Shown here in pieces: positions 1 through 64,000 of a DNA stretch of 64,000 nucleotides. A model generated the notes under the pieces. That model was given only the letters and a program-made list of their open reading frames with translations, did not search any database and was not told the origin of the DNA. This DNA comes from Novosphingobium sp. Gsoil 351 (GTDB lineage: Bacteria; Pseudomonadota; Alphaproteobacteria; Sphingomonadales; Sphingomonadaceae). The stretch is taken from assembly GCF_009707465.1 (NCBI RefSeq), contig NZ_CP046120.1, forward strand, positions 2,199,501 through 2,263,500, written 5' to 3'. The stretch's first letter is position 1; the number at the start of each line of letters is the position of its first letter. The position numbers and the translations under genes are program-made.

Positions 1-921
1 ATCGGATTCGCGCGAGAGCGCCGCGGCGATGAGGCCGGCTCGCTGCGCCTGTTCGAGACGGCTCAGCGCGTCTCGCGGCGCGATGTCCTGACCCAGCTCG
101 CTTTCGTTAACGGCCTTGCCGCGAAGGGCGATCTGGCTGGTACGCTCGACCACTATGACGTGGCGCTGCGGACCAACAACAGCGCAGTTGAGCTGATGAC
201 CCCGATCCTCGGCAACGCGATGCGCGACACGCGCATCCAGAAAGGCTTCGCCGGTCTTGTTCGTCAGCGCCCACCGTGGCTGCTCGTGGTGCTCGACAAC
301 ATGAGCAGCACGACACAGTTCCCCGGGGGACTGGCGAAGTCGCTGGCGCTGGCCGGTGGTCTGCCACGCACGCCACCGTTTCCCGAGATCGAGCAACGCC
401 TGTTGGCGCGCGTACTCGCAAGTGACGGGCCCATCGCGGCACGCGAATACTTCCTCTCGCTCCCCGGGGCGCGAAGTGCCGACCTGACCACGCTGAGCTT
501 CGACGCGCGAACGACCAATCCGGACTTCGCTCCGTTAGTCTGGACCGAGATAGCGGATCCCAACGCTAGCGGCGCCTTCGTCCGCGATGGCGGGATGCTC
601 TCGCTCCAAGGCTCGGCAGCGCCCAATTCATCGGGCGTGCTGGCGAGCCGGATGATGTTCCTCCCCGCAGGGCAATACCGGGTCTCAGGGCGCAGCGCTG
701 TCAACGGCGATCCCGGCGCCGCCCTGACGATGACTATTCGATGCCTGGTTGACGGACGCGATCTTGCGAACTGGAAGGGGAAATTCGGCACACCGCTTCC
801 GCCGCTGACGATCACGCCGGCGTGCGCGACGCAAAAGGTCGATGTTATGCTTGGGGCGGGCGAAGGCTCGAACGGCGCGGAGGCCCGACTGACCGGGCTT
901 AGCCTGAAGCGGGGCGGCTGA
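1..921 (+). CDS. Partial TPR-like protein of the exopolysaccharide cluster (5' end outside window)
   Basis: The reading frame is open from the first base, so the gene starts upstream of the window and only the last 306 codons are seen. The first part (residues 10-130) looks like degenerate TPR-type helical hairpins, with alanine/leucine-rich repeats and a segment about loss and substitution of units. The last 120 residues form a beta-rich region ending in a jelly-roll-like pattern. I see no catalytic motif. It lies 28 bp upstream of the flippase gene on the same strand, so it is probably co-transcribed with the polysaccharide genes and may be a scaffold or regulator of assembly. The function is not known. 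An internal ATG at 160 is only an artefact of the missing start. Confidence 0.7.
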   Translation: MGFARERRGDEAGSLRLFETAQRVSRRDVLTQLAFVNGLAAKGDLAGTLDHYDVALRTNNSAVELMTPILGNAMRDTRIQKGFAGLVRQRPPWLLVVLDNMSSTTQFPGGLAKSLALAGGLPRTPPFPEIEQRLLARVLASDGPIAAREYFLSLPGARSADLTTLSFDARTTNPDFAPLVWTEIADPNASGAFVRDGGMLSLQGSAAPNSSGVLASRMMFLPAGQYRVSGRSAVNGDPGAALTMTIRCLVDGRDLANWKGKFGTPLPPLTITPACATQKVDVMLGAGEGSNGAEARLTGLSLKRGG

Positions 922-949
922 CGGCGTTGCGGGACGGGCGACGACAGGC

Positions 950-2293
950 ATGCCGGAAGTGACACAAGCGTCCGCGGCGGGTGTTGCCGGACCTCTCGCG
1001 GGAGAGGCCGACCGACCCGGGATGGTTCGCGCGGGGGCATTCGCGCTCGGGCTCAAGGGCGCGTACGTCGCTGCTCAATTCGGAGTGGGTGTTCTGTTGG
1101 CCCGGGCGCTGGGACCGGTCGGGCTGGGAACATACGCCTTCGTCATGGCAGTGGTCCAAGTTTTGGTAATCGTCGGCCAATGGGGCATTCCGGCACTGCT
1201 GATGCGGCGCGTCGCCATCGACATGCAGGCCGCAAAGCTCGCCGACGTGAAGTCGAACGTGTCGAGCGGGCTTGTACTGGTCACCCTGACCGCGCTGACC
1301 GCGGGCGCCGCGTTTTTCGTCGGGGCCTCCCTGATCGAACCCAAGCTAATTTGGGCGAGCGTGCCGGTCATCGTGTTGGTCATAACCATGGCGTTAGGCA
1401 GCACGATTGGCGGCGCTCTGCGCGGCTTTGGTTATATCGTGCCGAGCCTGCTTGCCGAAGAGACGTTGCGCCTTTGGCTGCTGGTGATCGTGCTCGCCGG
1501 AATGTTGGCGTTAGGATCGCCGCTGACAGCAAGGACTGCACTGCTGATTCACGCGGTTTGCGGCGTCCTCGCCCTCGTAGCGGGAGCCGCTCTGCTACTT
1601 CGCCTAACTCCCGGGCCGCTGCGCACCGCCAAAAGATCGCCGCGGCTTCGTGCGACAGCGGTGCAGGGCTTTCCGTTCCTATTGCTCCTGAGCGCCCAGA
1701 CGCTGAGCTATCAGACTGACACGATCATGCTTGGCTTGCTCAGTCCCGGGGCCCCAGTTGGGCTTTACCGAGCCGCGTTTCAGGTCGCCGAGGCTGTCGG
1801 CATCCTACTGTTCGCGATCTCGACCGTGATTGGTCCGCATTTAGCCCGTGTCGGGCACAACCCGGCCCAACTCCGGTCCATCCTTGTCCGCGCGCATCGG
1901 GTGGGGGTAGGGCTGGTCGCTCCAGGACTGATTGTGGTGCTGATACTTGGAAACCGGTTGCTCGGCTGGCTGTTCGGAGTGGATTTCGTAGCCGCCACGT
2001 TCGCCATGCAAATTCTGGTCGCAGGCAAGTTGTTCTATGCCTCGACTTGCTTCGTCGGCTTGGCGCTGAGCATGATGGGCAGGGCTTGGGCGGCCGCCAC
2101 CATTTCGGCGGTAGTGATTTTCGCTAACGTAGCGCTTGATCTGATCCTGATTCCACGCTTTGGCATCGACGGCGCCGCGATTGCCGACGCAACGAGCAAT
2201 TTCCTGGTCGCCGCTGGCGGAGCGCTATACTTGCGACGGCTTTTCGACGGTAGCGGCGTCACCGCTTTCGCCATAATCCGGCAACGGTCCTGA
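950..2293 (+). CDS. Wzx-type polysaccharide flippase (MATE/PST superfamily)
   Basis: The 447-residue protein is almost entirely hydrophobic with about 12-14 predicted membrane segments and small charged loops, the usual size and layout of oligosaccharide flippases. The segment around residues 25-60 (ARALGPVGLGTYAFV) is the typical first-helix pattern of the RfbX/Wzx and PST families. Its expected role is to move undecaprenyl-linked repeat units across the inner membrane before polymerisation. It sits between a TPR-like gene and an FkbM methyltransferase in an exopolysaccharide locus with a Wzy-like gene and an initiating sugar transferase, which supports a Wzx/Wzy-dependent pathway. The ATG at 950 is used. 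A second Met at residue 25 would also keep the first membrane segment. Confidence 0.88.
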   Translation: MPEVTQASAAGVAGPLAGEADRPGMVRAGAFALGLKGAYVAAQFGVGVLLARALGPVGLGTYAFVMAVVQVLVIVGQWGIPALLMRRVAIDMQAAKLADVKSNVSSGLVLVTLTALTAGAAFFVGASLIEPKLIWASVPVIVLVITMALGSTIGGALRGFGYIVPSLLAEETLRLWLLVIVLAGMLALGSPLTARTALLIHAVCGVLALVAGAALLLRLTPGPLRTAKRSPRLRATAVQGFPFLLLLSAQTLSYQTDTIMLGLLSPGAPVGLYRAAFQVAEAVGILLFAISTVIGPHLARVGHNPAQLRSILVRAHRVGVGLVAPGLIVVLILGNRLLGWLFGVDFVAATFAMQILVAGKLFYASTCFVGLALSMMGRAWAAATISAVVIFANVALDLILIPRFGIDGAAIADATSNFLVAAGGALYLRRLFDGSGVTAFAIIRQRS

Positions 2294-2335
2294 CCGAGAC
2301 CATTCGCGCGCAACCTCCCAAGGAATCGAGAAAGC

Positions 2336-3226
2336 ATGCTTGTCCGCATTGACCAGGCATTGGCCTGGCATCTCCCAGGAAATCTGCTGAAGGACCTTTA
2401 CCCGCGAGGCATGCGCCGACTTGCCGAACACGGCCTATTTCGTGGCACCCATCGGGTTCGAACGCGCTTCGGTTTTCGGATGGCTGTTAACCGGCTCGAC
2501 GCAATCAAGTGGTGCATCTACTATTTTGGACAGTTCGAGCCTCGGATCAGCCGGGCCTTCGTGAACCTTCTGCAGCCCGGGGACATTGCGATCGATATCG
2601 GGGGAAATGTAGGGTATCACACGCTCCTTGCTGCCAAGCTCGTCGGTCCAAGCGGGCGCGTCCTTGCGTTCGAGCCATCTCAGCGCAATTTCGCCGAGCT
2701 GTGCGACAACATCGCCCTGAACGGGTTTGACAACGTCGTTCCGAGCCGAGTTGCGGTGTCCGATGTTGCTGGGACCGTCGAACTTTATTTCGGGGGCGAG
2801 AATGAACAAGGCAACTCGACTCTTTTCCCCAGCGAGGCAGGCTGGAGTTCGGAGAAGGTCGAAGCCATTTCGTTCGCGCAAATCGCGGATCGGTGCGAGC
2901 TGGAGAGGGTCACCCTTATCAAGATCGACGTCGAGGGTGCAGAGGGCCACGTCATTCGCGGGATAGTCCCCTATCTGTCGAGGCTGAATCCAGAGTGCGT
3001 GATCTTTCTGGAGATCAGTCCTGGCAACACCGGGCATGGAGAGGAATTGCTCGCACCGTTTCTCCAGCACGGATTCCATGCTCGGATGATCGAGAACGAA
3101 TATAATCCGGAGTTCTTTCGCAGCGACGAAGCGGTCGTGTTGCGCGACCTTAGCCTCGTCGCGGGAAGGATCGTCGACGTGGTGTTGACGCGCGATCCCG
3201 CAAGCTTGGCCCGCCTATCAGGCTGA
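2336..3226 (+). CDS. FkbM family methyltransferase
   Basis: The 296-residue protein has the Rossmann SAM-binding motif IDIGGNVGYHT at residues 86-96, the acidic second strand VLAFEPSQRN, and the family signature IKIDVEGAEGHV near residue 200. These are diagnostic of FkbM-type O-methyltransferases, which commonly methylate sugars in polysaccharide and antibiotic pathways. It lies 42 bp after the flippase gene and probably modifies a hydroxyl group of the polymer or its lipid-linked repeat. Its last 9 bases overlap the 3' end of a convergent glycosyltransferase gene. The sugar target cannot be inferred. Confidence 0.88.
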   Translation: MLVRIDQALAWHLPGNLLKDLYPRGMRRLAEHGLFRGTHRVRTRFGFRMAVNRLDAIKWCIYYFGQFEPRISRAFVNLLQPGDIAIDIGGNVGYHTLLAAKLVGPSGRVLAFEPSQRNFAELCDNIALNGFDNVVPSRVAVSDVAGTVELYFGGENEQGNSTLFPSEAGWSSEKVEAISFAQIADRCELERVTLIKIDVEGAEGHVIRGIVPYLSRLNPECVIFLEISPGNTGHGEELLAPFLQHGFHARMIENEYNPEFFRSDEAVVLRDLSLVAGRIVDVVLTRDPASLARLSG

Positions 3227-4336
3227 TTTCCGCGCTGCCGCCGCGCTTCGCAGCACATACAGCCCGTGGATGTTGGCTTCGACATACGATGCGAAGCTTT
3301 CGTCCCAGACTGCGCGCGCGCGCCGGCCTGCTGCGACGATTGCGTTCCTATCCGCAGCGAGGATTTCGAGCTGGCCCCGGATTGAGCGTGCGCCATCGTC
3401 GACGGCCCAGCCAGTCCGCTGCGCCTCGACCTTGGCCCCAGGAGGTGTTCCCCTCGAGGTCAGCAACGGCCGCCCAAGGACGAGGTGCTCGTAGTATTTG
3501 TTGGGGGCTGCGAAGCGGTGATTCTCGACGGAGAGGTAGTACAGCCCAAGAATGACATGGCAGCGGGCCATCAGGGCCATTCCAGCGCGGTGTTCTACCG
3601 CCCCATGGAAGACAATCCGCTCGCACGTAGCGGCCGCTAGTCTAATTCGGCCTTCAAGCGCTCCGGCGCCTGCGACAACAAGCCGGTAGCGGGGGTCCGA
3701 AGCAACGATTTCGAGCACATCCTCGAGACCGCGATGCCACGCTTCGAGGTTTCCGAGATAGCCAAGGGTCAACGGCTCGTCGGCATCGACCGGATCAGCA
3801 GCCCATGCGAGCGCAGGCACGTTCTCTACGACAAGTAGATTGGCGCCCTCGCGAATTCCGTGCTGGCCCCGACGGGTCGGGTCGGCGATGATCGTCAGTG
3901 CAGCTTTCGCTGCAAGCAAGCCTTCGAGCTTTCGCGCAGCCCTTGCCGCCGTGTTGCGCAAACCTCGCGAATCCGGGTAGCTGTCGTAGAAGTCAACTAT
4001 CACCGGGATCCTAAGTAACGCTCCGGCGAGGTAGGCCGTCAGCGCTGAGTCGAGATCGACGGCGTGAATACTGTCAATCTCCCGACGCAGCCGCCACACC
4101 GTCCCGACGATCGCGATGTTCCACGCGACCAAGCCCACAAGATTGCCCCAGCGAGCGCCAATGGGGGCGGAGCGACGGAACGGTATCAAGTTGTCGTGGA
4201 TGCGCGACGATTGCACTGCCGGGTCGCGCTGCCAAAACAGTATCTTGTAAGCGGACCCGCGCCTCTCCAGCGCCTGCACATACCTCGCCAGACGTGAGTC
4301 GGTCGCGACTTCGATCGAGCGTATGAACAGTCTCAC
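3218..4336 (-). CDS. GT4-type glycosyltransferase
   Basis: The 372-residue protein has the two Rossmann domains of a GT-B enzyme. The N-terminal half contains DLDSALTAYLAG and VDFYDSYPDSRG, the pattern seen in family 4 transferases. The C-terminal half has GYLGNLEAWHRGLEDV and a nucleotide-sugar binding segment PNKYYEHLVLGRP, where the glutamate corresponds to the conserved E of the EX7E region, the second glutamate being degenerate. It is the only glycosyltransferase of the cluster on the minus strand. It overlaps the FkbM stop by 9 bases and is divergent from the polymerase gene, so it must have its own promoter in the 176-bp gap at 4337-4512. It likely adds one sugar to the lipid-linked repeat unit. 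Confidence 0.82.
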   Translation of the reverse strand: MRLFIRSIEVATDSRLARYVQALERRGSAYKILFWQRDPAVQSSRIHDNLIPFRRSAPIGARWGNLVGLVAWNIAIVGTVWRLRREIDSIHAVDLDSALTAYLAGALLRIPVIVDFYDSYPDSRGLRNTAARAARKLEGLLAAKAALTIIADPTRRGQHGIREGANLLVVENVPALAWAADPVDADEPLTLGYLGNLEAWHRGLEDVLEIVASDPRYRLVVAGAGALEGRIRLAAATCERIVFHGAVEHRAGMALMARCHVILGLYYLSVENHRFAAPNKYYEHLVLGRPLLTSRGTPPGAKVEAQRTGWAVDDGARSIRGQLEILAADRNAIVAAGRRARAVWDESFASYVEANIHGLYVLRSAAAARKSA

Positions 4337-4512
4337 GGGGTCCCGTCGATAGTTAGGAGAGTTCGGCAGTGGCGCTTGCTACCGTTGGCCAGTCCCCATA
4401 AGGAGCCGGCTATGCCCCCGCAAGTTGGTTCAGGGATCCCGCGCCCCATAGCGACGTGTGCCAAAGCTCGCTACTCGCTCGCGCCTGTTGTGAGGCGTCG
4501 AGTCGTGTTGCG

Positions 4513-5856
4513 ATGAGCGCCGCAACGTTCGCGTGGCTTTCTCTGGTCGTAAATGGCTCGTTGCTGGGCTGGATCTTTCTGCGCAAGTCGTTTCGCCCGA
4601 GCCAGTTCTTTGCCGCCACCGCGCTTTTCTCTTTCGGCGTACGCCCTTTGGCGTCCGAATCCTGCGAGTTTTTCACGCCGTTCTATTATTTCGAGATTGG
4701 CCTCTATGAGCGCGGCGTGATACTTGCCAACGTTGGCCTGACGGTTTTTATCGTCGGCCTTTTTATTGGCGCCCGCCCGATACGACAGGGCTTCTCGGTC
4801 GATACTGTGCAGCTCGGCTATTTTGCCGAGTTCCTGCTAGTGATCGCCGCACTGCTCGATGTTGCCGCATTGCGGCTGTTTGGCACGGCTATTCTCCCAG
4901 GGGTTCGCACCACTGGCTTGCAGCAGGCGGCGTCCGGCAGCCAGATTTTCTTTGCGGCGGTGAGTGCGGTGACCGTTCTCGGCATGGGGCTTTCGGTGCT
5001 GTGCGTCCTGACCCGGCGACCCGGGATGTCCCTTGTACGGATGGTCGTCCGCATCGCCGGGTTCTTCCTCATCTCGATGATCTTCTACCAACGTGGCGCG
5101 TTGCTTGTCGGAATCGTCTTCGGGCTGTTCCTGATGGGCTTGTACGACAATCGGTTCTTTGTCAGGAACAAGGTCCGGCTTGTCTCTGTCTTCGCCGGCA
5201 TGCTGCTGTTGGCTACGCTCGGGCGACAGATCATCACGGAGATCGTCGCGCTGGTTGAACCGAGCGTGGCGATGGCCGAGCAATCGGCCCCCGGCGCCAA
5301 CTACAGCTTCGCGTGTCGCGTCGCTAATACTGCGAACCAAGAGCACGACCAAGTTTGGCCGACACTGCTGCCTTACGTCGACCAATATGGCGCCGACCAT
5401 TTCGCAAACGTCACTGCGGCAATTTTCCGCCCCTTCCTTTCCGCCACTCAGCGTGACCGCCTAGGGCTGACGACCTCGGTTGATGCGCTCAACATCTACA
5501 ACGATTCTCAGTCCTACCTGGATCTCAACTTCGGCTTCTCGATCTCTGTCATCCAGTATCACTACTACTCAATGGGCTTGCTTTTCGTAATTTCGCTCGC
5601 GCTAGCGGGCTTACTTACTTCGCGGATCGAGAATGCGATCGACAAGGGGCGTCGCAGGGAAATCGATCCGGCGTACCTCGTCCGCGCGGTGCTCGTGCTC
5701 AACGGCTCGTACCTGCTCAACGGCCCCTTCGATGAGCAGCTCAAATGGGCGCTGATCAATTCGGTCGTGGGGCTCGGAAGCATTGCCGCCTACCTCGCGG
5801 GCCGACGCCTGTTTTTCCCGCAATACGGTCTGGCCCCAGACCGCGCGCAAGCCTGA
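4513..5856 (+). CDS. Wzy-like polysaccharide polymerase, multipass membrane protein
   Basis: This is a polytopic membrane protein of 447 residues (from the ATG at 4513) with roughly 10-12 hydrophobic segments and one large periplasmic loop (about residues 240-330) that contains the few polar residues. That layout is typical of O-antigen/exopolysaccharide polymerases, whose sequences are poorly conserved. The position between glycosyltransferases and after a flippase supports a Wzy role. I prefer ATG 4513 to the upstream in-frame ATG at 4456, because the extra 19 residues are cysteine- and arginine-rich and unlike a membrane protein N-terminus. The downstream gene begins 7 bp after its stop, so both are probably in one operon. 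Function is assigned by topology and context, not by a catalytic motif. Confidence 0.65.
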   Translation: MSAATFAWLSLVVNGSLLGWIFLRKSFRPSQFFAATALFSFGVRPLASESCEFFTPFYYFEIGLYERGVILANVGLTVFIVGLFIGARPIRQGFSVDTVQLGYFAEFLLVIAALLDVAALRLFGTAILPGVRTTGLQQAASGSQIFFAAVSAVTVLGMGLSVLCVLTRRPGMSLVRMVVRIAGFFLISMIFYQRGALLVGIVFGLFLMGLYDNRFFVRNKVRLVSVFAGMLLLATLGRQIITEIVALVEPSVAMAEQSAPGANYSFACRVANTANQEHDQVWPTLLPYVDQYGADHFANVTAAIFRPFLSATQRDRLGLTTSVDALNIYNDSQSYLDLNFGFSISVIQYHYYSMGLLFVISLALAGLLTSRIENAIDKGRRREIDPAYLVRAVLVLNGSYLLNGPFDEQLKWALINSVVGLGSIAAYLAGRRLFFPQYGLAPDRAQA

Positions 5857-5863
5857 CTCCGCC

Positions 5864-6997
5864 ATGCGAATCCTCATTTTCGGCACCTTGCCAGCCATGC
5901 TGTTCAAGTTTCACGGCGCGCTGATCGAAGCGCTCGTCGCAGCCGGCTGCGAGGTTCACCTCGCGGCCGGAGGGCTTACGCGCGACCTGGAATATGCGCC
6001 GCGCCTTGCACGGCTAGGCGCAAGGCTGCACGACGTGCGTCTCGATCGCAACGGGACGAACCCGCTCGCCGACCTGGCTACGCTGTCGCAAATCGCTCGC
6101 GTGATCCGGGCGGTGCGGCCTGACGCGATGCTCAGCTACACGGTCAAGCCCGTGGCGTACGGAACGTTAGCCGCCTGGGCATTGCGCGTCCCGCGCAAGG
6201 TCGCACTGGTTGTCGGCCTTGGCTATGCCTTCACGGACGAAGCTGGGTCCAGTCCCAAGCGCAGGGCAGTGCGCTTGGTCATGAGCGCGTTGTATCGGCT
6301 CGCTTTCCGCGCTGCGGACCTCGTGGTTTTCCAGAACCGGGACGACGAGCGCGAGGTCCGCGCGCTAGGGCTGCTCACCAAGCGAGACGCAAGCGCGGTG
6401 GTCGATGGCTGCGGGGTCGATCTCGCCGCGTTCCCGGCCCAACCCCTCCCGTCGCGCCCGGTCTTCCTATTCGTCGGGCGCTTGCTCGTAGACAAGGGTG
6501 TTCGCGAGTTTGTCACCGCCGCGCGCACTGTGCGAGCCCGCTTCGCGGCGGCGCGATTTGTCCTGCTCGGCGGGCTCGACACCAATCCATCCGGCATCTC
6601 CGCCGATGAAGTCGACGGCTGGGTGCGCGAAGGAGTGGTCGAATGGCTCGGCTACCACGAGGACGTGGCGCCGGCATTGCGCGAGGCGAGTGTGTTCGTG
6701 CTGCCGAGCTATCGCGAGGGTCTCCCCCAGTCAGCAGTCGAGGCGCTTTCTTCGGCTAAGCCGATCGTCACCACCGACGTGCCGGGGTGCCGCGAGACCG
6801 TCGTCCACGGTGAGAACGGACTGATAGTCGCGGCTCGAGACGCAGTTGCGCTGAGTACGGCGTTGGCCGAGCTTGCTGGAGCGCCCGAACTGCGTGAACG
6901 CATGGCACGCGCCTCACGCGATCTGGCCGAGCGTCGCTTTGATGCCCGTCTCGTCAATCGCCAGCTATTCGTGGTGTTAGGCCTGGAGGCGGAATGA
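5864..6997 (+). CDS. GT4 family glycosyltransferase
   Basis: The 377-residue GT-B enzyme starts with RILIFGTLPAML at the ATG at 5864. The C-terminal domain has FVGRLLVDKGVREFV followed by PSYREGLPQSAVEALS and KPIVTTDVPGCRE, the complete donor-binding region of GT4 (E-x7-E pattern around EGLPQSAVEAL). It resembles the CapM/PglA-like transferases that add the second sugar to a lipid-linked phosphosugar. The neighbours, an SDR epimerase and a PglC-like phosphosugar transferase, are the usual partners. Its stop overlaps the next start (ATGA at 6994-6997), so the three genes 5864-8465 are translationally coupled. An upstream ATG at 5783 in the same frame lies inside the polymerase gene and is rejected. 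Confidence 0.9.
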   Translation: MRILIFGTLPAMLFKFHGALIEALVAAGCEVHLAAGGLTRDLEYAPRLARLGARLHDVRLDRNGTNPLADLATLSQIARVIRAVRPDAMLSYTVKPVAYGTLAAWALRVPRKVALVVGLGYAFTDEAGSSPKRRAVRLVMSALYRLAFRAADLVVFQNRDDEREVRALGLLTKRDASAVVDGCGVDLAAFPAQPLPSRPVFLFVGRLLVDKGVREFVTAARTVRARFAAARFVLLGGLDTNPSGISADEVDGWVREGVVEWLGYHEDVAPALREASVFVLPSYREGLPQSAVEALSSAKPIVTTDVPGCRETVVHGENGLIVAARDAVALSTALAELAGAPELRERMARASRDLAERRFDARLVNRQLFVVLGLEAE

Positions 6998-7842
6998 CCG
7001 CGCCGCGCATCCTTATCGTCGGGGCAAGTGGAAGGCTGGGAGGATTTCTGCGCCGTGCATGGCGGGAGGAAACGACGCCGTTCGTCTCGGTGTTTCAGCA
7101 TCGCCGATCCGAGCCGGGCGCGCTTAACTGGTCCAATTTAGCAGAGCCAGCGCCGCTACTGCGCGAGCGCGCCGCGACTGAGCCGTTTGCCGCGATGGTG
7201 ATGCTCGCCGGTGCGCTTCCCGGACGCGGTGCGGCGCTTAGTAACGCGGGTCTCGCCGAGATGGCGCTCTCGGCAGCCCATGCTGCGGAGATTCCGCGAG
7301 TGCTGCTGGCCTCGTCGGCAGCGGTCTACGGAGCGGGGCGGGCGCCCTATGCCGAGGACGATCCTTGCACACCCTTGAGCGATTACGGAGCCGACAAGCT
7401 CGCTATGGAAACCGTCGGCGAAAGCTGGCGGTCGCGCGGACTCGAGGTGACGAGCTTGCGGATTGGCAACGTCGTCGGGGCGGACGCGCTGCTGGGCTAT
7501 GCTGATATGGATCGGGCTAAGGTCATCGACATCTACCCGGACGGGCGAGGCCCGGTGCGCTCCTGGCTCGGGCCGCGTGACTGGGCCAAGGCCGTGGCCG
7601 CACTGGTGCGCGCGCCGGGCGCCTTGCCTCGGACTATCAACCTCGCCAGCGAGCCCCCCTTCGCAATGGACGAGCTGGCGGACGCCGCTCGACTAAACTG
7701 GGCTGCTCGGCCGGCACGAGCGGATCCGCGGCAGGTCATCACTCTCGATACGAGCCTCCTCGGCCAGCTGACCCGAGTGCCGGTTGACACTTCGCTCGAG
7801 GCGCTAATTACCCAGTGGCGCGACTTCGGATCCATGCGATGA
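6994..7842 (+). CDS. NAD-dependent epimerase/dehydratase (extended SDR)
   Basis: The 282-residue protein begins with a nucleotide-binding motif, VGASGRLGG, at residues 8-16. It carries the SDR catalytic pair as YGADKLAME (Tyr-x3-Lys) and an upstream serine segment, SSAAVYG. Extended SDRs in polysaccharide clusters make nucleotide-activated sugars by epimerisation, dehydration or reduction. The 4-base overlaps with both neighbours (6994-6997 and 7839-7842) show that it is part of a tight operon with a GT4 enzyme and the initiating sugar transferase. It probably supplies or reduces the sugar that the initiating transferase attaches. The product sugar cannot be read from sequence. Confidence 0.87.
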   Translation: MTAPRILIVGASGRLGGFLRRAWREETTPFVSVFQHRRSEPGALNWSNLAEPAPLLRERAATEPFAAMVMLAGALPGRGAALSNAGLAEMALSAAHAAEIPRVLLASSAAVYGAGRAPYAEDDPCTPLSDYGADKLAMETVGESWRSRGLEVTSLRIGNVVGADALLGYADMDRAKVIDIYPDGRGPVRSWLGPRDWAKAVAALVRAPGALPRTINLASEPPFAMDELADAARLNWAARPARADPRQVITLDTSLLGQLTRVPVDTSLEALITQWRDFGSMR

Positions 7843-8465
7843 CCCCAGCCAAGCGCCTGTTCGACATCGCCGCAGCGCTTGGGCTCCTGCTTGTGCTCGC
7901 GCTTCCCTTGGCGTTGATCGCGCTGATTGTACGCATACGCGACGGCCGCCCGATCTTTTACATCTCCGAGCGGATGCGCACTGTCGAACAACCCTTTGCG
8001 CTGATCAAGTTCCGGACGATGGCGGAGGCCGGCGACGATTCCGGGGTTTCCGGCGGGGACAAGCTGAACCGCATCACACCCACCGGACGATTCTTGCGGC
8101 GCTACCGGCTGGACGAATTGCCCCAGCTGTTCAATGTCCTGCGAGGCGACCTCACCTTCGTCGGCCCGCGTCCGCCGCTGCGCCAGTATGTCGAGCGTTT
8201 CCCCGAGCTTTACGCACGGGTCTTGCGCTCGCGCCCCGGGGTGACCGGACTGGCGTCGATCGTCTATCACGATCATGAGGAGCGGCTGCTGGCCCGCTCG
8301 CGCTCCGCGGAAGAAACCGACGCGATCTACTGTCGCAGTTGTGTACCCCGCAAGGCGCGCCTTGATCTCGTCTATCAGCGCCACTCTTCGCTATGCTGGG
8401 ACGTGCTGTTGATGCTGCAGACCACTATCGGCGTGCGTGCGAGCGGCCAGCGCAGGCGACACTAG
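7839..8465 (+). CDS. Initiating sugar-phosphate transferase (PglC/ExoY-like)
   Basis: The protein of 208 residues has one N-terminal re-entrant hydrophobic helix (about residues 8-32). It is followed by the family core: FYISERM, the catalytic-region segment LIKFRTM, RLDELPQLFNVLRGD and FVGPRPP. This is the bacterial sugar transferase fold that moves a phosphosugar from UDP-sugar to undecaprenyl phosphate in the inner membrane and starts repeat-unit assembly. It is the short form, lacking the N-terminal four-helix domain of WbaP/WcaJ. The ATG at 7839 overlaps the epimerase stop. The stop at 8465 overlaps by 4 bases the 3' end of the convergent secreted protein gene at 8462. Confidence 0.92.
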   Translation: MTPAKRLFDIAAALGLLLVLALPLALIALIVRIRDGRPIFYISERMRTVEQPFALIKFRTMAEAGDDSGVSGGDKLNRITPTGRFLRRYRLDELPQLFNVLRGDLTFVGPRPPLRQYVERFPELYARVLRSRPGVTGLASIVYHDHEERLLARSRSAEETDAIYCRSCVPRKARLDLVYQRHSSLCWDVLLMLQTTIGVRASGQRRRH

Positions 8466-9973
8466 CCGGATGACTTACGCGGTCCCGTCTCGCGGCGCTC
8501 GCCGGAAGCGACGAACGACAAGTTACTACGGTTCGCCGCCTGGACGAAGTCGACGATGGGTATAACTGGTGCGATGACGGTTGATTCGCTCCACGCGTCT
8601 CCCGCGGGCCCTTCGACCCAGTAGCGCTGCGCAACCGATCCAAAGGCTGTCGGCTCGAAATGAATTTCCGAACGGTTGACGGTCTGGAACTGTCCCGTGC
8701 TGCGCAAGACTTTGCCTGGGCCGAAAATCCCACGTATCCGCAGCGTGACCGCTTCAAGATATTCGATTTCGCCAGCTGACTCGCATCCTTCCGCGAAGAT
8801 AGTCAGCTGATGTGCGAAGTTTGCGCCCGACAGCCGGAAGCCACAAGTGCCGGCGCGGGCCTCGCCGCCTGCTACCGCCTGATTGCTAGTGTAAATGATC
8901 GCCGTCACCGCCGCGGCGTTGTGCAGGCGCACGGGCGCGCCGACGGGGTTATAACTGTGGCAGGTCAGAGGGCCATGAATCGTAAGCGCGCTGCACGAGG
9001 GAGGTCCGCCCTGTTCAGCGAACTGCGAAGGGACTTTCCAGAAGTCCGTGTTGGTGAAAGCCAGCGCAGTGTCCGCCTTCCAGTAGCCCGGAGTGACGAC
9101 GCTCGCCAGCTCGGCGCTGTGGTTGAGCCAACCGATCGAGCCTTGCCTGCCATATGCTTGCGGCGAACTCACGATGTCGATGTCAACGTTGTCGAGGACG
9201 TTGAACTGGGCGTACTGGCTGCTCTGCGCGCGCCGGTCCGCGATGCCACAGAGCGATGGATTGCGGCGACCGGAACAGACGGAGAGGCCACGGACAACGG
9301 TGCGTTGCGAGCCGATCCGGTCAATTACGGGGTAAGCCCCGGTCTCGCCCCACAGCACCGTACCGGAATGGGCGCCATAGACCTTGCCGCTGCCGGCACC
9401 CTCGAGCACCGAGCCCGCTGGCTTGAGCGCCATGTTTACGGAGCGCGAGCGAATGAGAATGTTACCAAGCGGCAAACGCACCGTGTGGTGCCGCGATAGC
9501 GCTCGATTGAGCGCCTGCGCGTCATCGGTCCCGTGCCCGGTCGCCGGATCGTAATCGGCCATGAGCCCGAACCACACTGCTTCGACCGCGCCACGCCCTG
9601 AGACCCGATGCCACAGGCCGCAGCCCGCCGGTCCGTCGGCGAACCATGCCTCGAGCGCGAGTTGGTCATCCCAATCGTCCGGAAATGCGCGCTGCGGATC
9701 GATTACTGTGCCGCCGTCGTGCGTCCGCTTCAGCGCAGCAGCGTTCCACACGAAGCGCCCGCCGCCACCATCGCCTGTTTCATGGTAGCCGAGCACGTCG
9801 AGATAAGCGCCGTCGGTCCCCACCAGCCCGCCCAATCCGCTCATGGTCCGGATCGTGCCGCCGGTGTGTGCGGGCATGGACTCGGTCTGAGCCGCGCAAG
9901 CGACGGGGACGGCCAAACCGATCCCGGCGATCAATCCGCGACGCGAGGAGTTGAACTTGTTGTCGCGGGCCAC
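8462..9973 (-). CDS. Secreted right-handed beta-helix protein, possible polysaccharide lyase or depolymerase
   Basis: The protein has 503 residues. The N-terminus (SSRRGLIAGIGLAVPVACA) has a twin arginine followed by a hydrophobic stretch, compatible with Tat export and possibly lipid attachment at the Cys. Residues 40-150 carry a pectate-lyase-superfamily-like entry segment with glycine-rich turns, DYDPATGHGTDDAQALNRAL (the GTDDT-type signature of tailspike and pectin lyase-like proteins). Repeated short beta-strands typical of a beta helix follow. It lies convergent to the initiating sugar transferase at the end of the polysaccharide locus. A role in cutting or trimming the exported polymer is likely by context. 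Catalytic residues are not visible, so it could also be a structural or binding protein. Confidence 0.7.
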   Translation of the reverse strand: MARDNKFNSSRRGLIAGIGLAVPVACAAQTESMPAHTGGTIRTMSGLGGLVGTDGAYLDVLGYHETGDGGGGRFVWNAAALKRTHDGGTVIDPQRAFPDDWDDQLALEAWFADGPAGCGLWHRVSGRGAVEAVWFGLMADYDPATGHGTDDAQALNRALSRHHTVRLPLGNILIRSRSVNMALKPAGSVLEGAGSGKVYGAHSGTVLWGETGAYPVIDRIGSQRTVVRGLSVCSGRRNPSLCGIADRRAQSSQYAQFNVLDNVDIDIVSSPQAYGRQGSIGWLNHSAELASVVTPGYWKADTALAFTNTDFWKVPSQFAEQGGPPSCSALTIHGPLTCHSYNPVGAPVRLHNAAAVTAIIYTSNQAVAGGEARAGTCGFRLSGANFAHQLTIFAEGCESAGEIEYLEAVTLRIRGIFGPGKVLRSTGQFQTVNRSEIHFEPTAFGSVAQRYWVEGPAGDAWSESTVIAPVIPIVDFVQAANRSNLSFVASGERRETGPRKSSG

Positions 9974-10009
9974 CTATCTTCAATCTCCCGGATGCGGACT
10001 CGCTTAAAC

Positions 10010-10876
10010 CTAGGCCAGCGCGATATCCGGCGCATCTTCCTGCTTCATGCCGATCGTGTGGTAGCCCGCATCGACATGGTGTGTCTCACCCGTCACGCCC
10101 GCCGCAAGGTCCGACAACAGATAAAGGGCCGCACCTCCGACATCGTCAATCGTCACATTGCGGCGGAGCGGGGAGTTAAATTCGTTCCATTTGAGGATGT
10201 AGCGGAAGTCGCCGATCCCTGAGGCCGCCAAGGTCTTGATCGGTCCCGCCGAGATCGCATTAACGCGAATTGCGCGGGGCCCGAAGTCATTGGCGAGGTA
10301 CTTGACGCTGGTCTCTAGCGCCGCTTTCGCCACGCCCATTACGTTATAATGGGGGATCACCTTCTCCGCACCGTAGTAGCTAAGCGTTAGGAGCGCGCCG
10401 CCGCCTTTGCCTGTTTCGGGATCGAACGCCGGCATCATTTCCGCAGCACGCCGCGCCACCGCGGTGAAGCTGTAGACGCTGATGTTCATCGTCATCAGGA
10501 AGTCGTCGAGCCCGATGTCAGCATAAGGCCCGCGCAGGGCTTCCTTGTTGGTGAAGCCTATGGCGTGGACTACGAAGTCGATTGTCGGCCAGCGCTCGGC
10601 CAGCTTGGCAAAGGTCGCGTCTAACTCGGCCTCGGTCGAAACGTCGCAGTTCAGCAGGAACGGCTCGCTGTCGCCCGGATTGAGCAGTTGCCCCGCGAGT
10701 GGCCGCACCCGCTTTTCCATGACGTCACCCTGATAGCTGAACGCCAGCTCGGCGCCCGCGGCGTGGAGAGCCTTGGCGATCCCCCAGGCAAGTGACTTGT
10801 CATTTGCAAGGCCCATGATCAGCCCGCGCTTGCCGTTCATCAATTGGGGCATCGATCCCGTCGCCTGCGAGGTCAT
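10010..10876 (-). CDS. fabI: Enoyl-[acyl-carrier-protein] reductase (NADH), FabI
   Basis: This is a 288-residue SDR-type enzyme of fatty acid elongation that reduces enoyl-ACP. It contains the FabI-specific nucleotide motif GLANDKSLAWGIA at residues 22-34 and the catalytic Tyr-x6-Lys as YNVMGVAK, preceded by the second tyrosine in LSYYGAEK. Length and start fit the family. Its start overlaps the stop of the upstream brkB-like gene (ATGA at 10873-10876), giving translational coupling on the minus strand with dnaJ-like and brkB-like genes. It is a core gene in sphingomonads and the main target of triclosan-type inhibitors. Confidence 0.96.
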   Translation of the reverse strand: MTSQATGSMPQLMNGKRGLIMGLANDKSLAWGIAKALHAAGAELAFSYQGDVMEKRVRPLAGQLLNPGDSEPFLLNCDVSTEAELDATFAKLAERWPTIDFVVHAIGFTNKEALRGPYADIGLDDFLMTMNISVYSFTAVARRAAEMMPAFDPETGKGGGALLTLSYYGAEKVIPHYNVMGVAKAALETSVKYLANDFGPRAIRVNAISAGPIKTLAASGIGDFRYILKWNEFNSPLRRNVTIDDVGGAALYLLSDLAAGVTGETHHVDAGYHTIGMKQEDAPDIALA

Positions 10877-11916
10877 GCGGTCGCTTCTCCGTCGTCTTTG
10901 AAGGGTTCGCGCTGCACGCGCGCCCGATTATCCGCCTGGCCGATCATGTCGCGCTCTTCCGGAGTCTCGGTCAGAGCGGCGTTCAGTTCGGCGCCGACGA
11001 CCATCCCTAAGCCGACCAGCCAGAAAAAGAAAAGCACGATCATGACCCCGGCCAAGCTGCCGTAGGTCGCATCGTAGCTGAAGAAGCGACGCAGCACCGC
11101 GGGCAGCGCGATCGTTACCGCCACCCACCAGGCCGTCACCAGCAGCGCGCCGGGCCACTTGGGGTATCGCCGCTTGCGGTAGGCGCCCGGGGTCAGCGAA
11201 AGGAACAGCAGGTAGATCGAAAGGTACAGCCCCAGCGCGGGGATGAACCGGGTCAGCGCGAGCTGGTCGATCAGATCGACCAATTGCGGGAACCACGCGT
11301 CGATCACCTCTTGCACTGCGCCGATCAGCACCTGCACCGCCAGGCTGACCAGAAGCAGCAGCACCGCGGCGATGATTACCCCGCTCGAGGCCAGGCGATA
11401 GCGCCAGAACGCGTGTTCCCAGTGGGTGCCATAGGCGCGCCGCAGAATGTCGCGGATCGTCTCTACCAGGCTGCCGACGGTCCACAGGCCGACGATCCCG
11501 CCGATCCACAGCAGCCAGCCCGAGCGCGCATCGACCACCCCGCGCGCGACCGGTTCGATCGCGTTGGCGACCACCGGCGGCACCGCGAGCAAGAACGCGT
11601 TGATCGAGGCCGCGCGCTGGCTTTCCTCGCCGACGATGGAGAAAATCGCTGCGACCAGGATGAAGAACGGAAATAGGGAGAGGATCGCCATGTAGGCGAG
11701 GTTGCCGGCGTGAATGAAGCCGTCGTTGTAGGCGCCCGTGGCGACGCGTTTGACGATTTCGAGGAAGCGGCTGCCCGGGCCGAAGTGCTGCCTGGCGCGT
11801 TCCTCCAGACCCGCGCGCGTGCGCAGCGCCTGCTTGCGGCGGGCTTCGGGGGAAAGGTCGGGCAGTTCGACGAGCGGCTTGGCGTCGGGGGGAAGGGTCG
11901 GTTCGGGAGACGCCAC
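10873..11916 (-). CDS. YihY/BrkB family inner membrane protein
   Basis: The 347-residue protein has about six to seven membrane segments between residues 60 and 310 and the family patterns NLAYMAILSLFPFF (residues 67-80) and TWGTVGSLVETIR-like stretches. The family was once called ribonuclease BN, which is wrong. Its real role is still unclear and is thought to involve membrane transport or envelope integrity. The N- and C-termini are polar and charged. It is 6 bp downstream of the dnaJ-like stop and overlaps fabI, so the three genes form a minus-strand operon. Confidence 0.92.
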   Translation of the reverse strand: MASPEPTLPPDAKPLVELPDLSPEARRKQALRTRAGLEERARQHFGPGSRFLEIVKRVATGAYNDGFIHAGNLAYMAILSLFPFFILVAAIFSIVGEESQRAASINAFLLAVPPVVANAIEPVARGVVDARSGWLLWIGGIVGLWTVGSLVETIRDILRRAYGTHWEHAFWRYRLASSGVIIAAVLLLLVSLAVQVLIGAVQEVIDAWFPQLVDLIDQLALTRFIPALGLYLSIYLLFLSLTPGAYRKRRYPKWPGALLVTAWWVAVTIALPAVLRRFFSYDATYGSLAGVMIVLFFFWLVGLGMVVGAELNAALTETPEERDMIGQADNRARVQREPFKDDGEATA

Positions 11917-11922
11917 GAAAGC

Positions 11923-12885
11923 CTAAACGCCCAGCTTGGCGCGCAAGTTCCGCTCGTCGCGCCAGCCTTCGAGGCGCTTGGCGAGGTCGCTGTCGTCGGC
12001 CGGCACTTCGACCTGCAAAGTCACCAGCTGGTCGCCGCGCACGCCGTTCTTGGCTGTGAAGCCCTTTTCCTTGAGCCGCAGCGTCCGGCCGCTGCCGCTG
12101 CCCGGGGCGACCGTCAGCATTACCGGGCCCTCGACGGTCGGCACGCGGACCTTGCCGCCTCTGACTGCCTCGTCGAGCGTGATCGGCAAGTCGAGGCGGA
12201 TATGGTCGCCATCGCGGCGGTAGAACGGATGGCCGCCGATTTCGATCGTCACGATCGCATCGCCGGCACCGCCCGGCCCCGGTTCGCCGCGCCCGGCGAG
12301 GCGCATCTGGGTGCCGGTTTCGACGCCCGCCGGCAGCTTGAGATCGATCGTTTTGCCATCGCTCAACGTGATCCGCTGCGGCGCGCGGGTGGCGGCGTCG
12401 ATGAAGCCAACTTTGAGCCGGTACTGGACGTTGGCGCCCTTGGGCACGGGGCCGCGCCGGGCGCCCCCGCCCCTTCCGGCGCCCATGCCGCCCGGTCCGC
12501 CACCGCCGAACAAGCCCTCGAAGATGTTGCCGAGATCGATCCCCTCTGCCCCACCGCCGCCGAAGCCTTCGAAGTCCTGGGCGCGAAAGCCGCCTTGGCC
12601 GCCGCGAAAGCCGCCGCCGGGTCCGCCGCCGCCGCCGCCGAAGCCGAACGGCATCGCCGGGTTGCCGTCAAAGTCAATCTCGCCGCGATCGAACCGGGCG
12701 CGCTTGTCCTTGTCGGAGAGCAAGTCGTAGGCCTGGGTGACCTCGGAGAATTTTTCCGCCGCCTTGGGCTTGCCGGTGTTGCGATCGGGATGGAGCTCCT
12801 TGGCGAGCTTGCGGTAGGCGGACTTGATTTCCTTTTCGGTCGCTCCGCGAGCGACGCCCAGGATCGAATAGGGATCGGCAGCCAT
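11923..12885 (-). CDS. DnaJ-like (CbpA-type) co-chaperone
   Basis: The 320-residue protein starts with a J domain (residues 3-70) that has the HPD tripeptide in KELHPDRNTG. A glycine/phenylalanine-rich linker at about residues 75-135 follows, then a C-terminal substrate-binding domain. The zinc-finger CxxCxGxG repeats of true DnaJ are absent, so it is a type II/CbpA-like J protein acting with DnaK. The linker is unusually rich in GGGGG and GGAG runs, which produces long open frames on the other strand. It is the first gene of a minus-strand operon with brkB and fabI. In sphingomonads this gene is, to my recollection, often divergent from pdxH, which here is 39.7 kb away. Confidence 0.9.
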   Translation of the reverse strand: MAADPYSILGVARGATEKEIKSAYRKLAKELHPDRNTGKPKAAEKFSEVTQAYDLLSDKDKRARFDRGEIDFDGNPAMPFGFGGGGGGPGGGFRGGQGGFRAQDFEGFGGGGAEGIDLGNIFEGLFGGGGPGGMGAGRGGGARRGPVPKGANVQYRLKVGFIDAATRAPQRITLSDGKTIDLKLPAGVETGTQMRLAGRGEPGPGGAGDAIVTIEIGGHPFYRRDGDHIRLDLPITLDEAVRGGKVRVPTVEGPVMLTVAPGSGSGRTLRLKEKGFTAKNGVRGDQLVTLQVEVPADDSDLAKRLEGWRDERNLRAKLGV

Positions 12886-12982
12886 GCGGAGTAGCTAGGG
12901 TCAACGCGCCTGTACGGCAACCCACGCGCTTTGATTGTCGCCTTTGGGCCTGTCAGCGGGTGACATGATCGCCTCGCATTGC

Positions 12983-13369
12983 TCAGGGCGCGAAGTGCAT
13001 TTGGCGCGGGCGATGAGGCCTGGCAGTCCCAGCATCCTCAAGCACCCGCCGATGCGGCGAACGCCGCGCAAACACCTCCGCCAGCGCAACCAGATCGAGC
13101 CCGTAGCGGATTTCGAACGCAGGCTCGCCGATCTGGTGCTGCTCGGCGTGGTGGGCGCGACACAGGCTGATGGTCCAGCGATCGGAGGGTTTGAGCGCAA
13201 TCCCGCCGTCGGTTCCTGTGCGGACATGGGCGCACTCGATGGGCCCGGCAAGGCAGCCGGGTACCGAGCAGCGATGCTTGCGCACCCAGGCGCGGTGCGC
13301 GGGACAGGACCGCACGGGGTTGGGGCGGCGCTCGCGGACGAGCCGGGGCGGGAGGGACACGCTAGCCAT
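12983..13369 (-). CDS. DUF968-type HNH-like phage protein
   Basis: The 128-residue basic protein has a metal-binding pattern CSVPGC (residues 33-38), ECAHV (45-49) and LCRAHHAEQH, the C-x4-C/H arrangement of the DUF968/HNH superfamily. These are frequent in phage replication and recombination modules (Ref- and NinG-like nucleases). It is the last gene of a four-gene overlapping operon. Its ATG at 13369 overlaps the ERF stop by 8 bases. The neighbours (ERF, YqaJ, DUF3489) support a phage recombination role. The catalytic activity is not tested, and the C-terminus beyond residue 95 is arginine-rich without motif. Confidence 0.8.
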   Translation of the reverse strand: MASVSLPPRLVRERRPNPVRSCPAHRAWVRKHRCSVPGCLAGPIECAHVRTGTDGGIALKPSDRWTISLCRAHHAEQHQIGEPAFEIRYGLDLVALAEVFARRSPHRRVLEDAGTARPHRPRQMHFAP

Positions 13370-14222
13370 TTGCGGCCAGCCCTTCCGCGACCGCGATGGT
13401 GCTCGCCCGCTTCGCCCGCGCCGGCTTGGACTGAGAGCCGGTGCGCTTCACGCCCGCTCCGGCTGATGCGCGGGCGGCGAGGACTGTACCATCCACCGGC
13501 TCAGACGAACCTGCAGCTTCGGCGGTGACGATTGCCGCGACCGCCTGCGCCAGCACCTTGCGCCGCGAAGCAATGGCCCACCCGACCCGCGCGTAAGCGG
13601 TGGGCTGCTCGCGCGCCAGCGCGGAGAGCTGGGCGCGGTTGCTGGCGAGCAGCCGCTCGATCGCCTCGGGGGTGACGCAGCTTTCGACCACCGCGGCGAT
13701 GTCCTCGGCCCACTGCAGCCAGCCTTCGACGGGCGCGGGGAGGGCTGCCACCCTGCCGCGGCCGGACGAGCTGCGGCCCGACGGGCCGGGGCAGGGTGAG
13801 TTGCGGTCCGGGTCCTCGCGTCCGCTGGCGGGGATGCAGAACGCATGGAGCACCGCGTGCTTGTAGGCCGAGGTCATCGCCTTGGCGCTGGCCTTGTCGC
13901 CATGGTCGAGCGCCTCGCCGACCGCCTCGATGGTGTGCGACGAGCCATCCTCGACGCTGACCAGGTCGAACGCGACGCGCAGGACCACGTGGATCAGCGC
14001 TTCCCCGGCGGGATCGGTCCGCTCGCCCTGGGTGCGCTCGAGCACCCGGGGCAGGATACACAGCCTGTGCTCGGCCAGCAGCGGCGCGAGCCGCTCGACC
14101 ACCTCGTCGATGGCGCGATAGGCATAGCCCTCGTCGCGGTTGATCCGCTCCCTGGGCAGGCCGTGATGGGCGAAGGCGGCGGTGATGGCGCTGATCGCAC
14201 CGTAGACCCGGGGCAGGCTCAT
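13362..14222 (-). CDS. erf: ERF family single-strand annealing recombinase
   Basis: This is a 286-residue protein from the ATG at 14222, which overlaps the preceding stop as ATGA. The first 150 residues match the ERF superfamily of phage annealing proteins. The visible pattern is YGAISAITAAFAHHGLP, YAYRAIDEVVERLAPLLAEHRL, the beta-strand segment HVVLRVAFDLVS and the conserved AMTSAYKHAVLHAFCIP. ERF proteins promote annealing of complementary strands and phage genome circularisation, usually with a nuclease such as YqaJ. The C-terminal 130 residues are low in conservation and alanine/arginine-rich. In the reading frame without the frameshift of the upstream gene, the ERF frame is continuous with the N-terminal part of YqaJ. 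Confidence 0.88.
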   Translation of the reverse strand: MSLPRVYGAISAITAAFAHHGLPRERINRDEGYAYRAIDEVVERLAPLLAEHRLCILPRVLERTQGERTDPAGEALIHVVLRVAFDLVSVEDGSSHTIEAVGEALDHGDKASAKAMTSAYKHAVLHAFCIPASGREDPDRNSPCPGPSGRSSSGRGRVAALPAPVEGWLQWAEDIAAVVESCVTPEAIERLLASNRAQLSALAREQPTAYARVGWAIASRRKVLAQAVAAIVTAEAAGSSEPVDGTVLAARASAGAGVKRTGSQSKPARAKRASTIAVAEGLAANG

Positions 14223-15239
14223 GAGCGTTGCCCGCGGATCGGAGCGGCCTCCCTGATGGTGATCGCGCCGGCCTTGCTGCGTTTGGCCTCGATGCCGTGG
14301 CCGTAGGCGCGCGCGACATCGGCCTCGACCAGTTCCTTCAGCGACGAGGTCGCGGTGGCATGCGTCCTGGCCGCCTCGCGGTGCTCGAGCCAGTCGGCCG
14401 CGAACGTGGCCCAGGCGTTGTGCCCGGTCATGCACACCTCGCGCACCCCCACCGGTTTGGGAGCATGGCTGATGATGCTGATCACCGGAGGCTCGCCGCT
14501 TCGGACACAATGCCAGAACCGCATCTCGGCCTCGAGCAGGTCTTCCTGGTACATCCAGTCCGAGGCCACTTCGTAGACCTCCCACTTGGAGTTGCCGTAA
14601 AGCACCGAGAGCAGCGCGGTGTCGCAGCCCACCACCGCCATGGTGTGCTGGAGCTGGGGCATGTAGCGCTGCAGCACTTCGTCGGGACTGCCGAACGGGC
14701 TGGTGTGCTTGGCTTCCCAGATCGCTCCTCGCTCCATCACGTAACCATCGAGCGTGGCGCTTGCGCCAAGGTCGGACCGGGCAGCGCACCCGTTCGCCGA
14801 CGCGGGTGACCGCATGCCCGACCAGCTTCTCGTACCACTGGCGGTTGAACGCCTCGGTCCAACTGCCGAGCATCACCGGCAGCTTGTCCGAGAGGTCTTC
14901 GGGCGCCTCCTCGCCGCGCTTCTCGCGCCAGAGGCGCAAGATCCGCTCCGCCGACCCCGACAGGATGGTGTTGGCGTCCGAACCGCCGATACTGCCTACT
15001 CGCTCGGCGAGGGCCGCCGCGCTGAGGCCAAGCGAACCTAGCTCGGGCCAGGGGACCGATCCCCGCAATGGCTCGCGCTCGGGTTGCGCGGCCGATCGAG
15101 GCCGACCTTGCGGAGTGGGCAGCACCTGCGCTGCTTGATCCTGTTTTGCCATGCGAGTTGATCCGCGTTTGCCCGCGCGCGGGTTGCCGGCATGGACCTG
15201 GGGCGAGGGCGCGGCGCGAGATGGCTGGGGGTTGGTCAT
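14219..15239 (-). pseudogene. YqaJ-type viral recombinase nuclease, interrupted by a +1 frameshift
   Basis: Two pieces in different frames together make one YqaJ family protein of about 339 residues. The N-terminal piece (15239 down to about 14760) has RVGSIGGSDANTIL, LRLWREKRGEEAPEDLS and MLGSWTEAFNRQWYE, the first half of the nuclease core. The C-terminal piece (to 14219) has TLDGYVMERGAIWEAKHTS and QHTMAVVGCDTALLSVLYG, with the catalytic E-x-K in WEAKH. Removing one base at about 14759 gives a normal join, PWRK-ATLDGYV. The start ATG at 15239 overlaps the DUF3489 stop. Either the gene is broken or the base is a sequencing error. YqaJ exonucleases work with annealing proteins such as the adjacent ERF. 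Confidence 0.8.
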
Positions 15240-15604
15240 CACAACACGCTCCCCGTGCCAATCGTGGTGCCAGTGGTGGTCTCACTGACCGCTAAGACCG
15301 CCGGGGTGATCGCGTAGCGCGAGATGCCATCGCGCATTGTCCGCACGATCGCGTGGCGTTTGTGCCGCAGTGTGGTGAGCGCGGCGCGGACGCTGTGCGA
15401 CTGCCATCCCGTCGCCGCCATCAGCTCATCGATGCTGACGCCGCCGGGCTGACCAAGCAGCTCCATGACCACGGTGTTCTTGCTCCGCGGCGGCAGCGCC
15501 TTGGCATTCTTCGGCGCTGTGCCCTTTCTTGCCTGCGCTTCGGATAGCGGTTTCCGCCCGCGCGTGGCGACGCGGCTCGGGGCGTTGGTGGTCTTGCGGA
15601 TCAT
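15239..15604 (-). CDS. DUF3489 domain protein, first gene of the phage recombination operon
   Basis: The 121-residue protein has a basic N-terminal half (PSRVATRGRKPLSEAQ) and a C-terminal winged-helix-like domain, NTVVMELLGQPGGVSIDELMAATGWQSHSVRAALTTL. This is the DUF3489 signature and looks like a small DNA-binding domain. I choose ATG 15604, where the protein begins MIRKTTN. The longer open frame to 15787 has a Trp/Cys-rich N-terminus that does not fit. Its stop overlaps the YqaJ start. It probably regulates or assists the downstream recombination genes. DUF3489 genes are common in sphingomonad and rhizobial mobile DNA. Confidence 0.82.
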   Translation of the reverse strand: MIRKTTNAPSRVATRGRKPLSEAQARKGTAPKNAKALPPRSKNTVVMELLGQPGGVSIDELMAATGWQSHSVRAALTTLRHKRHAIVRTMRDGISRYAITPAVLAVSETTTGTTIGTGSVL

Positions 15605-15948
15605 GGGGTGTCTTTCGGTGTTCGAAGCCGCACCAGTGCTGCTTCCACCGACCACACCCCCGCCGGTCAGCCGGTCGGGGGTAACGCGCCGCTCAAGCGG
15701 CTGCATTCGCACGAGCAACCAATGCTCGCTTCGCCAGCACAGTCCACTCGAATGTCGAACTCCCCAGCACAAATCCGCGTCCGGCAAAAAGCTGGGTCAC
15801 CGAGACCAGGGTCCTGCGTCAAAGAACGTGTCCGAGTAGCAGCGGAAATCCGTCGCGCCGCAAGCTTTGAACTTTTTGTCGAGCCAAAACCGGCATTTGC
15901 GCGTTGTGCCTGGAGACCTGGGTGTTCCGGGCGCAGAGGAACGATCAC
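15605..15948. other. Intergenic region between phage operon and catalase (344 bp)
   Basis: The two flanking genes diverge, so the stretch must hold two promoters. I see no open frame with coding character. An imperfect GC-rich inverted repeat lies at about 15655-15680 (CCCCGCCGGTC ... CCGGTCGGGG). The catalase ribosome binding site AGAGGAA is at 15932-15938. I could not identify an OxyR, RpoH or EcfG site with confidence. Confidence 0.5.
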
Positions 15949-18018
15949 ATGGTCAAACAGACGGAGCAGTCCCGCGGTAGCGGCGGCGAAACACATCAGC
16001 GCGGATCCGACGAGCTTCTCACGACCAACCATGGCGTTGGAGTCAGCGACAATCAAAATAGCCTGAAGAGCGGTTCGCGCGGTCCGACGCTGCTCGAAGA
16101 CTTCGTCCTGCGCGAGAAAATCTTCCATTTCGACCATGAGCGCATCCCCGAGAGGATCGTTCATGCCCGCGGCACGGGTGCGCATGGCGTGTTCGAGGCG
16201 ACGGCGGATATTTCCGGGCTTTCGAAGGCAGCGGTGTTCACCAAGGGTGAGAAGACAGAGGTCTTCGTTCGCTTCTCGACGGTGGCGGGCGGAGCGGGAT
16301 CGGTCGACACGCCGCGGGACGTTCGCGGTTTCGCGGTCAAGTTCTACACGCGCGAGGGCAACTGGGATCTGGTCGGCAACAACATCCCGGTTTTCTTCAT
16401 CCAGGATGCGATCAAATTTCCCGACCTCGTCCATGCGGTAAAGATGGAGGCGGACCGCGGCTATCCGCAGGCCGGCAGCGCGCACGACACCTTCTGGGAT
16501 TGGGCCTCGCTGATGCCCGAAACCACACATATGCTGATGTGGGCGATGTCCGACCGAACACTACCGCGTTCGTTACGGATGATGGAAGGTTTCGGGGTTC
16601 ATACTTTCCAGCTTGTCAACGCCGCCGGGAAAGTCAGTTTCGTCAAATTCCACTGGCGACCCCGGCTGGGCATTCAGTCGACCGTCTGGGACGAGGCGCT
16701 GAAGCTTCAGGCGGCTGACAACGACTACCACCGGCGCGATCTGTTCGAAGCGATCGATACCGGTGCGTTTCCGCAGTGGGATCTCGCGATCCAGGTGTTC
16801 GATCAGGCGTTCGCCGATGCGCAGCCTTACGACGTTCTCGACGCGACGAAGCTGATCCCCGAAGAGGACGTCCCGCTCCGCGTGATCGGGACCCTGACGC
16901 TAAACCGCAACGTCGACAATTTCTTTGCTGAAACCGAGCAGGTTGCGTTCCTGCCGAGCAACATCGTGCCCGGCATCGACTTCTCGAACGACCCGCTGCT
17001 CCAGGGGCGGCTGTTCAGTTATCTCGACACGCAGAACTCGCGCCTTGGGACCACCAACTTTCACCAGATTCCAGTCAACGCGCCGCGCTGCCCGTTCGGC
17101 AATTTCCAGCGTGACGGCAAGATGCAGACGATGGTGCCCAAGGGCCGTGCCAATTACGAGCCCAACAGCCTGGCAGCGCACGGCGAGGAAGGCGGACCTC
17201 GGGAGAATCCCGAGCGGGGCTTCGTCACGGCAAGCGCCACAAGGGGCGATGACGAAACGGGCGACAAGCTTCGCGTCCGGGCCGAGACCTTTGCCGACCA
17301 CTACACCCAGGCGAGGTTGTTCTACCGCTCGCAGGACGCTCACGAACAGGCGCACATCGCCTCCTCCTTCGTCTTCGAGCTCTCGAAGGTAGGTCTGCTG
17401 GACCAGGTGCCGCCGCGAATGGTCGCCAATCTGCGAAACGTCGATGAGGATCTGGCCAAACGCGTCGCAGCTGGCCTCGGCATCCCCCTGCCGCCCAAGG
17501 CGAAAGCAGCGAAGCCGACACTCGATATGCCGCCCTCCGATGCGCTGTCGATTCACAAGAAGATGAAGGCAACGCTTGAGGGGCGCGCGGTCGGAATCCT
17601 GATCGCCGACGGTACCGACGCGGCTGATCTCAAGTCCATGGTCGAAGCGGTGACCAAGGCCAAGGGCAAGCCGGTGCTTGTCGCGCCCAAGATCGGGGGC
17701 GTGAAACTATCCGATGGCAAGTTGCAAAAGGCGGACGGTCAGCTGGCGGGTTCACCCAGCCAGCTATTCGATGCAGTCGCGATCATTCTCTCGGACGAGG
17801 CCTGCGCGATGCTCCTCGCAGACGGCGCGGCTGTCGAGTTCGTGATGAACGCGTATGGGCATCTCAAAGCGATTGGCGCCAGCGCGGCAGCGCAGCCGCT
17901 GCTCGACAAGGCGGGTGTCAAACCGGATGAGGGTGTGACGACCTTAGGTGCTGCGTTCGTCAAAGCCGCTGCTCGGCGCTTCTACGACCGCGAGCCTCAC
18001 ATTCGCACCTTGGCGTGA
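15949..18018 (+). CDS. katE: Large-subunit monofunctional catalase (clade 2, HPII-like)
   Basis: The 689-residue protein starts at the ATG at 15949 with an AGAGGAA site 10 bases upstream. It has the clade-2 layout. First comes a polar N-terminal extension. Next is the catalase core, with the active-site His in [12 protein letters not shown] (about residue 73), the active-site Asn region in [19 protein letters not shown], and the haem-tyrosine segment [14 protein letters not shown]. Last is a C-terminal flavodoxin/GATase-like domain at about residues 530-689. It removes hydrogen peroxide in the cytoplasm and is usually linked to general stress or stationary phase. It is the first host-type gene after the phage operon and is followed by exonuclease III, making an oxidative-stress pair. 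Confidence 0.94.
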
Positions 18019-18187
18019 CCCCACGGGTGCAAGTGGCGGAATAGGGCGCGGCTGTCCCTGACTTGAGTGCCGGCTCAAATCCAGGGAGCAGACTTTGGAT
18101 ATCTTCACACCTTGGCTGGTGATATCTCACGCGCGTCCTCAAGTGCTATAATCGCAACCGCAGCTGCGTTGGCGCGTTGGGATCAGC

Positions 18188-18985
18188 GTGAAGCTTGCCA
18201 CCTACAACGTCAACGGCATCAATGGCCACCTGTCCGTGCTGCTGCGTTGGCTCGGCGAATCGGCGCCCGACGTTGTGTGTCTGCAGGAACTAAAAAGTTC
18301 CGACGACCGGTTTCCGGAAAGCGCACTTCGCGATGCGGGCTACATTGCAGCATGGCATGGTCAGCAACGTTGGAACGGCGTCGCCATCCTCAGCCGGGTT
18401 GGTGATATCCATGTGACCCGCCGCGGTCTGCCCGGCGATCCTGACGACACGCACAGCCGCTACCTGGAAGCAGCGATCAACGGGATCATCGTGGGCTGCC
18501 TCTATCTGCCCAACGGGAATCCGCGGCCAGGACCCAAGTTCGACTACAAGCTCAAATGGTTCGCGCGGCTGCTCGACCATGCGCAGGGCTTGCTCGATCA
18601 TCGTCTGCCGGTCGCGCTGGTGGGCGATTTCAACGTCATGCCGACCGATCTCGACGTCTACGCCCCTGAACGCTGGCGTGACGACGCGCTGTTCGCGCCA
18701 GAGGTACGCGAGGCTTACGCCGCGCTGCTTGCACAAGGATGGACTGATGCCGTCCGTGCGCTTCATCCCGATGAGCGCATTTACACATTCTGGAAGTATT
18801 GGCGCAACGCCTTCGCTCGCGACTCCGGCCTGCGAATCGACCACCTACTGCTCAGCCCCGATCTCGCCGCCCAACTGACCAAAGCCGGCATCGATCGCAG
18901 TCCGCGCGGTTGGGAGAATACCAGCGACCACGCCCCGGCGTGGATCGAGCTGAACGACAAGCCGAAACCCGGGAGGAGGCGCTGA
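18188..18985 (+). CDS. xth: Exonuclease III (AP endonuclease)
   Basis: The 265-residue protein of the EEP superfamily starts MKLATYNVNGI. The conserved asparagine is in TYNVNGI, the metal-binding Glu in CLQELK (residue 39), the catalytic Asp-Asn in VGDFNVMPTDLD and the last motif in DHAPAWIE, with RIDHLLLS before it. It repairs abasic sites and 3'-blocked ends made by oxidative damage, which fits the preceding catalase. Many sphingomonads carry several copies, and this one may be an accessory paralogue. Its stop overlaps the start of a small basic protein gene (TGATG at 18983-18987), so the two are coupled. Confidence 0.93.
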   Translation: MKLATYNVNGINGHLSVLLRWLGESAPDVVCLQELKSSDDRFPESALRDAGYIAAWHGQQRWNGVAILSRVGDIHVTRRGLPGDPDDTHSRYLEAAINGIIVGCLYLPNGNPRPGPKFDYKLKWFARLLDHAQGLLDHRLPVALVGDFNVMPTDLDVYAPERWRDDALFAPEVREAYAALLAQGWTDAVRALHPDERIYTFWKYWRNAFARDSGLRIDHLLLSPDLAAQLTKAGIDRSPRGWENTSDHAPAWIELNDKPKPGRRR

Positions 18986-19521
18986 TGCCGCGCGCGCTGA
19001 AGGTGTATCGGACCGCGATCGGGTTCCATGATGCCTATGTCGCTGCGCCGAGTCAGAAAGCCGCGCTGGCCGCTTGGGGTACGGACAAGAACCTGTTTGC
19101 GCGCGGTGCAGCGGAGATTGTGAGCGACCCAGTGTTAATGAAGGCCCCGCTGGCAAGGGCGGGCCAAGTAATCCAAGTCGTGCGCGGCTCCGCGGCGGAC
19201 CACGTTAAGGCACTCGGCAAGGGTGAGCGACCGAAGGCGAGATCCGCGCCGACGCCCCAGCGGAAGCAGCGCGAAGCCAAACCCAAGCGTCCACCCAAAC
19301 CGTCGCGCGAGGCGCTTCGGCTGGCCAGGCAGGGTATGCGCAGGGCCGCCGAGCGTGCCGTCGAGTTACTCGCCGACCTCGCAAAGCGTGAGAAGGCATT
19401 GGCCGCGGAGCGCCGCCGGCTGACACTCGCGCTTTCCGCCGAAAAACAGCGGCAGCTTACGCGTTTGCGGCAGGCCGAAAAGGCATACGAAGACGCGCTC
19501 GCGGACTGGTCGCGCGGCTAA
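18985..19521 (+). CDS. Small basic hypothetical protein with C-terminal coiled coil
   Basis: The protein of 178 residues starts at ATG 18985, overlapping the xth stop. Residues 1-70 form a compact domain with the segment YRTAIGFHDAYVAAPSQKAALAAW. Residues 75-115 are lysine/arginine/proline-rich. Residues 115-178 form an alpha-helical region with heptad-like spacing (LADLAKREKALAAERRRL), a likely coiled coil. The longer upstream open frame is a shadow of xth. The coupling with xth suggests a role linked to DNA repair, perhaps a nucleoid or DNA-binding helper. I do not recognise a Pfam family. Confidence 0.75.
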   Translation: MPRALKVYRTAIGFHDAYVAAPSQKAALAAWGTDKNLFARGAAEIVSDPVLMKAPLARAGQVIQVVRGSAADHVKALGKGERPKARSAPTPQRKQREAKPKRPPKPSREALRLARQGMRRAAERAVELLADLAKREKALAAERRRLTLALSAEKQRQLTRLRQAEKAYEDALADWSRG

Positions 19522-19726
19522 AAAGTCTGGCGCTCGCTCGACGCTACCTGCATTTGGTTATCGAAAGTCCTTCCCGTTTTTCGGAGGAGTCTCGCCGGAG
19601 GGATGCGAAGTCGCTGGCCGCCCGTCCATGAAGGTGGGCTGAGGAATTTCCGACGTTTTGCCGATGGACTTTTCGCGGGACACCAACCTGCTTGTTTCTC
19701 ATCCCGCAACACGGCGATAAGGGCGT

Positions 19727-21778
19727 ATGGGATGGCGTTTCGGCACCGACGCGCGACTAATAGCGTTCATCCCGGCAGTGGCGGGCGGCGCACCTGCATG
19801 GGGGCAGGCGGCGGAAGAGATCATCGTGACCGGCGAGCGGGTGGCGCGGAGCGAAGCTACAACCCCATCCAGCGTCGTGGTGATTACGAGCGACGCAATC
19901 CGGGCGATGCCTGGGACCGATCGTATCGATCAAATTTTCGCACTCATACCCAACGTCCAGCTGGGATCGGGCGGTGAAGGGCCGACGATCCGCGGCCAGG
20001 ACAGCAATGGTCCGTTGCGCGATATGCCTGCGTTCCTGGGCGGCAATCGCCCCCGTGTGACGATGCAGATCGATGGCCGCCCGGTTGGCTATAATGAGCT
20101 CGCATTCGGGGTCACTGGACTCTGGGATGTTGCAAAGATCGAGGTGTTTCGTAGCCCGCAGACCACGACTCAAGGGCGCAACGCTATCGCCGGGGCAATC
20201 TTCATTGAGACCGCTGCGCCGAGCTTCGATTGGCAAGCACGCGCTCGCCTGCTCGTCGGTGAGGCCGAAACGCGCCAGGCATCGGCTGCGGTCGGCGGAC
20301 CTTTGATTTCCGATGCGCTCGCATTTCGCGCGTCGGTTGATCTCCGCCGCAGTCGGCCTGCCAGCCGCATTTCTTCGCCGGCCCTGACCGATTTCAATCG
20401 CGACGATTACGATTCGCTCAGGTTAAAGTTGCTCGCTACGCCGGAGAACACGCCGGGCCTTCGGTTATCTGCAACCCTCAGTCACAATCGTTCTGCAGCG
20501 CCGCAGTTGGAGGGGGTTCGCGCGCCGTTTGCGGCTCGCCGAGACCCTGCCGCTACCTATGGCTTCTTCAAAGTGCGGGTGGATGCTGCGACACTTCGGG
20601 CCGACTATGCCATTACCTCCGATTGGAACACCACTGTCACGCTGACCCGCGGAGACGCGACAATCCGACGGATCGCCCCGCCGGGATTCGGCGAAGCACG
20701 GATCGGAGCCGGCGACTGGACCGCCGAAGCAGTTACGATCTGGCGCCCCCGACCGAACCTGGCGCTGCTTACGGGAGCCAACTTCACTCACGCCACGCTC
20801 GAGCAACAGATCGATCTTCGCGCGGCACTGCTGGGTATGGGCCGCTTTAGCGATCGCCAAGATGCGCTCGGTCTGTTCGGCCAGGCGGAATGGCGGGTCG
20901 CGTCCGCTCTTACCGTCACAGCGGGTGCGCGCTACCAGCGCGACGACCAGGACCGCTCGGGCATTCTCGGCATCGGTAACCCCACCCAGTTGCCGCTCGA
21001 TTTCCGCCAGCGTTATTCGCGCTTTCTCCCGAAGGTGTCGGTGAGCTTCGATGTGCTGAAAGGATTGCGCGTGGGGGGGCTAGTGCAGCGCGCCTACAAT
21101 CCGGGAGGCGTCACGCTCGATGCGCGCCGCCGAATCGCGGATACATTCGACCCCGAAACCCTCTGGGCTTACGAAGCGTTCGTACGTCTCGCAGCACCGA
21201 ACCGCACGTTCATCGTTTCGGCCAACATTTTTTACTACGACATGAACAATGCACAACGCAGCGTGATGCGTGAGCTGCCGACGCCAGCCGGCATCGTGAC
21301 GGTCGCCGAAATCGGCAATGCGCCCGCCGCACGCAGCAGCGGAGGGGAGTTGCAGGGCCAGTGGCAGGTTCGGCCTGGCCTCGATGTTCGCGGAGCGATC
21401 GGGCTGCTACAGACTCGCTTGACCCGCACGCTCAGTGCATCCGATCCGCTACTCGGAAAGCAGTTTCAGCGCTCGCCCCACTTTACCGGTACCGCCGCTA
21501 TTGATTGGCGCCCAAGCGACGACCTGCGGCTGTCAGGTCAAGCTCGGCACAACTCGGGGTATTACAGCGAGGACACGAATGATCGCGATCGCCGGGTCGG
21601 CGGGGCGACTGTTGTAGACATAAACGGCGCATGGACGCGCGGCCCGTTCACGGTATCAGCGTATGTTCGCAATTTATTCGACAAGTTTTACCTCACCTAT
21701 CGGTTTTCGAAGGTGATGAACCTCGCCACCGCCGGTGATCCACGAGAATTCGGCGCCTCGGTAGAAATGCGCTTCTAA
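19727..21778 (+). CDS. TonB-dependent outer membrane receptor
   Basis: The 683-residue protein has a short signal-like N-terminus with a probable cleavage after AWGQA (residue 28). A TonB box-like EIIVTGERV and a plug domain follow (VVVITSDAIRAMPGTDRIDQIFALIPNVQ). The plug ends near the RNAIAGAIFIETA segment and a 22-stranded barrel ends in the terminal Phe of FGASVEMRF. It imports an unknown substrate using TonB energy. The very weak N-terminal hydrophobic core makes the exact start uncertain. It is followed 37 bp later by a winged-helix/TPR regulator and then a sulfotransferase, a local grouping that may handle a sulfated or aryl substrate. Confidence 0.9.
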   Translation: MGWRFGTDARLIAFIPAVAGGAPAWGQAAEEIIVTGERVARSEATTPSSVVVITSDAIRAMPGTDRIDQIFALIPNVQLGSGGEGPTIRGQDSNGPLRDMPAFLGGNRPRVTMQIDGRPVGYNELAFGVTGLWDVAKIEVFRSPQTTTQGRNAIAGAIFIETAAPSFDWQARARLLVGEAETRQASAAVGGPLISDALAFRASVDLRRSRPASRISSPALTDFNRDDYDSLRLKLLATPENTPGLRLSATLSHNRSAAPQLEGVRAPFAARRDPAATYGFFKVRVDAATLRADYAITSDWNTTVTLTRGDATIRRIAPPGFGEARIGAGDWTAEAVTIWRPRPNLALLTGANFTHATLEQQIDLRAALLGMGRFSDRQDALGLFGQAEWRVASALTVTAGARYQRDDQDRSGILGIGNPTQLPLDFRQRYSRFLPKVSVSFDVLKGLRVGGLVQRAYNPGGVTLDARRRIADTFDPETLWAYEAFVRLAAPNRTFIVSANIFYYDMNNAQRSVMRELPTPAGIVTVAEIGNAPAARSSGGELQGQWQVRPGLDVRGAIGLLQTRLTRTLSASDPLLGKQFQRSPHFTGTAAIDWRPSDDLRLSGQARHNSGYYSEDTNDRDRRVGGATVVDINGAWTRGPFTVSAYVRNLFDKFYLTYRFSKVMNLATAGDPREFGASVEMRF

Positions 21779-21815
21779 CATTGCTCTCGCCCATAGGTGC
21801 GAGGCGGGTTAGATA

Positions 21816-23438
21816 TTGCGCGTGAACGATCTGCCGTTTCCGCTTTCCGAATCAATCCACGTCGCGCTCCAACCGCTCGTCCGCCGCGCCGATTTTCAGT
21901 TGGGTCACGCCACCGTCCGTCCCTCGCTCAGGACTATCGAAGGCCCGCAGGGAGCTGCGAAGGGTGAGCCCCGGGTGATCCAGGTGCTTGTGGCGCTGGC
22001 TGACGCGCAGGGCCGCGTGTTGTCGCGGGACGATCTGCTGCGCCTGTGCTGGGATGGACGGATCGTTGGCGACGATGCAATTAACCGTGCGATCGCCGAA
22101 GTGCGCCGCATCGTTGCATCGACCGGCGCCGGTTTCGAAGTCGAGACAGTCCCACGGGTGGGTTACCGGCTCACAGGGATCGATTGGAATGCATTGCAGG
22201 TTGGCGAGGTTAGCACTGACCCGTCACCGACGATGTCTCGTCGCACGGCGATCCTCGTGGGTGGTGCGTCTGTAATCGCCGCGGGCACCGGCGCGGCCAT
22301 GTTATTGCATCGTCGGGACGAGGAGCACGTCACCCGTCTGATCGAACGTGGACGCTTAATGCGCGCGATGGGGCTACCAGGCTCTCAGGCTGGAGCTAAG
22401 CAGCTGTTTCTGCGCGCCGCTTCACAAGACCCGGGGAGAGCGGAGGCTTGGGGTTGGCTCTCCGTGGTGGAGCTTGTCGATGGTTCCACGGCCAATGCTC
22501 GCGCCCAGGATGCAGCGCAGCGGGCACTCGCGCTCGACCCCAAGGAGGCTAACGCGCGATCGACGATCGCCTTGCTGCGTCGCGATCTCGACGACTGGGT
22601 TAGCTACGAGAACGATTTGCTTGGCATCGTGAAAGACGATCCGGGTTGCGCGCCCGCGCATGAATATCTCACGCTGTTTCTGCAAAGCGTCGGCAGATGT
22701 CGGGACTCACTCGCGTCGAACGAGCGGGCGGTCTCGCTCGAGCCGTTCTCTCCGAAGCATCAGTCGCGCCGAGCTATGAAACATTGGATTTTCGGTCGCA
22801 TCGGTGAAGCCGACAAGGTTGCAGACCGCCTGCTTCAGTTGCGACCTCGTGATCCTAACGCCTGGAACGCGCGCTTGATCATTTATGCTTTCACTGGCCG
22901 CGCTGAAGCTGCGCTCGCATTGCTGGACGATGTGCCGAGCAGGCCTGCCAACCTCAAGGCCCCCAGCATCAATTCCTGGCGAGCAGGCCTCATTGCACTG
23001 GCAAGCCGAGCATCTCGCGACATCGCCATCGCGGTGGCGACCTACGCCCGCGTCGCCCCACTTTCTCCCGGCTTGGCGGCCAATGCCATAATGGTGTTCT
23101 CGGCGTTGGGAGAACTGGACGCGGCGTATACTGTTGCCGATGGTCTCCTTAACAATCGCGGTCCACTCGTCCTGCGATCCCGCGAGCCACGTATTCAAGG
23201 CGAGGTCTATTCGAACCCGGTTTGGGGTCGCACGCAATTTCTGTTCATTCCAGCAACCTCATCATTTCGTGACGACGAACGCTTTCCGGATCTCTGCGAG
23301 CGGATGGGCCATGTCGCCTATTGGCAAGAACGGGGGATCTGGCCGGATGCTTTTGTTAGCGGATCCTTGACCCGGCTTCGAACGGCGGCGGCGAACGCCA
23401 CTGCTCTCCGTGGGGCCAATTCGACCAATGGCCATTGA
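21816..23438 (+). CDS. Membrane-tethered winged-helix (OmpR/PhoB type) regulator with TPR domain
   Basis: The 540-residue protein has three parts. Residues 25-120 are an OmpR/PhoB-type winged helix with the pattern VIQVLVALADAQGRVLSRDDLL and VPRVGYRLTG. A single membrane segment lies at about residues 147-165 (RRTAILVGGASVIAAGTGAAM). The remaining 370 residues, likely outside the membrane, contain TPR-like helical repeats (EAWGWLSVVELVDG, AQRALALDPKEANARSTIAL). This is the CadC/ToxR-like layout in which a periplasmic sensor controls a cytoplasmic DNA-binding domain. The start is a TTG at 21816 with a GAGGCGGG site 8 bases upstream, or a GTG at 21822. Its target is probably the adjacent receptor gene. 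Confidence 0.85.
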   Translation: MRVNDLPFPLSESIHVALQPLVRRADFQLGHATVRPSLRTIEGPQGAAKGEPRVIQVLVALADAQGRVLSRDDLLRLCWDGRIVGDDAINRAIAEVRRIVASTGAGFEVETVPRVGYRLTGIDWNALQVGEVSTDPSPTMSRRTAILVGGASVIAAGTGAAMLLHRRDEEHVTRLIERGRLMRAMGLPGSQAGAKQLFLRAASQDPGRAEAWGWLSVVELVDGSTANARAQDAAQRALALDPKEANARSTIALLRRDLDDWVSYENDLLGIVKDDPGCAPAHEYLTLFLQSVGRCRDSLASNERAVSLEPFSPKHQSRRAMKHWIFGRIGEADKVADRLLQLRPRDPNAWNARLIIYAFTGRAEAALALLDDVPSRPANLKAPSINSWRAGLIALASRASRDIAIAVATYARVAPLSPGLAANAIMVFSALGELDAAYTVADGLLNNRGPLVLRSREPRIQGEVYSNPVWGRTQFLFIPATSSFRDDERFPDLCERMGHVAYWQERGIWPDAFVSGSLTRLRTAAANATALRGANSTNGH

Positions 23439-23759
23439 GCGACCAGCGGCCGAAGTCGATTTCCTTGGTTTAGATGGCTCCGAATAACCTGATGAGCACT
23501 CACTGTGCCGTCAACGAGAGGTCCCGCTGCTTAAAGGAGAGAGCGGAATGTTGCCGTTGGAGGGCTGACCGCTTGTGGTGGCGCTGGCAGCGGAAGCCGT
23601 CATTTTCGCAAGTAGGATTAGCGGTCATTCTTCAAATGCGAGCCCGAGCCGGGGACATTCCTAGGGCTATTTCGGCGTACGAGAGCAAACGACCCCGGTG
23701 TAGTCGTCTCGCCGTACAAACACTTTCGCGCCATTCGGAGCTGGCCTACAACTGTGCAC
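23439..23759. other. Intergenic region upstream of sulfotransferase (321 bp)
   Basis: No open frame with plausible coding content is visible here. The longer plus-strand frame starting at 23474 runs into the sulfotransferase gene in another frame and is rejected. The sequence is less GC-rich than its neighbours. Promoter elements are not clear. Confidence 0.45.
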
Positions 23760-24461
23760 ATGGCGCTTCGGGTCATCGCAGCGGGCTTGGGCCGGAATGC
23801 CACTCTGTCGATAAAATTTGCCCTGGAGGCGCTCGGCTTCGGGCCGTGCCACCATATGACGGAAGTCTTTGCAGACGAACAGCGGCAGGTTCCCTTGTGG
23901 CTTGAAGCCGCCGCAGGCCGGCCCGACTGGGATGTCATCTTCGAGGGATTTGGCTCTACCAGCGATTACCCCTCTGCCACCTTCTGGCGCGAGATCGTCG
24001 AATATTACCCGAATGCCAAGATCGTGCTGACAACCCGCGACCCCGATCGCTGGTTCGATTCCGTCAGTCAGACGATCTTCTCGCCGTGGATGCAGGACGC
24101 CCACGCCGGCACGGCGGCTCATGCTTTGATGCAGGCGACGATGTTTGGTCCCATCGCCGGGAACGTATCGGACCGGGCGTTCCTCACGGACTGGTACGTC
24201 CGGCGCAACCGGGCGGTGCTCGATGGAATAGCCGCCCAGCGACTGCTGCACTTCGATGTACAAGACGGCTGGCACCCACTGTGCCAATTCCTCGACGTGC
24301 CGGTACCTGATCTACCGTTTCCTCGCACCAATAGCCGGGCCCAGCTGGGCCGCGCGAGCGGCGCCGCAGGTGTCGTTTCGAGTGACCCGCAAGCGCGAGA
24401 GCGCTTCGCGCGCCTCTATATCGAGCTGATGCGAGACCAGGCCTTTGCGGCGGTGGAGTGA
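23760..24461 (+). CDS. Sulfotransferase family protein (Sulfotransfer_4-like)
   Basis: The 233-residue protein begins at ATG 23760 with VIAAGLGRNATLSIKFALE, the 5'-phosphosulfate loop pattern GLGRxxT-S-K of the PF17784 group. LGFGPCHHM follows, and the 3'-phosphate binding segment is IVLTTRDPDRWFDS. These enzymes transfer sulfate from PAPS to hydroxyl groups of small molecules, sugars or proteins. It ends 4 bases before a perfect 34-bp tandem repeat. It follows the receptor and regulator genes on the same strand but 321 bp away, so it probably has its own promoter. The acceptor is unknown. The in-frame GTG at 23754 is a possible alternative start. Confidence 0.85.
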   Translation: MALRVIAAGLGRNATLSIKFALEALGFGPCHHMTEVFADEQRQVPLWLEAAAGRPDWDVIFEGFGSTSDYPSATFWREIVEYYPNAKIVLTTRDPDRWFDSVSQTIFSPWMQDAHAGTAAHALMQATMFGPIAGNVSDRAFLTDWYVRRNRAVLDGIAAQRLLHFDVQDGWHPLCQFLDVPVPDLPFPRTNSRAQLGRASGAAGVVSSDPQARERFARLYIELMRDQAFAAVE

Positions 24462-24464
24462 CCG

Positions 24465-24532
24465 GCCGGACAAATCATCGGAAATTCATCAGCAATCCGC
24501 CGGACAAATCATCGGAAATTCATCAGCAATCC
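24465..24532. repeat. Perfect 34-bp tandem direct repeat (two copies)
   Basis: Copy 1 at 24465-24498 and copy 2 at 24499-24532 are identical and head to tail. Each begins GCCGGACAAATCATCGG and ends CATCAGCAATCC. The array starts 3 bases after the sulfotransferase stop and ends 64 bases before the lipoprotein start. It is more AT-rich than its surroundings. It could be a slippage duplication, a regulator binding site pair, or the scar of an excised element. Confidence 0.9.
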
Positions 24533-24596
24533 ATCGGCACGGCATCATTTGGCTGGCCGGTTGACGGGCGCATGACGGTTGCAAGGAGGTGCAGCC

Positions 24597-25499
24597 ATGA
24601 TACGCATAACCCGACGCGAGACACTCGCCGGCGCTGGCCTAGTCCTGCTCGCCGGGTGCGGTGGAGGCGGCAGTCCCAGCGCGCCGATCAGCTTGGGACA
24701 GATGTCAGCTCCCGCCCCGACGCCAACTCCGTCCCCTACACCTTCCTCGCCTCCGCCGCCGGTGGGATCGTTCGGCAGCTTGAGTGCGACCACTTCCCAA
24801 GCGTTCTCGACTCTCGGAAACTTGCAGGCTGGCAAAGGGAGCGGATGGGATTTCGTTTACGAAGCTGGGACTCTGGCGACCCATCCCGGACATGCGATCC
24901 GCTTCGCGGCGCCGTCAAGCCTACTGCTTATGGTCCCCGGACTTGGCGAAGGGGAACTCGTTCCGCGCAATAATTCGGGAGCGATCGTCAATGGCCAGCG
25001 CGCTGAGGCCTACTTCAACGTGTTGGGCGGCATACTCGATCTTTCCAGGCCCATGGTAGGAGAGCGGCTTCAGCAATATGTGATGCAAGGCTACTTCGCC
25101 AGCTCCCCGAATGCCAATTCAACCGAGTCAAACCTCATGTTGGCATTTGGATATGGAATCCCTACGCCGCCCAATGCTCTACCCACCTCGGGCGCAGCCG
25201 ACTACCAGATGGTATTCACCGAGAAGGGCTTCACCTTCCGTGCAGACTACGGTGCCAAGATCATAACGGGCACCATCCCATACTACGTCAACGGGCCAAC
25301 CCTAGCTTCCGAACTTCGCGATGTGACGATCAGCGCCGACGGGGCCAGTTTCAGCGGTCGGCTGATCCCGCCAGATGGATCGGGAGAAGGGCTCCTCCAA
25401 GGCCTGTTCATGGGGCCTACCGGTGAAGAGTTTCTAGCCCAGGCGATCCTAAAATCGGGACAGAGCGCCACCTTGTTCTCCGGCACCCGCGCGTTTTAG
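24597..25499 (+). CDS. Secreted lipoprotein of unknown function, possibly TbpB-like
   Basis: The 300-residue protein starts at ATG 24597 with an AAGGAGG site at 24581-24587 just upstream. The lipobox LLAGC is at residues 18-22 after a short hydrophobic core. A proline/threonine-rich spacer follows (residues 40-60, PTPSPTPSSPPPP). The mature domain is beta-rich with GSGWDFVYEAGTLATHPG early and FTEKGFTFRADYGA in the middle. The end, GPTGEEFLAQAILKSGQ, resembles the small barrel seen in transferrin-binding-protein-like lipoproteins of sphingomonads. It probably sits on the outer membrane. The nearness of a TonB receptor locus suggests nutrient capture, but that is an inference. Confidence 0.75.
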   Translation: MIRITRRETLAGAGLVLLAGCGGGGSPSAPISLGQMSAPAPTPTPSPTPSSPPPPVGSFGSLSATTSQAFSTLGNLQAGKGSGWDFVYEAGTLATHPGHAIRFAAPSSLLLMVPGLGEGELVPRNNSGAIVNGQRAEAYFNVLGGILDLSRPMVGERLQQYVMQGYFASSPNANSTESNLMLAFGYGIPTPPNALPTSGAADYQMVFTEKGFTFRADYGAKIITGTIPYYVNGPTLASELRDVTISADGASFSGRLIPPDGSGEGLLQGLFMGPTGEEFLAQAILKSGQSATLFSGTRAF

Positions 25500-25606
25500 G
25501 CGGTCGCTTTGGTCACAAGCGGAAGCGCCAACTCGCGTTGCGCAACCGGCCAGAAAGATGTCATTGCCGCCAACGCGGCAAGCCCAAGGGTCCAGAGACT
25601 CGCGGC

Positions 25607-26338
25607 TCAACCAGCAAACGAGCTGGCATAAGCTATGACGCTGGGTCGGCCAGCCAAGGTGAACGTGACGGCTATCCAGACAAGCAGGGCCCCGCCGGTC
25701 CAGTAGTGTGCGGGGTGCACCTGCCCATGGACCCGGCGGTCGAAACGCATTGCCACCCCGAGGTGCGCCAATAGTACCACCAACACCAGTACGATCGCGC
25801 GCTGGTCGAAGAACTGCGGTAGGATCAACCGCCCCCAAGCTACCGACATCAAGCTCAGCATCGCGCCGAACATGAGCCGCTTGTGCCAGTCACTCCGCAT
25901 CCGCAAGAGCAATGCGCTCCCCGCAAGCGCGGCGAAGACAGCCATGTTGAGCCAATCCATCATCAGGAAGAAGCTAGGGGTGAAAAACGGCGCGATACGC
26001 CCCTGCGCGATCGTCCGGGTTATGGTCCAGCACCCGAAAGCGACCAGCCAGATGCACCATCCCGCGACGAGGATGCCCAGGCGCCGATGCAAGGCGAGAT
26101 CGCCGCGCGCCACGAGCCAGGTCTGCATCACATAAAGCCCAAGGAAACCGACCATAGTCACCGCGTGAGTATGTACCCACCAGGGCGAGTGGAAGCTCGA
26201 CACGCCGATGGCGAAAAAGAAGCCGAAGCCTGCGATCGCGGCGATGAGGAACACGAGCGACATGCGGAAATAGAACGTCCGCTCTCGCGTCATCGGGTCG
26301 CGCTGCCCGCCTTCGAACGATTGCGAAATCGTTGCCAT
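25607..26338 (-). CDS. Multipass membrane protein of unknown function, DUF2306-like in appearance
   Basis: The 243-residue protein has seven hydrophobic segments. Two histidines lie in the second helix region (WWVHTHAVTMVGFLGLY), and there are further histidines in LHRRLGILV and SDWHKRLMFG. The spacing of histidines inside helices is like haem- or metal-binding cytochrome-b561/DUF2306 proteins. It is convergent with the lipoprotein gene (107 bp apart). The start at 26338 (MATISQSF) keeps a short polar cytoplasmic lead. A second Met at residue 16 is possible. I do not know its job. Confidence 0.7.
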   Translation of the reverse strand: MATISQSFEGGQRDPMTRERTFYFRMSLVFLIAAIAGFGFFFAIGVSSFHSPWWVHTHAVTMVGFLGLYVMQTWLVARGDLALHRRLGILVAGWCIWLVAFGCWTITRTIAQGRIAPFFTPSFFLMMDWLNMAVFAALAGSALLLRMRSDWHKRLMFGAMLSLMSVAWGRLILPQFFDQRAIVLVLVVLLAHLGVAMRFDRRVHGQVHPAHYWTGGALLVWIAVTFTLAGRPSVIAYASSFAG

Positions 26339-26528
26339 CGCCCCCTCCCTCCAGCGAGGAGTCTACAACCTTCGTAGCAGGGGAGATAGCGCTGAGATTC
26401 TAGCGAGCCTTGGTATTGCACCCCCCATTGCGACGTTGGAGCAACACGGCACTAGGGACTAAATGGGCGCGGTTTATGACTGGCGTCTTTCGGTCAAAGC
26501 TCCGACAAAATCGGGCATCAAGACCCGA

Positions 26529-28896
26529 TCAAATTGGCATCCCTGGCGGAATCTCGGGCCGGGGCACGGAAAGGGCGGCGCTTAGCGCATCGTGATCGGA
26601 TAAAAGAGCGCCAAGTCCGTGTTGCCAGTCGGCTTGCTCGCCAGACCCCGATGCCGCCACGAGTTGCCTAGCCCAGGTTCCCATTAATCCCCCCATCTGC
26701 ATGACGGTCGCAGACGAGAGATTTTTGGCGCGCGCAGTTCTGGCCAACTCAAGTGCAATAGTGGTCGCAATCCGGCGCCCCACTGCCCCTCGAGCGGCCG
26801 CACTGTCGGCAAGAGCAATCAACTTGCTCACCACCGCATGGACAGAGGGAATTGCAGGCGATTGAGCCGACTGCATTTCAAGGCGGTTGAGGCGCTCTGG
26901 CTCCAGCAGGCTGCCTAAGATCATAGTCGCCCCAATTTCAGTGGCACCCAAGCTGTCAAAGACCGGTCCGCCCGCGGTCGGCATGACCTCGATGTCGGTT
27001 TGATAGTCGCCGATCGTACCCTGCCCAAAAGACAGCATCGGCTGCAAACGTGCGGGTACGGTCCATGCGTCAACCGAAAGAGTGTCGAGCAGCGCCGCCA
27101 GCGCCGCGTTTTGCTGTGCAGCCGGGACGGTCTCGGTCGCGACGGTTTCGCCAGCTACGGCCACTGGAGAAACCACACCTCCCAATGCCTTTGCCGCAGC
27201 CTCGACCTGATATCGATGAATCAGCCATACGGGAACGAATGAGCGGCGAAGATCGGAAAGATCCTGTCCTTGCGGGAGCGCGTCGATCCCAAACCGAGCC
27301 AGAGCTGCTCTGCGGATGGTCATCATCCGCGCAAGCTCGGCGACAGGATCGCCGAAATCATCCCATATTGCGCCCAGCGGATTAGCGGTCTCGGATCCGC
27401 GGGAGTCGTTGTCACTCACAAAGCGCAGCCCCTTGGCGCGCGCCTGCCGGACCATTTCGGATCCTTCAGCATCGTTTTGAGCGCCGTACAGGTAGGCTAC
27501 AAGGAAGCGATCCCAATCGCCCAACCCGGTGCCGTAAGCGTCAGCGAGGGACAGCTTGCCATCCTTCAGCTCCACACGCGGAGCGGGATAGTCCATGACG
27601 GAATAGCGGCCTTGGCTGCTCGCAGCGAAGTTGTGCTCGAAACCTAGCGCATGACCCACTTCGTGGGCGCCGAGCTGGCGAATCCGCCGAAGAGCGACCT
27701 CCACCGGATCTTCAGGCCCCCCGCTGTTGGTCAAGCCAGCGCCGACCAGAGCCTGGTAGATCATGATGTCCTGCCGTACCCGCAGCGAGCCGAGCATCAC
27801 AGCACCTTTGATCACCTCACCGCTGCGCGGATCGGTAGCAACACCGCCATACGACCAGCCGCGGGTAGCACGGTTGACCCAATTGACGACGTTGTAGCGG
27901 GCGTCGAGCGGGTCGACGTCGTCCGGCAGGACCGCCACTCGAAACGCGTCCACGAGACCTGCCGCATCGAACGCCTGCGCCCACCAGCTCACCCCGTCCA
28001 GAAGCGCCTGGCGCACAGGCTCGGGAGCGGCGGGGTCGATGTAGAATACAATGGGCTCTTTTACCGGCGAGCGCACTGCCGATGGATCGGTCTTCTCAAG
28101 CCGGTGGCGCTCGGCGATGCGCCGAAGGATCGGCAATCCGAGGGGTGTCGAATAGTCATACGTGAGCTGGCTGAACACGAAGCCATAGGGATCAGTTCGC
28201 GGCGTCAATGCCTTCTCCGGCAGCGCGACCAAAGAGTGATGCACCCACATGGTGACATCCGTCCCGTTGGGGGAGACGTTGCGGAGTTCAGAGGTGGGCT
28301 TTTGAGACGTAAAGCTGAGCAAGGAAGCGAACTCGGCGTTTCGTGGGAACACCTTAGCTTGTGTGGGATCAGCGACTGAGCGCGATCCATCGAGCGTGTA
28401 CGGATGGCTCTCCGTTCCAAGCCGCCCCGCCAGCCCGAACCGATCGGCGGCGAGGAATGGCGCGAAGTCGAAGGAGAAGCTGCCGTCTTTGTCCGTTTTT
28501 GCAATGTCCCCCACCCAAAGCACCGATGAAGGAAAGCTATGTGCGACCCCTTCCCGCTCGGCTAAGGTTCCCGTTGAGGCCACGAACTTGCTGTTCACGA
28601 GTTCCACCGCAATTTTCGAGCCGATCCGGCGAAACCTCACAATACCGTTTGTCAGTGTGGTGCCGCGGTCGAGACTGACGGCAGCCGATCCGAGCCCAGT
28701 CTCGACTTTGGCAATATAAATGAACTGCGCAGCAATCCCGTCAGCGTCGGGTTTCGGAAGCTCGAATATGATTTTCCCGGTGTCGGGGTTTGCCGACACA
28801 ACGATCAGGGGGAGCAAATTCCGCCGCGGAGGCTGCCGGGATCGTGAGCGAGTTCGCCCAAGCCACCAACGCGGCTGCTAGCAACAGATTTTTCAT
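26529..28896 (-). pseudogene. Zinc-dependent metalloprotease (DUF5117/DUF4953 type), frameshifted after the signal peptide
   Basis: The main frame from 28817 codes a protein of about 760 residues with the zincin motif HEVGHALGFEHNF. Upstream sequence patterns fit the DUF5117 N-domain (IIFELPKPDADG, YIAKVETGLGS) and the C-terminal DUF4953 domain. It starts with a TTG and lacks a signal peptide. In another frame, ATG 28896 gives MKNLLLAAALVAWANSL ... AASA, a clean signal peptide that runs into a run of five C/G at 28808-28812. With four instead of five bases the signal joins the mature protein (EFAPLIVVSANP). So the gene is either frameshifted or misread. The product would be a large secreted or periplasmic peptidase. 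Confidence 0.82.
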
Positions 28897-28966
28897 AGCG
28901 CCCCCCAAGACGTTGGGAGATCAAGCAGTTGGACCGATCTGTCAAATGGATAGGCGTGACCGCGTT

Positions 28967-28992
28967 GGAACTATCATTCCTGCGCGAGCGTT
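28967..28992 (+). promoter_or_regulatory. Candidate EcfG (general stress sigma) promoter of the GlsB/YeaQ gene
   Basis: The bases GGAAC at 28967-28971 and CGTT at 28989-28992 are separated by 17 bases. This matches the known alphaproteobacterial EcfG consensus GGAAC-N16/17-CGTT. It lies 29 bases before the ATG of a small membrane protein whose family is often stress induced, so position and function agree. No experimental support is visible. Confidence 0.6.
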
Positions 28993-29020
28993 TCGATCTT
29001 GCGGGAGCAGGAGAAGTGCC

Positions 29021-29284
29021 ATGAATTTGATCATTCTTCTTGTTGTCGGCGGAATCATTGGGTGGGTCGCCAGCATGCTTGTCGGCGGCGGGGGTGGCAT
29101 CCTCATGAACATTATCGTCGGCATCGTAGGCGCTCTACTCGCCGGGTTGTTGCTCAATCCGCTCATCGGCGGTGGCAACATTATGAGTGGCGATCTCAGT
29201 TTGAGCGCCATCGGTGTTTCGCTGTTGGGCGCGGTCCTGTTGCTCGTCGTCCTCAACTTTTTCCGACGTGGCGCGGTCCAATAA
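29021..29284 (+). CDS. GlsB/YeaQ/YmgE family small membrane protein
   Basis: The 87-residue protein is nearly all hydrophobic with three glycine-rich membrane helices, starting MNLIILLVVGGIIGWVASML. The GGGGG and LLNPLIGG turns between helices are the hallmark of the transglycosylase-associated GlsB/YeaQ family. These inner membrane proteins are often part of the general stress response, but their biochemical role is unknown. A strong AGGAGAAG ribosome binding site precedes the ATG at 29021. A candidate EcfG promoter lies upstream and an intrinsic terminator 31 bases downstream, so it is a monocistronic stress gene divergent from the metalloprotease. Confidence 0.92.
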   Translation: MNLIILLVVGGIIGWVASMLVGGGGGILMNIIVGIVGALLAGLLLNPLIGGGNIMSGDLSLSAIGVSLLGAVLLLVVLNFFRRGAVQ

Positions 29285-29315
29285 CCGCGAGCCTCAATCA
29301 GCCAGATTGAAACTG

Positions 29316-29339
29316 CCCCGCTTCGGCGGGGATTCTTTT
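29316..29339 (+). terminator. Intrinsic terminator of the GlsB/YeaQ gene
   Basis: A perfect 6-bp stem CCCCGC/GCGGGG closes a TTCG tetraloop (29316-29331) and is followed by ATTCTTTT. It begins 32 bases after the stop codon at 29284. Confidence 0.8.
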
Positions 29340-29480
29340 GCTCCGCCATCCGACCGATCTCGATTTCTGTGCGCGCCGTCCCCGGGCTAACTTTCGGCGA
29401 TGGCCTTGGCGTGCTGGTGTAGCCCATCGAGCCTGACGCCACCGTGAGACTGCCCGCAGCTCATCTGCACCAGAACACCC

Positions 29481-29747
29481 TCAGGCAGGCGTTGAGTTTG
29501 GCATAGCCCACCGCTTCACCAGTTGCGCGGCCAGGGTGGGGCGTCGAGCACAAGCGGGTCCCATACCCGCGCTGGAACTGAAAATTAGAGCGCCGCTGTC
29601 TGCGCGGACTTCAACATGCGTCGCGCCCCAACGGACCTTGTGCGCGATCAACCTCGACCTGGCGATGTCGCGTGCCGCGGCAAGAGTGCCCACTTGCTCA
29701 GAGCTGATCGCGTCGTCGCCTGCGAACCAAGTGATTGTAAATATCAT
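29481..29747 (-). CDS. Small hypothetical protein
   Basis: The protein of 88 residues starts at ATG 29747 with a good GAGAGGA site 7-9 bases upstream, which is the main support for it. The sequence has an alpha/beta pattern: strand ITWFAG, helix TLAAARDIARSRLIAH, strand THVEVRADSGALIF. The C-terminal part is basic. I do not recognise the family. It is downstream of the GC-rich hairpin at 29782-29812 and of the ABM-type gene on the same strand. Confidence 0.6.
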   Translation of the reverse strand: MIFTITWFAGDDAISSEQVGTLAAARDIARSRLIAHKVRWGATHVEVRADSGALIFSSSAGMGPACARRPTLAAQLVKRWAMPNSTPA

Positions 29748-29781
29748 TGCTGCGATCCTCTCGGTAACGATCCCGGAAAGG

Positions 29782-29812
29782 CCCCCGGCCTCCTTGGGGG
29801 AAGGGCCGGGGG
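29782..29812. terminator. GC-rich hairpin between ABM gene and small hypothetical gene
   Basis: The 9-bp stem CCCCCGGCC (29782-29790) pairs with GGCCGGGGG (29804-29812) across a 13-base loop. It lies downstream of the ABM gene on the minus strand and may terminate its transcript, but no strong T tract follows in either direction. Confidence 0.5.
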
Positions 29813-29974
29813 TTAGTCCTACTCAGGGTCGCACTGGCAAGTTGGAGTTCGCGCACTAAGCGAGGGTGAAAAAACAGGGTTAGGAATTTAAGATTTGGAA
29901 GGTCTGGGACATCCAAACCTCATGCAGGGGCTTGGAACGGCAATAATGAGGCGCGGGTGCGGTGAAGTGTCGGA

Positions 29975-30265
29975 TCAGCCCACAGCATCGAGAAGTTCGA
30001 TCTCGGGCCGGCCCTCGAGGACGCGTCCCAACCCCGGGCCAGCCGCGCGGAAGTGGTCCGAGGCGCGATGCGCTTCCAGCGCTGCTTCATCGCGATAGAG
30101 CTCGAGAACCTTGTAGGTGGCGGGCTCGGTCCGGCTGCGGCAGAGCTGATAGGTGATGTTGCCACCTTCATTTGCTCTGACTTGTGCGGCCAAGTCAGTG
30201 AAGAGGCGCTCGAACTCATCTGTCATACCGGGCTTTGCCCGCAGAATTGCGACGACTGCGATCAT
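29975..30265 (-). CDS. Putative quinol monooxygenase (ABM domain)
   Basis: The 96-residue protein from ATG 30265 has an AAGGAGAA ribosome binding site just upstream. It carries the antibiotic biosynthesis monooxygenase (ABM) ferredoxin-like fold: strand AVVAILRAKPG, helix DEFERLFTDLAAQVRA, strand ITYQLCRSR, then TYKVLELYRDEAALEAHRAS, which is the classic YgiN-like pattern with the His in EAHRASDHF. YgiN-type enzymes oxidise quinols or small aromatics without a bound cofactor. The in-frame start at 30298 adds 11 residues but lacks a ribosome binding site. It is divergent from the thermonuclease gene. Its substrate cannot be inferred. Confidence 0.88.
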   Translation of the reverse strand: MIAVVAILRAKPGMTDEFERLFTDLAAQVRANEGGNITYQLCRSRTEPATYKVLELYRDEAALEAHRASDHFRAAGPGLGRVLEGRPEIELLDAVG

Positions 30266-30416
30266 GGCGACTATTCTCCTTGGGGACTGTGTGACCAACC
30301 CGGATAATCCTGAGTAGCGACAGATGCGGGCGTGTCGAGCGAGGGGGCAGCGCTGCGAAGGCTGGGACTCATTCGGGGAAATTGTTTTGCAAGAGGTTCG
30401 CTGGCATTCTCAGCCG

Positions 30417-31100
30417 ATGCGATCCCTGTTTCTCGCCGTCGCCCTCATCGCAGCACCGGGTCAGGCCCAAACTCTGTCCGGTCCCGCCAAGGTCGTCGAC
30501 GGTGATTCGCTCTCGGTGTCGGGGATTTCGGTCCGTCTGTTCGGCATCGATGCCCCCGAGGGCAAGCAGACCTGCAATCGTTCCGGCACCGCGTGGCGTT
30601 GCGGCGAGGAAGCTGCGGCACAGCTTCGCGGGCTCATCGGCGGCAACCCGATCGAATGCCGCGGCCGGGACATCGACACCTACGGCCGGACGCTCGCGGT
30701 CTGTGCGGTGGCCGGCATCGAGATCAACCGCGCGATGGTCGAGTCCGGATGGGCAACCGCGTTTCGCAAGTACAGCCAGGACTACGTGGTCGAAGAGACG
30801 CGCGCCAGAGCGGCGCATCGCGGGATCTGGGCGTCCGAGTTCCAGCTCCCCCAAGACTATCGCGCAGCGCAAAGCGCAACGCAGGGGGCCGCTCCGGTTG
30901 CACTCATGCAGAGGCAGATTGCGTCACCCGCTACGCAAATGACCTCGGGCTGCGCGATCAAGGGCAATCGCAACCGCAAGGGGCAGTGGATCTATCACCT
31001 CCCGGGGATGCCCTACTACGCGATCACCCGGGCCGAAGAGATGTTCTGCAGCGAGGCCCAAGCCCAAGCCGCAGGCTACCGCCGCGCAATCGTGCGGTGA
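30417..31100 (+). CDS. Secreted thermonuclease-like protein (SNase family) with C-terminal domain
   Basis: The protein of 227 residues has a signal peptide (MRSLFLAVALIAAPGQAQ) from ATG 30417. The staphylococcal nuclease domain covers about residues 20-130, with metal and catalytic residues visible in VVDGDSLSV, RLFGIDAPEGKQ (Arg and Glu of the active site) and TYGRTLAV (second Arg). A tail at residues 178-227, AIKGNRNRKGQWIYHLPG ... FCSEAQAQAAGYRRA, is the YHLPG/FCSExEA domain typical of ExoI-like sphingomonad and rhizobial nucleases. It would degrade nucleic acids outside the cytoplasm. Its stop overlaps the next start (TGATG), so it is coupled to two micro-proteins. Confidence 0.87.
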   Translation: MRSLFLAVALIAAPGQAQTLSGPAKVVDGDSLSVSGISVRLFGIDAPEGKQTCNRSGTAWRCGEEAAAQLRGLIGGNPIECRGRDIDTYGRTLAVCAVAGIEINRAMVESGWATAFRKYSQDYVVEETRARAAHRGIWASEFQLPQDYRAAQSATQGAAPVALMQRQIASPATQMTSGCAIKGNRNRKGQWIYHLPGMPYYAITRAEEMFCSEAQAQAAGYRRAIVR

Positions 31101-31285
31101 TGGACTGGCAGCACGAGGTCTGGGCCGAAGCGTTGTGGGTTGAGCAGCACAAGGGCAACGAGGGCCCGGCGTTCATCGCCGATCAGGTTGCCCGGCTGGC
31201 TCTCGCAAACGACCTTGACGGCGTTGCCCGGTGGAAGCGGATCTCCACCGCCTACGACGAGCTGCGCGCCGGGCGTCGGCAGTGA
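31100..31285 (+). CDS. Small acidic protein, possibly DUF6961-like, coupled to the nuclease
   Basis: The protein of 61 residues starts at ATG 31100, whose first base is also the last base of the nuclease stop (TGATG). The sequence WQHEVWAEALWVEQHKGN and ARWKRISTAYDELR looks like a short helical bundle. I recall a sphingomonad family of this length and composition (DUF6961), but cannot confirm it here. It overlaps the next micro-gene as GTGA at 31282-31285, so three genes are transcribed and translated together. Confidence 0.65.
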   Translation: MDWQHEVWAEALWVEQHKGNEGPAFIADQVARLALANDLDGVARWKRISTAYDELRAGRRQ

Positions 31286-31395
31286 GGAACGATCGCTGGC
31301 TCAAGGTCGAGCTCGCGGCGCTGCTTGGCGCATCCCTCCTGATGGGTGCGCTCGCCGTGCGATCGGGATGGCAACAATTGATCGGCTTGCTCTAG
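31282..31395 (+). CDS. 37-residue single-pass membrane micro-protein
   Basis: A GTG at 31282 overlaps the preceding stop (GTGA). The predicted peptide is VRNDRWLKVELAALLGAS followed by a hydrophobic helix to residue 37. The charge pattern, positive N-terminus then membrane segment, suggests insertion in the inner membrane. Its stop TAG at 31393-31395 shares the palindrome CTAG with the stop of the opposite-strand micro-gene. It is too short for a domain match. Small membrane proteins next to nucleases can be holin-, toxin- or immunity-like, but no function is proven. Confidence 0.45.
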   Translation: MRNDRWLKVELAALLGASLLMGALAVRSGWQQLIGLL

Positions 31396-31484
31396 CGCTT
31401 ACGGCGAAGTGACCACACCAGCGAGGCGAGACTGGACACCAACGCTGCAAGTGCGGTGATGAGGACGGGATCAAGTGCGGGCAT
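31392..31484 (-). CDS. 30-residue single-pass membrane micro-protein, convergent
   Basis: The peptide starts MPALDPVLITALAALVSS and ends WSLRRKR, a short acidic start, one membrane helix and a strongly positive tail. The ATG at 31484 has a GGAG site 7 bases upstream. It ends on the same CTAG as the facing micro-gene at 31282-31395. The longer open frame in this frame up to 31664 has no ribosome binding site. Such a mirror pair of micro-proteins sharing stop bases is unusual. The function is unknown. Confidence 0.45.
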   Translation of the reverse strand: MPALDPVLITALAALVSSLASLVWSLRRKR

Positions 31485-31860
31485 GGGCGACTCCGGGCAG
31501 GAGTCGCGACTAACCATATTGGCACTATGTAGGAAAATGAAAAGCGCAAGCGCCCGGTTACGCCCCCACAAATCGCCGATTGTCCTGAGTGACAAAGAAC
31601 CCAAGGCCTTGCCTTTGGGCGCTGCCCGGCGACGAGCCACCAGGAGCGGAAAGCGCTCAACCAAAGACAGTCACTTGAGCCGAAGAGGCAGATCATGTCC
31701 TGAACGGGTCAAAAGTGGCACCGCTGCCGTCGGCAACATTTAGATCACCGAGGGCGGCAGGGCGCACATTCCGCGCCGCGGAAGATCCGCGATCCGATTT
31801 TGGAACCAGCCGGCGACCTTGTCCGTGAGAACGGATCTACTCAAAGAACGCCCGCACGGA
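31485..31860. other. Non-coding stretch (376 bp)
   Basis: No convincing coding frame is seen on either strand. The plus-strand frame from 31456 has no codon or protein character. A partial EcfG-like pattern (GGAAC at 31802 with CGTG 17 bases later) has no gene downstream on that strand. Confidence 0.45.
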
Positions 31861-32079
31861 TCAGGTTTCACCTTGCAGCAGAGCCGTCATCGGGGATGCT
31901 GCCTGATGCCGATCGACATCTAGGCCGCGAAACCAGCGGCCCAGCTGATCCTCGACGATCCGGCAGAGCTGAGACAATCGCGCGATCCGCTTGCTCTCCG
32001 GTTGAGCCAGTGCCCGCTTGAGCTCCTGTTCGAGACGTTGGCTCTCTTCATCCAAACCTTCCCGGAACCTTTGCGGCAT
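31861..32079 (-). CDS. Small hypothetical protein, helical
   Basis: The 72-residue protein starts at ATG 32079, 3 bases after the stop of the upstream gene, with the bases GAGGAG about 14 upstream. The first 45 residues are a charged amphipathic helix (EGLDEESQRLEQELKRALAQPESKRIARL). The second part is KRIARLSQLCRIVEDQLGRW. The gene is likely translationally coupled to 32083-32295. The family is not recognised. Confidence 0.55.
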   Translation of the reverse strand: MPQRFREGLDEESQRLEQELKRALAQPESKRIARLSQLCRIVEDQLGRWFRGLDVDRHQAASPMTALLQGET

Positions 32080-32082
32080 TCC

Positions 32083-32295
32083 TCAGCAAGCTCCTCGGTC
32101 CAGATCACGCAGGGCAGCCATCACATCGTCGTACTGGAGGGGCCGGTCGACACCAGGTGGGTGGCGAAGCGCGGGTTGATGCTCGACCGCGTGAGCATCT
32201 GACGCCCACGAAGCCAGAATTGCCCGCTTCACCTCGGGTTCGAGCTGCGGATGGCGCACAACTTGCGCAGGATCACCAAAATTGGAGAGGAACAC
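32083..32295 (-). CDS. Conserved small hypothetical protein next to Hsp20
   Basis: The 70-residue protein from the GTG at 32295 has an AAGGAGA ribosome binding site. The pattern FLSNFGDPAQVVRHPQLEPEVKRAILASWASDAHAVE is one I have seen in many alphaproteobacteria as a short conserved protein often found near small heat shock genes. RHPPG and DDVMAALRDLD complete it. It may be a stress-related regulator or chaperone partner, but there is no known activity. It lies 119 bp downstream of hsp20 on the same strand. Confidence 0.75.
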   Translation of the reverse strand: MFLSNFGDPAQVVRHPQLEPEVKRAILASWASDAHAVEHQPALRHPPGVDRPLQYDDVMAALRDLDRGAC

Positions 32296-32414
32296 GAGCT
32301 TGTCTCCTTTCTAACTGTCCTCACACTTGCAGATGAGCGGACCGCGCTGCCGGGCCTCAACCCGGGCGGCTGCCGGCCTGCTCCAAGCAGTGCCGGCAAA
32401 CCGCAACCGATATT

Positions 32415-32891
32415 TCAGCCGGTGGCGCTCGCCTTGGCCTTGGGCCCTTCGAGCTGGTCGTTGGCGGCCTTGGCGCTGATCTCGATACGCCGAGGCTTCA
32501 TCGCTTCGGGCACCACACGCTTCAGGTCGATAGTCAACAAACCGTGCTCAAACGTGGCGTTTCCAGCCTCGATGAAGTCGGCAAGCTGAAAGCGCCGTTC
32601 GAACGCGTGGGTTGCAATGCCGCGGTGCAGATACTCGCCCTTGGTCTCACTTTGGGAAGGCTTGCCAGTAACGGTCAGCAGGTTCTGCTGAGCGACGATG
32701 TCAATCTCCTCGGGTCGGAAGCCGGCAACCGCAAGCGTGATCCGGTAACTGTCTTCGCCCTCCCTCAGCAGATCGAACGGAGGAAAGCCGTCCGACGCGT
32801 CGGCGCGGGATCCCGTCTCGAGAAGGTCGAAGAGACGGTCGAAGCCGACCGTCGAACGGCGGTAAGGGGCAAAGTCGAAGTTGGTTCTCAT
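32415..32891 (-). CDS. Small heat shock protein (Hsp20/alpha-crystallin family)
   Basis: The 158-residue protein starts at ATG 32891 with a strong GAGGAGGAT site upstream. The N-terminal region (DFAPYRRSTVGFDRLFDLLE) and the alpha-crystallin domain at about 37-135 are clear: DSYRITLAVAGFRPEEIDI, LLTVTGKP, LHRGIATHAFERRFQLAD and HGLLTIDLKR. The I-x-I-like tail is RRIEIS. It is an ATP-independent holdase in the cytoplasm. The complete IS256-family element lies 97 bp upstream of the start and separates it from any original promoter further away, so its expression may have changed. Confidence 0.93.
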   Translation of the reverse strand: MRTNFDFAPYRRSTVGFDRLFDLLETGSRADASDGFPPFDLLREGEDSYRITLAVAGFRPEEIDIVAQQNLLTVTGKPSQSETKGEYLHRGIATHAFERRFQLADFIEAGNATFEHGLLTIDLKRVVPEAMKPRRIEISAKAANDQLEGPKAKASATG

Positions 32892-32980
32892 TTCCAAATC
32901 CTCCTCACGAAGCAATTCGGACTTGAGTTGCACCGGTGACGAAGAGCCGGTGCCCTCTACGTCCACCGGACCCGAACACG

Positions 32981-34418
32981 GCGCCCGGGATCGTGCCCCA
33001 CCGCGTGGTGTAGGTTCGCCGGCGTAGCCCTGGCGATCTCCGGTCAAGGCCGGATTGGTCAGGCGGCCATTGCGGGCAGCTTGACCAGGGGATCATCGCC
33101 TAATTGGGCGACGCTTTCCAGTGTCATGTAGCGGCAGCGCTGGACCGCGTACTCATCGTTCTGCTCGAGCAGGATCGCGCCGACGAGACGGATGATGGCA
33201 TCCTCATCGGGGAAGATCCCGACAACGTCGGTGCGTCGCTTGATTTCGCCGTTGAGACGCTCGAGCGGGTTGGTCGAGTGGAGCTTGGTGCGGTGCTGGG
33301 CCGGGAAGCTCATGTAGGCGAGGACGTCCTGCTCGGCGTTGTCCATGAGCGCAGCGAGCTTGGGGACCGTGGGCCGGAGCTGGTCGGCGACCTTGCGCCA
33401 CTGGACCTTGGCGTCCTCGGCGCTCTCCTGGGCGAAGGCGGTGGCGATGAACGCCGAGACGACCCGGCGCCCGCTTCGGCCGGCATGTGCCAGCGCGTTG
33501 CGGGCGAAGTGAACGCGACATCTTTGCCAGGTGGCGCTGAACACGCGCGAGACCGACGCCTTGATGCCTTCATGCGCATCCGAGATGACCAGCTTGATGC
33601 CGCGCAGGCCGCGCCGCGCGAGCGAACGCAGGAAGTCGGTCCAGAACACCTCGGCTTCGGATGGGCCGACCGCCATGCCCAGCACCTCGCGGCGGCCATC
33701 GGAGTTGACGCCCACCGCGACGATCACCGCGACCGAGACGATGCGTCCGGCCTGGCGTTGCTTCACGTAGGTGGCGTCGATCCAGAGATACGGCCAGTCT
33801 CCCTCGAGCGGCCGCTCGAGGAAGGCCTTTACCCGGCCGTCGATCTCCTGGCACAGCCGGCTGACCTGGCTCTTGGAGATCCCGCTCATCCCCATTGCCT
33901 TGACCAGGTCGTCGACCGAGCGCGTCGAGATTCCCTGGATATAGGCCTCCTGGATGACCGCGGTCAGCGCCTTCTCGGACAGCCGCCGGGGTTCGAGGAA
34001 GCAGGGGAAGTAGCTTCCCGTCCTGAGCTTGGGGATCCGCAACTCGACCGTGCCAGCCCGCGTCTCCCAGTCGCGGTCGCGGTACCCGTTTCGTTGCGCC
34101 AGTCGCGCAGCGCTCTTCTCGCCGTAGCCTGCGCCGGTCCGCTCGCCGACCTCGAGCTCCATCAGGCGCTCGGCGGCAAATCCAATCATGTCGCGCAGAA
34201 AGTCCGCATCCGGGCTCTTTCCCAACAGCGCGCGCAGGTCCATCTTGTCCTCGGTCATCGGTTGTCTCCGTAAGATTGATTGGCAAACCAACCTTACCAG
34301 AAGTCGCCGATGACCACCCGCGCAGCTGACCGCCCGCTACAGCGCTTTGGGGAGCGCGCGGCCGGTCAGCTACGCTACCGCCGAGCTACACCACGCCCGG
34401 GGGCACGACCGCGCCCGG
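32981..34418. mobile_element. Complete IS256-family insertion sequence with 8-bp target duplication
   Basis: The element spans 32989-34410 (1422 bp). Its ends are imperfect inverted repeats of 25 bp with 21 identities (32989-33013 and 34386-34410 reversed), both containing GCGTGGTGTAG. It is flanked by an identical 8-bp duplication GCGCCCGG at 32981-32988 and 34411-34418, the size produced by IS256 transposition. The single transposase gene inside is intact, so the copy looks recent. It inserted between hsp20 and the region upstream of it. Confidence 0.88.
33059..34258 (-). CDS. IS256 family transposase
   Basis: The 399-residue protein starts at ATG 34258. It shows the mutator-type transposase pattern. 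The N-terminus is [13 protein letters not shown]. The middle part has [28 protein letters not shown]. The catalytic core is [13 protein letters not shown] with the first Asp, [10 protein letters not shown] with the second Asp, and the final Glu in the [23 protein letters not shown] segment. All are present and the frame is intact, so the element is likely functional. The upstream in-frame start at 34291 is at the IS end and is less likely. Confidence 0.95.
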
Positions 34419-34822
34419 TACGGCTTGAGCTAGTCTGGGTCACCCCGCTTTCAAGATCTCCGATGCGCATCCGACACAAAATTCAGACTGGCAGCCTTGT
34501 CGCCGGCAGCGGACTTGGCTGCGCTACGGGCTTGGCAGCCAGCAATTTAGACCGACAAGCTTTCGAGATGCCATCGCCAACGGCGGCGCAGCCGCTTGGT
34601 TGTACGAGACCAACAATTTGCTCTCAGCCGGCGTCCGGACGCCGCCCCCAAGTTGATGCGCCGCGATTCCTGCCCCCATCCGAACCACAGCGACTAAGGG
34701 TGAAGTCGCCACCCACTCTGGAGGGAAGGTGCAAGTAAGGTCAACGGATCTCTGGTTTCGGCCTGGGCGCAGGTTGGGCTATAAGGACGACACCGAGGCG
34801 CAATTCTGCCTTACTTTGCGCA
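34419..34822. other. Non-coding region between IS and phoD (404 bp)
   Basis: No coding frame is convincing. The plus-strand frame from 34280 and the minus-strand one at 34524-34712 have no family resemblance or ribosome binding sites. A perfect 16-bp palindrome CGGCGTCCGGACGCCG sits at 34629-34644 and may form a hairpin or bind a dimeric protein. The region was joined to the hsp20 upstream region before the IS inserted. Confidence 0.5.
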
Positions 34823-36880
34823 TCAAACAGACAGCTTGGGATCGCCCTCCAGAACCCGCTGCCTGAGCTCTGGTGCCATACCAGCCGACCAGAGCCGGGC
34901 GCGGTGCGAGACGCGATAGCGCAGCGGCCCGCCATCCGGCGTCGTCGCGCGCGCGACCGGGCGAACGATGCAGACGAACTCAGTTTCGATGACGTCCGGT
35001 CCGGCGCTGACTACCGAATAGCCATGCCCAGCCATGTCGACGAACTCGACGTGCGGGGCGACATCGGGATTGGTTAGCGCTCGCGCCTTGGCGATGTCGC
35101 CGCTCGCCGAGTATTCCAGCGCAGACCGCACCCCGCGCTTGAGCATCAGGTTGACCACATGCTCGGGCTCGCCGCCGACTGGCTTGCGGATGTAGAGCGG
35201 GCGCAATGGATTGGCTTCCCTCATGCCTTCGACGGCCTCACCCATCCCGGGAGCCGAGATCGACCCGGTAATGAAGCTCAAGCCGACCGGTTCGAACTTG
35301 GCCGGCGGCAACCGCGGCGCGGCGTAGCCTGCCCAAAAGCTGTGTCGGTCGCCCGAGACGGTGACGAAGCCCGAGACCTTCTGGTCGCGGACCAAGTCGT
35401 AGATTTCCGCTCGCTCGTGAAACGCGCCGCTGAAGTCGCCGCCGCCGAATGTACCGAAATCCTTTCCCATCCACGGCGTCTTGATGAACCCGACGGGCAG
35501 ATTTTGCGCGTCGGTCCGCATGTCCAGCGGGCCGTTCGTCACGCCCCAAATCTTCCACGTCGCGTTCGAGCGGGTCAGCCGCTCTTTGAGCCAGGCCTTC
35601 TGCTCCTGCCCGAGTACTGTCACCGGCGGCTCGTCCTTGCGGAAATTGGGGATGGTCTTGTCGCCGATCCCAATTGTCGCGGGCGGTTGGCCCCCGTTGT
35701 AGTCCCGTCCGCCGTCAACGATCTCCATCCATTCCTGCGGCAGGACAGGATATTGGCCTGAGTCGAGCGCAGCCGCGTCGGGGCGGTCGGTAGGGTCGGC
35801 CATCTTGTAGCTGTGATGATCGGTGAGGATCAGCTCGATGTTTTTGCCGTAGCGCATCGCGCGGTAGGCGGTCATGCTGCCGACAGCGATGCGGTTGTTT
35901 GGCTCGGTACCGAAGCCATGGTCGTCGAAGGTTTCGATCGGCGCCGCGGTGACTGCGGGCGGGTCGAACTCCTCGAGCCCCTCCCCCGAGGCCTTGGCCA
36001 CGCGGGACGGGATGTATTCCCACCACGCCTGGTTGGCGGCGACCCGTAGCGGCTGCGCCGGCTCCACCGTCGCGCCATATTTGATAAAGCTTTGCCAGCC
36101 TTGCCAGGAGAATTCGTGGTTGTCGCCGATACACACGAAAGGGAAGTGCGCGCGAGCATCCTGAATGTCGGGATCGTTGATGTGAGCCCGGTAGACGAAG
36201 CGGTAGCCGGCGAGGTTGGTTGGAACGTGGAAGTTGCTGACCTTGCGCGCATCGGGGACTTTGCCGATGTCGTACACCGTCCGCGAGAAGCGGTGGGGGA
36301 GTTCTTCGGGATATTCGACAACCTCGTAGATGAAGTCGCCGAGGTGAAGCACGAACCCGAGCTTGCGGTCAGCGGCCGCGCGTTCGTCTTCCCAGATCAT
36401 GCGGGCATAGGCGTTCTGCGCGCCTTCATTGACGCTGTTGCACGAGACGAAGGCGAAACGCACCGGGCGCGGGTCGTTCGAGCGCGGGGCTGTGATTGTG
36501 CGGCCGATACGGCTGCCGCCCCCGCTGTCGTCGGTGAAGCGGTACCAATAAGGCGTCGCCGGCGTGAGTCCGCCGACCAGCGCGCGAGTGGTCCAGTCAG
36601 ACGCTGCCAAGACAGGGACGCGAGATTGGGCCACGACGTGGCGGAAGCCACGGTCCTTCGCTACCTCGATGGTCAACTCGTGCCGCTCGCCTTGATCGAA
36701 CGGCCTCCGAGTCCACAGTATGACGCTGTGGTCGTCGGGATCGCCTGAGGCCACGCCTTGCGGAAAGAGCCGTCGGTCCTCGCGCCAGGCAATCCGCGAG
36801 GGCGCGGCATCCGACCGGCTTGCCCAGATGCCGCAGGCCCCGAGCGCCGTGGCGCTTAGCAGGAATTGCCGTCTATCCAC
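34823..36880 (-). CDS. phoD: Alkaline phosphatase D (PhoD) family protein
   Basis: The 685-residue protein begins with a Tat-type signal MDRRQFLLSATALGACG. The N-terminal Fn3-like domain (residues 40-140) is followed by the metallophosphatase core. The metal ligands are in FVSCNSVNEG, HLGDFIYEV, GDNHEFSWQGW and SGDRHSFWAGYA, the conserved pattern of PhoD/PhoX-unlike calcium/iron phosphodiesterases. The enzyme releases phosphate from phosphodiesters outside the cytoplasm and is often induced by phosphate limitation. No clear Pho box is seen upstream. The GACG in the signal could be a lipobox, but the Tat assignment is stronger. Confidence 0.92.
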   Translation of the reverse strand: MDRRQFLLSATALGACGIWASRSDAAPSRIAWREDRRLFPQGVASGDPDDHSVILWTRRPFDQGERHELTIEVAKDRGFRHVVAQSRVPVLAASDWTTRALVGGLTPATPYWYRFTDDSGGGSRIGRTITAPRSNDPRPVRFAFVSCNSVNEGAQNAYARMIWEDERAAADRKLGFVLHLGDFIYEVVEYPEELPHRFSRTVYDIGKVPDARKVSNFHVPTNLAGYRFVYRAHINDPDIQDARAHFPFVCIGDNHEFSWQGWQSFIKYGATVEPAQPLRVAANQAWWEYIPSRVAKASGEGLEEFDPPAVTAAPIETFDDHGFGTEPNNRIAVGSMTAYRAMRYGKNIELILTDHHSYKMADPTDRPDAAALDSGQYPVLPQEWMEIVDGGRDYNGGQPPATIGIGDKTIPNFRKDEPPVTVLGQEQKAWLKERLTRSNATWKIWGVTNGPLDMRTDAQNLPVGFIKTPWMGKDFGTFGGGDFSGAFHERAEIYDLVRDQKVSGFVTVSGDRHSFWAGYAAPRLPPAKFEPVGLSFITGSISAPGMGEAVEGMREANPLRPLYIRKPVGGEPEHVVNLMLKRGVRSALEYSASGDIAKARALTNPDVAPHVEFVDMAGHGYSVVSAGPDVIETEFVCIVRPVARATTPDGGPLRYRVSHRARLWSAGMAPELRQRVLEGDPKLSV

Positions 36881-37578
36881 TTTTCAGTCCCCGTTTGGGG
36901 CGGGATGATCGATGAAATACGGAGTCGGGCAATGGGCGCTCTACAGACGGCGTTCCCCGCCCGTCCAAGCTCACGCCAGCGCGGTCACACAGCATTGCAA
37001 ACCCACGATTCGTGAGCCATTGACCGTATTTAGGAATGCGCACCGGGAAACTGTATGACCGGATGCGAGGCGCAGAAGGAAACGGCCAAAGGAGCCGGTA
37101 GCGGCGTGACCGCTTCTCAGTGGCAGACGCTAGAAAGGGACTTCTGTTCGGCGCGTGTCGAGTGGAGACTGAGCCAGTCGGTGAGATGCGGCGTCGCTGT
37201 CTGTGCTGAAGAAGGCTTCTGGGCTATGCAGGCTGTGGATCGGTACGGCTCTGACTTTCAAGGCGACCTTCATAGTTTTGTGTCCTCGCTCAAGAAGGCG
37301 CCCCGGCTTGAGGCAGCCGGGGCGAGGCGCTTTAGGGTCGCACGTTGCGGTGTAGCCCGTCCCTGTTAAGCGTCGGTAGCGAACTTGGTTGAGATTTAAG
37401 GAATCCGCTGCCGCACCGTCGCGACTTCATCTGCACGACAGCCTCGTGGCACACTCGCTCATCGGGTTGATCCCAAGGATCGTTCTGATCCGTGAGCCTG
37501 CCGCGGTCGGATAGGATACGCGCCACAGCTCTGGCGTCAGCGCTCTGGACAATCAGGCGCGCTGACGCCGAAAGCCTG
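36881..37578. other. Non-coding region between phoD and the PEP-CTERM gene (698 bp)
   Basis: No gene is supported. The plus frame at 37055-37369 has no ribosome binding site or family pattern. A perfect 10-bp stem CGCCCCGGCT (37299-37308) pairs with AGCCGGGGCG (37315-37324). It may be a transcription terminator for the minus-strand PEP-CTERM gene, though the gene ends 255 bp away. The phoD promoter should lie in 36881-37050. Confidence 0.5.
37299..37324. terminator. Strong GC-rich hairpin
   Basis: A 10-bp perfect stem with a 6-base loop (TGAGGC). The flanks are AAGAAGG on one side and CGCTTTAG on the other, so some T-rich sequence follows on the plus strand. It may be a terminator or a bidirectional transcription barrier. 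Confidence 0.5.
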
Positions 37579-38238
37579 CTATGCGTAACGGACTCGCGCC
37601 TTCACTCCGTCGCGGTTGCGCCGTCGCATGGTAAAGCCGAGCATACCGAAACCGATCAACATCATTGCCCAGGTAGCCGGCTCAGGAACTGCACCCGTCG
37701 TACCGAGCGTGAAGTTGCCGACATAGTCGTTGGGGTCTCCGCCCGGCGTTGCTGAGTGAATCTGGACCGTGTCGCCGCCGAACCGCCGGAACGAAAAGTC
37801 GTTCAGGGTATAGTTGAGCCCATCAATTACGGCCGAGCTGCCGGCAAGGAAGGTATTGGTCGTCGGCGTGTAGGTTCCGGTCAGCGACGCGCCACCCAGG
37901 AAGCCCAGCGTAAGCCTGTAAATAAGGTCCGAATCCTGATTGGTCCCCGGAAGAAAGCCTTCTCCGGCGAGCAGAAACGGGCTCGGGCCAGAACCGACGT
38001 TTTGACTGATCGTCTGATCGTTTGGGTTGAGCACCGGCGCGCCATTCAGGCCACTAACCGGGTACTGAACGAAAAGCGTGTAAGTAGGATTGCTGGGGTC
38101 AGTATCCCAAACAGTTCCTGTGGTAGCACCTTGGGCGTTCAAACCGTAAACTGCAGCATTAATCAAAGTGGCTGCACTAGCCATGCCAGAAACAGAAAGT
38201 CCCGCTGCGGCCAACGAAAGCATGACGATTTTACGCAT
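37579..38238 (-). CDS. PEPxxWA-CTERM sorting domain secreted protein
   Basis: The 219-residue protein has a signal peptide (MRKIVMLSLAAAGLSVSGMASA) and a beta-rich mature domain of unknown function. The C-terminus carries the sorting signal PEPATWAMMLIGFGMLG followed by MRRRNR. PEPxxWA-CTERM proteins are targets of exosortase/archaeosortase enzymes and are usually co-produced with exopolysaccharide. No exosortase gene is in the window, so the enzyme must be elsewhere. The ribosome binding site AAGGAGAA is clear. A CtrA-like site lies about 200 bp upstream. Confidence 0.9.
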   Translation of the reverse strand: MRKIVMLSLAAAGLSVSGMASAATLINAAVYGLNAQGATTGTVWDTDPSNPTYTLFVQYPVSGLNGAPVLNPNDQTISQNVGSGPSPFLLAGEGFLPGTNQDSDLIYRLTLGFLGGASLTGTYTPTTNTFLAGSSAVIDGLNYTLNDFSFRRFGGDTVQIHSATPGGDPNDYVGNFTLGTTGAVPEPATWAMMLIGFGMLGFTMRRRNRDGVKARVRYA

Positions 38239-38591
38239 ATAAGTTCTCCTTGTCGGAAGTGTATCACTACCGACTATACTACGCCTGTTATCCGTCAGTT
38301 CGCCTTACAGAGACTTGCCCCGACTCGACTTACTAGTGAGTTATTAAAGGCCTCGCCGTGTCATTTGTTATACTGAACTGCAAGGTATTGCTGCCGTGTC
38401 AAAATGGGACGCGGCGCCCTACGCCCCGTTGCCCCGCTTGGTTAACTTAATGTTAACCGCAGACCTAACCGTCGAGGGCTTTCGCGGTTCCCACTAGGTT
38501 GAATTTTTTCGCGATAACAAGTCCATGGGGACCCCGGGGGGCTCGGTTGAGGCCGACCGTCATCGAGGCAACAGCGTGCGCGCTAGGGCAA
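38239..38591. other. Upstream region of the PEP-CTERM gene (353 bp)
   Basis: No coding frame is seen. The stretch is AT-rich for this window and contains the TTAA-N7-TTAA site at 38442-38456 and a -10-like TATAGT on the minus strand about 40 bases before the gene start. It also holds the 3' flank of the secreted protein gene. Confidence 0.45.
38442..38456. promoter_or_regulatory. CtrA-like binding site TTAA-N7-TTAA
   Basis: The sequence GGTTAACTTAATGTTAACC (38440-38458) contains two TTAA half sites separated by exactly 7 bases and ends with TTAACC, the known CtrA consensus of alphaproteobacteria. It is also a perfect 7-bp inverted repeat around a 5-base centre. It lies in the intergenic region upstream of the PEP-CTERM gene. 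The only reservation is the distance of about 204 bp to the start codon. Confidence 0.5.
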
Positions 38592-39242
38592 TCAGTTGAT
38601 GTCGTAGCTCAACAGGGTGAACCTGGCGGGCGCAGTTGCAAAGACACCGTGGCCGCGAGCACCCGGCGCGCCGAAGGTGAGTCCAATGCGATCGGCGTCG
38701 GCTAGCGCTGCTTCGAAGGCTTCGCGATAATCGCCAGACGATTTGCCCCAAACTGAAATCCAGCCGTCATCATTAAAGCTGGCGCGCATTTCGTAGGTGC
38801 CAGGCGCGATCTCCCGCAATGTCTGCTCGGGCGCGTACCAGCGGAACATTTCAAAACGTTTCCCGCGCCACGGATCGCCCCGGCGCTGGAAATACAGTGA
38901 GACCGTAGCGGGGGTGGTTGGCGTCTCGCGAGACACAAACGACGCCCCCCGTTCGCCCTCAATGCGGTAGCGCACCGTTAAATTGTGTGCGCCGGCCATC
39001 GAACCGACCGGCGTTGTTACGTAATGCACGTGGCCGGCCGCATCGTCGGGATAGGGAAAGTCAAACGACCATCCACTGCGCGTCGGCTGAGGGGTGTTGG
39101 GCATTCCAACTGAATAATCTCGCCCGCGGATATTCGGACCTATTTCCCAAGCTTGAGCGGGACGAGACGCAAGGTTCTCGGCCGCGACAGGCGCGGCGAA
39201 AGCGGCAAGCGCAAGGGCGGACAAGATGGCTCCTTTAAGCAT
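38592..39242 (-). CDS. Secreted hypothetical protein
   Basis: The 216-residue protein starts at ATG 39242 with a signal peptide (MLKGAILSALALAAFAAPVAAE). The mature part is beta-rich with GRDYSVGMPNTPQP, WSFDFPYPD and a C-terminal ISVWGKSSGDYREAFEAALADADRIGLTFGAP segment. It looks like a lectin- or carbohydrate-binding-like fold, but I do not recognise the family. It is transcribed on the minus strand and sits upstream of the PEP-CTERM gene, which may be part of the same transcript. The longer upstream frame to 39335 is not used. Confidence 0.7.
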   Translation of the reverse strand: MLKGAILSALALAAFAAPVAAENLASRPAQAWEIGPNIRGRDYSVGMPNTPQPTRSGWSFDFPYPDDAAGHVHYVTTPVGSMAGAHNLTVRYRIEGERGASFVSRETPTTPATVSLYFQRRGDPWRGKRFEMFRWYAPEQTLREIAPGTYEMRASFNDDGWISVWGKSSGDYREAFEAALADADRIGLTFGAPGARGHGVFATAPARFTLLSYDIN

Positions 39243-39477
39243 AGCAGCGTGTCGCACACGGGCGTTTGCACCGGTATGAATGTGCGAGTCAGTTGACGGA
39301 CAGGAAGACGACGCGGTTCCAACCCCGGGAGCCAATCACCACCTTCGGGCGTGCCGGGACACGATCTGTGGACCGTATAGCGGGAACCATCCCGCTTAAA
39401 GAACGTATGGCTTTCAATCGGTTGGGGGGCCAGCCGGCGGCGCATGTACGCGCTTGCACCCTAGGAAACCGATCAAC

Positions 39478-42400
39478 ATGTCGACGACACGCTTCGCGCT
39501 GCTCAGCAGCGCGTCATTTGCTGCCGCCTCCCTCTTGCACTCAAGCGCCGCTCAGGCGCAGTCTACGACCTGCTCGCAGACGGGAACCACGATTACCTGC
39601 GTGGACGGCACCGCGACCGTCGTGACCGCAAACACCACCCCCGCAACTTCGACCGTTTCGGGACCTGGCCTTGTCACGGTCGCCACGACAGGTCCGTCGA
39701 CGACCGCCTACTCGGCCACAGGCCCAATTGCGACGACCGCAGTGCCTGCCGTAAATCTGACCTCGACCGGGGGAGCGCTAAGCTTCACCCCGTCGAGCAC
39801 GGGTGCGCCCGTGAACATCAGCGCCACCGGTGGCGTCGGCGCCAATGGCGTGACGCTGAATACCGTCGGCCAGACCGCGACGGCGACCGTGGGCAACGTG
39901 ACGACCAGCGGAGCGAATTCCTTCGGAGTGCTGTCCAACGGCGGCACGGATCTGACGCTGCGAACCGGCGACATCACCACCACCGGCGCCACCAGCCGGG
40001 GAATCCAGGCAGTTGCCCAGACTGGCGCGGTCAACATCACCGCAGGCAATCTGACGACTACCGATCGCGCGATCAGCGCCGCTGCGGCAGCGACCTCCAA
40101 TGCGACGGTCGTGACCGGCAACGTCTCTACGGGTGCATCGGGCGTTCTCGTCAACGGCAACAACGTCAATATCACGACCGGCAATGTCACCACCGCAAAC
40201 GGCTTTGGCGTGATCGGGCAGGCCCAAGCGAGCGGCACCGGTAACGTGGTCGTCCGTACTGGAACGGTGACCAGCACCAATGGTGCCGGTGTCGGCGGAA
40301 CCGTATTCAACACCGTTGGCGGCGTGGATGTCGGTTGCACCTCGGTAAATTCGAACAGCGGCGGCGCCGCAGCCGTGTTCGCCCAGAATAACGGTTCGGG
40401 CGCGCTGACAATCAACTGTGGTGCAGTGACCAACGTCGGCAACAACGGGGTTTATGCACAGTCCTTCGGTACCCCCAATGGTGGCAATATCGCAATCAAC
40501 ACAACTTCGGTCTCTGCGAGCAACACCGCCTTTCCCAGCCTGTTCGCGCAGACGAACGGCACGGGCACAATCACGGTCAACGCGGGTACCGTCACTGGCG
40601 GTACGAGCGTAGCGGGCGTCGGGGCCGTCGGTATCGATCTCATCACCGGCACCGGCGCGATCGACGCTGGCTACGGCAATGTGACCACTGTCGGCACTGC
40701 GCTTCAATCCAACTCCGCCGGCACTCTCATTCTGCGCGGAACTGGTGCCACGCTGAGAACATCGGGCGCGGGATCGACCGCAGCCCTCATCAACGCCAGC
40801 GGCGTTACGGGCAACCTCGGCAACGTCGCCACCACTGGCGTTGGCGCAAAGGGTGCCGTCGTTACTTCGACCGCCCCGGTCAACCTGACCATCGGCAACG
40901 TCGCGACCACCGGAAACGGCGTGACCGTCAACAGCCTGACCAATGCCATCACGCTGGTGACCGGCACTGTCACCGCGACCGAAGCCGGAGCAACCGGCAC
41001 GGTTGTGAACGCGACCGGCCCGGTTACCTTCAACGGCGGCAAGCAAACAGCCAACGGCGCCAACGCTTTGCAGATCAACGGCGGTGCGGGCGCGATCAGC
41101 GCCACGGTCGCTGGGGCCGCGACTACTGGAACCGGCGCTGCGGTGGCGATCACCGGGACCGGCCCGGTTGCGTTCGCGAACACTGGCTCGATCACCACCA
41201 CCGGTGCCACTTCGGCCGGGCTCGCAATCTCTGGCGTTACGACCGCGGCGGTCAATTGCGGCAACGTATCGACAACCGGGGCTAACAGTCCGGCTGTCGT
41301 CGTCGCGGCCAATGGTACCACGAGCGTGACTTGCGGCACCATAGCCACCACCGGCGCAACCAGCGATGCGGTCCTCGTCAGCAATACCCTCGGCACCATC
41401 ACCGTCACCGGCGGAGTGACCTCGGCAACCGGCGTAGGATCGCGCGGCATCGTCATCAGTTCCTCCGCGCCAGCAGCGTCAGGGCTCGTCACGGTCAGCA
41501 CCGGTGCGGTCACCGCCAACGGCAATGCCGTCCAGGCGAGCTCGAGTGGCGGCGCTAATGTGGTCGTCAGCGCCACCGGCGACGTCGCGTCCACCACCGG
41601 GACAGGCATCACCGCCTCGACCGGCGGCATGACACTGGTGACGATTGGTGCCGGTACGACCACCACCGGTGTCCAGGGCGCCAGTCTGCAAGGCACGTCA
41701 GGCAATACGCTGATCGTCAACGGCACCCTGCGGAACGCAGGTGGCACCACCCCCTACACGGCCCTAGCCGGTGGCCCGTTCACGCTGACGCTGGGGTCGA
41801 CAGGTACGATTGTGGGTCCGCTGGCATTCACCAGCGGCAACGACACCTTCAACAACCAGGGCACCTTCGTCCTGCCTGCGTCGCTCGATTTCCTCGCAGG
41901 GGTCGATGTGTTCAACAACAGTGGTACGCTGAACGCGTTCTCAGGGACTTCGGTCGTCAGCAATCTCGAGACGTTTAACAATGCCGGCGGCTTCATCGAC
42001 ATGCGCGATGGAGCGGCGAATGACATGGTGAGCCTCGCCAACTCAAATTATGCTGCGTCGGGCAATGCGCGCCTCGGCATCGATGTGGTCGCCACCGGCG
42101 CGACCACCACAACCGACCGGCTCGTGATCGGCGGGACGACCAGCGGGACCACTACGGTGCTGGCCAACTTGGTGAGTCCGGTCATCGATTCGACCGGTGC
42201 ATTGATCGTCGATTCATCGCTCAACAACATCGCTGCCGGACAGTTCGTTCTTGGTGGGATCACTAATTTCGGCCTGATCAATTACGCGACGCAGGTTCGT
42301 GCAGGCGACGTGTTCCTGGTCGCGACTCCCGATGCCCGGGCCTACGACACGGTGTTCGCCGGGCGCCAGGTGCGCGACTTGTGGTATCGCTCTGCTGATG

Positions 42401-43245
42401 CCTACACCTCTTACGCGACCGCGCGGCGGGTCAGCTTTGGCCAGGAGCGCAAGGCTCCCATCGGCTTCTGGGCGCAGCTTTATAGCGAGAACGGGAAAGC
42501 CGGCGATCGCAACCGGAGCACCTCGTTGTTCGGGACGGCGCTTACAGTGTCGGACCGGATGCGCACCGACTACCGCGGAGCGCAAGGTGGTATCGACTTC
42601 GGTTCGTCCAACTTCATCGTCGGGCTCACCGGGGGGTATGCGCGAGCCAAAGGCGATACCGAGGCGGCAACCGATTTGGTTACCGAAGGCCGAAACTATG
42701 GCGCCTATGCCCAGTTCGGGATGACCAATGGGTTCTACGCCGGGGCGCTGATCAAGCGGGACGATTACCGTACGCGCTTCAACAATGCCGCGATCCAGGC
42801 GGGTTCGATCAGGCTGCGTTCGCGCAGCGATGGCATCGAAGGCGAACTCGGCCTCCGCACCGGCGGTGAAGGGAACATCAATTTCGACGTTGGTGCAGGG
42901 CTTGCCTATGTTCGCTCGAAGCTCGACACGTTCGATTTCGGTAACATCACGTTCGACGCTGATCGGATGACGAGCATGCGCGGGCGCGTGCATGCCCGGG
43001 CAAGCTTCGCGGGCGACATTGCGCCGTTCATCGAAGCGCGCGGCTTCCACGAGTTCCGTGGTGACACCGAGTATCAGCTGCGCAGCGGCTCGAGCTCGAC
43101 CACGCTCGACGGCCTGGGCAAGGGGACTTGGGTACGGATCGAAGGCGGAATTGGCGGCGGGACCGGGGGCGGACCGCTCATCAGTGCCTGGGCCGATTTC
43201 GGCGATACTCGCGGGTACGGTGTGCGAGCCGGATTCCGCTTCTAG
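39478..43245 (+). CDS. Large autotransporter with repetitive passenger
   Basis: The 1255-residue protein starts at ATG 39478 with AGGAAA upstream. It has a signal peptide (FAAASLLHSSAAQAQ). A passenger of about 900 residues is built of short repeats rich in Thr, Gly, Asn and Val (patterns such as GNVTTTGA and NAGTVTG), which would form a long beta helix. A C-terminal translocator barrel covers about 985-1255 (FWAQLYSENGKAGDR ... ends GVRAGFRF with terminal Phe). It would be displayed on the cell surface and may mediate adhesion or aggregation. Cysteines occur in a few passenger repeats, which is uncommon. Long antisense open frames inside the gene are a by-product of the repeats. Confidence 0.9.
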   Translation: MSTTRFALLSSASFAAASLLHSSAAQAQSTTCSQTGTTITCVDGTATVVTANTTPATSTVSGPGLVTVATTGPSTTAYSATGPIATTAVPAVNLTSTGGALSFTPSSTGAPVNISATGGVGANGVTLNTVGQTATATVGNVTTSGANSFGVLSNGGTDLTLRTGDITTTGATSRGIQAVAQTGAVNITAGNLTTTDRAISAAAAATSNATVVTGNVSTGASGVLVNGNNVNITTGNVTTANGFGVIGQAQASGTGNVVVRTGTVTSTNGAGVGGTVFNTVGGVDVGCTSVNSNSGGAAAVFAQNNGSGALTINCGAVTNVGNNGVYAQSFGTPNGGNIAINTTSVSASNTAFPSLFAQTNGTGTITVNAGTVTGGTSVAGVGAVGIDLITGTGAIDAGYGNVTTVGTALQSNSAGTLILRGTGATLRTSGAGSTAALINASGVTGNLGNVATTGVGAKGAVVTSTAPVNLTIGNVATTGNGVTVNSLTNAITLVTGTVTATEAGATGTVVNATGPVTFNGGKQTANGANALQINGGAGAISATVAGAATTGTGAAVAITGTGPVAFANTGSITTTGATSAGLAISGVTTAAVNCGNVSTTGANSPAVVVAANGTTSVTCGTIATTGATSDAVLVSNTLGTITVTGGVTSATGVGSRGIVISSSAPAASGLVTVSTGAVTANGNAVQASSSGGANVVVSATGDVASTTGTGITASTGGMTLVTIGAGTTTTGVQGASLQGTSGNTLIVNGTLRNAGGTTPYTALAGGPFTLTLGSTGTIVGPLAFTSGNDTFNNQGTFVLPASLDFLAGVDVFNNSGTLNAFSGTSVVSNLETFNNAGGFIDMRDGAANDMVSLANSNYAASGNARLGIDVVATGATTTTDRLVIGGTTSGTTTVLANLVSPVIDSTGALIVDSSLNNIAAGQFVLGGITNFGLINYATQVRAGDVFLVATPDARAYDTVFAGRQVRDLWYRSADAYTSYATARRVSFGQERKAPIGFWAQLYSENGKAGDRNRSTSLFGTALTVSDRMRTDYRGAQGGIDFGSSNFIVGLTGGYARAKGDTEAATDLVTEGRNYGAYAQFGMTNGFYAGALIKRDDYRTRFNNAAIQAGSIRLRSRSDGIEGELGLRTGGEGNINFDVGAGLAYVRSKLDTFDFGNITFDADRMTSMRGRVHARASFAGDIAPFIEARGFHEFRGDTEYQLRSGSSSTTLDGLGKGTWVRIEGGIGGGTGGGPLISAWADFGDTRGYGVRAGFRF

Positions 43246-43594
43246 GTATCGTTTGCACACATGAACCGACGGGCGTCCGGGAGACCGGGCGCCCTACGTT
43301 CGTAGCCCTCCTAGCTTTCGAAAAACGCCCCTCCCTGTCGTCCAATATCTGGGGCATTGCGGCCCCTGAAGATCACGTCCGTTTCTAAGCGACGCGCACA
43401 AAGCCGTCGACTTTCCGACGCCTCACGGCGTCCGAAGCTCTAAACGGTTGCCGACGTTCCGCTTACAAACGAATCAACAGAACTTGCAGACATTCCGCTG
43501 CTGACCCAATTCCGCAGTACGCCACAGGGTTCAAGGCGGACCGAAGGGCAACTTCGATGGCATTTTCATCATCAGCAAACCTACCGACACTGAC
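43246..43594. other. Intergenic region with GC hairpin downstream of the autotransporter (349 bp)
   Basis: No coding frame is seen. A hairpin at 43271-43294 (GGGCGTCCGG / CCGGGCGCCC with a 4-base loop GAGA) lies 26 bases after the autotransporter stop and is a likely terminator, although no T tract follows. The rest is without a visible feature. Confidence 0.5.
43271..43294 (+). terminator. Putative terminator hairpin of the autotransporter gene
   Basis: A 10-bp stem with one G-T type mismatch and loop GAGA follows the stop codon by 25 bases. The downstream sequence is not T-rich, so termination may be Rho dependent or the hairpin may only stabilise the RNA. Confidence 0.5.
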
Positions 43595-45901
43595 CTAGTC
43601 CACCTTGTCGGTTGCGTCCTTCGTGCGCTGCGTTGCGACCATGTAGAGCGCGACGACAATCGCTCCAAAAGGAAGGAGCGACAGCGCGTCTGCAAATGGT
43701 CCGCCGTAAAACGGATTGGATGTTTTCATGGCGGCGTCGATGCGCGCGCTCGTTTCAGTCAGGATCCCTGACATGAAAGCGATCGCAATTCCGGCGATCG
43801 CCCCCCCGGCGATATAGCCCGACGCAAGCAGCACACCGGGGCCCCGGTCCTCTTCCGCCTTGGCGTCGGCCGCGAACAGCGACCGGTCTCGGCGCTGGGC
43901 GCGCCGGTCGACCAGCCAGCGTACCATGCCGCCCACGAAGATCGGGCTGGAAGACGAAAGCGGCAGATAGACCCCCACCGCGAAGACCAGCGAGGGAACC
44001 CCTGTCATCTCGAGTGCCAACGCGATCATGGCTCCGAGCAGGACCAGGCCCCACGGGAGTTGATGGTTGAGTATGCCCTTGATGATGTACGACATCAGCG
44101 TCGCCTTGGGCGCATCGAACTTTTGAACGGGAGCGCCAGCGGCGGTGGTCCGATGCGTGCCGTTAATACCGGGATCGACCAGGAACGCCGGGGTTCCGGC
44201 AGCATCCACCAGATAGCGCTGCGGCGTGCCTGCCTTGTCGGCAAAACGCCGAACGCTGTATTCCGCCCCGTTCACCTTCTCCTTGGGCAAGGCGCTCAGT
44301 TCGGCCGGGGAGAGGGTCGGAAGTGCCGACGCCACCGGGCCGGCCTGCATCACTGGGACGAGGACGGTGCCGGCCTGGTTGAGCGCGAGCAACACTGGCC
44401 CCAGCGCAAGTGCCGAAGCCAGCGCCCCAACCATGATCGCGATCTGCTGCGACCGCGGCGTCGAACCGATCAGGAACCCGGTCTTCAGGTCCTGCGAAGT
44501 CGTGCCGCCATTCGATGAGGCGATGCAGACGATCGCGCCGACCGACAGCGCTGTGACGTAGTAATTGGGGCCGGTCCAGCCGAGCGCCAAGAACACCAGG
44601 CAAGTAACGAGCAGCGTTGCGACGGTCATCCCTGAGATCGGATTGGAGGTGGACCCGACCTCGCCGGTCAGCCGCGATGACACAGTGACGAACAGAAATC
44701 CCACGAAGATGATGAGCGCGGCACCGACCAAGTTCATGTGCAGCGGCCGGGCCAGCAGGATTGCTGCCATCAGCCCGATCAGCCCGATCGCGACAAACCT
44801 GGGCGACAGGTCACGGTCGGTCCGGGGCCGACTTTCCTCGGTGACGCGCTCGCCCGGTCGGCGCGTGGTCACGCTGCGCCATGCGCCTTTTATGCCCCCC
44901 GCAATCGTCGGTAGCGAGCGGATCATACTGACGATTCCGCCTGCGGCGACCGCGCCCGCGCCGATATACAGGACATAGGCCCCACGGACATCATCGGGCG
45001 ACATTTCGCTAATCGGCATTGTCCCCGGAGACACGATGACGCCGGGGACGCCGAAGAACTTGATCGCGGGGATCAGGACAAGATATGCGAGGACCCCGCC
45101 CGCGCACATCGTCGCCGCCAGCCGCGGTCCGATGATGTAGCCCACGCCGAGCAGCTCAGGAGAGATCTCGGCTGCCACCGAGCCGCCGACGAACGGCTTG
45201 CCAAACAGGACCTGCGGCACGTCCTTCCACGACTTGAACGCGACCATCGCGATTTTGTAGACGATCCCGATCGCGAACCCGCCGAAGATCAGTCTGGCGC
45301 CGCGGGCTGCATCAATCCCGTCGTCAACGGCTGAATCAGTCCCGGCCGCAACCGCGCGATCCTGCGCCGAACATCCCGCCTTGAGCACTTCGGCGCAGGC
45401 GGTGCCCTCGGGATAGATCAGCTGTTCGTGCTGCTCGACGATCAGCGCGCGGCGCAGGGGGATCATCATCAAGATGCCCAGCAGCCCCCCGAGTACCGAT
45501 ACGAGCAGCACGCGTGCGATATCTAGATCGAAGCCCAGGATCATGATCGCGGGCATCGTTACGCCGACGCCGAATGCAATCGACTCGCCCGCAGACCCCG
45601 CGGTCTGGACTATGTTGTGCTCCAGGATTGTCGCATCGCGCCCGCCCAACTTGGCGATCAGGCGAAATACTGTCAGCGATATCACGGCGACGGGAATAGA
45701 CGCGCTGACTGTCAACCCGACCTTAAGCACCAAATAGAGTGACGAGGCCCCGAAAACTATCCCGAGTACCGTGCCAAGAATTAGCGGAACCAGCGATAAT
45801 TCGCGCATGTTTGCGCTGGCAGGGATGAAGGGTTCGGGCCGCGGCAACATGCTCTGCGAAAGATTCGGAGTGGCAGTCCCGCGCGCGGATTCATTCCTCA
45901 A
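43595..45901 (-). CDS. OPT family oligopeptide/metal-chelate transporter
   Basis: The 768-residue protein has about 16 membrane segments, characteristic of the OPT family. Recognisable stretches are the N-terminal PRPEPFIPASANMRELSLVPL, the loop EQHEQLIYPEGTACAEVLKAG, and the late ATLLVTCLVFLALGWTGPNYYV and ASSNGGTTSQDLKTGFLIG. A GSTP-like segment is at IGSTPRSQQ. OPT proteins import peptides or metal-siderophore complexes by proton symport. The start is a TTG at 45901 with GAGAGGA 8 bases upstream. A long extra loop between residues 560 and 640 is unlike standard short OPT proteins but is seen in bacterial ones. Confidence 0.9.
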   Translation of the reverse strand: MRNESARGTATPNLSQSMLPRPEPFIPASANMRELSLVPLILGTVLGIVFGASSLYLVLKVGLTVSASIPVAVISLTVFRLIAKLGGRDATILEHNIVQTAGSAGESIAFGVGVTMPAIMILGFDLDIARVLLVSVLGGLLGILMMIPLRRALIVEQHEQLIYPEGTACAEVLKAGCSAQDRAVAAGTDSAVDDGIDAARGARLIFGGFAIGIVYKIAMVAFKSWKDVPQVLFGKPFVGGSVAAEISPELLGVGYIIGPRLAATMCAGGVLAYLVLIPAIKFFGVPGVIVSPGTMPISEMSPDDVRGAYVLYIGAGAVAAGGIVSMIRSLPTIAGGIKGAWRSVTTRRPGERVTEESRPRTDRDLSPRFVAIGLIGLMAAILLARPLHMNLVGAALIIFVGFLFVTVSSRLTGEVGSTSNPISGMTVATLLVTCLVFLALGWTGPNYYVTALSVGAIVCIASSNGGTTSQDLKTGFLIGSTPRSQQIAIMVGALASALALGPVLLALNQAGTVLVPVMQAGPVASALPTLSPAELSALPKEKVNGAEYSVRRFADKAGTPQRYLVDAAGTPAFLVDPGINGTHRTTAAGAPVQKFDAPKATLMSYIIKGILNHQLPWGLVLLGAMIALALEMTGVPSLVFAVGVYLPLSSSSPIFVGGMVRWLVDRRAQRRDRSLFAADAKAEEDRGPGVLLASGYIAGGAIAGIAIAFMSGILTETSARIDAAMKTSNPFYGGPFADALSLLPFGAIVVALYMVATQRTKDATDKVD

Positions 45902-46265
45902 CTCAGGATCCTCTCGTCAATTGTTCGAGACTATGATGGACTTTTTGCCCACGGCAATTGAATAATTCCTAGATAGCTAGTTGACCGTGTCGAAGGCGCC
46001 GATCTGACGAACGTACCTGATCGGATTGCGGACACCCAATGCTCTGCGATATCTCAGGGCCACTCCTCCATAAGGGAGGCGGTTGCCGACACTCTGCCCT
46101 CAGGCGGCTGCCCTCTGGAAACGGACGTCCAGGTATTGTCTGTCTAATCGCAAAGATGTCTCGGCTGGGCACGGTTAGCGCTTGGTTGCCCACCCTGAGC
46201 CCATGACCGCGTGCCCCTCGGCCAGGGCCACCCATTGCCGCTTTTAGCGAACCGCCACACCGGCA
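45902..46265. other. Intergenic region between OPT transporter and lipid kinase (364 bp)
   Basis: No coding frame is supported. The region must contain the promoter of the OPT gene (minus strand). A small imperfect inverted repeat around 46065-46080 (CTCCTCC ... GGGAGG) is the only structure seen. Confidence 0.45.
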
Positions 46266-47168
46266 TTATATTTGGAACTGCCCGTCGCGGGGTGCCGCCA
46301 CCTCAATGGCGCCTTTCGCGACGCTGATTGTTACCGGGGTTCGCGCTGCTATCTCGCCGTCGATCGAAATATCGAGCCGGGGCTGGGTGCCAAGCCGCAT
46401 TTTGCGCCCCCGAAACTCACGTGTCGTGCCGTGCCTTCCGCGCAGCTTTGTCACCGTCGCGAACCAGCTCCAACCCAGACCCCATACGCTTTTCCCGGTG
46501 ACGGCCTGAATGACAATCACTCCGCTATCAATTTCCTGACTCTCGACCATTTCGACTCCGCCGTGATGCGTGCCGTTGGCGATCCGAACCTCGGTCGCCC
46601 AGACTTTCTTGTGTCGCCCATCGTCGTACTCGACGGTCACTCGGAACGGCCGGAACTTGAACGCGCAGCGCGCCGCCCAGAGCAAATAACCGACCATACC
46701 CAGGTAGCGCTTCAACTTAGGAGGCACCGTCTCGGCGATCATCGGCGACAGGCCTATCGCCGCGGCATTGACGAAGAAATGTCCGTCGATGCAGCCAAGA
46801 TCGATCCGCTTGCGCTCTCCATTGGCAATGACCGCGACCGCGCTGTCGATGTCCTTGGGAATTCCAAGCGTGCCCGCAAAGCTGTTGGCGGTGCCAAGCG
46901 GTACGATCGCGAACACGGTGTCTTTGCCCATGAAGGAACTGACGTTGGTCGACAGCGATCCGTCACCGCCACCCACGATCACCATCGGCGCCTGCGCGAT
47001 TGCATCGCAAATGGTCGGCTCCATCTGGTCCGGATCGGTGATGGCGTGCGCGGCAAGGAGTTCGACTCCCGCGGCAGCCAGCTTGTCACGCACTTCGTCA
47101 AACGCTTCGGCACCACTGCGGCTCATGGAGTTGACGACGAGGATGGCTTGTTGGGGGAGGGGTGTCAT
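46266..47168 (-). CDS. Diacylglycerol kinase family lipid kinase
   Basis: This is a 300-residue protein from the ATG at 47168 (MTPLPQQAILVVNS). The nucleotide-binding loop is VVGGGDGSLS, followed by IVPLGTANSFAGTL, the classical DAGKc signature, and the C-terminal DAGK accessory-like domain has IANGTHHGGVEM. It phosphorylates diacylglycerol, sphingosine-like or related lipids. In a sphingolipid-producing host a ceramide- or sphingosine-type substrate is possible but cannot be decided. The longer in-frame start at 47288 adds 40 residues with no family resemblance. It is divergent from the small periplasmic protein gene. Confidence 0.9.
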   Translation of the reverse strand: MTPLPQQAILVVNSMSRSGAEAFDEVRDKLAAAGVELLAAHAITDPDQMEPTICDAIAQAPMVIVGGGDGSLSTNVSSFMGKDTVFAIVPLGTANSFAGTLGIPKDIDSAVAVIANGERKRIDLGCIDGHFFVNAAAIGLSPMIAETVPPKLKRYLGMVGYLLWAARCAFKFRPFRVTVEYDDGRHKKVWATEVRIANGTHHGGVEMVESQEIDSGVIVIQAVTGKSVWGLGWSWFATVTKLRGRHGTTREFRGRKMRLGTQPRLDISIDGEIAARTPVTISVAKGAIEVAAPRDGQFQI

Positions 47169-47459
47169 CTCAGCCGTGCGTGGCACGCCCTCTATGCCCG
47201 CGCCAGTCCCGTGTAAGCTAGGAGCAGTCGTTCCGCGTCCAACGACGAAAACTTGCGTCAGTGGCCGCGTAACCCTGCCCTCCGGCACTGGGTCGAGGCG
47301 CGCCCAACATCGCGCAGCAACGCGGCTAAGCTAAACACGAAGCGATCCGTAGCGGTGCAGAGCATGAAATTAACGAACTCGCTCAATTATTTGACCGGCT
47401 TCATCCCTTAGGCATGACTCACCGACGCGATGAAGTATCGCGTTCATGGGGGATAATTG

Positions 47460-48056
47460 ATGGATTACCGTGTTGCCGCGCTTGCGGCCGTCTTGCTTGC
47501 TTCGCCGGTCGCCGCACAGGCGCCTACTCCGACGGCCAACCCCAAGGTGCCCGCCACCGTTGTATTGCCCATGATGGTATCGCCCGCACAAAACGTCACC
47601 TTGATCCAGCAACAAGCAGCAAGCGATGTGTTGCGCGCGGGTTCACCTGTTCCCGTCGCTCTCTCCGAGTTTCTCACGACGAAGGGCAAGGCTCTCAAAG
47701 TCGGGCAACGTGTCCGTCTTGAAGTCGCACAGGACGTCATGATCAACGGTCGCCTCGCCATCCCGGCGCGCAGCCCTGTCGAGGGCGTTTTGACCGAAGT
47801 TCGCAACAAGGGGATGTGGGGCAAGTCCGGTGCGATACGGCTGCACATCAGCTCCGTGAGCATCAACGGCACGGCGATCAGGCTCACCGGCGACATGGAC
47901 ACCCGAGGTCAAACCGGCACCGCTGGGGTGGTGGGCTCTCTTGTCGTTCTTCCGATCGCAGGTTTCTTTGTAACTGGCACCAGCGCCGAGATGCCACTCA
48001 ACATGCCAGGTCGCGCGTTCCTCGATCAGGACATCGCCCTGGCCGCCGCTCTCTGA
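47460..48056 (+). CDS. Periplasmic hypothetical protein
   Basis: The protein of 198 residues starts at ATG 47460 (MDYRVAALAAVLLASPVAAQ), with GGGGGA upstream. The upstream TTG at 47457 is not needed. The mature domain is beta-rich: KVGQRVRLEVAQDVMINGRLAIPARSPVEGVLTEVRNKGMWGKSG, then an end with GRAFLDQDIAL and a hydrophobic segment near residues 160-178 (TAGVVGSLVVLPIAGFFVTG). It has the look of a conserved alphaproteobacterial protein with a small barrel and a C-terminal membrane segment. Its function is unknown. It is followed by a truncated frame. Confidence 0.7.
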   Translation: MDYRVAALAAVLLASPVAAQAPTPTANPKVPATVVLPMMVSPAQNVTLIQQQAASDVLRAGSPVPVALSEFLTTKGKALKVGQRVRLEVAQDVMINGRLAIPARSPVEGVLTEVRNKGMWGKSGAIRLHISSVSINGTAIRLTGDMDTRGQTGTAGVVGSLVVLPIAGFFVTGTSAEMPLNMPGRAFLDQDIALAAAL

Positions 48057-48188
48057 GGATCACCAGTTCACTAGGCGCGCCTAACAACGGTGCGCCTAGT
48101 GGGCCTCATTTCTTGCTGTCCTATTCGCCCGGCGCGGCTCTACGTGGCTATGGGTGCCGTAGCCTGCATCGTGGTGCCATCGTTCTGA

Positions 48189-48443
48189 GCTACATACCGG
48201 GAAGAAGGCGACTGGCAGCGGCTGGCCTGGTGGATCCACGCCCACCTACCCTACTCCTACCTGACCTTCCTCAAGACCCATTTCGCGTTCAACATCGGCT
48301 GGCATGAGAATCCAACCCGCATCATTGACAGCCGAGCCAAGCCGCGAGCAATCCTAACCAAGCCGGGAATGGCCAACCACGATGGCAGTCACGCCGAAAC
48401 GTGGGATGGCATTGTAACGGACAGCATGGTGAGCACTAAATAG
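48189..48443 (+). pseudogene. 5'-truncated ORF, remnant of a phage-like hypothetical protein
   Basis: In the plus frame the residues ATYREEGDWQRLAWWIHAH ... LTKPGMANHDGSHAETWDG run from 48189 to a stop at 48441-48443. It is 84 codons with no in-frame start, because a TGA stands directly upstream at 48186. The tryptophan-rich, conserved-looking sequence is typical of a real protein core rather than chance. It is convergent with the terminase gene (79 bp). The 5' end is lost or broken by the TGA. I do not recognise its family. Confidence 0.5.
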
Positions 48444-48521
48444 ACGCCGAGTGGACCGGGCGGGGGAGTAGCCCGCTTCGCCTGTCAACGGAGCCAAAGA
48501 GTTGTAAACTGCCAGGAGGAT

Positions 48522-49982
48522 CTAGCGGCGCATACGACCTTTGGGGCGGGGGAGTGCCCGCGGCCGCTCGCGGTGAAAATCTTGCCGCTCGGGATTGAGC
48601 AAGCTGGCGAACCTCGTCTGAATGTAGTCGAGCGCCTGGCTGGTGCTATCGACCTGATCGTCATGAACCCGATTGGGAAAGCCAAGGAGTTCGTCGAGGT
48701 AAAGCGCAAGCCAGGGCGCGTCGCGCGGCAGGAAGATCCTGCCGGTCTCGAACATCACGGCCCGCGCCTGCATTCGCGCGACTTTGTCGATCTTGGGTCT
48801 ATGGAGAATCGGTCTGCACACACTGGACGCACGCCGGAGGTGCTGCACCAGCCCACGGCCAAGGTCGGCGTCTTCAACCACGGTTACATGGACCCCGCAG
48901 CGTTGATGCACCTGCTCAATACGGCGGATGAGTTCGGGGGCTTCGAGACGGACACGCTCGACATGAAGCAAATGAGCCTCGTTCGCCCGGACGCCCCAGA
49001 CTGTCGCGACTGACCAGTCAGAATTTTCTCCCAAGGTCGATGCGGTATCCCAGCTGGCAACACGTGTGGTGTAGTCGTCGGCCGGTTCCTCGTAATAGCG
49101 CAGCCAGCCTTTGCGCACGACAATGCCATCGTCAGGTACCGGTTGCTGTTGATATTGCGCGCTGAATGCGGTTTGGCCCATGATCCGGCGGCGGACTTCG
49201 AGCTCTGCTTGACCCATCCGCGAAGGCTGGATGTGCTCGCCCCGCGCGCGGTGGTAAATTTCGCCATGACCGATGTCCCAGGTTTCATCGGCGGTCGCTG
49301 TGGCGGGAACGACCAAAGTTTCCCACTGTTCCTGCCCGAGCATGTGGCCCGCCAGATCGTCATCATGGAGCCGCTGCATCACGCAGACGATGGCGCTTGC
49401 GCGTGGGTGGTTGAGGCGGGTTGAAACCGTGTGGTCGTAAGACTTCTTCACCCTGTCACGAGCGACCTTCGAATAGATCTCCTGCCCCTTGTTGGGGTCG
49501 TCGAGAATGATGAGATCAGCGCCTCGGCTCAGCACGCTGCCATTGATCGAGGTGGCGAGGCGGTACCCGCCAGTCGAGCTTGTCCACTCCATCTGCCGGT
49601 TGGGTACGACAGGGCGGCACGCTGGAAATACCCGCCGGAACCAGGCGCTACTGACCACCCGGTTGAACAGTACCGCCTGCGCCAGCGCCACATCCTTGTT
49701 ATACGCCACCGCCATGATCCGGCAGCCCGGGTCATGACCCAGCCGCCAGGCACTATAGCCGACGCTGACCAGGATCGTCTTCATGCTGCGCGGGGGTAGG
49801 TTGACCATCAGCCGGCGGCAATCGCCTCGAGTTACCCGTCGCAAACGCTCGTTGATGAGATCGATATGCCAATTGTGCTCATAGGTCGTGCCCGGCTCGA
49901 GAGTTGCCATGACCCGGGCGATAAAGGTCGGATAGTCGATCCGGATCATGGCGTCGTAGAAGCTTTCAGGAAGTTCGATCAC
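48522..49982 (-). CDS. terL: Phage terminase large subunit
   Basis: The 486-residue protein has the terminase ATPase: a Walker A-like PPRSMKTI near residue 63, Walker B DLIILDDPNKG, and the coupling motif region (AIVCVMQRLHDDDLAGHML). The C-terminal RNase H-like nuclease shows VEDADLGRGL and HDDQVDSTSQAL, the acidic residues of the packaging nuclease. It pumps and cuts DNA during virion packaging in phages and similar particles. Its start overlaps the stop of the DUF5681 gene by 4 bases (49979-49982), a normal phage packaging order. No portal or capsid gene follows downstream, so the module looks truncated. Confidence 0.93.
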   Translation of the reverse strand: MIELPESFYDAMIRIDYPTFIARVMATLEPGTTYEHNWHIDLINERLRRVTRGDCRRLMVNLPPRSMKTILVSVGYSAWRLGHDPGCRIMAVAYNKDVALAQAVLFNRVVSSAWFRRVFPACRPVVPNRQMEWTSSTGGYRLATSINGSVLSRGADLIILDDPNKGQEIYSKVARDRVKKSYDHTVSTRLNHPRASAIVCVMQRLHDDDLAGHMLGQEQWETLVVPATATADETWDIGHGEIYHRARGEHIQPSRMGQAELEVRRRIMGQTAFSAQYQQQPVPDDGIVVRKGWLRYYEEPADDYTTRVASWDTASTLGENSDWSVATVWGVRANEAHLLHVERVRLEAPELIRRIEQVHQRCGVHVTVVEDADLGRGLVQHLRRASSVCRPILHRPKIDKVARMQARAVMFETGRIFLPRDAPWLALYLDELLGFPNRVHDDQVDSTSQALDYIQTRFASLLNPERQDFHRERPRALPRPKGRMRR

Positions 49983-50398
49983 TTCGTACCGTGCCTCGCT
50001 GCGGGGACTTCCGCGTCAGATTTGTCGTTGCCCAGCAGCTGTTCTTGGGACAGATAGCGCTTCGCGAACCGGGCCAGGTCCGCCGGATCGACCGCCACCA
50101 CCGGGTATTCAGGCTGGCTCGGCCCAGCGATCAGCTTCAACAGGTTGGCCAGACTCTTGGGGTCGCCCATGGCGGCGTCATTGACGAGTTTCTTGGCGAT
50201 GATCTCGCGCTTGGTCAGGCGGACGCGTTTGCCGCCCTCGGAGATCATAACCATCTGATCGAGTTCCGCTTCGACCTGCTTGCGGATGTCCCGGTTTTTG
50301 GGCGGGCGACCGGCGGGATTGCCAGACTGCCCCTTCTTGAACCGGGCATGTTCCGGCGGGTTGCCGCCGCGGGCGGACTTGGGGCGAGCGGCGGCCAT
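49979..50398 (-). CDS. DUF5681 protein, possible terminase small subunit
   Basis: The 139-residue basic protein begins MAAARPKSARGGN and has the DUF5681 signature FKKGQSGNPAGRPPKN near residues 20-36. A helical part with KREIIAKKLVNDAAMGDPKSLANLLKLI follows. Many such genes sit directly before terminase genes, and the domain is thought to bind DNA as a small terminase-like subunit. It overlaps the terminase start by 4 bases and the methyltransferase stop by one base (50398). Direct evidence for its role in packaging is not available here. Confidence 0.85.
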   Translation of the reverse strand: MAAARPKSARGGNPPEHARFKKGQSGNPAGRPPKNRDIRKQVEAELDQMVMISEGGKRVRLTKREIIAKKLVNDAAMGDPKSLANLLKLIAGPSQPEYPVVAVDPADLARFAKRYLSQEQLLGNDKSDAEVPAARHGTK

Positions 50399-51861
50399 CA
50401 GACCTCCTCCCCCGCGGCGGCACCATCGTCGCCATCGGCTCGCAAAGGAACTGGATCGCCATCTTGAGCTCCGGGGATTCGCTCGCGGGTTATTTCGGCA
50501 AAGGTCTGGCCGGTTGCCTCCAGCACTGCCTCATTCCCGCTTAGCGCTTTCCACCGCCTGATCGTCGCATCGCAGTAGAGTGGATCGAGCTCGATCAGCC
50601 GCGCCTTGCGCCCGGTCCGCTCGGCCGCAATCAACGTGGTGCCATAACCTCCAAACGGATCGAGGATGATGTCACCGCGCCTCGAACAATCTCGGATCGC
50701 ATCGGCAACCATGATCCACGGCTTGACCGTGGGATGGGCAGCAAGTTCTTCGTCGCGAGCCCGGTGGAAGCCAGCGTTACCCTTGTAATTCCAGACGTTC
50801 GTACGGTAGCGCCCAGTTTCGCCCAGCCCGAAATTGTTGATGTGCGGACCGGTGCCGTTCTTCCAAACAAAGATCAATTCGTGCTGGGATCTGAAAAAGG
50901 TCCCCATCGATGCCGAGGGCTTGGCCCACACGACCAATTGCTTAAGTTCGGTGTAGGCTTGGTTGCCTGCAGCCAGCATCTCGCCCATGTGCTTCCAGTT
51001 CATGCACTGGAAATGGATTGAGCCGTCGATGCTGTGTTGAGCACAGTGCCGGAATGCCCTCGTTAGAAAGGTGGTGAACCCCTCGGGGGACATCTCGCCC
51101 GCCGCCATCGCAAAGTCGCGGTGCTTGTGCTTGCCCTTGCTGGAGATGGCAGCCGCTGATTCGTTGTACGGGGAATCTGAAAACACCATCCCCGCTTTTT
51201 CGCCGCCCATTAACGTGACGTACGTCTCCGCTTCGAGGGAGTTGCCGCAGATGAGGCGGTGCGTACCCAGGAGCCACACATCCCCCAGCCTGGTGATAGC
51301 CACTTCGCTCTCATTCGGGGGACCAGAGAGGCCATCCTTTTCCGGCTGAGGAGCGCATAAGAGATCGTCGATCTCGCTGGTCGCAAACCCCGACAGCTCG
51401 ATCTTGAGGTCGAGATCGAGTTCTCCCAATTCGGACAATTCGATCCTGAGCACATCGAGATCGAACTCGGACTGTTCGGCGATCTTGTTGTCCGCGATTG
51501 CGTACAGCCGCAGCTGCTCTGGACTGAGATGTTCCAGTTCGATCACCGGAACCACGGTCATCCCCAGCGCTGTAGCTGCCAGCCATCGCCCGTACCCACT
51601 GACTATCTGGCCGGCGTGGTTGATCAGGATCGGGTTAACGAAGCCGTGCTCGCGTATGGATGCGCCAATAGCCGCGATCTGTCGTTTATTGTGCTTGCGC
51701 AAGATTCGGGCGGGCGGCTTCACATGGGCAAGAGCGCGGTAGGTGACGTTGATACGCAGGTTGCTTTGGAAGTGATTGTTCAATGCCGCGGTCGGGGTTG
51801 AGCCCTCGACTGGGTTTGCGAATTGAACCCGCTTGCGGATGTTAGTCTTTTTGGGTGTCAC
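50398..51861 (-). CDS. ParB-like/N6-adenine or N4-cytosine DNA methyltransferase fusion
   Basis: The 487-residue protein starts at the GTG at 51861 with GAAGGA upstream. Residues 50-180 form a ParB/Srx N-terminal nuclease-like domain (NKRQIAAIGASIREHGFVNPILI and GYGRWLAATALG). Residues 210-450 are a beta-class DNA methyltransferase. Motif IV is FSDSPYN, where DPPY is expected, and motif I is LDPFGGYGTTLIAAERTGRK. The Pro to Ser change in motif IV could affect activity. This phage-type fusion is common beside terminase genes and probably marks phage DNA or protects it from restriction. Confidence 0.88.
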   Translation of the reverse strand: MTPKKTNIRKRVQFANPVEGSTPTAALNNHFQSNLRINVTYRALAHVKPPARILRKHNKRQIAAIGASIREHGFVNPILINHAGQIVSGYGRWLAATALGMTVVPVIELEHLSPEQLRLYAIADNKIAEQSEFDLDVLRIELSELGELDLDLKIELSGFATSEIDDLLCAPQPEKDGLSGPPNESEVAITRLGDVWLLGTHRLICGNSLEAETYVTLMGGEKAGMVFSDSPYNESAAAISSKGKHKHRDFAMAAGEMSPEGFTTFLTRAFRHCAQHSIDGSIHFQCMNWKHMGEMLAAGNQAYTELKQLVVWAKPSASMGTFFRSQHELIFVWKNGTGPHINNFGLGETGRYRTNVWNYKGNAGFHRARDEELAAHPTVKPWIMVADAIRDCSRRGDIILDPFGGYGTTLIAAERTGRKARLIELDPLYCDATIRRWKALSGNEAVLEATGQTFAEITRERIPGAQDGDPVPLRADGDDGAAAGEEV

Positions 51862-52044
51862 GGGCTTGTCCTTCGGGTCGGTCGAGCAGCCAGGACAGAA
51901 TCGGGTAGACCATAATGAAATGGTCGGTCCGGTCGCTATCTTTGCTGCCCACATGCCCGAAGTGACAAGCGGAATGCCTCCATTCGCCGCTCGCGGAGCT
52001 CAGGAGACCCCCCACATAGCACGGTATTGTCACGGTGCAAAATA

Positions 52045-52084
52045 AATTGTACATGAATTCTGCAAATATACCCGACGTACAATT
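52045..52084. promoter_or_regulatory. Candidate operator: AT-rich inverted repeat
   Basis: AATTGTAC and GTACAATT are perfect inverted arms separated by 24 bases, about 184 bp upstream of the methyltransferase start. The layout fits a phage-type dimeric repressor or a looping site. No repressor gene is next to it. Confidence 0.3.
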
Positions 52085-52217
52085 CTAATACTGCTACGAT
52101 TAAAGTGTTTGTCGAGAGTTGTGGCTCTGATTTCGGAAAAATGTGCCCTGTTAATTGTGCTTGATATCAGCCAAGTACTTGAGCGAGTTGGGATTCGCGA
52201 GACGGGATGAAAGGCTT

Positions 52218-52300
52218 CCCCTGTTTTGCCTTATGAAACAGGGGTCAGATCGCCTCTGGCAGCGATGTTGCTGCCCTGTTAGCGCCTTCATAAAGAAGGC
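52218..52300. ncRNA. Cluster of three consecutive hairpins, candidate structured RNA or recombination site
   Basis: Stem 1 is CCCCTGTTT (52218-52226) with AAACAGGGG (52236-52244). Stem 2 is GGCAGC (52258-52263) with GCTGCC (52270-52275). Stem 3 is GCCTTC (52284-52289) with GAAGGC (52295-52300). All arms are perfect. It could be a small RNA, a leader structure or an attachment/recombination site. I know no family with this arrangement. Confidence 0.3.
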
Positions 52301-52548
52301 CCCCGCTTTGCTCTGCAGCTCCCTGTTCCTTGGGCGTTTCGCACAGCAACGCGCTCAAAGCAGGCAACCAAGGTAACCTTCCCACGCTAGTTGGAGCTCA
52401 ACGATCCTGCCGAGGGCCACCCAGCAGCGACTCAGCGCGACGATTGTTCAACACACAACCGCGCCATCGCCGACCCTGGTCCGAGGGGTGCAGGTCAGAT
52501 CGACTCAACAGGGTCGACGCCTACGGCGAGCGCGTTACAGAGCAACCC

Positions 52549-53166
52549 ATGTCACTCGTTGATCCCGCCTCTGACTGGATACCTCACACTGATCCGTTCG
52601 CGCTGTTCGACGCCTGGTTCGCTGAGGCGCGGGCGAGCGAGCTGAACGATCCCAACGCCATGGCCTTGGCGACCGCCACACCAGCGGGCGCGCCCTCGGT
52701 GCGGATGGTGCTGCTCAAGGGACATGGTCCTGATGGCTTCGTGTTCTACACCAATTTCGAGAGCCGCAAGGGACACGAGCTGGCGGCGAACCCGCAAGCA
52801 GCGCTGCTGTTCCACTGGAAGTCGCTGCGCCGCCAGGTGCGGGTCGAAGGACGGATCGAGGAAGTGACCGCGGCCGAGGCGGACGCCTATTTCGCCAGCC
52901 GCCACCCCGTCTCGCGATTGGGCTCGGCCGCCTCGGACCAGTCGCGCCCGTTGCCGGATCGCGAAACCTATCTGGCGCGGGTCGAGGCGTTGCGCGCGCA
53001 GTATCCTGACGGCGACGTCCCGCGCCCGCCCCACTGGTCCGGCTATCGGGTGATTCCGGCGGCGATCGAGTTCTGGGTCGACCGCGACCACAGGCTGCAC
53101 GAACGGCGCCGGTTCGTCCGCGAAAACGCGAATGCACCATGGTCCAGTACGCTGCTTTATCCTTAA
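52549..53166 (+). CDS. pdxH: Pyridoxamine 5'-phosphate oxidase
   Basis: The protein of 205 residues, starting MSLVDPASDWIPH at 52549, is the FMN-dependent enzyme that makes pyridoxal 5'-phosphate. It has the FMN-binding segment SVRMVLLKG and the middle motif RRQVRVEGRIEEV. The C-terminal signature ends RRRFVRENANAPWSSTLLYP, with the conserved Arg and Trp. The long upstream open frame is not coding. Its stop overlaps the start of the CDF transporter gene (TAATG at 53164-53168), giving coupling. It is a core gene and marks the right border of the accessory block. Confidence 0.95.
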   Translation: MSLVDPASDWIPHTDPFALFDAWFAEARASELNDPNAMALATATPAGAPSVRMVLLKGHGPDGFVFYTNFESRKGHELAANPQAALLFHWKSLRRQVRVEGRIEEVTAAEADAYFASRHPVSRLGSAASDQSRPLPDRETYLARVEALRAQYPDGDVPRPPHWSGYRVIPAAIEFWVDRDHRLHERRRFVRENANAPWSSTLLYP

Positions 53167-54110
53167 TGTCCGCCCCCGCACTCAACATCCGCGCCGCGTT
53201 CGCTTCGATCAGCGTGGCATTGCTGCTGCTGGGGATGAAGGCGTGGGCGGTGTGGGCCACGGGCTCGACCGCGATGCTCGGCAGCCTGGCCGATACCGCG
53301 CTCGACCTGATCGCCAGCCTGGCGACGCTGGCGGGTGTGTGGATCGCGGCGCAGCCCGCCGACGAGGAGCACCGTTTCGGCCACGGCAAGGCCGAGGCGC
53401 TGGCAGCCATGTTCCAGGTGGTGCTAATCTCGCTGTCTGCGTTTGGGCTAGCAGTCCGCGCAATCCAGCAGTGGATTGGTGGAGGACGCACCGAGGCGGC
53501 GCAGGAGGGCATCCTCGTCTCGGCCATCGCGATGGTCGCGACACTGGCGCTGATCGCCTATCAGCGGTTCGTGATCGCGCGCACCGGTTCGATCGCCATC
53601 AGCACCGATCACGTCCACTACCAGTCCGATCTGCTGCTCAACCTCGCGGTGATCGCAGCGCTCGCGCTCGATCAATATGCCGACATTTCCGGCGCCGATC
53701 CGTTCTTCGCGCTAGCCATCGCGGTGTGGCTGGGGTGGGGGGCGTGGAACGCTTCGCAGGCCGCGATCGAGCAGTTGATGGACCGCGAGTGGCCCGAGGC
53801 GCAGCGCGAGGCGTTTCTCGCGGTGCTCGCCCAGCATCCTGAGCTGCGCGGGGTCCACGATTTGCGCACCCGGACCAGCGGCAATCACGATTTCGTCCAG
53901 TTCCACGCCGCGGTGGACGGGCGTATGACGGTCGCCCAGGCGCATCGGGTAATGGATGAGATCGAGGCACGGCTCGAGCAATCGTTTCCCGGCGTCGAGG
54001 TGCTGATCCATCCCGATCCGGAGGGGTTGGTCGACGAGCAGGGCCACGCCGCCGAAGAATTGCTGCCTACTGCACTGGCTGCTGCGGGCGCTACAGAGGG
54101 GAAAGACTGA
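53166..54110 (+). CDS. Cation diffusion facilitator (CDF) transporter
   Basis: The 314-residue protein starts at ATG 53166. It has six membrane helices and a C-terminal cytoplasmic domain. The metal-binding sites are visible as ADTALDLIAS in helix 2, HRFGHGKAEALAA after it, and TDHVHYQSDLLLN in helix 5 (His/Asp pair). The C-terminal domain shows the usual ferredoxin-like pattern (RTSGNHDFVQFHAAVDG). FieF-like proteins export Zn, Fe or similar divalent metals by proton antiport. It overlaps pdxH and phzF-like genes, so the three are one operon. Confidence 0.93.
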   Translation: MSAPALNIRAAFASISVALLLLGMKAWAVWATGSTAMLGSLADTALDLIASLATLAGVWIAAQPADEEHRFGHGKAEALAAMFQVVLISLSAFGLAVRAIQQWIGGGRTEAAQEGILVSAIAMVATLALIAYQRFVIARTGSIAISTDHVHYQSDLLLNLAVIAALALDQYADISGADPFFALAIAVWLGWGAWNASQAAIEQLMDREWPEAQREAFLAVLAQHPELRGVHDLRTRTSGNHDFVQFHAAVDGRMTVAQAHRVMDEIEARLEQSFPGVEVLIHPDPEGLVDEQGHAAEELLPTALAAAGATEGKD

Positions 54111-54916
54111 TGCCGACCGTTCCCTACTGGCATGTCGATGCCTTCGCCGACCGCGCCTTCGCGGGCAACCAGGCCGCGGTGATGATCCTCGAGGAATGGC
54201 CCGACGATGCGGTTCTCGCCGCGATCGGCGCGGAGAACCTGTTCGCCGAAACCGCGTTCCTCGTTCGCGACCACGCCGGTCCCGCCGACTGGGAGCTGCG
54301 CTGGTTCACGCCCGCGGTCGAGATCCGCCTGTGCGGCCACGCCACGCTGGCATCGGGTCATGTGCTGCTAGGCCGCGACGGGGGCGAGCGGGTGGTGTTC
54401 CGCACGCGCCTTGCCGGGTTGCTGGAGGTGCGGCACGAGGCGGCGGGCTATGCGCTGGCGCTGCCCGCGATCGGGGTCGAGCCGGGCAATTGGCCCGAGG
54501 CGGTTGCCGCGCTCGGCGGCGCGGCGCCGCAAAAGGTCTGGCGCAATCCCGATCGCTACAACGTGTTCCTTTACGAAAGCGCCGCGCAGGTCGCCGCGCT
54601 TGCCCCCGATTTCGGGGCGCTCGCCGCGCTCGGCGACCACCAGTTCATCTGCACCGCCCCCGGCGCGGGCCATGCCAGCGGCGCCGACGTGGTCAGCCGG
54701 GTGTTCGTGCCGGGTGCGGGTGTGGACGAGGACAGCGTGACCGGGTCAGCGCACGCGGTCCTCACACCGCTGTGGGCCGACCTGCTCGGCCGGAGCGAAT
54801 TCAGCGCACACCAGGCCTCGGCGCGGGGCGGCTCACTGACCTGCCGGCTGGAGGGCGAGACCGCTTGGCTCGGCGGCCCGTGCGTGACCGTGGTCGAGGG
54901 CAGCTTTACGTTCTAG
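54110..54916 (+). CDS. PhzF family isomerase
   Basis: The 268-residue protein of the diaminopimelate-epimerase-like fold starts YWHVDAFADRAFAGNQAAV. The catalytic Glu is in NLFAETAFL (residue 45) and the second signature is the late DEDSVTGSAHAVL. It is a member of the PhzF/YddE family with an unknown substrate in most bacteria. There are no phenazine genes around, so a phenazine role is unlikely. The start is coupled to the CDF stop (TGATG at 54108-54112). Its stop shares a CTAG palindrome with the stop of the convergent serine hydrolase gene. Confidence 0.9.
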   Translation: MPTVPYWHVDAFADRAFAGNQAAVMILEEWPDDAVLAAIGAENLFAETAFLVRDHAGPADWELRWFTPAVEIRLCGHATLASGHVLLGRDGGERVVFRTRLAGLLEVRHEAAGYALALPAIGVEPGNWPEAVAALGGAAPQKVWRNPDRYNVFLYESAAQVAALAPDFGALAALGDHQFICTAPGAGHASGADVVSRVFVPGAGVDEDSVTGSAHAVLTPLWADLLGRSEFSAHQASARGGSLTCRLEGETAWLGGPCVTVVEGSFTF

Positions 54917-56045
54917 CGCGCGTAGAGCGCCACGATCCGCGCGATCCGTTCGCGCACCGGAATGAGCTTGTCCTCGTCGGTGCGGCCCAGCCGGACCACG
55001 GTCAGCTTCTGGCGCGGGGCGATCACCACGTATTGGCCGAGGTGACCCTGTGCGGCGAAGACGCTGGCGGGTGCGCCCGGGAATTCGGGCTTCCCCCGCG
55101 CTCGCCATTGGCGGCCTGGGGCCGATTGAGCCAGGTTTGCGCGCCGTAGCCGGGATTGCGCGGATTGGGGGTGGTCATGAACTCTATCCACGCGCGCGGG
55201 ACGAGTTGCACGCCCTTGACCGCACCACCATTGCGCAGAAATTCCCCGAATTTCGCCCAGTCGCGCGCGGTGGCGTGGATCAGGCTGCCGCCGATCAACG
55301 TGCCTGAGCGGTCGAATTCGGGCAGCGCGCTGGTCATTCCGGCCGGTTCGAACAGGCGGTTGCGCAAATAGTCGGCCATCGCCCGGCGGCGCAGCACGGG
55401 GTCGGTGCCGGCGGTCAACGCACGGGTGGCGATGTCGGCCAGGATCACCGTCGTGTTCGAGGAATACTCCCAGTGCCGTCCCGGCTCGGCCTCGAGCGGT
55501 TGGGCTTCGGCATAGGCGGCCATGTCGTCACGCCCGTCGAGAAACAGCATCCGCACCTCGCCCGATTCGTAGATCGGATTGCCCGCCTCGGTGTGGTGCA
55601 GCCCCGAACGCATCTGGAGCAACTGGCGCAGCGTGATCTCGCCGCGCGGATCACCAGGACGCTGCCAGGCGGGGACCGGCGCGGGCTGATCGAGCTGGAG
55701 CCGGCCGTCCGCGATCAGCATCCCGATCATCACGGCGGTGATCGTCTTGGCCATCGACCAGCTGATGAAGCGCGTGTTCTCGTGATAGCCAGGAGCGTAG
55801 CGTTCGGCGACGGTCTGGCCGCCCTGCACGACGATCACGGCCCGCGTTTCGTCCTCGGCCAGCGGTGTGAATAGATCGTCGATCCGCCGGGCCAGCGCCT
55901 CGCGCGGCACGCCGGGCTTCGCGACTACCGCCGCCAGCGCCGCCTCGCTCAACGGCGGAGGCGTCGGCGCGGTCGCGGGCGTGCAGCCGTTAAGCGCTGG
56001 CACCAACGCCAGCACAACGATAAGGAACGCGCGAACCTGGGCCAT
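54913..56045 (-). pseudogene. Serine hydrolase lipoprotein (class C beta-lactamase-like), frameshifted
   Basis: The first frame from ATG 56045 has a lipobox-type signal (LVPALNGC) and a class C beta-lactamase-like domain. The catalytic SxxK is SMAK in ISWSMAKTITAVM and the Tyr region is EYSSNTTVIL. At the G/C run at 55093-55097 the frame changes. The C-terminal end FPGAPASVFAAQGHLGQYVV ... RIARIVALYAR continues in another frame. Adding one base to the run (six instead of five) joins them as RGGKPEFPG. The protein would be about 376 residues in full length. Either a base is missing in the assembly or the gene is broken. Confidence 0.82.
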
Positions 56046-56074
56046 CGGCCCGCCCCTGTCGCAACGGGACCCGC

Positions 56075-56431
56075 ATGGCAACCGCAAACCCCGCCGCGCC
56101 CACGCCTCGTCGCGCGCACCGCCGCCGTCGCCTGTGGGCGCTGCTCGCGCTTGTCGCGCTGGCCGCGCTGCTCGCCGCGTTCTGGCGTCCGCTGACTGGC
56201 TATGCCCGCGTCGGCGCAGCCTATGGCGCGCATGTCGGCTGTTCGTGCCGCTATGCCGGGGGGCGTACGCTGAAGGACTGCGCCAAGGACTTCGAGCCCG
56301 GCATGGAGCTCGTCTCGCTCAGCGAGGACCGCAAGGCGCGCTCGGTCACCGCGCGCTTTCCGCTGCTCGGCGGCGCGACCGCGACCTACCACGAAGGCTG
56401 GGGCTGCGTGCTCGAACCGTGGCGCGGTTGA
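56075..56431 (+). CDS. Small single-pass membrane protein
   Basis: The 118-residue protein has a basic N-terminus (RRAHRRRRLWALL), one membrane helix at about residues 20-42, and a periplasmic part with four cysteines in HVGCSCRYAGGRTLKDCAKD and EGWGCVLE. They may form two disulfide bonds. I recall similar proteins beside serine hydrolase genes in sphingomonads. The gene is only 29 bp from the divergent serine hydrolase start, so the promoters overlap. The function is unknown. Confidence 0.75.
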   Translation: MATANPAAPTPRRAHRRRRLWALLALVALAALLAAFWRPLTGYARVGAAYGAHVGCSCRYAGGRTLKDCAKDFEPGMELVSLSEDRKARSVTARFPLLGGATATYHEGWGCVLEPWRG

Positions 56432-56563
56432 GCGCATTGTAGTCGAGGCGAGCCCCGCCGGATAGAAAAGCACGTGCGCTGTGATACAGCGCACTGGCCA
56501 GACGCGGCCCAGCCGCTTTGCTGGAGCCAGCGTGGCCGGTCCGCGCCTTGGATTGGGGACGCC

Positions 56564-57817
56564 ATGGCATCACTCGCCCGCCTGCTGTTCCAGCGCTTCG
56601 CGGACTCCCGCGACGAGCAGCGCTATCGGCTCGAGCTGCGCCAGCGGCAAACCAAGTTCATCCGCGCGTTGATGTTCATCGGCGCGGCGATGCTGTCTGT
56701 CTACGTCATCCTCGCGCCGCTCTACTTGTCGCTGGCGGCAACCTTCGCGGTGCTGCTCTCGACCGTGGCGATGGCTCCGCTGCTAGCGTTTTACGCGTGG
56801 TACGTCGGCCGCCCCGGCTATGCCGCCAATCGCTGGGTCGAGATCGGCTTCTTCGCGCTGATGGAGCCGCTCCATCTCTATTACATCTACACCCTGCACA
56901 GCACCGGGGTGACCGGATGGCCGTTCTACGGCGTGCTATGCTACAACCAGATGCTGTTGCTGAGCTTCGCCAGCCTGGCCTTCGCCGCGTCGGTTCGCCA
57001 GTTCCTGATCTGGACCACGATCACGGTGGCCATGGTCCTCGCGCTGCTGGTTTCGATCGGCTACCCCTCGAACGTCGTCGCATACACGACCGCGTTTTAC
57101 GCCCCGTTCGCCTGCCTGGTCGGCTACATCAACTGGGCCAGCGACGACAAGGCGCGGGCGCTGTTCGAGGCCGGCACGCGGCTAGATGCCGAAAAGCGCA
57201 AGTCCGACGCGTTGCTCTACAACGTGCTGCCGCAAAGCATCGCCCAGCGTCTGCAATCGGGCGAGGCGGTGGCCGACGCGTTCCCGGAAGTAACGATCGT
57301 GTTCGTCGACATCGTCGGCTTCACCCGGATGAGCCAGGCGATGGACGCGGGCCAGGTGGTGACCCTGCTCAACGCCTATTTTCACAAGGCCGACGCGGGC
57401 TGCGACCTGTTCGGGATCGAGAAGGTCAAGACCATCGGCGATGCCTATATGGCGGTCGCGGGCGCGATCGTGCCCACGCCCAAGCCGGCCAAGGCGGTGG
57501 TCGATTTCGCGTGCTATCTGATCGGCGCGACGCGGGACATAAGCCGCGAGTTCGGGCTCGATTTCAAGCTCCACATCGGGATCAACACCGGACCGGTGGT
57601 CGGCGGGGTGATCGCGGGCAAGAAGATGCTCTACGATTACTGGGGTGACGCGATCAACGTCGCGAGCCGCCTCGAAGGTGCGGCCCCGCCCAACGGGATC
57701 ACGGTCAGCCAGGCGACATACGACGCTACGAAGGACTCCTGTCGCTACCACCCGCCGCGCCCGGTAACGCTCAAGGGAATCGGCGAGGTTCCGGTCTACG
57801 ACGTGGATCTGGGCTGA
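56564..57817 (+). CDS. Membrane-bound class III adenylate/guanylate cyclase
   Basis: The 417-residue protein has about six membrane helices (residues 25-210) and a C-terminal class III cyclase domain. The catalytic metal Asp are in VTIVFVDIVGFTRMS and KVKTIGDAYMAVAG. The substrate/transition-state residues are in DYWGDAINVASRLE, and NTGPVVGGVIAGKK is present. It makes cyclic AMP or GMP. The lysine in EKVKTIGDAYM fits an adenylate cyclase. The start at ATG 56564 (MASLARLLFQRFADSRDEQR) matches the cytoplasmic lead of this group. The membrane part has no known sensor domain. Confidence 0.93.
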   Translation: MASLARLLFQRFADSRDEQRYRLELRQRQTKFIRALMFIGAAMLSVYVILAPLYLSLAATFAVLLSTVAMAPLLAFYAWYVGRPGYAANRWVEIGFFALMEPLHLYYIYTLHSTGVTGWPFYGVLCYNQMLLLSFASLAFAASVRQFLIWTTITVAMVLALLVSIGYPSNVVAYTTAFYAPFACLVGYINWASDDKARALFEAGTRLDAEKRKSDALLYNVLPQSIAQRLQSGEAVADAFPEVTIVFVDIVGFTRMSQAMDAGQVVTLLNAYFHKADAGCDLFGIEKVKTIGDAYMAVAGAIVPTPKPAKAVVDFACYLIGATRDISREFGLDFKLHIGINTGPVVGGVIAGKKMLYDYWGDAINVASRLEGAAPPNGITVSQATYDATKDSCRYHPPRPVTLKGIGEVPVYDVDLG

Positions 57818-57819
57818 TT

Positions 57820-57953
57820 GATCCTCTCCCGGGACGGGGAGGTGGCAGCCCGCAGGGCGGACGGAGCGGCGGGCAGTCCCAGCTAACGCGGCAAAAGGGC
57901 GCTAGCCACTCGACCACCCTTCGGGCGCTCCCGCTCCTGTGCCGGGAAGGATC
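57820..57953. repeat. Inverted pair of a GC-rich intergenic repeat element
   Basis: Two diverged copies face each other. The left arm begins GATCCTCTCCCGGGACGGGG and contains GGTGGCAGCCCGCAGGGC. The right arm, read on the minus strand, begins GATCCTTCCCGGCACAGG and contains GGGAGCGCCCGAAGGGT. Elements of this type are common between genes in sphingomonads and caulobacters. The pair can form a long cruciform or RNA hairpin and lies between the cyclase and ftsK. Confidence 0.65.
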
Positions 57954-58029
57954 GGACCATTGGATTCGCATGGATTCTTGACGAGGAGTCACGCCTGCGC
58001 GCATGATGCGGCCTGACAAGGGGATGGTC

Positions 58030-60381
58030 ATGGCTTCACGTGCGATCATCGCGACAGGGCGCGGCACGCCTTCCAACTGGCGCGCGGCGCTGCGCCGTTC
58101 GGCACTGCGCGCGGGCGAACTCGGCGGCGCCTGCGCGCTGTTCGGGCTGATGTTGTTCCTCGGGCTGGCGTTGGCCAGCTACCACCAGACCGATCCCTCG
58201 ATCAGCACCGCTGCCGGCGGCGAGGTTGCCAACTGGATGGGCGCGCCCGGCGCCTGGGCGGCCGAGCGGATGCTGTTCGCGTTCGGGCTGCCTTCGCTGC
58301 TGGTGCTGCCGCTGATCTATCTCGAGGCGCGCCAGCTGTGGGCGTTGTCAGACGCCGCGGATGGCGACGAGGCGCTGCCCAGCCCGCGCTGGTGGCGTCT
58401 GTTCGGGATGCTGCTGCTGGCGATGGCGCTGCTCGGCACGGTGCTGGCGCTGGTCTTCGATACGCCGGGCGGCTCGCTTCCGGCCTCGCTCGGCGGGGTC
58501 GCGGGCTTGCTCGGGGCGAAGGCGATCGCCGCATTTGCCGCGCTGCTTCCCCCGGCGGCGCGGGGCTGGACCACGTTCGGCCTGGCGCTGGCGACGCTGG
58601 CCGGTGGCGCGCTGCTGGCGGGCCGCGTGCTGCAACTCGAATGGCGCGCGCTGCTGCGGATGCCCGCGTTCTTCCGCCGCCCGCACCGCGATCCCGGCGG
58701 CGCCCCCGCACTTTCGCCGCGCCGCGAGCGCAAGGCAGCGCGGCGCGCGGCGGCCGAGGACGCGCCCGCGCTGCCCGAACGCAAGCCGCCCGAGATCGCC
58801 GATACCCGCGCCCCGCCCAAGCAGGCCCAGCTTACCGCCAAAAGCCGCCAGACCGACCTGTTCGCGGCGTTCGAGCTGCCCAGCCTCGACCTCCTCGCCG
58901 ACCCCCCGCCGCAGCCACCCAACAAGCTCGACAAGCTGGCGCTGGAGCGCAACGCCCGCTTGCTCGAAACCGTGCTCGACGATTTCAACGTCAAGGGCGA
59001 GATCGCCGCGGTCCGCACCGGCCCGGTGGTGACGATGTACGAACTCGAACCCGCGCCCGGCGTGAAGGCCAGCCGGGTGATCGGGCTGGCCGAGGACATC
59101 GCCCGCAACATGAGCGCGATCAGCGCGCGCGTCTCGTCGATCCCCGGGCGTACGGTGATGGGGATCGAGCTGCCCAACGCCGACCGCCAGATGGTCGCGT
59201 TCAAGGAGCTCGCCGCCTGCGACGCGTTCGTCACCTCGAAGGCGCTTCTCCCGATCATCCTCGGCAAGGATATCTCGGGAGAGCCGATCGTCGCCGATCT
59301 TGCGGCGATGCCCCACCTGCTCGTCGCCGGGACCACCGGTTCGGGCAAGTCGGTCGGGCTCAACACGATCCTGCTGTCGCTGCTCTATCGCCTCACGCCC
59401 GACGAGCTGCGACTGATCCTGATCGATCCCAAGGTGCTCGAGCTCAAGAGCTACGACGACATCCCGCACCTGCTCAGCCCGGTGGTGACCGAACCGGCCA
59501 AGTCGGTCCGCGCGCTCAAATGGGCGGTCGAGGAGATGGAGCGGCGCTATCGCCAGATGAGCAGCATCGGCGTGCGCAATCTTTCCGGCTTCAACGACAA
59601 GGTCAGGACCGCCGCTGCCAAGGGCAAGCCGCTGGGCCGCCGCATCCAGATCGGGTTCGATCCCGATAGCGGCGAGGAACTGTTCGAGGAACAGCAGCTC
59701 GATTACCAGCCGCTGCCCCAGATCGTGGTGATCGTCGACGAACTCGCCGACCTGATGGTCACGATCGGCAAGGAGATCGAGGTGCTGATTCAGCGGCTCA
59801 GCCAGAAGAGCCGTGCCGCGGGCATCCACCTGATCATGGCCACCCAGCGTCCGTCGGTCGACGTCATCACCGGGGTGATCAAAGCCAACCTCCCGACCCG
59901 GATCAGCTTTGCCGTGACCAGCCGGATCGACAGCCGCACGATCCTGGGCGAGCAGGGTGCCGAGCAGCTGCTGGGCAAGGGCGACATGCTCTACAAGCCC
60001 AACACGGCCCCGGTGATGCGCGTCCATGGTCCGTTCGTGAGCGATGAGGAAGTCGAAAGCGTCGCCGATCACTGGCGCGGCCAGGGTTCGCCGGCCTACG
60101 TCGATTCGGTCACCGAAGAGCCCGAGGACGGTGGGTTTGGCTTCGACGATCTCGACGCCACCGCCAGCGACGCCCCCGAGGAACGCAAGTATCGCCAGGT
60201 CTGCCAGATCGTGTTCGAAAGCCAGAAAGCCAGCGCGAGCTGGATCCAGCGCCAGATGGGCGTGGGCTACAACACCGCGGCGAAATGGATCGAGCGCATG
60301 GAGGCGGACGGCTTCGTCGGCCCGTCGAACCACGTCGGGCGGCGCGAGATCTACCGGGACAAGGATGGCTCGCCGCTGTGA
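58030..60381 (+). CDS. ftsK: DNA translocase FtsK
   Basis: The 783-residue protein (from ATG 58030) begins with four membrane helices (residues 25-205) and a long Ala/Pro-rich linker. The FtsK motor follows, with Walker A VAGTTGSGKSVGLNTIL and Walker B VVIVDELADLMV. The C-terminal gamma winged helix is at about 720-783 (QMGVGYNTAAKWIERMEADG). It pumps chromosome ends during division and activates XerCD at dif. The upstream ATG at 58003 is possible, but an AAGGGG site fits ATG 58030 better. It is a core gene. Confidence 0.95.
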   Translation: MASRAIIATGRGTPSNWRAALRRSALRAGELGGACALFGLMLFLGLALASYHQTDPSISTAAGGEVANWMGAPGAWAAERMLFAFGLPSLLVLPLIYLEARQLWALSDAADGDEALPSPRWWRLFGMLLLAMALLGTVLALVFDTPGGSLPASLGGVAGLLGAKAIAAFAALLPPAARGWTTFGLALATLAGGALLAGRVLQLEWRALLRMPAFFRRPHRDPGGAPALSPRRERKAARRAAAEDAPALPERKPPEIADTRAPPKQAQLTAKSRQTDLFAAFELPSLDLLADPPPQPPNKLDKLALERNARLLETVLDDFNVKGEIAAVRTGPVVTMYELEPAPGVKASRVIGLAEDIARNMSAISARVSSIPGRTVMGIELPNADRQMVAFKELAACDAFVTSKALLPIILGKDISGEPIVADLAAMPHLLVAGTTGSGKSVGLNTILLSLLYRLTPDELRLILIDPKVLELKSYDDIPHLLSPVVTEPAKSVRALKWAVEEMERRYRQMSSIGVRNLSGFNDKVRTAAAKGKPLGRRIQIGFDPDSGEELFEEQQLDYQPLPQIVVIVDELADLMVTIGKEIEVLIQRLSQKSRAAGIHLIMATQRPSVDVITGVIKANLPTRISFAVTSRIDSRTILGEQGAEQLLGKGDMLYKPNTAPVMRVHGPFVSDEEVESVADHWRGQGSPAYVDSVTEEPEDGGFGFDDLDATASDAPEERKYRQVCQIVFESQKASASWIQRQMGVGYNTAAKWIERMEADGFVGPSNHVGRREIYRDKDGSPL

Positions 60382-60519
60382 GGGTGGCGCGCGGATTTTG
60401 AAGAAGACACCAGATGACCAACCCGCGGTACATCCGCCGGACGCTGGAGGCGGCGCTGCGGGGGGGACGCCTTCATCCGAGGTAGGAATCGGGTCCCCGA
60501 CGGGCTAACCCTTTCCACA

Positions 60520-62277
60520 ATGCCCGACGCCCCCACCGCCACCTCGCTTCTGCGCGACGGGTTCCTCCTGCTCGGCTCGGCGTTGGCGTTCGTGCTGCTG
60601 TTCCGGCGGCTCGGCCTCGGCGCCACACTGGGCTACCTCGTCGCGGGCGCCGTCATGGGTCCACATGTGCTCGGGCTGGTCGGCGACGCCGAGGGCAAGA
60701 TCGGGATCGCCGAGCTGGGGATCACCCTGCTGCTGTTCGTGGTCGGGCTCGAGCTGGCGCCCGCGCGGCTGTGGCGCTTGCGGCATTCGATCTTCCTGTT
60801 CGGCACCAGCCAGGTCTTGCTGAGCGGGCTGGCGCTGGCCCTGGTGATCGGGCTGGCGACGCGGTTCAGCTGGGCCGCCGCGCTCGCGCTGGGGCTGCCG
60901 CTGGCGCTGTCGTCGACCGCGCAGGTGCTGCCACTGCTCCAATCCGCCGGGCGCCTGCGCACCCCGTTTGGCGAGCGCGCTTTCGCGATCCTCCTGTTCC
61001 AGGACCTCTCGATCATCCCGCTGATCACGGTGATCGCGGCGATGAGCCGCAATCCCGCCGACGCCGGCGGGCCGCCCGGGTGGTTGCTTGGGCTCTACAC
61101 CGTCGCCGCTATCGTCGGGCTGGTCGCGGCCGGCCGCTTCGTGATCCGTCCGCTGTTCGGGCTGATCGGCAATCTCGGCGAGCGCGAGATGTTCGTCGTC
61201 GCGGCGCTGTTCACCGTCGTCGCCAGCGCCGCGTTGATGGAGGCGCTGGGGCTGTCGACCGCGCTCGGCGCGTTCGTCGCCGGGGTGATGCTCGCCGATT
61301 CGCCCTATCGCCACGAGCTCGAGGCTGATGTCGAGCCGTTCCGATCGATCCTGCTCGGGCTGTTCTTCCTCGCGGTGGGGATGATGCTCGATCTCCCCGC
61401 GATTGCGCGCAGCCCGCTGTTCGTCGTGACGATGGCGCTCGCGCTGATCGCGATCAAGGCCGGGATCGTCTTTTCCATCGCGCTGGCCTTCCGGATGACG
61501 TGGCGCGGCGCGCTGGCGCTGGGGCTGCTGCTCAGCCAGGGCGGCGAGTTCGGCTTCGTCCTGTTCGCACAGGCGCAGAGCGCGCTCCTGATCAGCGGCG
61601 AGGCGGCGAGCCAGTTCGGCGCGATCGTCACCCTGTCGATGGCCAGCACTCCGTTCCTGATGATGGCGACGGCCAAGCTGCGCGAGGCGCCGACGATCCG
61701 CGAGACGCGAGAGGAGCCCAAGCACGATGGCGCCAACGCGTTGATCGTCGGCTACGGACGATTCGGGCAGACGGTGGCGCAGATCCTGATCGCCGCGGAC
61801 ATTCCGGTGACCCTGATCGACAGCGACGTCGAAATGATCGACGTCGCCGGCCATTTCGGCGCCAAGGTCTATTTCGGCGACGGCACCCGGCTCGACCTGC
61901 TGCGCCAGGCGGGCGCGGCCGAGGCCGAACTGATCTGCTTCTGCATCGATGGCGAGCAACTGACCCCCGACATCGTCGAGGCGGTCCACACCGCGTTCCC
62001 CAATGCCGCGCTCTTTGCGCGCGCCTACGATCGCCGCTCGGTGATCCTGCTCAAGCCGACCCCGGTCAAATTCGTGGTCCGAGAGGTCTACGAAAGCGCG
62101 GTGCGGATGGGCCGCCTGGCGCTCGAGGAACTCGGCGCGAGCGAGGAAGCGATCGATCGCGCGGAAACGATGTACCGGGCCCGCGACAAGGAGCGGCTCA
62201 AGCTCCAGATCGAAAGCGGGGACGTGAGCGCCGCACGCGACCGGATCATCGTCCAGCCCCAGCGCGAGGGGCGGTAG
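60520..62277 (+). CDS. CPA2 family monovalent cation/proton antiporter (KefB/KefC-like)
   Basis: The 585-residue protein has 12-13 membrane helices. A Rossmann RCK domain (TrkA-N) starts at about residue 405 with ALIVGYGRFGQTVAQIL and TLIDSDVEMIDVAG. The transport segment has LLFVVGLELAP and the helix FQDLSIIPLITVIAAM with the conserved Gln-Asp. It exports K+ or Na+ in exchange for H+, and the RCK domain binds nucleotides. A glutathione adduct gate is typical of Kef systems, but the KefF partner is not here. The start at 60520 is 138 bp after ftsK. Confidence 0.92.
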   Translation: MPDAPTATSLLRDGFLLLGSALAFVLLFRRLGLGATLGYLVAGAVMGPHVLGLVGDAEGKIGIAELGITLLLFVVGLELAPARLWRLRHSIFLFGTSQVLLSGLALALVIGLATRFSWAAALALGLPLALSSTAQVLPLLQSAGRLRTPFGERAFAILLFQDLSIIPLITVIAAMSRNPADAGGPPGWLLGLYTVAAIVGLVAAGRFVIRPLFGLIGNLGEREMFVVAALFTVVASAALMEALGLSTALGAFVAGVMLADSPYRHELEADVEPFRSILLGLFFLAVGMMLDLPAIARSPLFVVTMALALIAIKAGIVFSIALAFRMTWRGALALGLLLSQGGEFGFVLFAQAQSALLISGEAASQFGAIVTLSMASTPFLMMATAKLREAPTIRETREEPKHDGANALIVGYGRFGQTVAQILIAADIPVTLIDSDVEMIDVAGHFGAKVYFGDGTRLDLLRQAGAAEAELICFCIDGEQLTPDIVEAVHTAFPNAALFARAYDRRSVILLKPTPVKFVVREVYESAVRMGRLALEELGASEEAIDRAETMYRARDKERLKLQIESGDVSAARDRIIVQPQREGR

Positions 62278-62304
62278 GGGCAAACTCGGAATTGGATTGA
62301 GGGC

Positions 62305-62937
62305 TTACTTGTCCGGAAGCGGCCAGCCGACGCGCTTCATCTCGAAGCTGTCCGAATTGCGCACGTAGTGCCCGCTGCCATGCTGGCGGCCCAACAACTT
62401 CATCGCCTGCGTATCGATCCGCGGCCTTGCAGGGTCGCCGCCCAGGAACTCATCGGCGATGTGGATCGCCAGGATTTCACCCAGCACCACGGTGCTGCGC
62501 GGGCTGGCGTCGATGATCTGGAACGTCCGGCACTCGAAGCTGACCGGGGCGCTGGCGATCAGCGGGGGGACGACATGGAGCGCGGGCGTAGTGGCGATCC
62601 CGGAGTAGGCGATCTCGTCCTCGCCCGGCGGGGCATCGGCGGCGGTCAGGTTCATCGCCGCGGCGTCGGCCTCGCCGACCAGCGCGATGGTGAACTCGCC
62701 GGTGGCGCGGATCAGACGCGCGGTGTCCTTGTCGCCTCCGCGCGCGTGGTGCGCCATCAGCCCGAGCACGACCAGCGGCGGATCGTCGGACAGCGCGTTG
62801 AAGAACGAATGCGGCGCGCAGTTGCGCGTGCCGTCGGGCGCTTGCGTCACCACCCACGCGATCGGTCGCGGGGTGACGGTGTTGACGATCAGGCGATAGC
62901 GATCCGCGGGCGAAAGCGCGGCCATGTCCCAGTGCAT
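62305..62937 (-). CDS. Flavin reductase family protein
   Basis: The protein of 210 residues has the split-barrel flavin reductase pattern: YRLIVNTVTPRPIAWVVT at the start, NCAPHSFFNALSDDPPLVVLGL in the middle and TGEFTIALVGEADAAAMN after it. It binds FMN or FAD and reduces it with NADH or works with a monooxygenase. No partner is seen next to it. It is convergent with the CPA2 antiporter gene. The substrate is unknown. Confidence 0.9.
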   Translation of the reverse strand: MHWDMAALSPADRYRLIVNTVTPRPIAWVVTQAPDGTRNCAPHSFFNALSDDPPLVVLGLMAHHARGGDKDTARLIRATGEFTIALVGEADAAAMNLTAADAPPGEDEIAYSGIATTPALHVVPPLIASAPVSFECRTFQIIDASPRSTVVLGEILAIHIADEFLGGDPARPRIDTQAMKLLGRQHGSGHYVRNSDSFEMKRVGWPLPDK

Positions 62938-63082
62938 GGGTGCCGCTTAGCCATGGATCGTGGACAAGGCGAGCGTTGCGCGCATGTCACGCCTCGATGA
63001 CAATCCGCTGCGTTGCAGCAGGACGCACTTGCCGAAAGCGGGCGCAGGTCGCAGCGTGGGTGCAACAGGGGAGCCCAAAGCC

Positions 63083-64000
63083 ATGAATCTGCGCAACATT
63101 CTCAGCACCGGTGGAGCCATCGGAGCGATCGCCCTCTCGCTTGGCGTCAGCCCGGCGCAGGCCCAGGACACCAGCGCCCAGGCCGCGGAAGAGACCGCGC
63201 CGCCCGAAAGCGCGATCATCGTCACCGGCTCGCGATCGACCACGCGGACCGTCGCCAATTCACCCGTGCCGGTCGACGTCCTTTCGGGCGAGACCCTGAC
63301 CGAGGGCGGCCAGGTCGAAACCAACAAGATCCTCAACAAGCTGGTCCCCAGCTTCAACTTCCCCCAGCCCGCGATCTCGGACGGCTCGGACGCGCTGCGC
63401 CCGGCCACGCTGCGCGGCCTCGCCCCCGATCAGACGCTGGTGCTGGTCAACGGCAAGCGCCGCCACACCGCGGCGTTGCTCAACATCAACGGCACCGTCG
63501 GGCGCGGTTCGGCGGCGGTCGACATGAACTCGATCCCCGCGCTGGCGATCGAGCGGATCGAAGTGCTGCGCGACGGCGCCTCGTCGCAATACGGCTCCGA
63601 CGCGATCGCCGGGGTGATCAACATCCGCCTCAAGACCGCCGACAGCGGGGGCAAGGCGGTTGTGAGCTACGGCAAGTACGTGACCACGCTCGACGATGTG
63701 CTGCGTGTGACCGGATTGCAGACCAACGCTGCGGGGCAGCCGTTCTTCGATCCGACCGACGGGCGTTATCTCGCCGCCAACACCGGCGGTGAACTCAAGG
63801 TCCGCGATGGCGAGACCTATACTTTCGCGAGCAACGTCGGCCTGCCGATCTTCGGCGAGGGGGGCTATCTCAACCTGACCGCCGAGTATCGCCACCGTGA
63901 CCGGACCAACCGCACCGGGTTCGACCTTCGCCCCAACTACGTGCGCCCCAGCGGCACGACCTTCGATCCGCGCGAACTGACCTTCGATCGCCGCGAGTTC
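63083..64000 (+). CDS. TonB-dependent receptor, partial (3' end outside window)
   Basis: The first 306 codons of a large receptor starting at ATG 63083 are seen. It has a signal peptide (NLRNILSTGGAIGAIALSLGVSPAQAQ), a TonB box-like AIIVTGSRS, and a complete plug with VPVDVLSGETLTEGGQVETNKILNKLVPSFNF and YGSDAIAGVINIRLK. The barrel begins afterwards with strands such as YLNLTAEYRHRDR. The RGLAPDQTLVLVNGKRRHTAAL segment is usual in the BtuB-like/Oar-type receptors of sphingomonads. The gene runs out of the window. The ribosome binding site is GGGGAG. Confidence 0.92.
   Translation, partial: MNLRNILSTGGAIGAIALSLGVSPAQAQDTSAQAAEETAPPESAIIVTGSRSTTRTVANSPVPVDVLSGETLTEGGQVETNKILNKLVPSFNFPQPAISDGSDALRPATLRGLAPDQTLVLVNGKRRHTAALLNINGTVGRGSAAVDMNSIPALAIERIEVLRDGASSQYGSDAIAGVINIRLKTADSGGKAVVSYGKYVTTLDDVLRVTGLQTNAAGQPFFDPTDGRYLAANTGGELKVRDGETYTFASNVGLPIFGEGGYLNLTAEYRHRDRTNRTGFDLRPNYVRPSGTTFDPRELTFDRREF

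Follow-up and report, generated by a model that had tools for sequence, protein, structure and literature searches.

A 40-kb island between dnaJ and pdxH of Novosphingobium sp. Gsoil 351 with recombination genes at one end and a terminase cassette at the other

The window analysed here, a stretch of 64,000 nucleotides (NZ_CP046120.1, positions 2,199,501 to 2,263,500), carries a 40-kb island inserted at a single site between dnaJ and pdxH. Both this insertion and the two-ended architecture of the island were well supported. It is proposed tentatively, at a likelihood that falls just short of even, that the block is one composite, satellite-like island built on a two-ended, terminase-bearing element that lacks capsid genes and would need the capsids of helper phages. 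The right, putative packaging end would consist of an iteron leader followed by the ParB/MTase-DUF5681-TerL trio, and the left, putative recombination end of DUF3489-YqaJ-ERF-DUF968/HNH, with cargo between TerL and DUF3489. The features are as follows (positions in the window).

12901..13016, no strand: left junction zone, from the host dnaJ leader to the element (homology to contig C130 of the relative G177; dnaJ leaders of relatives)
12983..13369, minus: DUF968/HNH-like nuclease gene, outermost of the recombination end (PF06147, E 2.6e-8; phrog_1588, phrog_96)
13362..14222, minus: ERF single-strand annealing protein (PF04404, E 5.9e-11)
14222..14999, minus: YqaJ/RecE-like exonuclease, frame split in two (phrog_434, E 1.3e-17 on the C-terminal piece)
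15239..15604, minus: DUF3489 small protein (PF11994, E 6.8e-16)
15800..48500, no strand: cargo between DUF3489 and TerL (Pfam; scattered matches in relatives)
33059..34258, minus: IS256/Mutator-type transposase (PF00872, E 1.8e-121), one such gene among the scanned ORFs
48522..49982, minus: terminase large subunit (TerL), open frame (PF17289; phrog_38, E 1e-94)
49979..50398, minus: DUF5681 protein, in the small-terminase position (PF18932, E 5.7e-23)
50398..51861, minus: fusion of ParB-N and an N6-N4 DNA methyltransferase (PF02195, PF01555; phrog_498, E 4e-109)
52146..52513, no strand: iteron array, six copies of CCCTGTT/AACAGGG, the last at the host junction

Insertion site and content of the island

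From the genus, 119 genomes were drawn, of which 115, this one included, yielded both dnaJ and pdxH at the cut-offs used; where a genome had a second, weaker gene copy, as a few did, that copy was set aside. The two genes were on one contig in all 115 genomes, with a median gap of 191 bp (this genome counted). The gap was at most 700 bp, in fact at most 480 bp, in 113 of the 114 other genomes, and 39.7 kb here. Therefore, the 40-kb block is an insertion between normally adjacent genes, as the initial annotation had supposed when it proposed this comparison of gene order. Since the middle of the block was absent from those 113 genomes, it was rejected as ancestral content of the dnaJ-pdxH interval. 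A long insert was found in only 2 of the 115 genomes, the second being G078, where a different insert occupies the same place (gap of 19.3 kb).

Alignment to the close relative G177 set the bounds of the insert at about 12.9/13.0 to 52.51 kb. On the left, homology to contig C130 stopped at 12900 and restarted at 13016, with about 0.5 kb in between in G177; on the right, homology to contig C103 started at 52512, which placed the junction between element and host at about 52511/52512. The search for att sites that had been suggested gave nothing convincing: the best direct or inverted repeats at both insert ends were 8-9 bp long and about as numerous as expected by chance. The sequence GCAACCCA occurs on both junction zones, at 12917 and 52542, and is not significant. 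A tRNA was not found, and Rfam gave nothing at gathering scores.

No integrase, portal, capsid, tail or lysis family was present in the 33 insert ORFs scanned with Pfam, which bears out the initial annotation on this point. Relaxase and conjugation families were likewise absent from these ORFs, so a conjugative or mobilizable island was rejected. PF04860 (Phage_portal) had no match in the 3.82-Mb genome.

The cargo matched a long-type catalase, Exo_endo_phos, a TonB receptor, a regulator with TPR, a sulfotransferase, a DUF4953/DUF5117 protein, Transgly_assoc, ABM, SNase, Hsp20, the IS256 transposase, PhoD, a PEP-CTERM protein, a 1263-aa frame, an OPT transporter and DAGK. Among the top 2-3 segments scored per genome, its matches in relatives were scattered and never formed one block. 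A plasmid search with 25 kb of the insert returned 237 records, and the 20 listed covered the catalase or IS256 regions only.

The gene content reported earlier for both edges was confirmed by the Pfam and phrog matches given above, with yqaJ found to be split. The two yqaJ pieces match, in two frames, an uninterrupted 259-aa homologue at 96-97%. A homologue with an uninterrupted frame is found at 3.70 Mb in the same genome, and the local split bears on the present-day mobility of the island. A second copy of ERF, 90% identical in amino acids, is also present in this genome.

In TerL, P63, P64, R65, K68, D161, D162, D312, E370, D441 and D442 were invariant among 26 aligned sequences; we take these to be ATPase- and nuclease-type residues, that is, positions of catalytic type. 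The dN/dS of TerL was 0.07-0.15 over five pairs, and the trio genes are under purifying selection. The TerL sequence had no match in the PDB. The AlphaFold model of DUF5681 (mean pLDDT 81, pTM 0.47) matched nothing in the PDB at E<=0.001, no small terminase included; in BFVD, two entries matched at E<=0.001, namely a DUF5681 protein of a phage and an unnamed one.

The iterons mark one end of the insert and include a 23-bp dyad, CCTGTT-N11-AACAGG, inside 52219-52243. With a cluster defined as at least four AACAGG per 400 bp, clusters occurred at 12 loci, in each case no more than 1.2 kb upstream of ParB/MTase; the other 1.45 Mb, with the window excluded, had none. On viral contigs they were not confined there, with one cluster within 1.2 kb upstream and seven elsewhere. 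All 18 pooled clusters lay at an outer end of the cassette, a pattern read after the data were seen. In the genome G082, a cluster heads DUF5681-84aa-YqaJ-ERF-HNH. In an unbiased test, the commonest 6-mer did not differ between gaps upstream of ParB/MTase and other gaps (34 versus 122 gaps, p 0.50), and the result of an EM motif search was discarded because it fitted composition. The array is regarded as a candidate packaging site.

Occurrence of the two ends at other loci

Recombination and packaging genes were found together, in the same order and strand, at further loci, as the initial annotation had asked. At 3.70 Mb in the same genome, the layout is the same with about 7 kb between the ends; the recombination end is 92.5% identical over 2763 nt, and TerL is split. 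In G177, both ends lie in the same orientation as here, beside the same host genes and on separate contigs: HNH-ERF-YqaJ-DUF3489 precedes dnaJ on C130, and TerL-DUF5681-ParB/MTase (minus strand) precedes pdxH on C103. Three Bradyrhizobium loci carry ParB/MTase-DUF5681-TerL-YqaJ-(ERF+DUF968) on one strand, and the viral contigs L181, L204 and L221 show the arrangement in part. A phage-type tyrosine integrase was present at the 3.70-Mb locus and in the genome G094.

The G177 loci are not uniformly close to those studied here. HNH, YqaJ and ERF are 87%, 82% and 78% alike and DUF3489 only 46%, and the trio belongs to another subfamily (34% amino acid identity for TerL, 49% for ParB/MTase). Since the trio is distant and HNH, YqaJ and ERF are close, the histories of the two ends differ in that genome.

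Relatives of TerL were surveyed at 160 loci, comprising the best 80 of 129 confirmed genome loci and the nearest 80 of at least 570 viral loci. Genes were called with a simple codon-score caller and families labelled with small HMMs built on these sequences, so that the counts are approximate. Capsid-less relatives of the motor cassette were scattered through alphaproteobacterial genomes, and 65 of the 80 nearest IMG/VR TerL contigs, which are not a random sample, carry the trio. As a single query in viral contigs, TerL gave two loci and ERF nothing.

DUF2924 with a serine recombinase was found near the trio at 62 of the 160 listed loci, any of YqaJ, ERF or HNH at 12, and both module types at none. 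YqaJ and ERF both lie behind TerL, on its strand, at six of these 12 loci, namely the three Bradyrhizobium loci and L181, L204 and L221; L223 is a portal-bearing contig of phage type. Neither module was present in the fetched stretch at 63 of the 80 listed genome loci and 23 of the 80 listed viral loci. The probability of no overlap by chance was 0.56 for genome loci, which is uninformative, and 1e-4 for viral loci, where it is confounded by short contigs; the exclusion is therefore weak evidence. No terminal repeats marking circular contigs were detected in the 160 stretches, of which only whole contigs, among them 76 of the 80 viral loci, are informative. At the serine-recombinase loci, no convincing att repeats were seen (direct at most 12 bp, inverted at most 13 bp).

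A portal gene right behind TerL was seen at none of the 111 loci that had ParB/MTase or DUF5681 and could be tested, and at 4 of 14 loci without either (Fisher p 1e-4). The test used one HK97-type profile (12 portals) and one Mu-type profile built from two proteins, those of L157 and L219, which were drawn from the tested set and are positive by construction; leaving these two loci out gave 2 of 12 (p 0.009). All four portals, those of L157 and L219 included, were confirmed by Pfam. A Mu-like phage was rejected because ParB/MTase and DUF5681 are missing from L141, L157 and L219, the loci where the portal is of Mu type.

Origin of the island

The initial annotation had left three options: a decayed prophage, two independent remnants, or a packaged island using helper capsids. 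The last fits best, and the second survives in the form of two related end cassettes at one site. According to the latter explanation, which is appreciably less probable than the composite island, the cassettes landed independently and separately in the dnaJ-pdxH gap, and cargo accrued between them or afterwards. Each cassette is also found without the other, as in G082, where the recombination genes occur without TerL. In addition, G177 combines a different trio subfamily at pdxH with a close recombination end at dnaJ, the insert in G078 indicates that the gap can take insertions, and the mutual exclusion of the two recombination modules carries little weight given the short contigs. However, the shared module order and strand in Bradyrhizobium, at 3.70 Mb and in part on the three viral contigs argue against separate arrivals, as does the rarity of long inserts at this site.

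It is doubtful that the terminase cassette serves a purpose other than packaging, as a device, domesticated or defensive, carried along by islands (for example, TerL as a decoy or nuclease and ParB/MTase as a marker). Such a role would agree with the lack of a PF04860 portal in this genome, with its three DUF5681 loci, one of which has a TerL of another class (Terminase_3), and with the defence-type genes that adjoin several trios: PDC-S41 at L134, HsdR at L143 and, between TerL and DUF3489-DUF2924-SerRec, the halves of PD-Lambda-4 at L139, all at loci picked by eye for PADLOC. However, neither TerL nor DUF5681 had a PADLOC match at E<=0.01, the ATPase- and nuclease-type positions of TerL are both conserved, and a mobile element accounts better for serine recombinases and for iterons at the terminus.

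The weakest of the alternatives, and an improbable one, is that a complete phage inserted here and that cargo filled it after its genes for head, tail, lysis and integrase had been lost: the end genes do have phage relatives, and yqaJ here and TerL at 3.70 Mb are split, but a broken head module is an unlikely origin of the trio because no portal followed TerL at the 111 loci and TerL has a low dN/dS, and in 11 genomes of the genus, mostly drafts, the portal match and this kind of TerL are on different contigs.

For the composite island, the following route may be envisaged. DUF5681, ParB or both would bind the iterons as a pac- or cos-like site. When a helper phage infects the cell, TerL would attach to the portal of that phage and load the island into its heads. 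Once delivered, the DNA would be installed through homology-directed recombination by the exonuclease-annealase pair, which would take the place of the serine recombinase used by relatives. Packaging, helper use, iteron binding, the route of recombination and present-day mobility are all inferred. The island's length of 40 kb, large for a satellite, counts against this reading, as do the missing PF04860 portal in the genome and the missing integrase in the insert.

Relation to known elements and significance

The island is integrated and lacks a full set of virion genes, as is required of phage satellites; an integrase or excision gene of its own was not among the 33 scanned ORFs, nor were the portal, capsid and tail genes of a Caudoviricetes prophage found here. 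According to the part of the literature consulted, cf-PICI and the Streptomyces satellites Mulch and Flayer encode large and small terminases, an HNH gene, a portal, a major capsid protein and other head genes (PMC10690885). The island shares with them a large terminase of its own and an HNH gene, with DUF5681 in the small-terminase position; unlike them, it has only the terminase, with no portal, capsid or head genes found. The description consulted mentions no serine-recombinase or YqaJ-ERF module in those satellites (PMC10690885). Classical PICIs/SaPIs and P4-like satellites are described there as having no virion genes and using helper heads, with their own TerS or cos specificity and the helper's large terminase (PMC10690885). 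The island resembles them in being integrated, in lacking virion genes and in its proposed use of helper heads, and differs in its complete TerL next to ParB/MTase. PICMI, as described in the text seen, is capsid-less, helper-packaged and without identifiable packaging genes, the one studied being about 6 kb long and located beside fis in Vibrionaceae (PMC10803314); capsid genes are absent from both, and packaging genes are present only here. In the account consulted of phage WO of Wolbachia, a large serine recombinase lies beside a DUF2924 gene in a prophage that also has modules for head, tail and baseplate (PMC11376236); the first pair is common to WO and trio relatives, and those modules are features of WO.

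A YqaJ/RecE-like exonuclease and an ERF annealing protein form recombination modules of the Red/RecET type in phages. Here, such a module, YqaJ-ERF-DUF968, is at the end of the island, where other trio relatives carry a serine recombinase; DUF2924 and SerRec were absent among the scanned ORFs. All four features of the class "iterons, ParB/MTase-DUF5681-TerL, recombination module, no portal" are present; since the class was derived from these very data, the agreement is not independent. Four findings go beyond the initial annotation: the iterons at one end, the serine-recombinase module as an alternative, the other trio subfamily that G177 has at this site, and how widely the cassette is spread.

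With somewhat less confidence than in the composite island itself, it is suggested that these loci could belong to an undescribed, widespread family of alphaproteobacterial elements. Its members would have their own motor and iteron packaging site and no virion genes, swap the integration module (serine recombinase or exonuclease-annealase-HNH), exchange TerL classes and move accessory and defence genes in the heads of other phages; the 40-kb island would be a large member, with captured cargo inserted between its motor and its recombinase. By itself, TerL is poorly suited to identifying a virus or prophage, and a family of this kind would explain the short "viral" contigs of IMG/VR with a terminase but no portal. 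For many islands of alphaproteobacteria, no mechanism of movement is known; an element that lacks a capsid yet brings TerL, DUF5681 and terminal iterons of its own would, if confirmed, represent a further route of phage-mediated transfer.

Insertion between dnaJ and pdxH and its gene content

The genome of Novosphingobium sp. Gsoil 351 (G000) is a single contig of 3.82 Mb, which holds the window at G000:C1:2199501-2263500. The initial annotation considered the interval between dnaJ and pdxH likely to be inserted, and this was borne out. Among 119 genomes drawn from the genus, 115 (G000 included) had both genes at the chosen cut-offs, and the two genes shared one contig in all 115. The gap between them (median 191 bp over the 115 genomes) was at most 480 bp in 113 and was long in two, G000 (39.7 kb) and G078 (19.3 kb). 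The G078 insert of ~19 kb (L057/L058, G078:C2:593443-612788) was found by eye to carry transporter, transketolase-like, kinase-like and TonB-receptor-like genes; judged in this way, it appears to consist of ordinary genes for the metabolism of sugars and nucleosides and to lack the phage modules. Alignment with the close relative G177 placed the left junction of the window insert between 12900 and 13016 and the right one at ~52511/52512.

Family and profile matches confirmed the genes named earlier at both edges.

Genes at the two edges of the insert (window coordinates)
12983-13369, minus strand, DUF968/HNH, left edge
13362-14222, minus strand, ERF, left edge
14222-14999, minus strand, RecE-like/YqaJ exonuclease, left edge
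15239-15604, minus strand, DUF3489, left edge
48522-49982, minus strand, TerL, right edge
49979-50398, minus strand, DUF5681, right edge
50398-51861, minus strand, ParB-N/methyltransferase (ParB/MTase), right edge

Compared with a 259-aa homologue in the same genome, the yqaJ frame of the window was broken into two pieces; that of G177 was open (273 aa). Pfam searches of 33 ORFs of the insert detected no integrase, portal, capsid, tail or lysis family, as the initial annotation had stated, and no conjugation family. The cargo comprised catalase, a TonB receptor, sulfotransferase, proteases, Hsp20, IS256, PhoD, a PEP-CTERM protein, an OPT transporter, DAGK and others. Its G+C content was 0.62, and that of the left module, right leader and right flank was 0.69, 0.54 and 0.68, respectively.

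Several further features were observed. The DAGK segment (46078-47265) was 99.2% identical over 1188 bp to G000:C1:3217993-3219179 (L273 4993-6179), where the second copy adjoined groES-groEL-like genes; the pair represents a recent duplication inside the genome. A stretch of ~450 bp with an 88-aa ORF (29479-29926) had an 87% identical copy at G000:C1:2927276-2927723 (L274 5276-5723), and a perfect 34-bp tandem duplication (24465-24532) lay directly behind the sulfotransferase gene. The left flank (1-8465) was a polysaccharide cluster with flippase, glycosyltransferase, FkbM methyltransferase and epimerase genes and a low G+C content (0.60-0.63 at ~2-7 kb). The cargo contained an Exo_endo_phos gene (18188-18985); endonuclease/exonuclease/phosphatase-like genes were also seen by eye at two places in G177, and a ~405-aa gene recurred beside the ParB/MTase-DUF5681-TerL trios of G177 and G128 (loci of these recurring genes: L267 2569-4505, L089 12190-13407 and L075 744-1472).

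Proposed linkage of the recombination and packaging ends

In G177, HNH-ERF-YqaJ-DUF3489 preceded dnaJ (88% identical to the window dnaJ) and ParB/MTase-DUF5681-TerL preceded pdxH, in the same orientation as in the window; in this draft assembly, the two ends were on different contigs. The recombination end matched that of the window at 81-83% nucleotide identity over the matching pieces, with amino acid identities of 87% (HNH), 78% (ERF), 82% (YqaJ) and 46% (DUF3489). The trio belonged to another subfamily (TerL 34% and ParB/MTase 49% identical to the window proteins). Past dnaJ-brkB-fabI, G177:C130 (L075, 10290-11608) carried another HNH fragment and then an incomplete dnaJ copy interrupted by two internal stops, an arrangement that looks like a duplication of part of the junction.

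A second locus of G000, at 3.70 Mb, had both modules in the same order and on the same strand as the window, ~7 kb apart. Its recombination module was 92.5% identical to that of the window over 2763 nt, and its trio showed only 33-40% protein identity. TerL was split at this locus, and a phage-type tyrosine integrase followed the modules. Genes in its cargo zone (own2 40389-45252, G000:C1 ~3702388-3707251) had short matches to the window PEP-CTERM protein (37579-38238).

Recurrence of the two gene sets in one order, which the initial annotation proposed as a check, was found in part. It held for the 3.70-Mb locus and for three Bradyrhizobium loci, where ParB/MTase-DUF5681-TerL-YqaJ and a fused ERF+DUF968 protein followed one another on one strand (at one, L123, the YqaJ match was spread over two frames). 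In the viral contigs L181, L204 and L221, the order was TerL, YqaJ, ERF, with upstream genes cut off or lacking ParB/MTase. In G082, an AACAGG cluster headed a one-strand series of DUF5681, an 84-aa gene, YqaJ, ERF and HNH, flanked by polysaccharide-like genes. Against the unity of the ends, neither the YqaJ/ERF/HNH nor a serine-recombinase module occurred in the fetched stretch of 63/80 genome loci and 23/80 viral loci. It may be concluded, with reserve, that the two insert ends form one unit.

A terminase cassette without capsid genes

Relatives of TerL were collected with a profile from five TerL proteins; the best 80 of 129 confirmed loci were taken from genome contigs and the best 80 of at least 570 from viral contigs. 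Gene clustering of the genome loci gave ParB/MTase (62), DUF5681 (56), serine recombinase (13) and DUF2924 (13) as the commonest neighbours, followed by a small XRE protein (9), an ABC component (6) and two other families with 4 loci each, the rest being below 4. By HMMs, the complete trio was present at 63/80 genome and 65/80 viral loci, DUF2924 with serine recombinase at 14/80 and 48/80, and any of YqaJ, ERF and HNH at 3/80 and 9/80, respectively. In 48/62 cases the serine recombinase followed TerL on its strand, and in 14/62 it lay elsewhere; YqaJ and ERF were both behind TerL at 6/12 loci. The two recombination modules never shared a locus (0/160). This exclusion says little because the chance of no overlap was 0.56 for genome loci, and the viral contigs, for which it was 1e-4, were short.

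Portals were sought with two profiles, one built from 12 portals and the other, of Mu type, from L157 and L219. A portal directly followed TerL at 0/111 testable loci with ParB/MTase or DUF5681 versus 4/14 without them (p 1e-4; 2/12 and p 0.009 when L157 and L219 were left out), and Pfam confirmed all four as portals. At the trio locus L127, a portal was located ~8.5 kb away, past the serine recombinase. PF04860 had no match in G000; in 11/11 own-genus genomes, mostly drafts, having such a match and a TerL of this kind, the two were on different contigs (the G164 match falls under the curated cut-off). The trio is a cassette without capsid genes. In five pairs, dN/dS (NG86) was 0.07-0.15 for TerL, 0.12-0.28 for ParB/MTase and 0.08-0.41 for DUF5681, the window-L083 pair being near saturation.

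DUF5681 was found in 51/195 genus genomes, with three copies in G000. At the third (L279, G000:C1:2286000-2305999; 9629-13013), ParB/MTase-DUF5681 accompanied a TerL of another class, Terminase_3; six TTCCCG words lay within ~150 bp behind it, and the set was flanked by ordinary-looking genes. DUF5681 is listed with the proteins recovered in the structural proteome analysis of a phage (PMC8954984), and in phage WO the serine recombinase adjoins DUF2924 (PMC11376236). The serine-recombinase ends of three trio elements (L106 15620-16344, L148 5756-6586, L095 11623-12574) abutted, by eye, a similar 105-110-aa membrane-protein-like gene, two beside a lepA-like gene; this gene is a candidate attachment site.

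Iterons and a possible route of transfer

CCCTGTT occurred 12 times in the 64-kb window (4.9 expected), six of them within 52146-52513. All 6-mers were scanned for clusters (at least 4 copies per 400 bp) in 95 loci (78 with ParB/MTase; 1.55 Mb, window excluded). AACAGG clusters were found at 12 loci, every one within 1.2 kb upstream of ParB/MTase, a stretch making up 6.4% of the sequence, and none elsewhere; three of these loci (L086, L088, L140) had suggested the word beforehand, and some may be close kin. Other words clustered upstream versus elsewhere as follows: ATTCCC 8/1, CAGGGA 8/3, AGGGAA 7/2, AATTCC 6/0 and CGGGAA 5/2. Clusters of G+C-rich words also occurred upstream of ParB/MTase and were far commoner elsewhere. 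In the viral contigs, a stricter upstream test failed (AACAGG clusters: 1 upstream, 7 elsewhere). All 18 pooled clusters were at an outer end of the cassette (12 upstream of ParB/MTase or DUF5681, 3 past the serine recombinase, 3 past TerL), a post hoc reading of data already seen. A 23-bp dyad, CCTGTT-N11-AACAGG or TTCCCG/T-N11-complement, was present in 14/73 leaders, including those of the window and the 3.70-Mb locus; N11 dyads as such were no commoner than other spacings. The G177 leader had TCCCAG-type repeats. On the simplest view, the iterons would be a cis site at one element end that may serve packaging, partition, replication or recombination.

A review on hitcher elements takes the presence of terminase genes or of cos/pac sites as a sign of phage mobilization and names the known families of satellites (PMC11389934); cf-PICIs, SaPIs and P4 (PMC10690885) and PICMIs (PMC10803314) are described in other papers. 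Among the top-ranked matches of the open full-text literature, mostly without subscription papers, no description of such an element was found.

Insertion, architecture and conservation were observed. From the known roles of the TerL, ParB, YqaJ/RecE and ERF families, it may be proposed that packaging would start at the iteron end, dependent on a helper, with binding, docking on a foreign portal and transfer as presumed steps. The exonuclease-annealase pair would then install the DNA via homology-directed recombination, the serine recombinase taking its place in relatives. Because its yqaJ is split, the local island copy may no longer be mobile; in the second recombination module, at 3.70 Mb, the yqaJ frame is open.
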